Assembly: GCF_000204015.1 (NCBI RefSeq)
Contig: NZ_GL883080.1
Coordinates: forward strand, 781,291 to 815,929
Origin: Asticcacaulis biprosthecium C19
GTDB lineage: Bacteria > Pseudomonadota > Alphaproteobacteria > Caulobacterales > Caulobacteraceae
Reading direction: 5' to 3'
DNA: 34,639 nucleotides
Notes under the pieces: generated by a model
What the model was told of the DNA's origin: nothing
Database searches by the model: none
The model's input: only the letters and a program-made list of their open reading frames with translations
Part shown: positions 1-34,639 of the stretch, piece by piece
How positions within the stretch are numbered: position 1 is the first letter of the stretch
Layout of the letters: each line of letters begins with the position of its first letter
Made by a program: the position numbers and the translations under genes

Positions 1-15
1 TCTTCTTCGGGTCGC

Positions 16-1014
16 TTACGCGCTCTCTCTGGCGACCAGGCTGAACCCGACATCAACCAGTGACGACGTCAACACCTCACCTTCGGCGCGACGGCGCAGC
101 ATGGCGATGGCCTCGCGCGCGATACGCTTGCCGTCGATATCGACCGAAGTGATGGTCGGCCGCATTTCACCCGCCACTGTGGCATTGCCGAAACCGACCA
201 CGGCCAGGTCATCGGGGACCTTCAGCCCCTGGGACATGGCCTCGATGATCAGGCCCTGGGCCAGCAGGTCGGTGCCACACACAACCACGTCCGGACGGGC
301 TTCGAGCCGCTTCATGCGGGCGAAAACGCCGCGCGCCTGACCGAACTTGACCGGAAGTTCGATGATGTCCTCGGTCGGCGCGACCCCGCCCAGCTCCGCC
401 CAGGTTTTCACCAGACCGTCACGGCGACGGCGTGCGCGGCTGGCATTGCTGGTCACCAGATGCGGCCGGCAATAGCCGCGTAGGTGCAGGAAGCGCGCGA
501 TCTCCTCGCCGATGGCTTCGTGCGAAAAACCGATGGCTATGTCGATCGGCTCCGTTGGCAGGTCCCAGATCTCGATGACGCTGGTGTTTGACTTGCGCAA
601 CAGGTCGCGCAGGTCGGGCGTCACCTCGCTGGTCAGGATGATGGCGGCGGCACGGCGCGACAGGGCCGCCATGACCAGCTCCCGCGTCCGCTCAAGCTGC
701 AAACCGGTCACGCCCAGCATGACGACATGCTGCGAGGCCGACAACTCGTTCACCATGGCCTCGATGGTGTCGCTGAACACGGTGCTGGTCAGGTGCGGGA
801 TCAGGACGGCGACCAGGTCACTTTTCTGGGTGGCCAGCCCGCCGGCGACCAGGTTTGGGACATAGCCGATGGCATCGATGGCGCTCTGGATGCGTTGGGC
901 GGTGTCTTCGGCGACGACCGACGGCTTGTTGATATAGCGCGACACGGTCGAGGCCGAGACGCCGGCCCGGGCCGCCACGTCGTCCAGTTTGAGATTGCGC
1001 CGGTCGAGTTTCAT
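16..1014 (-). CDS. LacI/GntR-family transcriptional regulator
   Basis: A 332-residue repressor of usual LacI-family length. Seen: an N-terminal helix-turn-helix (about residues 10-30, with VAARAGVSASTVSRYIN) and hinge, then a periplasmic-binding-protein-like effector domain ending in the typical VVGFGN...PTITSVD segment. The open frame runs further upstream, but the ATG at 1014 places the HTH at the normal distance from the N-terminus and is the sensible start. It lies downstream of an MFS gene on the same strand. An operator-like palindrome sits just upstream of its start and another lies between the MFS gene and the divergent capA-like operon, so autoregulation and control of the neighbouring transport/catabolic genes is inferred. 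The effector is unknown; family members usually sense sugars or sugar acids. Confidence 0.93.
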   Translation of the reverse strand: MKLDRRNLKLDDVAARAGVSASTVSRYINKPSVVAEDTAQRIQSAIDAIGYVPNLVAGGLATQKSDLVAVLIPHLTSTVFSDTIEAMVNELSASQHVVMLGVTGLQLERTRELVMAALSRRAAAIILTSEVTPDLRDLLRKSNTSVIEIWDLPTEPIDIAIGFSHEAIGEEIARFLHLRGYCRPHLVTSNASRARRRRDGLVKTWAELGGVAPTEDIIELPVKFGQARGVFARMKRLEARPDVVVCGTDLLAQGLIIEAMSQGLKVPDDLAVVGFGNATVAGEMRPTITSVDIDGKRIAREAIAMLRRRAEGEVLTSSLVDVGFSLVARESA

Positions 1015-1043
1015 AGTTCCTTGATAGCACTGCAAAAAATCTG

Positions 1044-1057
1044 TGCAAGCGGGTGCA
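1044..1057. promoter_or_regulatory. Candidate LacI-family operator upstream of lacI
   Basis: The sequence TGCAAGCGGGTGCA is a partial palindrome with a central CG, the usual symmetry centre of LacI-family operators. It lies 30 bp upstream of the regulator's ATG and resembles the site at 2287-2302. Autoregulation is inferred, not shown. Confidence 0.5.
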
Positions 1058-1058
1058 G

Positions 1059-2264
1059 TTAGCCAAAGAGACGCTTGCGGTCGCCGACCAGGATACAGGC
1101 GAAGGCCAGGGCGCCGCACAGGCAGGCCCCCAGCGGCAACAGCGCGATGTCGCCGGTCCAGTGTTGGCCAACAAAACCGCCCAGGCACGAACCGACCACG
1201 GCGGTGAAAACCCCTTGCAGCGACGCCGCGGTCCCCGCCACCGCGCCGGTCGGCTCCATCGACAGGGCGTTGAAATTGGCAGTGCACAGGGTCATGGCGG
1301 TCATGGTCAGGCCTTGCAGCACCACGAAACTGATCAGGGTTTCCTGGCCGGTGAAGGCCCAGACCATGTGGATGAAAGTGACTATGATGAAGACCACCAG
1401 GGCCGTGTGCGACATGCGGCGCACGCCCAGCTTTTCGACCAGTGTGGCGTTCAACACCGACCCGGCGGCCATCCCCAAGGCGCAGACGGCAAAGACCGGC
1501 GCCAGCCACTGCGGTTTGGCAAAGACATCGTGGAAGATCTGGGGCATCAGCGAGACATAGGCCAGCATGGTCGACAGCATGCAGGCCACAGCGAGGGTAT
1601 AGACCACGCTGACCGGCTGGGTCAGGACGAACAGGGCGACGCTGATCAGGCGGCGGAGGTTGGGGCGCTGGCGCCTTTCCGGCGGGTGGGTTTCGGGCAG
1701 GCGCAGCCACATCCAGGCGCACACAGCCGCGGCCAGAACCGCGATCGCCAGGAATATCGCCGGCCAGGGCAGGACCAGCAGGATGAGCTGACCCAGGCTG
1801 GGCGCCAGCACCGGCACAGCCAGGAACATGACATAGCTGGTCGACATCACCCGCGCCATCTGGGCGCCGGAATAGAGGTCGCGCACCACGGCGCGGGTGA
1901 CGACGCTGGCCGAGGCCGCGCACACACCCTGTAGCAACCGCAAGGTCAGCAAGGCGGGCAGGGTGGACACCAGGGCGGTGGCGGCCATCAGCACCGCGAA
2001 CAAACCGATGCCGATCAGCAGCATGCGCTTGCGCCCCAGCCAGTCTGACAAGATCCCGAAGATAAGCTGGCCCAGGCCGTGGCCGAAGAAGAAAATCGCC
2101 ACCACCCATTGCAGGTGGTTGGCATTATCGACGCGCAGCGACCGGCCGATCTCCGGCAGGGCCGGCAACATGGCGTCTATCCCCAAAGCCGTCATCGCCA
2201 TGACGCACGACACAAGGGCGGCGAATTCGGGAAAAGACAAGGCCTTGGCCGGGGTTTCGGTCAT
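1059..2264 (-). CDS. MFS transporter, Bcr/CflA-like
   Basis: A 401-residue polytopic inner-membrane protein with about 12 hydrophobic segments. The loop after the second helix carries the MFS signature (GILSDWLGRKRMLLIG), and helix 4 has RLLQGVCAASASVVTRAVVRD, a pattern typical of the Bcr/CflA 12-TM drug/H+ antiporter branch. The ATG at 2264 (MTETPAK) is preceded by GGATC at a suitable distance; two upstream in-frame Met codons would add 8 or 16 residues overlapping the operator and are less likely. It is cotranscribed with the LacI regulator downstream (44-bp gap). Its substrate could be a drug or the metabolite handled by the divergent operon; the sequence does not decide. Confidence 0.88.
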   Translation of the reverse strand: MTETPAKALSFPEFAALVSCVMAMTALGIDAMLPALPEIGRSLRVDNANHLQWVVAIFFFGHGLGQLIFGILSDWLGRKRMLLIGIGLFAVLMAATALVSTLPALLTLRLLQGVCAASASVVTRAVVRDLYSGAQMARVMSTSYVMFLAVPVLAPSLGQLILLVLPWPAIFLAIAVLAAAVCAWMWLRLPETHPPERRQRPNLRRLISVALFVLTQPVSVVYTLAVACMLSTMLAYVSLMPQIFHDVFAKPQWLAPVFAVCALGMAAGSVLNATLVEKLGVRRMSHTALVVFIIVTFIHMVWAFTGQETLISFVVLQGLTMTAMTLCTANFNALSMEPTGAVAGTAASLQGVFTAVVGSCLGGFVGQHWTGDIALLPLGACLCGALAFACILVGDRKRLFG

Positions 2265-2286
2265 CAAAGATCCGTTGCAAAAATTC

Positions 2287-2302
2287 ATGCAAGCCCTTGC
2301 AT
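2287..2302. promoter_or_regulatory. Candidate LacI-family operator between MFS gene and capA-like operon
   Basis: ATGCAAGCCCTTGCAT is a 7+7 bp inverted repeat around a central CC dinucleotide. It lies in the 92-bp gap between the divergent MFS gene and the capA-like operon, so one bound repressor could control both. It shares TGCAAG with the site at 1044-1057. Confidence 0.6.
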
Positions 2303-2356
2303 ATATCACCATGGCGTATATTGTTCTAAAATATAACTAATTATCAAGGGTGGATT

Positions 2357-3481
2357 GTGGAAGCGTGCGTTATTCTGGCGGTTGGGGACATTGCGCCGGA
2401 TCGACCCGATCCCGACACCAGCTATGATGCCGTACGAGCGCGCCTGACCGCCGCCGACCTGACCCTGGCCCAGTTGGAGACCACCTTTGCCGCCAAGGGA
2501 GTGCGCTTGCCCCAGGCGCGTCATGCTGTCCTGGCGCCGGTTGCCGGCGCTGGCGCCGTGGCGCGTGCCGGCATCGACGTTATCTCCATGGCCGGCAACC
2601 ACTGCCTCGACTGGGGCAGCGAAGCCATGCTGGAATGTATCAGCCACCTGGAAGGCGAGGGCGTCGCCGTGGTCGGCGCCGGTCCGGATATCGCCGCGGC
2701 GCGCAAGCCGGTGATCCGGACATTGCCCGACGGCAGCCGGGTGGCGGTGCTGGCGTACAGCTCCATCCTGCCCCAGGCCTATTGGGCGGAAGAGCGCCGG
2801 CCGGGTTGCGCGCCGATGCGGGCGCATACGCTTTACGAACAGATCGAACACGACCAGCCCGGCACGCCGGCGCGCATCCACACCTTTGCCCATCGCGGCG
2901 ACCTGGCGGCGCTGGAAGCCGACATCCGCGCCGCCAAGGCCGAAGCCGACGTCGTTGTGGTGTCGCTGCATTGGGGCATCCACTTTGTCCGCGCGGTCAT
3001 CGCCGACTATCAGCGCGAGGTGGCCAGGGCCGCTATCGCCGCCGGCGCCGACGCTATTTTCGGGCATCATGCCCACATCCTGAAAGGGGTCGAGGTCATC
3101 GATGGCCGGCCGGTCTTCCATTCGCTGTGCAATTTCGCCTGCGACCTGCGCATGGACGAAGCCCACGCCAGTTCGAAAAGCTTCAAGGAGATCCAGACCC
3201 TGGCCGAAGACTGGGTTCCGGATTTCGACAGCCTGTACAACTTCCCCAAGGCCTCGGCCCTGTCGATGGTGGCGCGGCTGGAGGTGAGCGCGGGCAAGGT
3301 GGTGCGCGCGGGCTTCCACCCGGTCCATATCGGCCGCGATTCCGTGCCGCGGTTCACCGCGCCGGACGATCCGAAATTCACCGAAACCGTCGACTATATG
3401 CGCGCCGTCACCGCCGAAGCCGGGTTAAATGGCGACTACACAATCGATGGCGACCTGGTCGTCGTGGGAGGTATCGGATGA
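2357..3481 (+). CDS. CapA-family metallophosphatase-like protein
   Basis: A 374-residue protein resembling the PGA_cap/CapA family, whose fold is that of calcineurin-like metallophosphatases. Seen in order: AVGDI near residue 10, an LAQLETTF block near residue 40, AGNHCLDWG near residue 80 (family NH motif), VVVSLHWG near residue 200, and IFGHHAHILKG near residue 235; these supply the expected metal-binding Asp/Asn/His residues. No signal peptide or membrane anchor is visible, unlike capsule CapA proteins, so it is probably cytoplasmic. It starts at GTG 2357 with an AAGGG ribosome-binding site 6 nt upstream and is the first gene of a four-gene operon; its stop overlaps the next start (ATGA). 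A role in poly-gamma-glutamate synthesis is unlikely here; hydrolase function is inferred. Confidence 0.82.
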   Translation: MEACVILAVGDIAPDRPDPDTSYDAVRARLTAADLTLAQLETTFAAKGVRLPQARHAVLAPVAGAGAVARAGIDVISMAGNHCLDWGSEAMLECISHLEGEGVAVVGAGPDIAAARKPVIRTLPDGSRVAVLAYSSILPQAYWAEERRPGCAPMRAHTLYEQIEHDQPGTPARIHTFAHRGDLAALEADIRAAKAEADVVVVSLHWGIHFVRAVIADYQREVARAAIAAGADAIFGHHAHILKGVEVIDGRPVFHSLCNFACDLRMDEAHASSKSFKEIQTLAEDWVPDFDSLYNFPKASALSMVARLEVSAGKVVRAGFHPVHIGRDSVPRFTAPDDPKFTETVDYMRAVTAEAGLNGDYTIDGDLVVVGGIG

Positions 3482-4482
3482 AGACCCTGCGCTGGACCCT
3501 GCCGCTGGAAATGACGGTCGTCTTCTACCTGATCACCTACATTCCCAACATCATCCTGACCAAGCTTACCACGACCCAGGCCGTGGCGGCGTTCGGTCGG
3601 CCATTAAGCGGCCTGGAAACCCTGCCGGCGACCCTGATCGTCAACATGGTCCTGACAGTGGCCTTCTTCTGGCTGTCGGGCTGGCACCGTGACGCCCATG
3701 GTGTTCAGGCCGGCCCGATCCGCATTCCGGTCCCGACCTTCTATACGTTTCTGTCGGGGATCGGCACCTCGCTGGTCCTGTTCACCGTGCCGCTGTCCTT
3801 TACGTTGGAAGGCGTCAGCATCCCCTTTATCCAGCTTTTAATGCGCGGCGATATCCTGATCATCGCACCCATCGTCGACCTGATGTTCGGCCGTAAGGTC
3901 AAATGGTGGAGCTGGGTCGCCCTGGTCATGGTCTGCGTCGCTCTGTTGGTGGTCCTCAATGCCCGCGGCAACCTGTATTTGCCGCCCTTGGCCATCGCCA
4001 CGATCGTGCTTTACACCATCGGCTATTTCCTGCGCCTGGCGGTGATGACCAAGATTTCCAAGAGCGGCGACGAGGCGTCGGTGCGGCGCTATTTTGTTGA
4101 AGAAAAGATCGTCGCCCTGCCGCTGTCGATCCTGGCCCTGTACCTGCTGTCGGCCAGCGGGATCAGCAAACAGGCCGACCAACTGACCAACGGATTCATC
4201 CATGTCTGGTCCGATCCCGTTATCTGGAAGCTGGCCGTCAATGGCTTCCTGCTGACCATCATCTCGGTCCTGGCGGCCGTCATCCTGCTCGACAAGCGGG
4301 AGAACAGCTACTGCGTGCCCTTGGAACGTTCGGCCTCTCTGCTGGCCGGGATCATCGCCGCCCTGGTCATGGCCTGGGTATGGGGCCTGCCGCATCCGAC
4401 CTCGGCCGAGCTGACCGGCGCCGGTATCCTCATTGGGGCGATCTTCCTGTTGGCCCTTGCGCCGCGGTTCGCCAAGCCGTGA
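3478..4482 (+). CDS. DMT/EamA-like polytopic membrane protein
   Basis: A 334-residue integral membrane protein with about ten hydrophobic helices and short loops, the layout of the drug/metabolite transporter superfamily. No substrate-diagnostic motif was recognised. The start ATG at 3478 overlaps the capA-like stop (ATGA), showing translational coupling, and its own stop overlaps the GTG of the MmgE/PrpD gene (GTGA). The context suggests uptake or export of the metabolite processed by the operon, but this is inference. The assignment to DMT is based on topology and length only. Confidence 0.7.
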   Translation: MKTLRWTLPLEMTVVFYLITYIPNIILTKLTTTQAVAAFGRPLSGLETLPATLIVNMVLTVAFFWLSGWHRDAHGVQAGPIRIPVPTFYTFLSGIGTSLVLFTVPLSFTLEGVSIPFIQLLMRGDILIIAPIVDLMFGRKVKWWSWVALVMVCVALLVVLNARGNLYLPPLAIATIVLYTIGYFLRLAVMTKISKSGDEASVRRYFVEEKIVALPLSILALYLLSASGISKQADQLTNGFIHVWSDPVIWKLAVNGFLLTIISVLAAVILLDKRENSYCVPLERSASLLAGIIAALVMAWVWGLPHPTSAELTGAGILIGAIFLLALAPRFAKP

Positions 4483-5822
4483 CCCTGTCCGACGACATCT
4501 GCGCGCACATCGCCGGGGCGGCCGACATCGCGGAGCCCGCCCGGCATGCCACCCGGCGTTTCCTGCTGGACGGTGTCGGCGTCATGCTGGCGGCCAGCGG
4601 TCTGAGCCCCGAAGCCAGGGCCTTTGTCGCCATGGCCCAAGGCGAGGGACCTTGCTCGATCCTCGGCCACGGTGCCGCCGCGGCGCCGTTCGCCGCCCTG
4701 GCCAATGGTGCGTTTGGGCACGCGCTCGATTTCGAAGACGCCTATGACGCCGTGCCCTTGCATCCCAATGTATCGGCCATCCCGGCCGCCCTGGCCATGA
4801 TCCAGGCCGGGGAGCCGGTCAGCGGGCATGACCTGATAACGGCGCTCACCATCGGTTGCGACCTGGTTTGTCGGCTGGGTCACAGCCTGACCCGGCCGCT
4901 GGAAGAGCGCAGCTGGTATCCGCCCATGCTGTTCGGAGCCATTGGGGCGTCGGCCGTGGCGGCGCGCCTGGCGGGCCTCAATGCCACGCGCACCCGTGAT
5001 GCCCTGTCGCTGATGCTGTGCCAGTTGGGCGCGCCCGGCGAAATCCGCCATAGTCGCGGCACCGTCCTGCGCGCCGTCCGCGAAGCCTTTCCGGCCCAAG
5101 CCGCGGTCGTGTCAGCGCTTCTGGCTACCCAGGGCGTCACCGGTTTCGAGCAGCCGCTGGAAGGCGAGGGCGGTTTCTTCAGCCTCTATGCCGGTGGCCA
5201 TTACGACGCCGGCCCAATCCTCGACGGTATGGGCCAGCGCTGGTACGGCGAGGCCTTGAGCTTCAAGCCCTGGCCGGCCTGCCGTGGCACCCATACCGCC
5301 ATCGAATTGGCCCTGCGCCTTGACCTCAACCCGGGCGACATTGCCTCCGTCCAGGTCATGACCGGGGAGGTCCAGCACATGCTGGTTGAGCCTTTGGCGC
5401 GCAAACAGGCCCCGGCCACCGCCATCGACGCCAAGTTCAGCCTGCCCTTCACCGTGGCCGCCGCCCTTGTCTGTGGCCGGGTGACCCTTGCCGAGTTCGA
5501 CGCCAGCAGTTTGCGCGACCCGGCCATCCTGGCCTTGGCGGCCAAGGTGACGCCTCTGGACCGGCCGGACTGGGGCCGCGATCGCGCCACTTCCGGCGGG
5601 TTGGTCGTCACCCTGACCGACGGCCGGGTCCTGACGGCCGAAGAGCATCAGGCCCTGGGGCATCCGTCGCGGCCTTTGAGTGACGACGACTTGGTTGCCA
5701 AGTTCACCGCCTGCGCCGCCATGAGCGCCCGTCCACTGGCAAGGGACGACGCCCACCGCCTGGCCAGGCAGATACTCACCCTTGATGATTGCCGCGATGC
5801 CGGCGCCGTTTTCCGAGTTTAA
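4479..5822 (+). CDS. MmgE/PrpD-family protein
   Basis: A 447-residue cytoplasmic enzyme of the MmgE/PrpD family, close to the family's usual length (about 440-480). Seen: ATRRFLLDGVGVMLAA near the N-terminus, the FGHALDFEDAYDAVPLHP block near residue 85 (family DFDD..HP motif) and FKPWPACRGTHTAIE near residue 265, matching the conserved KPYPSC..H segment. Known members include 2-methylcitrate dehydratase, cis-aconitate decarboxylase and iminodisuccinate epimerase, so the reaction cannot be fixed here. The GTG start at 4479 overlaps the preceding stop (GTGA). No prpB/prpC neighbours are present, so a methylcitrate cycle is not supported; it more likely acts with the P450 on an unknown acid. 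Confidence 0.88.
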   Translation: MTLSDDICAHIAGAADIAEPARHATRRFLLDGVGVMLAASGLSPEARAFVAMAQGEGPCSILGHGAAAAPFAALANGAFGHALDFEDAYDAVPLHPNVSAIPAALAMIQAGEPVSGHDLITALTIGCDLVCRLGHSLTRPLEERSWYPPMLFGAIGASAVAARLAGLNATRTRDALSLMLCQLGAPGEIRHSRGTVLRAVREAFPAQAAVVSALLATQGVTGFEQPLEGEGGFFSLYAGGHYDAGPILDGMGQRWYGEALSFKPWPACRGTHTAIELALRLDLNPGDIASVQVMTGEVQHMLVEPLARKQAPATAIDAKFSLPFTVAAALVCGRVTLAEFDASSLRDPAILALAAKVTPLDRPDWGRDRATSGGLVVTLTDGRVLTAEEHQALGHPSRPLSDDDLVAKFTACAAMSARPLARDDAHRLARQILTLDDCRDAGAVFRV

Positions 5823-5827
5823 AACCC

Positions 5828-7000
5828 ATGGACGATTTCGATCCGCTGCGCCCCGAAACCCTGGATAGCCCTTACGAGGACTACCGCCGCCTGCGCGCCG
5901 GCTGTCCGGTGGCCCATACCGACGCCTGGGGCGGTTTCTGGGCCTTGACCCGCCATGCCGATGTCGCCTGGGCCGCCGCAGACTATGCCGCCTTTACGAC
6001 GACGGTGCAGAATGTCGTCCCCAAGGTGGCGACGACCGGCCGCCGGCCGCCCTTGCATCTAGATCCGCCCGAACATTCGCCCTATCGCCGTGCCATCAAC
6101 CGGGTGCTGGTCGAACGTAGGGTGGAATCCCTACGGCCGTTTATCGTCAAGGTCTGCGACGAGTTGATCGATGCCATGCTATCCAGGGGGGGCGGCGAGA
6201 TCTGCGCCGACTATGGCGCGGTGCTGCCGATCCGCGTCTTTGCCGAGTGGATGAACCTGCCGCCGCAGGACCAGTTGTGGCTGGCCGATGTGGCGCGGGT
6301 CTATGGCGCGGCTGTGCAGTCGGCCGACCAGACCACCACCCAGGCGACCAGCCTGCAACTCTACGACATGGCCCGTGGCCTGCTGGAAAGCCGCAAGGCT
6401 GTTCCGCTGCATCCGGACGAAGACGTGACCTCGGCGCTGCTGGCCGCGCGGGTGGATGGCCAACCTTTGCCGGACGAACTGATCCTGGGGACCATCCGTC
6501 AGGTGCTGGTGGTCGGCATCATCGCGCCGCAGGTGGTGTTCGGCTCGACGGTCGTCCATCTGTGCCGCCATCCGGAGCTGCAGGCGCAGTTGCGCGCGGA
6601 GCCCGAGCTTATCCCCGCCGCCATGGAGGAGTTCTTGCGGCTTTACACGCCCTATCGCGGTTTCGCTCGGACGCCGACGCAGGACGTGACCCTGCATGGC
6701 GTGACGATCCCGAAGGACGAGCCGGTGGCGCTGATCTATGCCTCAGCCAACCGCGACGAAACCGTGTTCGAGGCGGCCGAGACCTTCCGCCTGGACAGGC
6801 CGAACATGAAGGACTCCCTGGCATTTGGACGTGGACCGCACACCTGTCCGGGCTCTGGTCTGGCGCGGCTGGAGCTGAGCATTGCGCTGGAACGGTTGCT
6901 GGCAAAGACCTCAGCGATCGAGATCGCCGGCGAGATCATCCCGACACGCATGCCCGAAATCGGCACCCTGGTTGTGCCGGTGAAACTGGTGGGGCGCTGA
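5828..7000 (+). CDS. Cytochrome P450
   Basis: A 390-residue soluble bacterial-type P450. The heme-thiolate signature FGRGPHTCPG is at about residues 333-342 with the ligand Cys340. The K-helix ExxR motif is EFLR (268-271), and a HLDPPEHSPYRRAIN C-helix motif is near residue 78. The I-helix stretch reads VGIIAPQVVFG (230-240) in place of the usual AGxDTT-type acid-alcohol pair, which is unusual for a monooxygenase. It follows the MmgE/PrpD stop by 5 nt and has only a weak ribosome-binding site, so it probably depends on coupling. No ferredoxin or reductase gene is adjacent. The substrate is unknown. Confidence 0.93.
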   Translation: MDDFDPLRPETLDSPYEDYRRLRAGCPVAHTDAWGGFWALTRHADVAWAAADYAAFTTTVQNVVPKVATTGRRPPLHLDPPEHSPYRRAINRVLVERRVESLRPFIVKVCDELIDAMLSRGGGEICADYGAVLPIRVFAEWMNLPPQDQLWLADVARVYGAAVQSADQTTTQATSLQLYDMARGLLESRKAVPLHPDEDVTSALLAARVDGQPLPDELILGTIRQVLVVGIIAPQVVFGSTVVHLCRHPELQAQLRAEPELIPAAMEEFLRLYTPYRGFARTPTQDVTLHGVTIPKDEPVALIYASANRDETVFEAAETFRLDRPNMKDSLAFGRGPHTCPGSGLARLELSIALERLLAKTSAIEIAGEIIPTRMPEIGTLVVPVKLVGR

Positions 7001-7041
7001 CCGCTAGCTGCTACACACCAAATTAAACACCAAAAGACGTC

Positions 7042-7098
7042 ACAAACGCCCTCCTCCCTACGAAGTGGGGAGGGGAACCGCGAAGCGGTGGAGGGGTA
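7042..7098 (+). repeat. 57-bp palindromic intergenic repeat, copy 1
   Basis: Begins ACAAACGCCCTCCTCC and ends CGAAGCGGTGGAGGGGTA, with internal self-complementary segments (CCTCC..GGAGG and CCGCGAAGCGG). A matching copy in reverse orientation lies at 7194-7250; both are 57 bp with identical ends and several central changes. It resembles dispersed REP/MITE-like palindromes. As it follows the P450 stop, the stem-loops may also help terminate that operon. Confidence 0.85.
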
Positions 7099-7193
7099 TT
7101 CTTACGGCGCAACACACTCTTAAGTTATTAAAGTTTCTACATATTATGTCTTTCAAGAACGTCTTGAATCCGCGTCGCGACGTCTTTTCCCTG

Positions 7194-7250
7194 TACCCCT
7201 CCACCGCTTCGCGGTCCCCCTTCCCATGAAATGGGGAGGAGGGCGTTTGT
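7194..7250 (-). repeat. 57-bp palindromic intergenic repeat, copy 2 (inverted)
   Basis: Reverse-complement partner of 7042-7098. The outer 15 bp at each end are identical and the middle differs (ATTTCATGGG against CTACGAAGTGG-type sequence), with paired changes that partly keep stem potential. The 95 bp between the copies are AT-rich and contain no gene. Confidence 0.85.
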
Positions 7251-7284
7251 CATTCCCGTCATTGGTAGTTCTAACACTTGGCAC

Positions 7285-7316
7285 AAAAAAGCCGGATGGC
7301 GCTAAGGCCATCCGGC
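7285..7316 (-). terminator. Intrinsic terminator of the TonB-dependent receptor gene
   Basis: A perfect 9-bp stem (GCCGGATGG/CCATCCGGC) with an 8-nt loop is followed on the minus strand by six T residues. It lies 51 bp beyond the stop of the receptor gene. Confidence 0.9.
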
Positions 7317-7366
7317 AGGGGAAAGGGCACGACCGGGAGCGATCGTAGCCGCGACGGGAACGGAAG

Positions 7367-9562
7367 CTACCCGCCGAACTTGAAAAGAGCCCGCACACCA
7401 TAGGTGCGCGGCGCGCCGTAAATAATGCCGCCATCGGCCGACGACGAAGACTGGATCTGCGACGCGATATAGACCTCGTCCGTCAGGTTGTTGATATACC
7501 CCTCCAGCAGCCACGACGGGTTGATGTCCCAGGTCAGGCGGGCATCGATGACATCGCGCGCCGGTACGATGGTGTTCAGGCTGGGGAAGGGCGTCGCATT
7601 TTGCTCGGTGATGTGCGACCACTGCAGCCGCGGTGTCAGCACCATGTCGCCGTCCAGGTCGAAATCATACTGGATGCCGCCATTGATCGTCCACTCCGGT
7701 GAGAATGGCAGGACCCGGTCGGCGGGTACCGACCGCAGATTGGTCGGACAGCCGGCATCGGTTCCCGGTGCATTGGTGTCCGAGATGCAGGCGCTTTGCG
7801 AGAATTTCGCGTCGAGATAACCGGCACCGAAGGTGAAGCTGAGATTGCCGAAATTGCCGATCAGTTCCAGCTCGGCGCCTTTGGATTCACCCGAGGTCGC
7901 GTTCTGGGTCGTCGGTAGGGCGCCAACCAGGCTGGAGAGCTGGATATCGCGATAGTCCGACATGAAGACGTCGGCATTCACGCGCAGATGGTTGTCGAAC
8001 AGCTTGGTCTTGAAGCCCAGTTCGGTGACGAAGTTGGTTTCCGGACCAAAATTGGGCGTATTGGGCGTCAGGTTGACCCCGCCGGCCTTGTAGCCCTTGG
8101 ACGCCGACAGATAGACCAGCGACCCGCCGTCAGTGTGATAGTTTACCGCCATCTTGCCGGTCGATTCCGCCGATTCCGCCGTGCCAACCACCGGGACCGC
8201 CAGCAGCGGCCCACCGGCGGCATAGCGCGTATAGACCTGGGTGTCGGTCGAATTGCGCAGCCCCAGCAGCAGTTCCCAGTTGGGCGTGACCTTCCATGTC
8301 GCCTGGCCGAAGATCGACTCAGATGTGTTGACGGCAAAGGTCTTGGACGTGGAGGTGACGGTGCTGACATAGTCGACATGGTTGTTGTCACGCAGCAGCA
8401 GCAGGTCGATGTCTTCGTCCATGCGGAAGGCACCCAAAACCCACTGGATCGGCGAGTCATCCGTCGAGATCAGGTTGATTTCGTGGATCGAGGTCGCCGT
8501 CAGTTGATAGGCGTTGGACACCCGGCCGGTGTTGCCCGCGGGCGGACGCGGCGGACGGGTATCGGTGCGGTCGCCATCGGTCTGGTCGCGGTTCCAGCCG
8601 CGCTGGAACGAGCCGAGATAGCGGACCTGCAACCCGTCGGTCAGGGCATGGCGCACCTCGATCGAGGCCCGGCTGCCGTTCTGGTTCATGTAGGAATAGC
8701 CGTCTTCCTGGATCTCGAACGGGTCCGTCGATACCGTGTCGTTACGGCGCTTGACGGCGTTGTTGTCGGTCTTCAGGTCGAACCATTCCAGGCGCAGGTT
8801 GAACTTCGTCCGGTCGTCGCTGGAGCGGATGGCCAGGTTGGAGCGCACGGAACTCAGGTCGGTATTGCCGGGCTGGCTCAGCGCCTTGGCCGAGATGTTG
8901 GTCGTGTAGCTGTCGCGCTGGTCCATGACCGCGGCGACTCTCAGGGCGACATTGTCGTTGAAACCGGCATTGACGGCGCCGACGACCCGCTGCTTGCCAT
9001 AGTCGCCCAGGGTCACGTCCAGCATGCCGCTGTACTGGTTGTACTTTGGCTCAGGCGTGCGGACATAGATGGCGCCGCCGGTGGAGTTCTGGCCGGTCAG
9101 GGTGCCCTGCGGCCCGCGCAGGACTTCGACCGAATTGAGGTCGTAGAAGCTCTGACCGATGAACTGTTCGTGCGGGATCAACTGGCCATCGATATAGTAG
9201 GCGACGCCAGGGCTGGAGGTTGGGGCCGACTGGGCGATGCCGACGCCGCGGATATTGATAAAGGTCGACCGGTTGAAGGTATTGATGGCGACGGACGGCG
9301 CAACCGCTTGCAAATCGGCGACACTGGTCACGCCTTTTCGGGTGATGTCACCCGAAATAACGGTGGCGGCGATAGGGACGGTGCTGAGGCGCTGGCTGCG
9401 GCGTTCGGCGGTGATGACCACTTCGACGCCGTCATCCTGAATGGGTTCGGCGGAGGGCGCAGTGTCCTGGGCCTGGGCCAGAGCGGGCAGGGATACACCC
9501 GCCAACAGCAAGGCTGTCAAGGCTTTGAAGCGAAGTCCCCGCTGATGGGTCCGGTGGGTCAT
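7367..9562 (-). CDS. TonB-dependent outer-membrane receptor
   Basis: A 731-residue protein with a Sec signal peptide (LTALLLAGVSLPALAQAQ). A plug domain begins with the VEVVITAERRSQRLSTVPIA TonB-box-like region and contains INIRGVG and the VEVLRGPQGTLTGQNSTGGAI signature (around residues 145-170). A 22-stranded-type barrel follows and ends in TYGVRALFKFGG, although the final residues are not a canonical terminal Phe. ATG 9562 is preceded by GGAG at good spacing. Sphingomonad and Caulobacter receptors of this IroN/FhuE-like type import sugars, aromatics or iron complexes. The adjoining island and the upstream TGCA-containing repeats suggest coregulation, but the ligand cannot be read from sequence. 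Confidence 0.95.
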   Translation of the reverse strand: MTHRTHQRGLRFKALTALLLAGVSLPALAQAQDTAPSAEPIQDDGVEVVITAERRSQRLSTVPIAATVISGDITRKGVTSVADLQAVAPSVAINTFNRSTFINIRGVGIAQSAPTSSPGVAYYIDGQLIPHEQFIGQSFYDLNSVEVLRGPQGTLTGQNSTGGAIYVRTPEPKYNQYSGMLDVTLGDYGKQRVVGAVNAGFNDNVALRVAAVMDQRDSYTTNISAKALSQPGNTDLSSVRSNLAIRSSDDRTKFNLRLEWFDLKTDNNAVKRRNDTVSTDPFEIQEDGYSYMNQNGSRASIEVRHALTDGLQVRYLGSFQRGWNRDQTDGDRTDTRPPRPPAGNTGRVSNAYQLTATSIHEINLISTDDSPIQWVLGAFRMDEDIDLLLLRDNNHVDYVSTVTSTSKTFAVNTSESIFGQATWKVTPNWELLLGLRNSTDTQVYTRYAAGGPLLAVPVVGTAESAESTGKMAVNYHTDGGSLVYLSASKGYKAGGVNLTPNTPNFGPETNFVTELGFKTKLFDNHLRVNADVFMSDYRDIQLSSLVGALPTTQNATSGESKGAELELIGNFGNLSFTFGAGYLDAKFSQSACISDTNAPGTDAGCPTNLRSVPADRVLPFSPEWTINGGIQYDFDLDGDMVLTPRLQWSHITEQNATPFPSLNTIVPARDVIDARLTWDINPSWLLEGYINNLTDEVYIASQIQSSSSADGGIIYGAPRTYGVRALFKFGG

Positions 9563-9611
9563 ATGTGGTCTCCTGGGCCTGTCAGGCGCCGAAGCGCCAA
9601 ATTAGTTATCA

Positions 9612-9635
9612 GTAATCATCATTATGTGTGATTAC
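9612..9635. promoter_or_regulatory. AT-rich inverted repeat upstream of the TonB receptor gene
   Basis: GTAATCA and TGATTAC are perfect 7-bp arms separated by 10 nt. The element lies 50-73 bp upstream of the receptor start, where an operator or promoter would be expected. Six T residues follow on the plus strand, but no plus-strand gene ends nearby, so a regulatory site is preferred to a terminator. Confidence 0.35.
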
Positions 9636-9663
9636 GTTTTTTCAGGCATAACGCCGTCCCGGG

Positions 9664-9690
9664 CGCGTTGCAACGGAAATGTGCAACGCG
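9664..9690. promoter_or_regulatory. Perfect 9+9 bp inverted repeat upstream of the TonB receptor gene
   Basis: CGCGTTGCA and TGCAACGCG flank a 9-nt spacer, about 100 bp upstream of the receptor ATG. The TTGCA/TGCAA half-sites recall the LacI-type sites at 1044 and 2287, and further TTGCAT and ATGCAA copies follow to 9728. This suggests a binding region for the same or a related regulator. The rest of 9563-9847 contains no gene that I can see. Confidence 0.45.
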
Positions 9691-9847
9691 TCTGCTGTAC
9701 GCTTGCATTCATCGTCGCGTGATGCAAATCCGCCACGACGCGCAGGCAAGGGCCGGGGCGAAGGGGTTTGTGACCGGCCCATCAGGCCAGTGTGCTGTTG
9801 TTAAAAGAACGCAGTTGGTCGCGGTTAAGGCGCGAAGGCGCTCGCCG

Positions 9848-10195
9848 TCAGTTGTCCGATGACGAGTCGCGCGTAAAGACGGCAAACTGGCCGTCGTCGA
9901 GGTCAGTGGCAATTTCGTAATTCATGATGGCCGATATGCCGCGACGGTTGGTTTGGACGAAGTCGTGGAAATTTCGCACGCTGTTCCTGTTGCCGACAAT
10001 GACAACCTCCGCCTGATCGGACAGGTCATCGCAGATACGCGCATAGAAGTCGTGATCGTCTTCGCGGGCTGGCGCCATGGGCTCTGCGCCGTTCGGACCC
10101 GTCCGGTCGTCGCGGCCGTAATAGTCGGCAGCACTGTACAGGATCGGCTGAGTAACCTGACGACGTTTTGGCATGGTAACCCGGTTCTGTGGCAT
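9848..10195 (-). CDS. Small protein, eRF1 domain 3/host-attachment-like
   Basis: A 115-residue soluble protein from ATG 10195 (MPQNRVTMPKRR), which has GGGAT upstream. The open frame extends 33 codons further but lacks support. The C-terminal two-thirds (DFYARICDDLSDQAEVVIVGNRNSVRNF then YEIATDLDDGQFAVFTRD) resembles the C-terminal domain of small bacterial proteins related to eRF1 domain 3 and the 'host attachment/translational machinery' group, in which a vGPgeaK-like turn and a DgQ..a.ar ending recur. The N-terminus is short and basic. Function is unknown; the likeness is by eye and could be superficial. It stands alone between the receptor and alginate regions. Confidence 0.6.
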   Translation of the reverse strand: MPQNRVTMPKRRQVTQPILYSAADYYGRDDRTGPNGAEPMAPAREDDHDFYARICDDLSDQAEVVIVGNRNSVRNFHDFVQTNRRGISAIMNYEIATDLDDGQFAVFTRDSSSDN

Positions 10196-10482
10196 GTATC
10201 CGATCCCTTTTTGCACACGATAGCACCTGGCAATGAAATTTCGGATAAGAAAGTGGAAATACTCACCACAATTCAATGCTGCAGCGCGACGCAATTTCTA
10301 TCGCAAAAGCGATATTGCGCGGGCGAAATGCCGGTCACTTCGGAAATTTTAATAATTAAGGCGTTTTTAACCTAAAGTATAAGCACTTTGTTTCCCAAGT
10401 AAATTACTTCCTGTTTACATTGTTTGTTTCCTTAAAAAACACAGGTTTCAGCTCAAGGATAGGCTGCATCATAAGGACATGG

Positions 10483-12495
10483 ATGATGAATTTTAATTCG
10501 GATGACTTTGATCTCACACACTGGAAGTTAACCTTGCCCGTCGACAGCGACGGTGAGAATGACGGCAAGGCCGTCGAAGTTCTAAACCTGGTCGGGTATA
10601 GTGACGACCGTTTCTTCTATGTTGCACCTGACGGGGCCATGGTTTTTCGCGCTGCGGTAGAAGGTGCGACAACGACGGGTTCGACCTATGCCCGTTCTGA
10701 ACTGCGCGAAATGCGAAATGGCGGCCTGGCGGCGTGGGGGCTGAACGAGGGCGGAACTCTGACGGCGACATTGTCGGTTAACCGGACCCCGGTTCTTGCA
10801 GACGGAACCCCGGGGCGAATCATCGTCGGCCAGGTTCACGGCGAGTCTCAGGAACTGGCATGTCTTTACTACGACAACGGCACTGTGTATTTCGTCAACG
10901 AACAAGCTGGCACCTCTGACATCGAAACGAAGTTCGAGCTGCTGAATGCAGCGGGTGAGGTTGCGGACATCGATCTCGGCGAAAAATTTTCTTATTACAT
11001 TTCGGCAAAAGACGACCTGCTGATCGTCAGGGTTTATGCCGATGGCGATACCTATGAGTCGATTACGAAGATAAGCAATGCCTGGGCGGATGACAGCTTT
11101 TACTTCAAGAGTGGTGTTTACCTGGGTGTCAATGAGACCAAGGGGACAGGCGTCGGTATCGCCGCCTTCTACGCCCTGGATTTCGGACATGGCGCGGGCG
11201 CAGGCCTGGGTGGCTTGGCAAGTATAGCTCTCTCACATGTTGCGGTTTCCCTGAGCGGGACGGCGAAGGACGATGTCCTTCGCGGTGGTGACGATATCGA
11301 TATCCTGTACGGTCTGAACGGTGATGATATCCTCAATGGTAGCGACGGCAATGACAAGTTGTATGGCGGCGGCGGCATAGACCGTCTCCACGGCGGGGCA
11401 GGGGCCGATTCCATGTTCGGCGGTGACGGCGACGACGTCTACATCGTCGACAATGTGTCGGACCGCGTCGTCGAATATATTCGCGAAGGCGCCGACATCG
11501 TTTACGCATCGGTCAGCTATGCCCTGTCGGTCAATGTCGAGACCCTGAAGCTGACAGGAACGAACGATATCAATGCCACCGGCACCAGGAACGGTGACGT
11601 CCTCACGGGAAACCAGGGGGCCAATCTGCTGGACGGGGGCGCAGGCAACGACCAGATGCAAGGTCTGGAAGGCAACGACACCTACTTTGTCGATGCCGCC
11701 GGCGACAAGGTCGTCGAAATGGTCCGGGCTGGTACAGACCAGGTCGTGAGCAGCGTCTCTTATAAGCTGACCGCAAATGTTGAGCACTTGACCTTAACGG
11801 GCTCAGCCTTGACGGGAACGTCCAACGACCTCAACAACCGTCTGCTGGGCAATGCCGAGAACAACACGCTGACGGCCCTGGCGGGGGACGACACTCTGGA
11901 TGGCGGAACCGGAGCCGACACCATGGCGGGCGGCCTGGGCAATGACAGCTATTATGTCGATAACGAACTGGACAAGATTGTTGAGATCAGTACCGGGGGC
12001 TTCGAAGTCGTTCGCACCTCGGCCAGCATCGTTCTGAGCAACTATCTCGAAGATGTCTACATCGTCGCGGCTGGCGTCATATCGGCAACGGGCAACGGCA
12101 GTAACAACCGCATGGTCGGTGGGGCCGGGGACAATAACCTCACCGGACGTAGCGGAAACGACCTGCTGACCGGTGGCGCGGGACGTGACAGGTTCGTTTT
12201 CGACAGCGCCCTGTCGGCGACGAAAAATCTCGACACCGTTACCGATTTCAAGACCCGGTGGGACCAGATCGTGCTCGATCATCTGGTCTTTACCGCCTTG
12301 GATGTCGGGGTCGGAACGGAAAAAGCCTTCGTCGCCGGGACGTCCGCAACCAGCCTCGACCATAGGATCATCTATGATTCGGCGTCGGGCGCCCTGTATT
12401 ATGACGCCGATGGAACCGGCATCAAGGCGCAGATTCAGTTTGCCCAGTTGTTGGGGGCGCCGGTTATTGGGTTTTCCGACATCCTGGTGATCTAA
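10483..12495 (+). CDS. Secreted PL7 alginate lyase with RTX repeats
   Basis: A 670-residue two-part protein. Residues 1-255 form a PL7 (alginate lyase 2) catalytic domain: WKLTLP at 14-19, RSELREM from 71, QVH at 117-119 and YFKSGVY at 207-213 are the family's conserved strands and active-site blocks. Residues about 270-590 hold several groups of GGxGxDxLx calcium-binding RTX nonapeptides separated by VDN..D.VVE..-type segments. The end (SGALYYDADG..FAQLLG....FSDILVI) is the typical type I secretion C-terminus. No Sec signal is present, as expected for type I export. ATG 10483 (or 10486) follows AAGGA; the longer frame from 10420 has no ribosome-binding site. No ABC/HlyD/TolC secretion genes are in the window. 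The QVH form is often linked to polymannuronate preference. Confidence 0.93.
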   Translation: MMNFNSDDFDLTHWKLTLPVDSDGENDGKAVEVLNLVGYSDDRFFYVAPDGAMVFRAAVEGATTTGSTYARSELREMRNGGLAAWGLNEGGTLTATLSVNRTPVLADGTPGRIIVGQVHGESQELACLYYDNGTVYFVNEQAGTSDIETKFELLNAAGEVADIDLGEKFSYYISAKDDLLIVRVYADGDTYESITKISNAWADDSFYFKSGVYLGVNETKGTGVGIAAFYALDFGHGAGAGLGGLASIALSHVAVSLSGTAKDDVLRGGDDIDILYGLNGDDILNGSDGNDKLYGGGGIDRLHGGAGADSMFGGDGDDVYIVDNVSDRVVEYIREGADIVYASVSYALSVNVETLKLTGTNDINATGTRNGDVLTGNQGANLLDGGAGNDQMQGLEGNDTYFVDAAGDKVVEMVRAGTDQVVSSVSYKLTANVEHLTLTGSALTGTSNDLNNRLLGNAENNTLTALAGDDTLDGGTGADTMAGGLGNDSYYVDNELDKIVEISTGGFEVVRTSASIVLSNYLEDVYIVAAGVISATGNGSNNRMVGGAGDNNLTGRSGNDLLTGGAGRDRFVFDSALSATKNLDTVTDFKTRWDQIVLDHLVFTALDVGVGTEKAFVAGTSATSLDHRIIYDSASGALYYDADGTGIKAQIQFAQLLGAPVIGFSDILVI

Positions 12496-12513
12496 AGGGT
12501 TAACCAAGGCACC

Positions 12514-12563
12514 AACTGACACGAATTGGCCACAAAATTGTGCGACGCACAACGGTCAGTTTT
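12514..12563 (+). terminator. Candidate terminator after the PL7 lyase gene
   Basis: Outer arms AACTGAC/GTCAGTT (7 bp, perfect) enclose a second perfect stem TTGTGC-gac-GCACAA and are followed by a short T run with a CC break. It lies 19 bp after the lyase stop. The long internal loop makes the terminator call tentative. Confidence 0.4.
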
Positions 12564-12607
12564 CCTTGTCAGGTATGGGTTTTCGAACCCAAAGATATGG
12601 TGTCAGC

Positions 12608-13750
12608 ATGTCAAGAATCGATCGCCGGGCGTTCGTCGCCTTGAGCATGGCAGCCATATCCATGGCGGGTGGCTGCCGGCGGGCCTCGGCGGCCCCATCG
12701 GCCTATGATCCAACCGCGCCGGACCTTCAGTTTCCGGGCCTGGTGTCGCCCTTCGACGTGGCCATGGCGCGCAGCCTGCGCGGCGAACCTGCGACCGACC
12801 TGGATTGCGACCGCGCGCCGGAGCCCGTGACCGTTCTGGATCACGAGTCGAAGTACAAGCCCGGCACCAATTCGTCTGTCGAGGACGCAGACCGTGAAGA
12901 CGACTACCAGGAAAAGCTGAAAGAGGTCAGCGGATTCTATAATCCACTGACGCGCATCTCTGACCGTTATGTCCGCTCGAACCCGCGGGCCAGCGAGATC
13001 GCACAATGCGTCCTGCACTGGCTGGCGGGCTGGGCCGAGGCGGGGGCGCTGGAAAAGGGCGTCACCGAACAGGGCCGCATGGTTCAGGCCTGGGCCCTGG
13101 CCAGCCTCGCCGGCAGCTATCTGAAGATCCGCACCGACCCCTACCTCAGCGCCTCGGCCAACCGGGAGGTTCTCGACTGGCTGGGCCGGCTCAATGCCCT
13201 GGTCATCGCCAATTTCGAGGACCGTCAGGACAAGAAGAGCCGCTCCAACAACCACCGCTACTGGGCCAACTGGGCGGTCTGCGCCACCGCGATCGCGCGC
13301 GACGACAAGGATGCTTTTGCCTGGGCCAAAGCCGGGTTCGAACGCGCCTGCGCCCAGGTCCAGCCGGACGGCGTGCTGCCGCTGGAAATGGAGCGCCGCC
13401 GCAAAGCGCTGCATTACCACAATTTTGCCCTAGGACCGTTGGTGCTTCACGCCGAGGCGCTGATCGCCAACGGCCAGGCCGACCCTTACGACCTGAACGA
13501 TGGTGCGATCAAACGTCTAGCGGGTTTCGTGGTTCACGGACTGCGCGATCCGGCGATCTTCGCGCAAAGGGCCGGCGAAAAGCAGGACCTCGACGGGACA
13601 CTGAAGGAGACCCAACTGGCCTGGATGGAGCCCTATTACGCCCGCTTCAAGGACGATCGCCTGACGCCTTGGATGAAAGACTATCGACCATTGGTGGGTC
13701 ACCGCCTGGGCGGCGACCTGACACTTTTGTTTGGTGCCGATAGTGTGTGA
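12608..13750 (+). CDS. PL5 alginate lyase (AlgL-like), second copy
   Basis: A 380-residue periplasmic enzyme. The N-terminus SRIDRRAFVALSMAAIS looks like a twin-arginine leader ending near ASA; GGC is present but is not a good lipobox. The catalytic block NNHRYW is at 214-219 (PL5 Asn/His pair), followed by the LPLEMERRRKALHYHNFALGPL segment, which supplies the second Arg and the Tyr of the PL5 active site. The C-terminal GGDLTLLFG matches the AlgL family end. ATG 12608 is chosen because it places the Tat motif at the N-terminus; an ATG at 12575 and a TTG at 12566 are alternatives. It is convergent with algX (6-bp gap) and paralogous to the AlgL at 25514-26638, with only partial identity by eye. 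Confidence 0.9.
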   Translation: MSRIDRRAFVALSMAAISMAGGCRRASAAPSAYDPTAPDLQFPGLVSPFDVAMARSLRGEPATDLDCDRAPEPVTVLDHESKYKPGTNSSVEDADREDDYQEKLKEVSGFYNPLTRISDRYVRSNPRASEIAQCVLHWLAGWAEAGALEKGVTEQGRMVQAWALASLAGSYLKIRTDPYLSASANREVLDWLGRLNALVIANFEDRQDKKSRSNNHRYWANWAVCATAIARDDKDAFAWAKAGFERACAQVQPDGVLPLEMERRRKALHYHNFALGPLVLHAEALIANGQADPYDLNDGAIKRLAGFVVHGLRDPAIFAQRAGEKQDLDGTLKETQLAWMEPYYARFKDDRLTPWMKDYRPLVGHRLGGDLTLLFGADSV

Positions 13751-13756
13751 CCCGGC

Positions 13757-15172
13757 TCAGCTCGAAGCGCGGCACACGTGAGCAGCGGCCGTTCCGGACA
13801 AGCGCTGATGGGGAATTAAAGATACGTCGGCAAGCTCGCCGCCATCGCGCGGCAGTCGCATAATCATTTTGTTTGCCGGGTGCGGCCAGCGGCTGGCATC
13901 GATATCGAACTGATCCTGTCGGCCGTCCGTGTACGTTGCCGTAAGCCGGTATTGCCGTGCATCGGGAGACGTCAGATTGACGACAACATTGACCGGTCCC
14001 CGAATCTTGGAGCGCTGCGCCGTCGAAAGTGCCATGATAGGAATCTTGCCGTGTTTGACGGGCATGGCCTTGCCCGCAACCAGCGCCTTGTTGCCGCAAT
14101 CGCCATCTGCGGCCCCCAGTATGAGGGGGAAGGACGCAACTCCGTCGAGGTTGTGGTATTGCATTTCCCATATAAGCACCTTGGGCTTGGCAGCTTGATA
14201 ATCGGCCGACAACAGGTACGATAGGATTGAGGCTTCGAAGCCGCCGCCGCCGATAGCGTAGTTTGCCACGTCTGCCCGAAGTTCCTGCCGCAAAAATCCG
14301 CTGAAGTTGGCGGTTGGGCGGACGCTGAAGCTGGTCCCGACGAGGGCGATCTCGACATCACCGCCATCAAGAAGATTGCCTCCGGCGCCAGCGGCAGCCC
14401 TGACCGTCTCAAAAGCCCTGATCTTGTCCGCCTTGTAGGTCGAATGACAAATTCTGCTGGCTTCAAGCCGCAGCATCTGTTGCTCTTCCCGTACGGCTCC
14501 CAAAGCTGTCTTGAACTCCGTCTTTGGTATATTCCGATACTCGGGATGCCGCGCTAGTTCGCGCGCTGTCGCGTTGGCCGTCACATAAGCGCCATAGGCA
14601 GTCCAGTGAATGTCGCCAGACAGGTAGAACTGGCTGTTAGTTCCGGGCAGGCTCAGGTTGTTGTCCAAGGCCGCGGCCGTAACATCCGGCACGAAGATTC
14701 CTGTGGACCGCAGCCGGCTCAGCGTTTTTTGATAGCTTTGCATCGCTATGTCCGGCGAATACCGTTCTGTGTTTCGAGCCGCCGGATCGATAAATTCGCG
14801 CATCATCGAGCCGCGAGGTGGCGTTACCAGAACGGCGAGTCGAACATTCGACGCCTTGAGGACTTTGTTGAGATGGGCGAAATTGTTGACCAATGATCCC
14901 GCGACAGGCGGATACACGTTGAAATCGGTGTGACTGCGAAACAGCCAGTCGCCTTTGCCCCTGCGGATAAAGATATAGCTTTCATCGGAATAGTATTGCG
15001 CGTCTTCCAGTTGATTACAGATCCAGGAAGGCTGACCAGGCCCCGATATGCCTGAAGCCGCAGGCACTACGGGCGTGGCGGCGGTCACGGGCAGGGATGG
15101 AACGGCCATTAGGGCGACCAGCAGTCCAGTCTGCAGCCGGCGAGCGAAACAAGTGAGGGAGGTCTTGATCAT
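13757..15172 (-). CDS. algX: AlgX-like alginate O-acetyltransferase
   Basis: A 471-residue periplasmic protein (Pseudomonas AlgX is about 474) with a Sec signal ending near PVTA. The SGNH-type catalytic set is visible: GDIHW with Asp187 and His189, and LVGTSFS with the nucleophile Ser281. A C-terminal region of about 110 residues corresponds to the carbohydrate-binding module of AlgX. In the known system AlgX acetylates mannuronate residues and bridges the export complex. The start ATG 15172 overlaps the stop of the membrane-protein gene (ATGA), so translation is coupled. It is the last gene of the long minus-strand operon. AlgJ is a related paralogue at 22219-23349; the longer C-terminus and position support AlgX. 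Confidence 0.9.
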   Translation of the reverse strand: MIKTSLTCFARRLQTGLLVALMAVPSLPVTAATPVVPAASGISGPGQPSWICNQLEDAQYYSDESYIFIRRGKGDWLFRSHTDFNVYPPVAGSLVNNFAHLNKVLKASNVRLAVLVTPPRGSMMREFIDPAARNTERYSPDIAMQSYQKTLSRLRSTGIFVPDVTAAALDNNLSLPGTNSQFYLSGDIHWTAYGAYVTANATARELARHPEYRNIPKTEFKTALGAVREEQQMLRLEASRICHSTYKADKIRAFETVRAAAGAGGNLLDGGDVEIALVGTSFSVRPTANFSGFLRQELRADVANYAIGGGGFEASILSYLLSADYQAAKPKVLIWEMQYHNLDGVASFPLILGAADGDCGNKALVAGKAMPVKHGKIPIMALSTAQRSKIRGPVNVVVNLTSPDARQYRLTATYTDGRQDQFDIDASRWPHPANKMIMRLPRDGGELADVSLIPHQRLSGTAAAHVCRASS

Positions 15173-16446
15173 GATGCAGGTTCCAGCGGTGTGGAGGGCT
15201 TGACCACCAGAGTCGCCACGACGGACGCCAGTGTGTAGCCGAGCAGAAGGAGAGGCAGGGAAGCAAATTGCAGCGGCTGAGCCGACAGCCGGTCGAAGGC
15301 GAAAAGGCTCCACAGAACGATTCCGGCGGCGGAGCCCAGGATCAGAACACCCAGTCCTTTATGACCTTTCAGCCACAGGGCCCAGCCGCTGAACGCGACG
15401 GCGCACAGGCCGGCATAGAGAGCGATGGCGCTCCAGCCGTTATAGCGGGCCAGCAGCTTGCCAATTCTCTCACCGGACCGGGCGGCGATGGCGGCGCCGT
15501 CGTCGCCCAGCAGCAGGACGCCGTCGGTGAACCGTTCGATGACGAACGGTAACGTGGCCAGGAAACCGAAGCCACGGACATTGGCCTGGGCCAGGGCCAG
15601 GATGATGACCACCGTGGCTGCCGCGCCGAGATAAGCGGCAGCGCATGTCAGCAGAAGGCCGGGGCGCGTGTTCTGAACCGCCAGCCCAAACAGCAGCGAC
15701 AGCAGGACGGTCACACCCAGGGCCGCGCCGTAATCGAACGCGACGGCTCCGGCGCCCAGCAGGCCGCAGACGGCCAGCAGGCGCCAGGGCGACTTTTCGG
15801 AAACGAAGAAGGCCGCGGCGAGGGCGGTGGGCCACAACAGAGCGCCGATGCCCAGCGACAGGCTGGTTGCGGCGAACAGCGCGGCGATCAGGCTGGCTGC
15901 GCCCAGTACGGCCAGCTTGACCACGCTGGCGCGGCGGGTGCGCACCAGGAAGAAGGCCGTGGCGCCACCAATGGCCAGGGCCGCGACGGCCAGGGCGATC
16001 TGCCAGATCTGCAGCGGAATAAAGCCCAGAGCGAGACGCGTTACGCCGCGCAGCGCGATGGGATTGACCTTGGCTGACCGGGTGTCGGCCTGCAGGCCGG
16101 GGTCGCCATAGGCCAGGTCGCGCACCGTCTGGCAGGTGTTCAGTACCTCGTCGGGGTCCTTGGGCAACTGCGGCGCGAACATATAGCGCCCAAACGACTT
16201 TTCGACCGCCAGGATCAGGCCGGCGGTTTCACAGTCGGCGCGGACCCGCCCCAGCTTGGTGAAGGCGCGATGGGCGGCTTCGTCTGATACAAGCTGGCGG
16301 GCGGCAAAAGCGTTTTTCAGCGTGGGGGTGGGCTGGGTCAGGCGTGACACGGCCAGCAGCAGGAAGGCGGCGGCCAGGACGGCGGCGGCGGCCATCACGC
16401 CTGCCAGCAGGGCCTGGCGCCAGTTGAGGGTGGTGGTCGGGGTCAT
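15169..16446 (-). CDS. Polytopic membrane protein of the alginate operon, unassigned
   Basis: A 425-residue integral membrane protein with no counterpart in the Pseudomonas alg operon that I recognise. Seen: one N-terminal helix (about 12-34), a periplasmic-type loop of about 110 residues with two Cys, then about eight to ten hydrophobic helices to residue 415. The layout recalls polysaccharide polymerases/ligases or GT-C-like proteins, but no family motif was found. Its start overlaps the Sel1 gene stop and its stop overlaps the algX start (both ATGA), so it is translated as part of the alginate system. A role in anchoring, acetyl supply or polymer handling is possible; none is shown. Confidence 0.85.
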   Translation of the reverse strand: MTPTTTLNWRQALLAGVMAAAAVLAAAFLLLAVSRLTQPTPTLKNAFAARQLVSDEAAHRAFTKLGRVRADCETAGLILAVEKSFGRYMFAPQLPKDPDEVLNTCQTVRDLAYGDPGLQADTRSAKVNPIALRGVTRLALGFIPLQIWQIALAVAALAIGGATAFFLVRTRRASVVKLAVLGAASLIAALFAATSLSLGIGALLWPTALAAAFFVSEKSPWRLLAVCGLLGAGAVAFDYGAALGVTVLLSLLFGLAVQNTRPGLLLTCAAAYLGAAATVVIILALAQANVRGFGFLATLPFVIERFTDGVLLLGDDGAAIAARSGERIGKLLARYNGWSAIALYAGLCAVAFSGWALWLKGHKGLGVLILGSAAGIVLWSLFAFDRLSAQPLQFASLPLLLLGYTLASVVATLVVKPSTPLEPAS

Positions 16447-18581
16447 GATTTTGCCTTTGCGGAAGGCCCGGGCCCGGAAGCGGTTGGGCGGGCGGCGACC
16501 TGAGCGGCGGGAACCGGAGCGGGGGTGGCTTGCGGCGCAACGGGTGCGACCGGCTTGGGGGCAGCGGGTTTCGGCTTCATCTGGTTCAGAATGGCCCCGG
16601 CCGGCTTGAATTTTCCGGCCTTGGACTGCTCGAACAGTGCCAGGGCGCCGGCGCGATCTGCCGGACCGCCGCGGCCATCCAGCATATACAAGCCGTACCA
16701 GTACTGGGCCTCGGCGTCGCCGGAATCGGCGCCGCGCTTCAACCACGCGCGGGCTTCTGGCAGAGATTGCGGTACGCCGTCGCCGACCTCGTAGCTGTAG
16801 GACAGCATGATCATGGCTTCGGCGCTGCCGGCATTGGCGGCGCGCAGGAACAGTTCGGCCGCCCGTTGCGGGTTCCTGGCGACGCCATAGCCCGTGGCAT
16901 AGCTTCGGCCCATCTCGATCAGACCGGTCAGGTTACCGGCATCGGCCGCCTCTTCGAAGAAGGTAAAGGCGCGGGCGGCGTCAACGGGCACGCCAGCGCC
17001 GCTGGCATAGGCGCGGCCCAGATCGATATAGGCATCGGTCTCACCATGGCGCGACGCTTCTCGCAGCCATTTGACGGCCTGTTGCGACGCATCCGGCTGC
17101 TGCAGCGTAAAGTACAGGGCGCCGAGTTTACGCATGGCGCGGGGGCTGCCGCGTCGAACCGCCGCCTCCAGATAGCCCTTGGCGCGCAGCCGGTCCTGGG
17201 TCACCACTTCGCCGCGGGCATAGCCGTCGGCCATGATCAGCAGCAGATTGGTCGAGGTGGCGCCACTGTCCAGTGCGCTGCCGGCCCAGCGGAAGGCTTC
17301 GCCTTCATTGCGCGCGACGACGGCGTCGCCGCTGCTGTAGCGGCTGGCCAGTTCTGTCCGCGCCGCCGTGCGTCCGCCCTTGGCCGCCTGGCTCAGATAG
17401 GCGAAGGCCCGGGCGGGATCGGCGGTCAGGCCGCGCTGGCCCTTGTCATACAGGCCATACAGGACCCAGGAGGCGCCGGGATTCCCCATTTGCGCAGCAT
17501 CGGTGAGCATGGCGACGGCTTCGGCCTCGTCCTGCGGCTTGGACGGCTGGCGTTTCAGCAGCATGTCGGCCAGTTCGTATTTGGCCGAGGCCGAACCCAT
17601 GGCCGCGGCGCGGCGGAAATAGGATTCCGCCTTGACCAGGTCTGCGGGGACACCGCGTCCGGTCTTGAAATCCAGGCCCAGTTCGGTCAGGGCGCCGACC
17701 GAGGTGGCGTCCTTGGCCGCGTCCAGTGCCAGGCTGTGAGCCTTCTGCGCCGACTCCGGTGTGCCCTCCAGGCGCAGCACATCTATCTGCCGCATCCGTG
17801 CGGTGTTGCTGTTCAGCCCCGCGGCGCGGTTGTACCACTCGCTCGCCAGAGCGATGTCCTTGGCAACGCCGGCGCCCGTGCGGTAGGCATCGCCCACCCG
17901 GACCATGGCGTCGAGATCGCCGCCCTTGGCGTCATAGAGACTACTGGTGAACTGGCGGTAGCGGATATCGTCAGTGAGGGCGCGACTCTTGACCGGCAGC
18001 GACCGGCCTTCGATCATGGTGACCAGGGTCTTGGCCGCCCCGGCATTGGTTTCCGAGGCCTCTGTCAGCAGACGCAGGACCTCCATTTTGTCGGAATCCG
18101 GCCGCTGGGTCAACTGCCCGGCCAGCATCACCGCCGCCTTGCGGTTGCCACTCTGCGCCGCACTGCGCAGCGCTGTCATGGCTTCGTCGGGGGACCGCGC
18201 CAGTTCAGGATGATCCATAAGCAGTTCGGCCAGAGCCACCCGGGCGCGGTCGGCATATTTCGGCGCCGATGCGGCGCGCCGCAGCAGTTGTGCCGACTGG
18301 CCCGGCGCGGCGCCGGGTGCGGCCAGTTCCGGCGACCGCATCAGCAGTCGCGCCTGATAGTAGTCGGCCGCCCACGGATTGACCGCACGCAGGCTCTCGA
18401 TCTGCGTCCAGGCGGCTTTCGGTTTGCGCTCCTTGACGGCCTGGTCGGCCGCCAGCACGATGGCGCGCAATCTGGATTCGGGGCGCATCTGCCACATCGT
18501 CATACCGACGGCGCCGGCGCCCGCGGCCATTGTCAGGGCTATGGAAAACGCTGCCCATCCGGAAAAAGCTGATTTCGTCAT
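16443..18581 (-). CDS. Sel1-repeat (TPR-like) protein, AlgK-like
   Basis: A 712-residue protein with an N-terminal signal anchor (GWAAFSIALTMAAGAGAVGMTMW) and a long run of Sel1-like repeats (roughly residues 110-660) with the usual pattern, e.g. GRSYATGYGVARNPQRAAELF and GADSGDAEAQYWYGLYMLDG. A Pro/Ala-rich tail follows (about the last 50 residues). Pseudomonas AlgK is a Sel1-rich outer-membrane lipoprotein of about 475 residues; this one is much longer and has no lipobox, so it may be inner-membrane anchored. Sel1 scaffolds of this kind hold AlgX and AlgE together in the known export complex. ATG 18581 overlaps the AlgG stop (ATGA) and its stop overlaps the next start. Confidence 0.88.
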   Translation of the reverse strand: MTKSAFSGWAAFSIALTMAAGAGAVGMTMWQMRPESRLRAIVLAADQAVKERKPKAAWTQIESLRAVNPWAADYYQARLLMRSPELAAPGAAPGQSAQLLRRAASAPKYADRARVALAELLMDHPELARSPDEAMTALRSAAQSGNRKAAVMLAGQLTQRPDSDKMEVLRLLTEASETNAGAAKTLVTMIEGRSLPVKSRALTDDIRYRQFTSSLYDAKGGDLDAMVRVGDAYRTGAGVAKDIALASEWYNRAAGLNSNTARMRQIDVLRLEGTPESAQKAHSLALDAAKDATSVGALTELGLDFKTGRGVPADLVKAESYFRRAAAMGSASAKYELADMLLKRQPSKPQDEAEAVAMLTDAAQMGNPGASWVLYGLYDKGQRGLTADPARAFAYLSQAAKGGRTAARTELASRYSSGDAVVARNEGEAFRWAGSALDSGATSTNLLLIMADGYARGEVVTQDRLRAKGYLEAAVRRGSPRAMRKLGALYFTLQQPDASQQAVKWLREASRHGETDAYIDLGRAYASGAGVPVDAARAFTFFEEAADAGNLTGLIEMGRSYATGYGVARNPQRAAELFLRAANAGSAEAMIMLSYSYEVGDGVPQSLPEARAWLKRGADSGDAEAQYWYGLYMLDGRGGPADRAGALALFEQSKAGKFKPAGAILNQMKPKPAAPKPVAPVAPQATPAPVPAAQVAARPTASGPGPSAKAKS

Positions 18582-21500
18582 GATGCGTGGTCTTCCTCGC
18601 TGTCGAACTCGGCGCCGGCTTCCGCCGTCTCCTGATCGGGATCCAAAGTGCCGGTACAGATCATGCCGGCGCCGTTGGCAGGCGGCAGTTCCTCGACCAC
18701 ACCGCTGAGATAGCCCTGGTTCAGGAACGGACAGACCTTCGGAACATTGACGGCCCTGCAACTGGACCGGACCACAACGCCTTCCCCTTGCAGGCGCAGC
18801 ATTTCCCGGCCGTGCGGTTCCAGGTCGCCCTGCAACAGCTTTTTCGTCGAGCCGAAGAACTGGTTGCCCTTAACGGCGACCGTACCGAAACCGGTGGCAG
18901 TAATACCCGTGCCGTTGTGCTTGTCGATAACGTTGTCGACGACAGCGACGGTCACGAACTTGGTGTAGGGATCCTTCACGGCGTCGCGGGTCGGGAATCC
19001 GATGACCTCTTTCGGGTCGCCGACATAGATGTTCACCCCGGCGCGCTGGGCCGTGATCAGGTGGTTGCGGAAGATGCCGATATCGGTGCTGTTGCGGACC
19101 TTGACCGCGTCGCCGTGGTTCTCGAACGTCCGGTTACCGGCCAGGATGTTGCACGGGCTTTCGTACACGGCCAGGCCGTCCTGGCCATTGCCCCAGACGC
19201 GGTTGGCATAGACCAGGTTTCCGGAAGAAATACGATCCAGCATGATGCCGGTGCCGTGATTGTCGAAGACGATATTGCCGACAATCCATGAGTCATCGAC
19301 TTCACGCGATCCGATAATGCCGTGCTTCTTCACGGTGCCGTAGCTGACATTGTACGCGATGATCAGGCGCTTGGAATAGTCGTGCGGGTCGACGCCGTAG
19401 ATCAGGTTGTTGCGGTATTCGTTGCCGATCAGGGCGATGTCGTCGGCGGCATTGGTGAAGAAGCCGAAATACATCTCCTCGAAACTGTTGTCGACAACCA
19501 TGCCGGTGGGGCGGTTGAGCGCGCCGGGGCGGTGCTGCTGCACCAGGATCGGACCCTGTGAATATGAGAAGCCGTAACCCTTGGCGCCGTTGAAGCCCAG
19601 GTGATGGAAGTGCGACCCGTCGGCGTGCATCTGCGAGCCGCCCCAGGAAATCAGGAACGGGCGGAACTGGTTGCGGCTGTCGAAATCGAGCTTGGGATAG
19701 GCCTTGCCGGCGGCGTCCCAGCCAGCGACCGTGATGTCGTGCAACCACAGTTTTCCGGCATTGACGATGAAGACGCCGGTGTTGGAATTCAGCCGCAGTT
19801 CCTCGGCATCGGTGCCGGAGATGACCAGGCTGGCCTGGGGGCCGACGAGCAACGGCACATTCAACATGTAGCGCGAACCCTTGCGGATCAGCAGTTCGCC
19901 TTCGCCGATGCTATTGAGGTGGCGCGCCAGACTTTCCAAGGTCAGGACGCCGGACTCGATGTGGATGTAGCGCGGATAGCGGGTGCCTTGCGCCTGGACC
20001 GGGAAGACCTTTTCCCCGATCTGGCGGAAGGTGTTGTTCACTTGGGATACGAACTTGGTGTTGTAGTAGCTGTATTCCATTGGGATGACATACACACCCC
20101 CGTCCGTTGCAACCGGGATGTTGTCGCTGACGGCCTGGCGGCTGTAGCTGTTGAGGTTTGGCGGTGTCGGGATCGACTCGCCCACCTTGTTATTGCCTAT
20201 ATTGTAATAGGTCGCGGCCTGGCCCTTCAGGATCACCTGGCGTTCGCGGGCAGTATTGTCCGGACGGGTCACGCCGCCGTCCAGGACACCGTAAATATCC
20301 AGCGCCTCGGCGCTGGCCGCGGCCAACTGGCGCATCGAGCGGACGCGGTCCTGGTAGTCGGGAATCTGGCGGGCATAGAGGGCGGCGACCTCGTATTCGT
20401 GCTTGTCCGAGAAGACGCGGACGACACGTTGCAGCATGTCCGAGGCCTGGTGTTCGTCCAGCGCCCAGGCCACGGCCTGGTCAATGCGGCCGGTATCCTT
20501 GACCTTGGCCCAGGCGGCAGCCAATTCGGTCAGGGCGTTGAGATAATGGACATTGTCGTCGGCCATGGCGTCCAGCAGGTAAGCCTCGGCTTTGACAGGT
20601 TGCCCCGTCGACGCCAGGGCGAAGACCGCCGCCGACGCGGTCTGCTGCACTTCCTCGACCGACGACGCCTTGGCGCGCAGGGCTTCGATCTGGGCGACGA
20701 TGGCCAAGGCTTTGGCAGGCTCGATCCGTTTGGCGTAGGCGTCGGCGGCATAGGCCAGGACCCAAGCCTTGGTTCCGGGCGACGTCTGGCTCTTGGCCAG
20801 GCTGGCGATGGCGTCGGGCTGTTCCTTTGCCGCGAGCAGGACGGCCCTCAGAAGGGCGGCCTGCTCGCGCTGCCCCGCGCTTTTGATACCGTTGATGGCC
20901 TTCTCTGCGGTCGCCCAATCGCGGCTGCTCGTCGCCCGCCGCGCCAGCTCCTGAAGGGTTTTCGTCTTGTGGTCAGGCTCCCCGATGCGGTTGGCGTACA
21001 TCAGGGCGCGCGGGTAGTCGCCGGAATAGATGTCGACCAGGGCCAGGTTGGCATTGATCCGCGACTTGGCGGCGCGCGGCATGAAGAACGAGGTGATTTT
21101 CACGGTCTCAAGAGTTTGCGCCGTGGCAGCCTGAGTAACGTGGGACTTGGCATAGGCGGCGGCCACCTGCGACAGGACTTGCGCCTTGAGCGTGGTATCG
21201 GTCAAGCTCTGAGTCAGGCGTTCAGCGATCGACAGGCGCGGGCTGTCGGTGTTGCCCATGGCCAGGAAGAACAGGGCCTCGTTCTGTTGCGCAATGGAAG
21301 AGATACCGAAGGCGGCGATCTCGACGACATCGCGCTGTTCGTTGGTCGTGGCTTCCTGAACCAGGGTCAGGAGCAGGTTGTCGCGATCGGGCGTGCCGAC
21401 CCGGGCGGCCAGAGCGGCGGCCAGGGCGGCTTCAGTGTTGCCGTTGACTCTCAGCGTTTCGGCGGCATCCAGCAACTCCGGGCTGCGGCGGTCCAGTTCT

Positions 21501-22222
21501 GCGACGGATTGGTCGCGGAAGCTGGCAAGTTCCGGTGCGGTGAAGTCGCCCACCCGCAATTTCCAGCGCGAGACGTCCGACAGGACGGCGCCGCGGCGGA
21601 CGGGATCGGTGATTTCGGTCGCCCAAGCGGTGGCGCGGTCGCGCTGCCCGGCGGCCAGGGCCAGCAGACGCGCCATGTCGCCGACAACCGGATCGCGCTG
21701 TGCCGCAGGGACTTTCGCCATACGGACATAGCCGGCGGTCAGGGTGTCGACGGCGGCGCGGTAGTCACCGATCCGGATCTGCTGACGGGCGATGGACAGC
21801 AGGTCGCGTGCTCCGGTCACGGCGTCGGGCTGGCGTTCGGAGATAAAGCGGGCGCTGGTGAGAAGTTCGCGGCGGGTTTCCACGGGCAGGGCGGCATTGC
21901 CGCCGCGCTGGCTGAGCAGGGTCGAATAGTCCTTGAGCAGGTTCGAGAAGTTCGGCGAGTTGCCCAGTGCCGGATCGGACAAGGTAGCCTGGTCGTACAG
22001 CCGCATGGCCTTCGCCAGTTCGGCCTCCCGTTGAGTCGGATCGGTGAGTTTCTGCGCCTGGGTGTAGGCTGCCTCGGCCCTGACGGTGTCGGGGGACTGG
22101 GTTACCGACGGCGTCCCGGCGCCCGGCGCACAGCCAGCCAGGACGGCCAGGAAGACCGTCAGAGCCAGGGCTCCTGCGGTCGAGCCTGTGGCTGTCCTTG
22201 AAAGGAAAGGTTTGAAATTCAT
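18578..22222 (-). CDS. algG: Lipoprotein TPR-AlgG fusion (mannuronan C5-epimerase)
   Basis: A 1214-residue protein, more than twice the length of Pseudomonas AlgG (about 540). Seen: a lipoprotein signal ending in the lipobox LAGC (Cys31); about 600 residues of alpha-helical repeats (roughly 45-640) of TPR/superhelix type; then a right-handed beta-helix epimerase domain (roughly 660-1180) with the AlgG catalytic motif DPHD at 945-948, followed by repeated NxVxxNxxxG turns; and an acidic tail. AlgG epimerises mannuronate to guluronate in the polymer and guards it in the periplasm. The helical part could do the scaffolding done by AlgK elsewhere. ATG 22222 overlaps the algJ stop (ATGA). Cellular site: lipid-anchored in the periplasm. 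Confidence 0.92.
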   Translation of the reverse strand: MNFKPFLSRTATGSTAGALALTVFLAVLAGCAPGAGTPSVTQSPDTVRAEAAYTQAQKLTDPTQREAELAKAMRLYDQATLSDPALGNSPNFSNLLKDYSTLLSQRGGNAALPVETRRELLTSARFISERQPDAVTGARDLLSIARQQIRIGDYRAAVDTLTAGYVRMAKVPAAQRDPVVGDMARLLALAAGQRDRATAWATEITDPVRRGAVLSDVSRWKLRVGDFTAPELASFRDQSVAELDRRSPELLDAAETLRVNGNTEAALAAALAARVGTPDRDNLLLTLVQEATTNEQRDVVEIAAFGISSIAQQNEALFFLAMGNTDSPRLSIAERLTQSLTDTTLKAQVLSQVAAAYAKSHVTQAATAQTLETVKITSFFMPRAAKSRINANLALVDIYSGDYPRALMYANRIGEPDHKTKTLQELARRATSSRDWATAEKAINGIKSAGQREQAALLRAVLLAAKEQPDAIASLAKSQTSPGTKAWVLAYAADAYAKRIEPAKALAIVAQIEALRAKASSVEEVQQTASAAVFALASTGQPVKAEAYLLDAMADDNVHYLNALTELAAAWAKVKDTGRIDQAVAWALDEHQASDMLQRVVRVFSDKHEYEVAALYARQIPDYQDRVRSMRQLAAASAEALDIYGVLDGGVTRPDNTARERQVILKGQAATYYNIGNNKVGESIPTPPNLNSYSRQAVSDNIPVATDGGVYVIPMEYSYYNTKFVSQVNNTFRQIGEKVFPVQAQGTRYPRYIHIESGVLTLESLARHLNSIGEGELLIRKGSRYMLNVPLLVGPQASLVISGTDAEELRLNSNTGVFIVNAGKLWLHDITVAGWDAAGKAYPKLDFDSRNQFRPFLISWGGSQMHADGSHFHHLGFNGAKGYGFSYSQGPILVQQHRPGALNRPTGMVVDNSFEEMYFGFFTNAADDIALIGNEYRNNLIYGVDPHDYSKRLIIAYNVSYGTVKKHGIIGSREVDDSWIVGNIVFDNHGTGIMLDRISSGNLVYANRVWGNGQDGLAVYESPCNILAGNRTFENHGDAVKVRNSTDIGIFRNHLITAQRAGVNIYVGDPKEVIGFPTRDAVKDPYTKFVTVAVVDNVIDKHNGTGITATGFGTVAVKGNQFFGSTKKLLQGDLEPHGREMLRLQGEGVVVRSSCRAVNVPKVCPFLNQGYLSGVVEELPPANGAGMICTGTLDPDQETAEAGAEFDSEEDHAS

Positions 22223-23349
22223 TGTTTTATGCCACCTTCAGCCTCGCTTGGACGCATCCAAACGTATCTTTCCGGGATTTCCCAAATAACGAGTTCCGGC
22301 GCCGCTTCCGCCAGCGTGCCGCCAGTCAATAGCTTGTCCATCGGTACGAACGGCCCCGCGCCCTTGTCGGCGACATTGACCAGATCGGCGCCCAGATCCT
22401 TTTCTAGGAACTTCGCGAACCCCCATCTCTCGTCGGCGCTGTAGCTGGTTCCGACCAGAATCACCGGGGTCGCCGAGTCGCCCAGCAGGTCGCCGGCGCC
22501 ATCTCCGCCGCCACTGCCCGTTTCGACATAGGCAAAAGCCGGCAGGCTCAGGCTGTCGGCCGGCGGTGCCATCGCGGCGAACGTGGTCCCCAGTGGCAAA
22601 AAGGTCATCAGGTCGCCGTTCAGGACCTGGGCCGGACCATAGGTGACGCGCATCTCTTCGCCCTGACGCTGCGCCTTGATGCCACCCGCAGCTTCGACCT
22701 CCGCTGCGATCGTCTGGGCAGCGGCCTGGGCGCCCGCCGGCGTCCAGTGGGTGTCTGTGCGGAAATAGGCCGGCGCTTCTGCCTTGACGGCCAATAGCGA
22801 TGGCCGCAGGTCGACGACTGTAAAGCCGGCCCCTCGCAGTTCGCTCAATAGCGCATCGTAGAAACCTGATTGTTCCGCCGGCCAGCGATAGCCGCCCAGA
22901 TGTTCGCCATAGATCCGCGCCTTGGCCGGAACGATGGCGATGACCAGACGCACGCCCCGCGCGTCCAGCGCCTGGCGCGCGGAGTTGGCCTCGGCGACCG
23001 TATCGGCAATGCCGGTGCTCAGGCGCGGCGCTTCAAACTCTTCTTTGGTGAACAGCCAGGAATCCGTCCCGGCCAGGACACCGTCGCGGCCTTCATGGAA
23101 CAGGCCGTAGGTGGCCGCCGTCCAGGCATGGGTGGACGGATCGCGGATCAGCAGCTTCTTGTCGAAGACAGCCGAGAAGGCTTCCGCCCATTTGCCGTGA
23201 AAGACGGTGTCGAACGTAAGCGCCGGAGCGTCTTCGCCGCGCATCGCCGGGTTGGCCAGCCCCAGCGTCAGCAAGGCCGCGCCCAGGACAACGCCCAGCA
23301 CGGCGGCCGGTTTGCCGCTCTTGCTCATCGCTTTTGCTGTGTCCTGCAT
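22219..23349 (-). CDS. algJ: AlgJ-like alginate O-acetyltransferase
   Basis: A 376-residue protein close to Pseudomonas AlgJ in length (about 390). It has an uncleaved-looking N-terminal membrane anchor (about residues 14-34) and a periplasmic SGNH-like domain: RTDTHWTPAGA with Asp199 and His201, and ILVGTSYS with Ser302. Known AlgJ passes or transfers acetyl groups to alginate together with AlgI, AlgF and AlgX. The gene starts 9 nt after algI and its stop overlaps the algG-fusion start. The shorter C-terminus without a binding module separates it from the algX product. Confidence 0.92.
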   Translation of the reverse strand: MQDTAKAMSKSGKPAAVLGVVLGAALLTLGLANPAMRGEDAPALTFDTVFHGKWAEAFSAVFDKKLLIRDPSTHAWTAATYGLFHEGRDGVLAGTDSWLFTKEEFEAPRLSTGIADTVAEANSARQALDARGVRLVIAIVPAKARIYGEHLGGYRWPAEQSGFYDALLSELRGAGFTVVDLRPSLLAVKAEAPAYFRTDTHWTPAGAQAAAQTIAAEVEAAGGIKAQRQGEEMRVTYGPAQVLNGDLMTFLPLGTTFAAMAPPADSLSLPAFAYVETGSGGGDGAGDLLGDSATPVILVGTSYSADERWGFAKFLEKDLGADLVNVADKGAGPFVPMDKLLTGGTLAEAAPELVIWEIPERYVWMRPSEAEGGIKQ

Positions 23350-23358
23350 GGTCGCGCC

Positions 23359-24768
23359 TCAGAACTGAAAGTAGAGAAATGGCGAAAAACTCGATGCGCT
23401 CAGCCGGGTCAGGCTGAGGATCAGCAGCAGCGGCAGAACGAACAGCTCCAGCCGTGAACCGCGCGGCGGCACGTAGCCCCGGCCGGTCCAGGCCTGACGA
23501 ACACCCAGGCCCACAACGATCAGGGCGATGGCCAGGAAGGCCAACTGCGTGCGGCTGAGACTCCAGGCGAGGTCCGCCGATGTCAGACCGTGCATGCCCA
23601 ACATCCCGGCATACATGGTCAGGGCTTCCCCCAGATTGGCGGCGCGGAACAGCACCCAGCCGATCAGGACGATCACCATGGTCACCACCCAGGCCAGGAG
23701 TTTCGATGCCTGGCTCTGAATTTTCGCCGACATAGTGAAATAGCGCTCCAGCGCCATGACGCCGCCGTGCAGCCCGCCCCACAGGAGGAAGGTCCAGTTG
23801 GCGCCGTGCCAGAAGCCGCCGATCAGCATGGTCAGGATAAGGTTGCGGTAGGTCTTGGCCTCCCCCTTGCGATTGCCGCCCAGCGGAATATAGACGTAGT
23901 CGCGCAACCAGGTGGACAGCGAGATATGCCAGCGCCGCCAGAATTCGGTGATGCTGCGGGACGCGTACGGATTGTCGAAATTCTCTATAAAGACGAAGCC
24001 CATCATCAGCGCCAGGCCGATGGCCATGCTGGAATAGCCCATGAAATCGAAGAACAACTGCAGCGCATAGGCGACCGCGCCAAGCCACGCCTGAGGCAGG
24101 GAGGGCGCTGCAGAACCAAACGCCTGGTCTGCGATCGGCGCCACCGAGTCCGCCAACAGGATCTTGGTCGAGAGGCCGTAGATGAAGCGGCGAAGGCCTT
24201 CGGCAAACTTGTCGACGGTGTGGATACGACCGCGGAATTGGTCCTTCAGATCCTTGTAACGCAGGACGGGGCCGGCGATCAGCTGCGGGAAGATGGCCTT
24301 GAAAGCGGCCAGGTCGACCAGGCTGGTCGTCGCCTCGACGTCACGACGCCATACATCGACTAGGTAGCTGATCGCCTGGAAGACAAAGAACGAAATACCG
24401 ATCGGCAGGACGACATGCGAGATGAAGGGATCGGTACCTGCAACCTGCTTTGCCAGCAGGTTCCAGTTCTCGACGAAGAAGTTCATGTATTTGAAATACA
24501 GCAGCGTCAGGACATTGATGACGATGCCGACGATCAGGAACAGATTGCGCCTGGCTTGCGTCGCCGCCTTGTCGATGACAATGGCGATCAGATAGTTCCA
24601 GAAGGTGAAGACGATCAGCAGGATCAGAAAGTCGACCCGCCACCAGGCGTAGAAGATATAGCTGCCCAGAACGATCGTGATGTTTTTCCATCGTCCTGGC
24701 GTGAGATAGTAGGCCGCCAGGAAAAGCGGGAGAAACAGGTATATGAAGACATTAGAAGAAAATACCAT
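23359..24768 (-). CDS. algI: AlgI-like MBOAT acetyltransferase
   Basis: A 469-residue polytopic membrane protein of the MBOAT family, with multiple hydrophobic helices. It starts VFSSNVFIYLFLPLFLAAYY, typical of AlgI, and contains LPIGISFFVFQAISYLVDVWR and the signature GGFWHGANWTF with the catalytic His at residue 321 (His322 in Pseudomonas AlgI). It carries acetyl groups across the inner membrane to AlgJ/AlgX. The start ATG 24768 has AGGGGGG upstream. AlgI-type proteins also serve other polysaccharides (DltB, PatA), but the neighbouring algJ/F/X/G make the alginate assignment firm. Confidence 0.95.
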   Translation of the reverse strand: MVFSSNVFIYLFLPLFLAAYYLTPGRWKNITIVLGSYIFYAWWRVDFLILLIVFTFWNYLIAIVIDKAATQARRNLFLIVGIVINVLTLLYFKYMNFFVENWNLLAKQVAGTDPFISHVVLPIGISFFVFQAISYLVDVWRRDVEATTSLVDLAAFKAIFPQLIAGPVLRYKDLKDQFRGRIHTVDKFAEGLRRFIYGLSTKILLADSVAPIADQAFGSAAPSLPQAWLGAVAYALQLFFDFMGYSSMAIGLALMMGFVFIENFDNPYASRSITEFWRRWHISLSTWLRDYVYIPLGGNRKGEAKTYRNLILTMLIGGFWHGANWTFLLWGGLHGGVMALERYFTMSAKIQSQASKLLAWVVTMVIVLIGWVLFRAANLGEALTMYAGMLGMHGLTSADLAWSLSRTQLAFLAIALIVVGLGVRQAWTGRGYVPPRGSRLELFVLPLLLILSLTRLSASSFSPFLYFQF

Positions 24769-24812
24769 TTCGCCCCCCTTTCCTGAAGTGCGCGGGATAC
24801 GTCATTGCGGAA

Positions 24813-25478
24813 CTAGTTGGCGGTTTCAGAACGGACCCAGACAACCTTGATCTTGCCACCGACCTCGGAGACGATCGACGAATAGGCGTTGCCGCGTTCG
24901 ATGGTCTGTTGCGGGACGGTCCCCAATTGCGACGTGCCGTCGAACACCGCAAAGCCGGTGGTAGCCGAGTTGACCGGACGCGAGCCAACCTTGCGCGGTG
25001 CGACGGCGTCAACAACCGCAGCCGCACCGTCGGCCGTCTTTAGCGACAGGGCGGCCCGGTCGGTCAGGTTGTAGAAGGTGATCAACCCCTTGACCTTGCT
25101 GTCCAGCTTGGGGTCTTCGATGAGCGCGGCGTGGGGTGCCGACCGTGTGCCGAAAATGACGACGGTATAGTAACCGCCGTCGCTGACGACGAGTGTCTTG
25201 CCCTTGGTTCCGAAGCGCACCTGGGTCGTTCCGGCCGGAATGATCTTGTAAGCCGTGGCTGTGCCCGCGGCGACGCTGTAGCTGGCCTTGCCGATGGTGG
25301 CATTGACCGTCTGGCCATCCTCGACCGTCGAAACGACGCGGATGAACACCGAGTTCGGTGGCGGTGCCGCGGCATAGAGGCCGGCATCGGCATTCTTGGC
25401 GTTGGCGGAAAGCGGCAGCAAGGCGGCCGCGCCGATCAGCGCGGTCATCAGGGTTCTTCTGGTCGTGGCCATAGTCAT
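24813..25478 (-). CDS. algF: AlgF-like alginate O-acetylation adaptor
   Basis: A 221-residue periplasmic protein (Pseudomonas AlgF is about 216) with a Sec signal ending at SANA. The mature start DAGLYAAAPPPNSVFIRVV corresponds to the AlgF N-terminal strand, and the body is two all-beta modules (conserved FYNLTDRAALSLKTADG and PVNSATTGFAVFDGTSQLG). AlgF is required for O-acetylation with AlgI and AlgJ and has no known catalytic site. ATG 25478 is chosen because GGAG lies six bases upstream; the ATG at 25490 would overlap that site. Gap to algI is 44 bp and to the algL upstream 35 bp. Confidence 0.88.
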   Translation of the reverse strand: MTMATTRRTLMTALIGAAALLPLSANAKNADAGLYAAAPPPNSVFIRVVSTVEDGQTVNATIGKASYSVAAGTATAYKIIPAGTTQVRFGTKGKTLVVSDGGYYTVVIFGTRSAPHAALIEDPKLDSKVKGLITFYNLTDRAALSLKTADGAAAVVDAVAPRKVGSRPVNSATTGFAVFDGTSQLGTVPQQTIERGNAYSSIVSEVGGKIKVVWVRSETAN

Positions 25479-25513
25479 GTCTGTCTCCATTACGTCTTGA
25501 GCGAATCGGGGGT

Positions 25514-26638
25514 CTAAGGCCTGGCCCGTCCTCGGGGTATGTTTGCCGGCGCTGTACCCGGGCGGGCGAACAAAAGGGTGATATCCCCGCCCAGATTGGT
25601 GCTGCGCATGGGCCGCATTTTGGGCAATCTTGCGCTCCAGGCGCTGCGGCCGGGAAAGCGGGACTCGTAGATTTCGAGCCATGCAACGTCGCCGGAGTCG
25701 TAGAATTCGCCGTTGGGCAGGGCCTCCTGGGCCGTACCAGCGAGTTGGGTGATCCGAGTCGGATCGTCCAACTGGGTCAGGCAAAAATCGATCAATCGGT
25801 GAAGGGCGCCGCTATTCTCGTCGTAAAGGCTTGAATCGCCATTCCTGGCAGCGGCCTCCGCGATCAGGACCAGGGGCGCCAGGGCGTAGGCATGATAGCT
25901 GAGGGCGCGTTGCCCGCGCGCCAGTTCCAGCGGCAAAGCGCCTTCCGCGGTTACCTCGGCAATGCCGATGCGGGCCGAACTCACGCCCCAGTCGAACAAG
26001 TCTCGGCGATTGGCGACGATCCCGGCCGACAGGACGCTTAGGCCCGCCCAGTAACGGTGGTTGTTGGCCGCGCTTTTGGTTTTCAGGGCTGCGTAATGCC
26101 GATAAGTTTCGCCGGCGCGGTCTTCGAGCCAGTTGGCGATGATCGTGCGAAGGGTAGGCTTAAGCGCTCCCTCGATCTGCATCAATCCCAGTGAGGCCGC
26201 CCCAAGGGTCAAGAGGCGGCTGAACTGCGCCGTTTCGCCACTGACCACCTTCAGGCTGTCGGCCCCGGCCCACGTCGCCAGAATGCCGCCGGCCTCGGCC
26301 GCGGCCTTCAGGTTCTTGCCATCGGAGGCAACATAACGATTGGCGGCTCGGATGACGGACTGCGAGAACGCACGCAAGGGCGCCACCGAGCGTTCATAGG
26401 CTTCGGACAACTCCGGATCGACAGTCGAGCGCGACGGGTCGTCCTTCCTGTACCGCGACTCGTTGGCCAGCTCGCGGACAGGTTCCGTCTTGGGCAGGTG
26501 TTTTGCTTTTGGCGCCACGCCGCTGGCGCGCGGCACAGCGAACGGCGGTCGCAGGCGCCGGGTGGCGGCCTGCGCCGGAAGGGTCAGCAGGCATGCGCCC
26601 GCGCTCGCTGCCAACACATCGCGCCGTGAGATAAACAT
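25514..26638 (-). CDS. algL: PL5 alginate lyase AlgL
   Basis: A 374-residue periplasmic enzyme. The N-terminus SRRDVLAASAGACLLTLPAQA is a Tat-like leader cut near AQA. The catalytic PL5 block NNHRYW is at 192-197, and LPLELARGQRALSYHAYALAPL carries the second set (Arg and Tyr). AlgL clears polymer that escapes into the periplasm and trims chains during export in the known systems. ATG 26638 is preceded by an almost perfect AAAGGAGGT ribosome-binding site, the strongest seen in the operon; the longer frame upstream is ignored. Placement between the exporter and acetylation genes fits an in-operon housekeeping lyase. Confidence 0.93.
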   Translation of the reverse strand: MFISRRDVLAASAGACLLTLPAQAATRRLRPPFAVPRASGVAPKAKHLPKTEPVRELANESRYRKDDPSRSTVDPELSEAYERSVAPLRAFSQSVIRAANRYVASDGKNLKAAAEAGGILATWAGADSLKVVSGETAQFSRLLTLGAASLGLMQIEGALKPTLRTIIANWLEDRAGETYRHYAALKTKSAANNHRYWAGLSVLSAGIVANRRDLFDWGVSSARIGIAEVTAEGALPLELARGQRALSYHAYALAPLVLIAEAAARNGDSSLYDENSGALHRLIDFCLTQLDDPTRITQLAGTAQEALPNGEFYDSGDVAWLEIYESRFPGRSAWSARLPKMRPMRSTNLGGDITLLFARPGTAPANIPRGRARP

Positions 26639-26660
26639 GCTGACCTCCTTTCCGATGCGG

Positions 26661-28820
26661 TCAGAACCGGCGTGAAACGGAGACGCGAACCTGATTGTCG
26701 CGGCGGTTAAAGTTGACCTTGTTGTCGTCGATATCGAGCCAGGCATAGGTCACGCGCACCTGGGTGGTTTGCTTATAGGTTGCGACTGGACCGACTTCGA
26801 AGCGGGTGCGGACGATTTTGCGGTGCTCGTCGGCGCCGGACGCAGATGTACTGATGGCGTCGTAGCGTCCTGTCCGCAGCGAAACAGCAACATCGCCGTC
26901 GACTTGCCATGACCCGCGGGTCAGCATCGGCCAGACATAGCCGGCCGAAACCGTCACCGCCGACTGGCGCAAGGTTATGTCGGACGGCTGATCGTGGAAC
27001 AGCTCGATCCCGCCGGCCAGGCCATATTCCCCCGTTGCAGGGGCGACCTCTAACGATACAGAGTGCCGCCAGCCATCACGGCCGGGACGGCGGTCGTCCA
27101 TCTTCAGGCCTTCGTAGCGGCCGGTCACCCGGCGGCCCATCGCCAACTGGCTGTAGCTGGTATAGAAACCCAGCCCCTGGTTCAGCAGCTTGCCGCCGCG
27201 GTGGCTGCGGTCATACAGCAGGCCGCCTTCGACCTTGGCCGCGAGGGAGGGCAGATAGATGACGGCGCCGAGATTGAAATCGATCTTGACTCTGTCGATC
27301 GGGTCCAGTTCCCATTGGTCAGTGACCGTGGCGCGTCCGGCCGCGGTCAGATAGTTGTAGCTGCTGCCAAGACGGTGGCGGTATTCACCACCGGCGGTCA
27401 CGACCGTTGCTGCGTCGCTGTAGCTCTGTTGCGGATCGTAAGGCGCAGTACCTTCTTCGCCGGGGATCGCGGCGACCAGGGCCGGGGCATTGTCGTCGTA
27501 TTGCAGCCCGCCGCCCAGGCTACCGGTAAAGGCCCGAGCCGGAGTCTCCGCGGCAAAAGTGTCGGATGCGGTAACCGCGCTGGCCGCCAGGGACGGGGTG
27601 GCAGGTGCCGCCGCAACCGCATCGATCTGCGCCTTGGCGCCGGCGAAGTCATAGCCCCGCCGCAGCAGCGTTGCCTTACGCAACTTCGCGCGTTGGTGCC
27701 ATTCCGGAGCAAATTGCGGGCTGGCGATGATGCCGTCATAGATGACCATCGCCTTTTGCGGGTGGTTGACGGCCGACTCGTCGTCGGCTTGAGCCAGCAG
27801 GTCCGACGCCTTGGCATCCATTTCGCGGACATCGATGCGCTTGGCGATCTCGTCACGGCGCGTCGCCAGGTCGGCATCGCCGGCATTGATGTGAACCGCA
27901 CTCAGAACGGTGCGGGCCTCGTCGAAACGGCCCAGGCGCGACAGGTGATCCGACAGCCTGAGCTGCCCACCGCTGAGCACCGGCGCCGAGGCGGTCGGAT
28001 AGGTGGCCAGGGCGAGCTTTTCCGCTTCCACCGCGCCCGCGACATCGCCGCTTTCGGCCTTGGAGGCGGCAGCGTCCAGCGCCGTGCGCGCGGTAAAATC
28101 GAGGCGCTTCTGCACGACGCTGCCGTCCAGTTCGCCGGCGGCCGAAGCGATATTGGCGTCGCTGCGGTCCACGGCGGCCAACCTGCGCTCGGCTTCATCG
28201 AAATCGTTTTGCTTTGTGCTGATCGAAGCCAGACGAAGTTGCACCCGGTCGATGTAGCCTTCGGGTAGTGGGCACGGCTGGCTCAGCAGGGCCTCGAACT
28301 GCGTTTCCGACTCGGTCAGATTGCCGGACTTGAGCAGGGCCTCGGCCTGGTCGAAGCGGTTGCGGGCCGCGGCGATTCCCTGGCGATAGTCGATGTCGGT
28401 CAGCATAGCGGTCGCCTGGGCCTTGACCTTGGCGTCACGCGAGGCGCTGGCCTGAGTGGCCAGGGCGCGTGCGTCATCGAAGCGGCCTTGCTGGATGCGG
28501 ACGCGCGCCAGGCGGATCGTGGCGCGCCGCGCCGTGTCGTTCTTGTCCCGCGGCGTCTTCATCAGCTTCAGCAACAGCGTCTCGGCCTCGTCGAACTGGC
28601 CCGCATCATAGGCGCGGTCTGCGGCATGCAGCCGCCGTGCCGACGGCGACATCTTGGCCAGGTTCGGCGTCTTGGTCGTCGCCTTTGCCGCCGGTGCCGT
28701 CTGGGGGCGTGCCGGGCAGGTTTCGACAGCGGCGGCATGACCTGCACCTGTCGCGACGATGAGGCTGGCGGCCGTCACCAGGCCGGCCCGCAGAACGTGG
28801 TTGGCCCGTAGATTTTTCAT
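26661..28820 (-). CDS. TPR/beta-barrel outer-membrane exporter
   Basis: A 719-residue protein. Sec signal ends near GHA; residues about 60-420 are TPR-like helical repeats (DRAYDAGQFDEAETLLLKLM, LARVRIQQGRFDDARALA, HLSRLGRFDEARTVL); residues about 430-719 are an amphipathic beta-barrel of about 290 residues ending VRVSVSRRF with the terminal Phe of outer-membrane proteins. This TPR-barrel layout is that of PgaA or BcsC rather than the 18-stranded AlgE plus separate AlgK. The barrel also resembles DUF560/Slam-type proteins by eye. The position after alg44 is where algK-algE lie in Pseudomonas, so alginate export is inferred. ATG 28820 shares a base with the alg44 stop (TGATG); a GTG one codon upstream is the alternative start. 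Confidence 0.88.
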   Translation of the reverse strand: MKNLRANHVLRAGLVTAASLIVATGAGHAAAVETCPARPQTAPAAKATTKTPNLAKMSPSARRLHAADRAYDAGQFDEAETLLLKLMKTPRDKNDTARRATIRLARVRIQQGRFDDARALATQASASRDAKVKAQATAMLTDIDYRQGIAAARNRFDQAEALLKSGNLTESETQFEALLSQPCPLPEGYIDRVQLRLASISTKQNDFDEAERRLAAVDRSDANIASAAGELDGSVVQKRLDFTARTALDAAASKAESGDVAGAVEAEKLALATYPTASAPVLSGGQLRLSDHLSRLGRFDEARTVLSAVHINAGDADLATRRDEIAKRIDVREMDAKASDLLAQADDESAVNHPQKAMVIYDGIIASPQFAPEWHQRAKLRKATLLRRGYDFAGAKAQIDAVAAAPATPSLAASAVTASDTFAAETPARAFTGSLGGGLQYDDNAPALVAAIPGEEGTAPYDPQQSYSDAATVVTAGGEYRHRLGSSYNYLTAAGRATVTDQWELDPIDRVKIDFNLGAVIYLPSLAAKVEGGLLYDRSHRGGKLLNQGLGFYTSYSQLAMGRRVTGRYEGLKMDDRRPGRDGWRHSVSLEVAPATGEYGLAGGIELFHDQPSDITLRQSAVTVSAGYVWPMLTRGSWQVDGDVAVSLRTGRYDAISTSASGADEHRKIVRTRFEVGPVATYKQTTQVRVTYAWLDIDDNKVNFNRRDNQVRVSVSRRF

Positions 28821-29911
28821 CACTTTTTGTCCTGGTTAAGCAGGCGCAGGGTGCTGACGCGGACCGAGGCAGGCTGCCCCACCATGGAGGCGGGCAGCTT
28901 GCGGTCGAAGTTCACACGCACCACGGCCGAGAGTTGGATCACGCCCTGCGAGACGCGGGCATAGGCGTTGGTCTCGCCGAACGTGGGCAGGACAACGCGC
29001 TCGACGCGGCCATTGTAGTAGCGATCGCCGACGTAGATATCAGCCACGACATGGTCGCCCGGGCGGATGCGGCGGGCGGCTTCCAGCGGCACAATGAACT
29101 CGCCGCCGATGCGGCCCGAGGTCGGGACGATCTGCGCGATCGGGGCGCCGCGGGCGATGAAGGCGCCGGGCGCGGCCAAGATCTCACCCATGATGCAGTC
29201 GCAGTTGCTGGCGATATTGACCACCGATGTGTCGATGGCTTCCAGACTGCTCAGGTTCTGGTTGGGCAGGACGCGCTCGCCCGGCTTGGCGTCGACCGAG
29301 AGGACCGTGCCGGCCTTGGGGGCGCGCAGCATCTGGGCGTCCGGACTGGCCAGCACGCCGTCGGCGCGAACCACGAAGCCGCGGGCAAAGGCGCTGTAGC
29401 CGATATAGCCGACCAAACCCAGGCCGATCGACCACAGGATGGCTAGCAGGACCAGGCGCTGCACCGTTGGCATGATGCTCTTTTTCTGCCCGGCGTCTTC
29501 CTTTGCTTGAAGGCGGGCACCCGTGAAGTTCTCGCGCTTGATGATGGCCAGGACGTCCCCTGAGGTCACCATCTCACCCGACAACTGAGCGCCGATCAGG
29601 TATTGCAGCAGAGACAGTGAGTTGGGCGCCACATCGACAAAGGCGAAACCGGCAAATTTGGTTTCGGGATTGGCTTGTTTCACCTCGCCCTTGACCGCCA
29701 GTTCAAAGGCGAAACCCTCGAACTTGAAGATCAGGGTCAGGGGGACGATTTGGCCTACTGCGGGTACGATAGCGAACGGTCCCGCACCCAGGCCGGCTAC
29801 CGACCAATCGGTCGCCTCGTAGGTGTCGTCCCCGATCGTCACCGTGATGGGAACGCGCAGTCTCACGTGCTGGCGTTGGGACGAGGCCTCATGAACAATT
29901 TTCAGCGACAT
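28820..29911 (-). CDS. alg44: Alg44: PilZ c-di-GMP receptor / membrane-fusion subunit
   Basis: A 363-residue protein (Pseudomonas Alg44 is about 389). The N-terminal PilZ domain (about 10-115) keeps both c-di-GMP motifs: RxxxR as R13-QHV-R17 and D/NxSxxG as D35-WSVAG-40. A single membrane helix lies at about 149-175, followed by a periplasmic HlyD-like barrel-sandwich domain (ASPDAQMLRAPKAGTVLSV, then GGEFIVPLE and IRPGDHVV). In the known system this binds c-di-GMP and activates Alg8. Start ATG 29911 has GAGG upstream; it lies 9 nt after alg8. Control of polymer synthesis by c-di-GMP is therefore expected. Confidence 0.95.
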   Translation of the reverse strand: MSLKIVHEASSQRQHVRLRVPITVTIGDDTYEATDWSVAGLGAGPFAIVPAVGQIVPLTLIFKFEGFAFELAVKGEVKQANPETKFAGFAFVDVAPNSLSLLQYLIGAQLSGEMVTSGDVLAIIKRENFTGARLQAKEDAGQKKSIMPTVQRLVLLAILWSIGLGLVGYIGYSAFARGFVVRADGVLASPDAQMLRAPKAGTVLSVDAKPGERVLPNQNLSSLEAIDTSVVNIASNCDCIMGEILAAPGAFIARGAPIAQIVPTSGRIGGEFIVPLEAARRIRPGDHVVADIYVGDRYYNGRVERVVLPTFGETNAYARVSQGVIQLSAVVRVNFDRKLPASMVGQPASVRVSTLRLLNQDKK

Positions 29912-29920
29912 TCATAATCC

Positions 29921-31408
29921 TCACAACAAAGGCAAAAAGGAGAAGGGCTTAAACACGCCCAGATAGGTCCCGACACAGGCCAGGAAAAACAGGATGGCGA
30001 CGGCATGCATCGACCAGGAGGTCATGTTGATGACCTGTTTCGAGAAGCCGCCCAGGTTGCGGGCGACGGTCGTGTTCTGGCGGGTCCATTTCTGGCGGTC
30101 GAGCCGGAAGAAGATGTAGGTTTTGACCATCGAACCGTAGACCTGGTTGAAGAACAGCAGGAAGGGGAAGGTCCAGGCGACGTCCTTGCGGGCGGTCAGC
30201 AGGGCCAGGGTCTGGATGAACCGGGTCACTGCGATCCAGTAGGCATAGACAACCAGCGACATAGGCCCGTAATAGAGAGTCAGTAGGATTGCAGCGGTCG
30301 GGCCGACCGTGGCCGTCCACATGCTGACCCGCTGGTCCAGGACCGTCCACCAGACGAAGAGACCGATTTTGCGAGGCCCAAGCGCCAGAGCCCGGCTGTT
30401 GTTGCGCAGCATGTTACCGAACCAGCGCACCATCAGCATGGTTGAGGCTCTGACGAAATCGTTGTCGGGCGGCGACTCCACGGTGTTGACCGTGACGTCC
30501 GGGATGTACGCCATTTTGCCGCCGTGACGCAGGATCCAGTACCAGGTGCTCTTGTCGTCGCCGGTCAGGAAGGCGAAGCGGCCAAGACGCCAGTGGTCGA
30601 TGGTGTCGGACTCGAGTTGCTTGATGAAGCCCGGATCGGTGGCGACCTCGACGCGGAAGGCCGACATCCGGCCGGTCAGGGTCAGGACCCGCTTCGACAG
30701 GCCCATCGAACACATGAGGATCTGGCGCTGGGCGAAGCGCATATTGTACCAATCGTGGAACACCCGCGCACCGCGGACTTCGCACACCTCGTCGGTCGTG
30801 AAGGCGCTGATATCGGGCATGACCTTGAAGAAGGGCAGGCTGCGCTGCAGGCAATAGGGTTCAAGAACCGTATCGCCATCGACGACGACCACCACGGCGC
30901 CCGGCGGTGGCAACATCATCTGAATGGTACGTAAGCCTTGTGCCAATGCGTCGCGCTTGCCGGTGCCACCGATGCGGATAAACGACAGCGTAACGTGTGG
31001 CGGCGGGTCCATCGCGATGAACAACTGCTTGACCAGACGCTGGTCGGCCATCTCCACGAGAGATGCGACCAGGGTGACCGGTATCTTGGTCCGCGCCGCC
31101 TCTTCGATGGCGGCACGGTAAACATCGGTGCTGGTTTCGGTATCGATGCGGAAGCTGGTCAGCAGCAGGTAGGCATGGGTCGGCATACCGTCCACGCCCA
31201 TCGCATCCGCCTGGCGGCGAAGGCGCGGGAATACGATGTGACGATAGATCAGGGAGCGCACCAGATGAGTGGCCGCCCAGATATAACGCCACGAAGCGAT
31301 CAGCCCGATCGCCAGGAGGAAATGTGCCGATTGCTGGTTGAACAGTTCCTGCGGCATAGCCAAACTGATGGCCAGCAGCAGAACTGCGTACCCGAGAAGG
31401 CCCGTCAT
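29921..31408 (-). CDS. alg8: Alg8: alginate polymerase (GT2)
   Basis: A 495-residue membrane glycosyltransferase matching Pseudomonas Alg8 in length (494). N-terminal helices cover about 1-60; the cytosolic GT2 domain has VVVDGDT with Asp177/Asp179 (DxD) and FLTGDDKST with the acceptor-side Asp284-285. The MVRWFGNMLRNNSR segment corresponds to the QxxRW region. C-terminal helices follow from about residue 350. It polymerises mannuronate from GDP-mannuronic acid and passes the chain through the inner membrane with Alg44. The AGGAG site is 11 nt upstream of ATG 31408, slightly long. Cellulose-synthase-like alternatives are disfavoured by the algD/alg44 neighbours. Confidence 0.95.
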   Translation of the reverse strand: MTGLLGYAVLLLAISLAMPQELFNQQSAHFLLAIGLIASWRYIWAATHLVRSLIYRHIVFPRLRRQADAMGVDGMPTHAYLLLTSFRIDTETSTDVYRAAIEEAARTKIPVTLVASLVEMADQRLVKQLFIAMDPPPHVTLSFIRIGGTGKRDALAQGLRTIQMMLPPPGAVVVVVDGDTVLEPYCLQRSLPFFKVMPDISAFTTDEVCEVRGARVFHDWYNMRFAQRQILMCSMGLSKRVLTLTGRMSAFRVEVATDPGFIKQLESDTIDHWRLGRFAFLTGDDKSTWYWILRHGGKMAYIPDVTVNTVESPPDNDFVRASTMLMVRWFGNMLRNNSRALALGPRKIGLFVWWTVLDQRVSMWTATVGPTAAILLTLYYGPMSLVVYAYWIAVTRFIQTLALLTARKDVAWTFPFLLFFNQVYGSMVKTYIFFRLDRQKWTRQNTTVARNLGGFSKQVINMTSWSMHAVAILFFLACVGTYLGVFKPFSFLPLL

Positions 31409-31428
31409 GTGTGTGTGCGCTCCTGCGA

Positions 31429-31465
31429 GATCATTTCCCGATCATTTTGATCCGTGGAAATGATC
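31429..31465. other. Nested palindrome, alg8 leader
   Basis: GATCATTTCC and GGAAATGATC are perfect 10-bp arms, 17 nt apart, with an inner GATCA-TTT-TGATC palindrome. It lies just upstream of the alg8 ribosome-binding site. There is no T tract, so it is not a classic terminator; an RNA stem or protein site is possible. Confidence 0.5.
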
Positions 31466-31481
31466 AGAGATTTGCTTGCCG

Positions 31482-31518
31482 CACTTCCCAAAACATGGCG
31501 TCCACGTTTTGGAAAGTG
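31482..31518 (-). other. Intercistronic hairpin between algD and alg8
   Basis: CACTTCCCAAAAC and GTTTTGGAAAGTG form a 12-pair stem with one mismatch around an 11-nt loop, 16 bp after the algD stop. No run of T follows on the minus strand. It could stabilise the algD end or separate algD from alg8 expression. Confidence 0.55.
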
Positions 31519-31533
31519 CTTACTGAGCCGTAT

Positions 31534-32868
31534 TTACCAGCACAGGCCCGCGTAATCCTGGTTGTTGCTGCGGACTTCTTTGGACACACGGACAAAGTCG
31601 ATGACCAGTTGGTCGTCGCGCTTGTCGCCTACGGCTTCGCCAAAGCGAAAGTCGTTGTTGCCGACAACCAGAACGTCGGCATCTTCCTTGGCTTCTTCGA
31701 TCGAGGCGACCAGCAGGTCGGCCAGGTGCGGCAGGTGGGCGCGGACATAGCTCAGATTGGCGCCGGTGAGGGCCGAGTAACGGACGTTCTCGTCGTAGAT
31801 CTTGACCTTGAAGCCCTTGCCATGAAGGCGCTCGGCGATTTCCACCAGCGGCGATTCACGCAGGTCGTCGGTGCCGGCCTTGAAGCTGAGGCCCAGCATG
31901 GCAACATTCTTCTTGCCAGTGGCGGCGATCATGTTGAAGGCGCGATCGATCTGGTTGTCGTTGGAGTCGGCGACGGCGTCCAGAAGCGGGGTCGCAACCT
32001 CCATCGAGCGGGCGCTGTAACGCAGGGCGCGCAGATCCTTGGGCAGGCATGAACCGCCATAGGCCATGCCGGGTTTCATGTAGACCGTCGAAATGTTGAG
32101 ACGCTTGTCGGCGCAGACGGCTTCCATCACCTTGTGGCCATCGATGCCGGCGGCCTTGGCGATGTTGCCGATTTCGTTGGCGAACGAAATTTTCACGGCG
32201 TGCCAGGTGTTGTTGGCATACTTGATCGCCTCGGCGGTCTTGATGTCGACCAGGAATTCCGGCGACGTCAGTTTCGAATTGATTACGCGCAGGCGGCTCA
32301 GGGTTTCGTCATCCTTGATCCCCAGCACGATGACGGCGGGGTTTTCATAGTCGGCGATCGCCGTCGCTTCGCGCAGGAACTCGGGATAGTAGGCGATGCC
32401 GAAATCGACGCCGGCCTTCTTGCCGCTGGCGCGTTCCAGAATCGGGATCACGGTCTTGTCCATGGAGCCCGGCAGCATGGTCGAGCGCATGACCACCGAG
32501 TGGTACCCTGCCTTCTGGCCAATGGCCTTGCCGATGTCTTCTGCGACCGCGGCGACATAGGACAGATCAAGGTTGCCGTTGCGCAGGCTGGGCGTGCCAA
32601 CGCAGACGATGCTAAGATCAGTATTGTCGATGGCGTAAACGGCGCTGGTGCCGGCGGTCAGCAGACCGTCGTCGACTGCGCCCTTCAAAAGCTCCGGCAG
32701 GCCGGGCTCGACGATCGGGGAGATGCCCTTGCCGAGGGAGTCGGCCTTCGCCTGGTTTACGTCGACCGCATGAACGGAAAAACCATCCTTGCAGATACAG
32801 GCGGCGGTAACAGCACCGACATACCCGATACCAAAAATGCTGACGCGCGGCTTGGATACTGAAGTCAT
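31534..32868 (-). CDS. algD: GDP-mannose 6-dehydrogenase AlgD
   Basis: A 444-residue cytosolic enzyme (Pseudomonas AlgD 436) that oxidises GDP-mannose to GDP-mannuronic acid with NAD+, the committed step of alginate synthesis. N-terminal Rossmann motif GIGYVGAVTAA; SGKKAGVDFGIAYYPEFLREA in mid-protein; catalytic Cys274 in GGSCLPKDLRAL; GLSFKAGTDDLRESPLVE; and the C-terminal GLCW, which matches the AlgD GICW end rather than UDP-glucose dehydrogenases. ATG 32868 is preceded by GGGG; a TTG two codons upstream is rejected because it would overlap that site. First gene of the long operon and divergent from the guanylyltransferase gene. Confidence 0.97.
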   Translation of the reverse strand: MTSVSKPRVSIFGIGYVGAVTAACICKDGFSVHAVDVNQAKADSLGKGISPIVEPGLPELLKGAVDDGLLTAGTSAVYAIDNTDLSIVCVGTPSLRNGNLDLSYVAAVAEDIGKAIGQKAGYHSVVMRSTMLPGSMDKTVIPILERASGKKAGVDFGIAYYPEFLREATAIADYENPAVIVLGIKDDETLSRLRVINSKLTSPEFLVDIKTAEAIKYANNTWHAVKISFANEIGNIAKAAGIDGHKVMEAVCADKRLNISTVYMKPGMAYGGSCLPKDLRALRYSARSMEVATPLLDAVADSNDNQIDRAFNMIAATGKKNVAMLGLSFKAGTDDLRESPLVEIAERLHGKGFKVKIYDENVRYSALTGANLSYVRAHLPHLADLLVASIEEAKEDADVLVVGNNDFRFGEAVGDKRDDQLVIDFVRVSKEVRSNNQDYAGLCW

Positions 32869-33267
32869 AGTCAAATCCCCGAAAAACTCAAAAAATCCGT
32901 AAACACAAACTTAACTCACATTTATGTCACATTTATTTCGCATCGCAGCATATATCTTGCTGCGTCGCGGTGCGTTCATTTCACTTTGTTGAATTAATCA
33001 GACATGTAGCGTTATTTACCGTGGTGCGATGTTGATTTTATACGTTTATTTTCAGAAACTTCCCATTTTGGCGAGTTGTGTCGCAGAAAGTTCGTCTTTT
33101 TTACATATTAAGCGAGCGCAAAAAATAGTGTTGCGCAGTGCGGCATGATTTTGGTTAATGGTGACGCGCGATCACACGTGCTTCCAAGGCTAAAACCGAA
33201 GATTGCATATCGTTGTAGAGTTTTTTTGACAGAGGGGCGCGCGCCGCCCAGACAGGAACTTACGAAA
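32869..33267. promoter_or_regulatory. Divergent algD/algA promoter region
   Basis: This 399-bp, conspicuously AT-rich gap separates the two divergent transcription units and must hold both promoters. Seen in it: a 10-bp direct repeat at 32916-32936 and a GAACTT-N16-CCAAAA sequence on the minus strand (33093-33066), loosely like an ECF/AlgU-type promoter. No gene is visible. Confidence 0.7.
32916..32936. repeat. 11-bp-spaced direct repeat upstream of algD
   Basis: TCACATTTAT occurs twice, separated by one G, giving a period of 11 bp (about one helical turn), 48 bp upstream of the algD start. The phasing fits two recognition sites on one DNA face for a regulator. It could also be chance in AT-rich DNA. 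Confidence 0.6.
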
Positions 33268-34344
33268 ATGCCGACTCAGATCTTACCGGTCATCATGTCC
33301 GGCGGTTCCGGTACCCGGTTGTGGCCTCTGTCGACGCCGACGGCACCGAAACAATTCCACGCCCTGGCGACGGCCAATACCATGATCCAGGAGACGGTCC
33401 TGCGACTCACCGGCGACGGCTTCCTGGCGCCGGTGGCGATCTGCGGCCGCAGTCATTTCGACCTGGTAACCGCGCAACTGGAGGCGATCGAGCAAGCGCC
33501 TCAGGAAGTGATACTGGAACCCTTCGGACGCAACACTGCGGCTGTGGCGGCCATGGCGGCTCTGAGCGGCCTGGCCCTGGCGCCCGACGCCCTGATCCTT
33601 ATGGTGCCGGCCGATCACGTGATCGCCCAGCCGGCAGCGTTCCATGACGCCGTTCTGGCCGCCGGTGAGACGGCCAGAACGCGCATCGTCACGTTCGGCA
33701 TCCAGCCCAGCCATGCCGAGACCGGATTTGGCTATATAGAACGCGGCGCCGAACTGTCGCCGGGCCACTACGAGATCGCGCGCTTCCTAGAAAAGCCGGA
33801 TTTGGCCACGGCAACTCAATATGTCGCTGGCGGCGCCCATGTTTGGAACGCTGGTATCTTCCTGTTCGCGCCGCAGGTCATGCTGGAGGAACTGGAGCTT
33901 CATGCGCCGGCCGTCCTCGCGGCGTGCCGCACGGCCTATGCCGCCGCACGGCGTCGTGGCGTGGCCGTCGAACTTGACGACGGCTTGTTCGGCCAAGTGC
34001 CTTCGATCTCGATCGACTATGCGGTCATGGAGCATACGACGCGCTCGGCGGTCGTGCCCTGCGATATCGGCTGGGCGGACGTTGGCGGCTTCCGCGAACT
34101 GTGGCGCCTGGCTGACAAGGATCCGCATGGCAATCATGTGAAGGGCGATGCCATCCTGATCGACGCTCAGAACTGCCTGATCCGCAATGACGGCGGTCCC
34201 ATCGTCGCGGTGATCGACATGGCCGATATCATGGTGGTTTCGACACCGTCCGGCATCCTGATTTCTCCCCTGTCACGCGCCCAGGACGTCAAAAAAGCCG
34301 CTGAGGCCGCCAAGTCCTTCCTGGCGGCGGCGGCGGCGCCCTGA
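33268..34344 (+). CDS. manC: Mannose-1-phosphate guanylyltransferase
   Basis: A 358-residue cytosolic nucleotidyltransferase making GDP-mannose from GTP and mannose-1-phosphate, feeding AlgD. Seen: PVIMSGGSGTRLWPLS at the N-terminus (pyrophosphorylase signature), ILEPFGRNTAAV near residue 90, VPADHVI near 115, FLEKPD near 175 and WNAGIFLF near 195. It stops well short of bifunctional AlgA (about 480 residues), and the C-terminal isomerase cupin with its His metal ligands is absent, so phosphomannose isomerase must come from elsewhere. ATG 33268 follows AGGAA by 9 nt; the frame is open from 33145 but the upstream part has no enzyme motif. It could be called algA, but manC is the safer symbol. 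Confidence 0.93.
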   Translation: MPTQILPVIMSGGSGTRLWPLSTPTAPKQFHALATANTMIQETVLRLTGDGFLAPVAICGRSHFDLVTAQLEAIEQAPQEVILEPFGRNTAAVAAMAALSGLALAPDALILMVPADHVIAQPAAFHDAVLAAGETARTRIVTFGIQPSHAETGFGYIERGAELSPGHYEIARFLEKPDLATATQYVAGGAHVWNAGIFLFAPQVMLEELELHAPAVLAACRTAYAAARRRGVAVELDDGLFGQVPSISIDYAVMEHTTRSAVVPCDIGWADVGGFRELWRLADKDPHGNHVKGDAILIDAQNCLIRNDGGPIVAVIDMADIMVVSTPSGILISPLSRAQDVKKAAEAAKSFLAAAAAP

Positions 34345-34385
34345 CCTATTCGACATTCCACTATCAATAAAGACACACGGTCTTG

Positions 34386-34503
34386 AATGCCAATGCGACC
34401 TCTGGCATAAGCCGCGCTTCGAAAGTTTCAGTCCGTAACCAAATCGGTGACGGATGCCGGACTTTTCAAATCTAGACGCTGGCAGACAGATAGCATTGGC
34501 ATT
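34386..34503. repeat. Inverted repeat AATGCCAATGC / GCATTGGCATT
   Basis: Perfect 11-bp arms at 34386-34396 and 34493-34503, separated by 96 bp downstream of manC. They may be remnants of an element's ends or stem arms of an RNA. No gene lies between them. Confidence 0.45.
34430..34466 (+). terminator. Candidate terminator downstream of manC
   Basis: AGTCCG and CGGACT (6-bp arms) with a 22-nt interior are followed by TTTT on the plus strand, 85 bp after the stop. The stem is short, so the call is tentative. Confidence 0.35.
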
Positions 34504-34639
34504 GCGGGACAGGCTTCCTGGCTCGGAATATCGAATCCATCCCGTCTTTCGGCTCGAACCTTCATTCGCATCAAGTCATTTCCATATAAATGGAAATGGC
34601 GTCACCTTAGCCCGCTTGGGCAAATTGGAGCCTGGACTA
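34495..34639 (-). ncRNA. Partial cobalamin-riboswitch-like element
   Basis: On the minus strand, AGCCAGGAAGCCTGTC (34523-34508) matches the B12-box consensus AGYCMGGARACCKGCC at 14 of 16 positions. Upstream of it, in the right order, are GGGATGG, a hairpin CATTTCCAT-ATAA... with ATGGAAATG (34577-34598), and CTAAGGTGACGCCA, recalling the TAA.CGGTGA...GCCACTG core. The 5' part would extend past the window. No minus-strand gene follows, so the regulated target is missing or the element is a relic. The likeness is by eye only. Confidence 0.42.

Follow-up and report, generated by a model that had tools for sequence, protein, structure and literature searches.

A full-looking alginate-type gene set in rebuilt form in Asticcacaulis biprosthecium

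Introduction

Does Asticcacaulis biprosthecium C19 carry the genes for making and exporting alginate, and if so, are they built like those of the organisms from which the system is known? Alginate is a polymer known from seaweed and from the slime of Pseudomonas. We analysed a stretch of 34,639 nucleotides (contig NZ_GL883080.1, positions 781,291 to 815,929), here called the window, part of which an earlier note, made from the letters alone, had read as an alginate cluster outside the Pseudomonas/Azotobacter type. Passages of one paper describe the isolation of alginate from some Pseudomonas and Azotobacter, and putative clusters in many genomes outside these genera (PMC4444821), while atypical alginate operons are already described in passages of another (PMC7112194). 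Rhizobium, Marinobacter and other loci are also among the relatives that we kept, the best 80 of at least 542. The placement of the cluster outside Pseudomonas and Azotobacter stands, but the taxon alone is therefore not the novelty. To us, Asticcacaulis looks like the carrier of an apparently full gene set for alginate synthesis and export, in rebuilt form.

Results

The cluster spans positions 13757-34344 of the window and contains all of the named genes, with every reading frame open (Table 1). That the core genes are encoded together here was confirmed, and that they are of alginate type is supported gene by gene through family, profile and solved-structure matches and matches to A. vinelandii. 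Beyond what the earlier note had listed, there are a solenoid fused to AlgG, a sel1 gene, a membrane protein (MP) and two lyases at 10420-13750. The GC content is 0.63 in the cluster and 0.62 to its left, and a composition check gave no island signature at the cluster; in the gap between algD and manC, promoter and terminator signals did not clearly exceed those of shuffled sequence. Among the named genes only AlgD passes an NCBIfam curated cut-off, that of a general NDP-sugar dehydrogenase model.

Table 1. Features of the alginate-type region, in window coordinates
Feature	Positions	Strand	Length (aa)	Refined start	Basis
PL7 alginate lyase with RTX repeats	10420..12495	+	691		PF08787, HemolysinCabind
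Second PL5 alginate lyase	12608..13750	+	380		PF05426 138.4 bits; convergent with algX
algX, alginate acetyltransferase	13757..15172	-	471	15172	PF16822, 7ULA
MP, polytopic membrane protein of no known family	15169..16446	-	425	16446	9 hydrophobic segments
sel1, Sel1-repeat protein, N-terminal hydrophobic anchor, AlgK-like repeats	16443..18581	-	712	18581	PF08238 163.7 bits
algG fused to N-terminal alpha-solenoid; probable lipoprotein	18578..22222	-	1214
algJ, SGNH-like acetyltransferase	22219..23349	-	376		PF16822 254.2 bits
algI, MBOAT acetyl-transfer protein, His321	23359..24768	-	469		PF03062
algF, alginate O-acetylation factor	24813..25472	-	219	25472	PF11182 96.5 bits, cut-off 34.4
algL, PL5 alginate lyase	25514..26638	-	374	26638	PF05426
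Exporter, TPR solenoid and probable C-terminal outer-membrane beta-barrel	26661..28820	-	719	28820	TPR families, AlphaFold
alg44, PilZ c-di-GMP receptor and HlyD-like co-polymerase	28820..29911	-	363		4XRN, HlyD_3
alg8, GT2 mannuronan synthase	29921..31408	-	495		Glyco_tranf_2_3
algD, GDP-mannose 6-dehydrogenase	31534..32874	-	446		solved-structure match
manC, mannose-1-phosphate guanylyltransferase without isomerase domain	33268..34344	+	358	33268	TIGR01479

ManC matches positions 1-344 of the 467 of TIGR01479 with 366.5 bits, under the cut-off of 372.95; it is the guanylyltransferase part only, not a bifunctional AlgA (isomerase plus guanylyltransferase). PF01050 has no match in the genome, nor was a type I or II mannose-6-phosphate isomerase found there, and the control, Caulobacter vibrioides, is likewise without a match. 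The best solved match of AlgD is GDP-mannose 6-dehydrogenase (1MFZ/1MUU/1MV8; 460.6 bits vs 221.1 for the next, UDP-glucose dehydrogenase). It scores 50% to its A. vinelandii counterpart and retains GGSC, the cysteine of which, given as Cys274 in the earlier note, is residue 276 when counted from the TTG codon at 32874, a numbering that depends on the start codon. Alg8 is 46% identical to that of A. vinelandii over 476 positions and has a DDK motif as well as the expected DxD (DGD at 177-179). The PilZ part of Alg44 matches 4XRN, 4RT1 and 4RT0 (4XRN over residues 10-113, E 6.1e-8), with RQHVR and DWSVAG motifs, and there is an HlyD_3 match. Family searches recognised no further glycosyltransferase in the operon.

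The acetylation set is represented by AlgI, AlgJ, AlgF and AlgX, and the catalytic residues proposed for it are in place. AlgI (MBOAT, 118.4 bits, cut-off 27; 55% to A. vinelandii), at E 0.001 the genome's sole match to MBOAT, has its histidine at 321 as claimed; AlgJ (40% to A. vinelandii AlgJ) carries DTHW at 199 and GTS at 300, and AlgX, which matches 7ULA (E 5.5e-50) and 4KNC, carries DIHW at 187 and GTS at 279. AlgL matches 4OZV (E 1.1e-34), and reaches 224.7 bits against an NCBIfam cut-off of 366. The second PL5 lyase and the RTX PL7 lyase also neighbour the cluster in the same-genus relatives Asticcacaulis sp. AC460 and AC402.

The epimerase half of AlgG matches 4NK6 (E 1.5e-100 with a five-sequence profile) and has the predicted AlgG fold, the SREV arginine and, at residues 945-948, the anticipated DPHD, with 276 bits against an NCBIfam cut-off of 700. 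For the solenoid half, Foldseek gives general repeat proteins of low TM-score among the matches listed; the VIA list for the AlgG model was filled by the beta-helix half, so that the absence of AlgK from it is uninformative. Stop-to-stop lengths of the AlgG N-terminus in 41 Pseudomonas/Azotobacter loci (7 over 300 residues) were discarded because those frames had not been trimmed to a start codon. In their place we used a solenoid-profile test, circular for the 26 sequences that built the profile, though not for L052, L070, L089, L097 and the loci without the fusion.

The TPR solenoid of the exporter (residues 53-425) is confident in AlphaFold, and residues 427-719, with strands and a terminal Phe, lie below 50 pLDDT. 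Above cut-off there are TPR families only: Pfam gives the exporter no match to the AlgE family, and no separate AlgE porin (PF13372) was recognised in the cluster. PDB sequences give no match at E up to 1, and Foldseek has general TPR proteins among the 50 matches listed. The exporter is apparently a single fusion, of a TPR solenoid and a probable outer-membrane barrel. Elsewhere in the genome lies one PF13372 match (33.8 bits, above the 25.2 cut-off).

The Sel1 protein scores 58 bits vs NCBIfam AlgK NF038194 (cut-off 700) and does not qualify as a separate AlgK lipoprotein; its N-terminus resembles, by eye, a membrane anchor without a lipobox. MP has no match at E 5 in Pfam or in the PDB, and among 385 genomes of the class it was found in its own genome and as one 15.9-bit match with an internal stop, nothing else. 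Its gene overlaps both neighbours by 4 bp and has a dN/dS of 0.25 against AC460.

Since the assembly contains no RF00177 (16S) match, the genus was assigned through named relatives and protein trees. The proposed alphaproteobacterial origin is supported: the loci of A. biprosthecium, AC460 and AC402 group together (99/100 in the AlgG tree, 100/100 in the Alg8 tree). Placement within Pseudomonadales, which would have spoken against the earlier reading, was not seen, as Pseudomonas and Azotobacter form a separate clade (100/99). Constraining Asticcacaulis with 13 gamma/Desulfobulbus rows in the Alg8 tree, a group picked after the first tree, was rejected, if only at p-AU 0.0245. Duplicates (L046, L047, L051, L061) were left out of the trees, as were, from the Alg8 tree, L053, L064 and any row with fewer than 500 bits or 350 residues; the Pseudomonas/Azotobacter loci are represented by 8 of 41 in the Alg8 tree and 0 of 41 in the AlgG tree.

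Discussion

Gene order was compared across 41 of the 82 loci L070-L151 and 8 other loci. The operon of A. vinelandii (L103) and Pseudomonas shares homologues of algD, alg8, alg44, algG, algX, algL, algI, algJ and algF with that of Asticcacaulis, and the different order and rebuilt parts noted earlier are evident in the comparison: in Asticcacaulis AlgG is fused to a solenoid, a one-chain TPR exporter is found and no separate AlgK or AlgE at family level, Sel1 and membrane proteins are added, and ManC, without isomerase domain, is divergently encoded. Rhizobium clusters (L075-L078, L080, L098) resemble it in the run algD-alg8-alg44-solenoid-AlgG-algL-Sel1, including the fusion, but have three Sel1 genes, no algI/J/F/X and no relative of the exporter detected in the flanks examined. 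At L052 (genome G491, same class), alg8-alg44 and two other frames are followed in order by solenoid-AlgG, a Sel1 gene and a polytopic membrane protein, the last a weak match to MP (hhalign E 6e-4, probability 28%, 104 columns); it differs in extra glycosyltransferase and Sel1 genes. PgaA, BcsC and PelB, fused TPR-porin exporters which passages of PMC9384988 contrast with the separate AlgK, also place a solenoid before a barrel in one chain (the barrel being only probable in Asticcacaulis), whereas the Asticcacaulis exporter matches no PDB chain by sequence at E up to 1 and adjoins an alginate-type synthase.

From homology, motifs and gene order, with the epimerase and solenoid folds as predictions, we consider it highly probable that an alginate machine responsive to c-di-GMP is encoded here. 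ManC and AlgD would supply GDP-mannuronate, which Alg8 would polymerise and move across the inner membrane, controlled by the PilZ domain of Alg44. Once in the periplasm, the polymer would be acetylated by AlgI/J/F/X and partly converted to guluronate by the epimerase half of the AlgG fusion, with AlgL clearing stray chains. The Sel1 protein, the AlgG solenoid half and the exporter TPR half may together form a trans-periplasmic scaffold, the role of AlgK in Pseudomonas. The outer-membrane pore, there the role of AlgE, may be the exporter's C-terminal part; the RTX PL7 and second PL5 lyases could trim or release the polymer.

In the broad sense the system is of alginate type, with a GDP-mannose dehydrogenase of AlgD type, an Alg8 synthase with an Alg44 PilZ partner, the acetylation set AlgI, AlgJ, AlgF and AlgX and, short of the NCBIfam equivalog cut-offs, a DPHD-bearing mannuronan C5-epimerase and a PL5 lyase in the operon. 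It is not of the narrow Pseudomonas/Azotobacter type: the cluster has no recognised separate AlgK lipoprotein, separate AlgE porin or bifunctional AlgA, and Alg8 does not group with the gamma clade. Against an alginate machine we count the missed equivalog cut-offs (AlgG, AlgL, ManC, and Sel1 as AlgK), the exporter's want of an AlgE match, its low-confidence barrel model, the isomerase that was not found and the presence of MP, a protein of no known family. Might the operon, via a drifted Alg8 and GDP-mannuronate, make an acetylated polyuronate that is akin to alginate yet distinct, such as one with a second sugar? The long separate branches of Asticcacaulis Alg8 and AlgG and a membrane protein without assigned family inside the operon point that way, as do several alphaproteobacterial Alg8 relatives in stretches without detected algD, which imply that Alg8-type synthases may serve other polymers. 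This is nevertheless unlikely given an AlgD of GDP-mannose type, the AlgG fold with DPHD and SREV arginine, the two PL5 and one PL7 lyases alongside, and no further glycosyltransferase recognised. A cluster that is not expressed or no longer works, left as a remnant in three Asticcacaulis genomes, would fit the finding of Alg8 in only 3 of 25 genomes of the genus; this reading is very improbable with all frames open, gene order conserved in AC460 and AC402 and dN/dS low for 12 of 12 genes.

Returning to the alginate machine, we speculate, as an idea somewhat short of an even chance, that Alphaproteobacteria hold a second architectural class whose epimerase is joined covalently to the export scaffold, with the solenoid threading each chain into the enzyme, and that Asticcacaulis completes this with an exporter made of one chain and with MP, an integral membrane component not described before. 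A full-looking set with a scaffold-fused epimerase offers a testable case for the coupling of epimerisation, acetylation and export, and possibly a new source of enzymes that modify alginate. A matrix polymer is thereby also proposed for the genus Asticcacaulis, which passages of PMC7716237 name among rhizosphere colonisers where exopolysaccharide production matters.

Organisation of the gene cluster

On the minus strand, twelve genes follow one another in the order algD, alg8, alg44, the TPR exporter gene, algL, algF, algI, algJ, algG, a gene for a Sel1 protein, a gene for a polytopic membrane protein (MP) and algX, with manC divergent from them on the plus strand. The intergenic gaps in this series are 44 bp or less, except for the 125 bp between algD and alg8, and neighbouring genes overlap by 4 bp at four junctions (algJ-algG, algG-sel1, sel1-MP and MP-algX); we therefore infer that the twelve form one operon. 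The window corresponds to G000:C5:781291-815929; the assembly has 5.41 Mb in 6 contigs, and a search of it found no 16S gene. ManC lacks an isomerase domain. In another locus, L067, a frame with a masked run stands immediately right of manC, which we take by eye to be EF-Tu-like.

Downstream, algX and a second PL5 lyase gene are convergent, their stop codons 6 bp apart; on the far side of the PL5 gene is a PL7 lyase that carries RTX repeats. Both lyases are convergent to the operon, and both also adjoin it in the other Asticcacaulis loci, AC460 and AC402. Close to them is a TonB-dependent receptor frame, possibly for uptake of alginate fragments.

Coordinates of the operon, its neighbours and features of compared loci
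Feature	Locus	Positions	Strand
Twelve-gene series, algD to algX	window	32874 to 13757	-
TPR exporter	window	26661-28820	-
AlgG fusion	window	18578-22222	-
MP	window	15169-16446	-
algX	window	13757-15172	-
PL7-RTX and second PL5 lyases	window	10420-13750	
TonB-dependent receptor frame	window	7367-9562	
Tandem algX	AC402 (L073)	17006-20031	
EF-Tu-like frame	L067	17738-19108	
Tandem algG	L100	2729-5810	
Weak AlgE-family match	G000:C2 (L154)	1650125-1650691	

Phylogeny and distribution

An Alg8 tree of 45 rows supports the three Asticcacaulis loci as a group at 100/100 (stem 0.59) and the Pseudomonas/Azotobacter clade at 100/99, and a further split at 100/99 sets 18 Rhizobiales rows apart from the remaining 27, which comprise Asticcacaulis, further alphaproteobacterial rows and the gamma rows, so that in this unrooted tree Asticcacaulis falls on the gamma side of the split and Rhizobium on the opposite side. 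A single clade of Asticcacaulis with the 13 gamma/Desulfobulbus rows is rejected, though the p-AU of 0.0245 is modest given that this group was picked after a first tree. The AlgG tree separates the Asticcacaulis trio (99/100) from the gamma rows (100/100). These supports apply to the named groups, not to the deep branching order.

Against AC460, dN/dS is 0.05-0.30 across all 12 genes. The third-position GC of algX (GC3 0.66) is lower than in the other 11 genes and its synonymous sites are nearly saturated (pS 0.73 vs 0.28-0.50), which hints at replacement or faster change of this gene. AC402 carries two algX copies in tandem, 62% identical.

Within the genus, 3 of 25 genomes have Alg8 (E up to 1e-40). 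Samples of the order, the class and the phylum gave 7 of 398, 23 of 385 and 24 of 398 genomes, respectively; these three counts are likely upper bounds for alginate, because they include Alg8-like synthases in stretches without detected algD. A genome survey counts 64 alginate operons among 1733 genomes, the atypical ones lacking algKE (outer-membrane transport loci) or modification genes (PMC7112194). Among the papers listed in searches of the open-licence literature, there was no apparent description of an Asticcacaulis alginate operon or of the AlgG fusion described here.

A solenoid fused to AlgG

AlgG has 1214 residues, and its AlphaFold model (26 sequences; pLDDT 84.3, pTM 0.83) predicts an alpha-solenoid at residues 44-641 followed by a beta-helix epimerase. 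The N-terminus has a lipobox-like LAGC; a simple lipobox pattern flags 6 of 26 AlgG rows, including the window and AC460 and excluding AC402, whose start is uncertain. The solenoid profile matches within the AlgG frame itself in 32 of 90 frames, or 29 distinct loci after removal of three duplicates, all of them Alphaproteobacteria by title or kinship. The AlgG frames of the other 57 loci, Pseudomonas, Azotobacter and Marinobacter among them, gave no match to it. These 57 include eight alphaproteobacterial loci (L064, L071, L092, L097, L099, L102, L110 and L150), of which L092 and L099 are interrupted by contig ends and L097 has the solenoid as a separate frame directly before AlgG. Within the loci sampled, the fusion is thus an alphaproteobacterial trait, yet not a universal one in that class. 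On a 46-row AlgG tree, with L097 scored as short, the long or short state requires six changes with all rows and four without the two cut ones, so either gain or loss of the fusion happened repeatedly or tree rows are misplaced. A Salinisphaerales MAG (L100) has two algG genes in tandem.

Exporter, Sel1 protein and MP

The TPR part of the exporter (residues 53-425) is predicted with confidence; residues 427-719 have pLDDT below 50, partly predicted strands and a terminal Phe, from which we infer a putative C-terminal barrel. TPR part and putative barrel seem to share one chain. The genome has one weak hit to the AlgE family (PF13372, 33.8 bits), on another contig and far from the cluster.

The Sel1 protein resembles AlgK in its repeats only. 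Several long Sel1-repeat proteins (~430-1000 aa) adjoin the solenoid-AlgG in L052, a locus of the same class, and in the Rhizobium loci L075-L078, L080 and L098; their recurrence may mark the alphaproteobacterial system. MP, a protein with nine hydrophobic segments, has no match in Pfam or PDB and a dN/dS of 0.25 against AC460. A similarly laid-out membrane protein stands at the same place after Sel1 in L052, its match to MP being weak, and the L052 genome (G491) was not among the matches listed in an MP profile search of 385 class genomes. Our best guess is that MP is a structural part of a trans-periplasmic complex.

Proposed mechanism

Mannuronan would be made and passed out by Alg8 and Alg44, acetylated by AlgI, AlgJ, AlgF and AlgX, and epimerised by the AlgG fusion, whose solenoid would hold the chain path together with the Sel1 protein and the exporter TPR part; AlgL would clear stray chains and the RTX PL7 lyase would act outside. 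AlgK is described in a published study as interacting with AlgX, AlgE and Alg44 (PMC9384988). By analogy, an AlgK-type role may have been carried over to the solenoid in Asticcacaulis.
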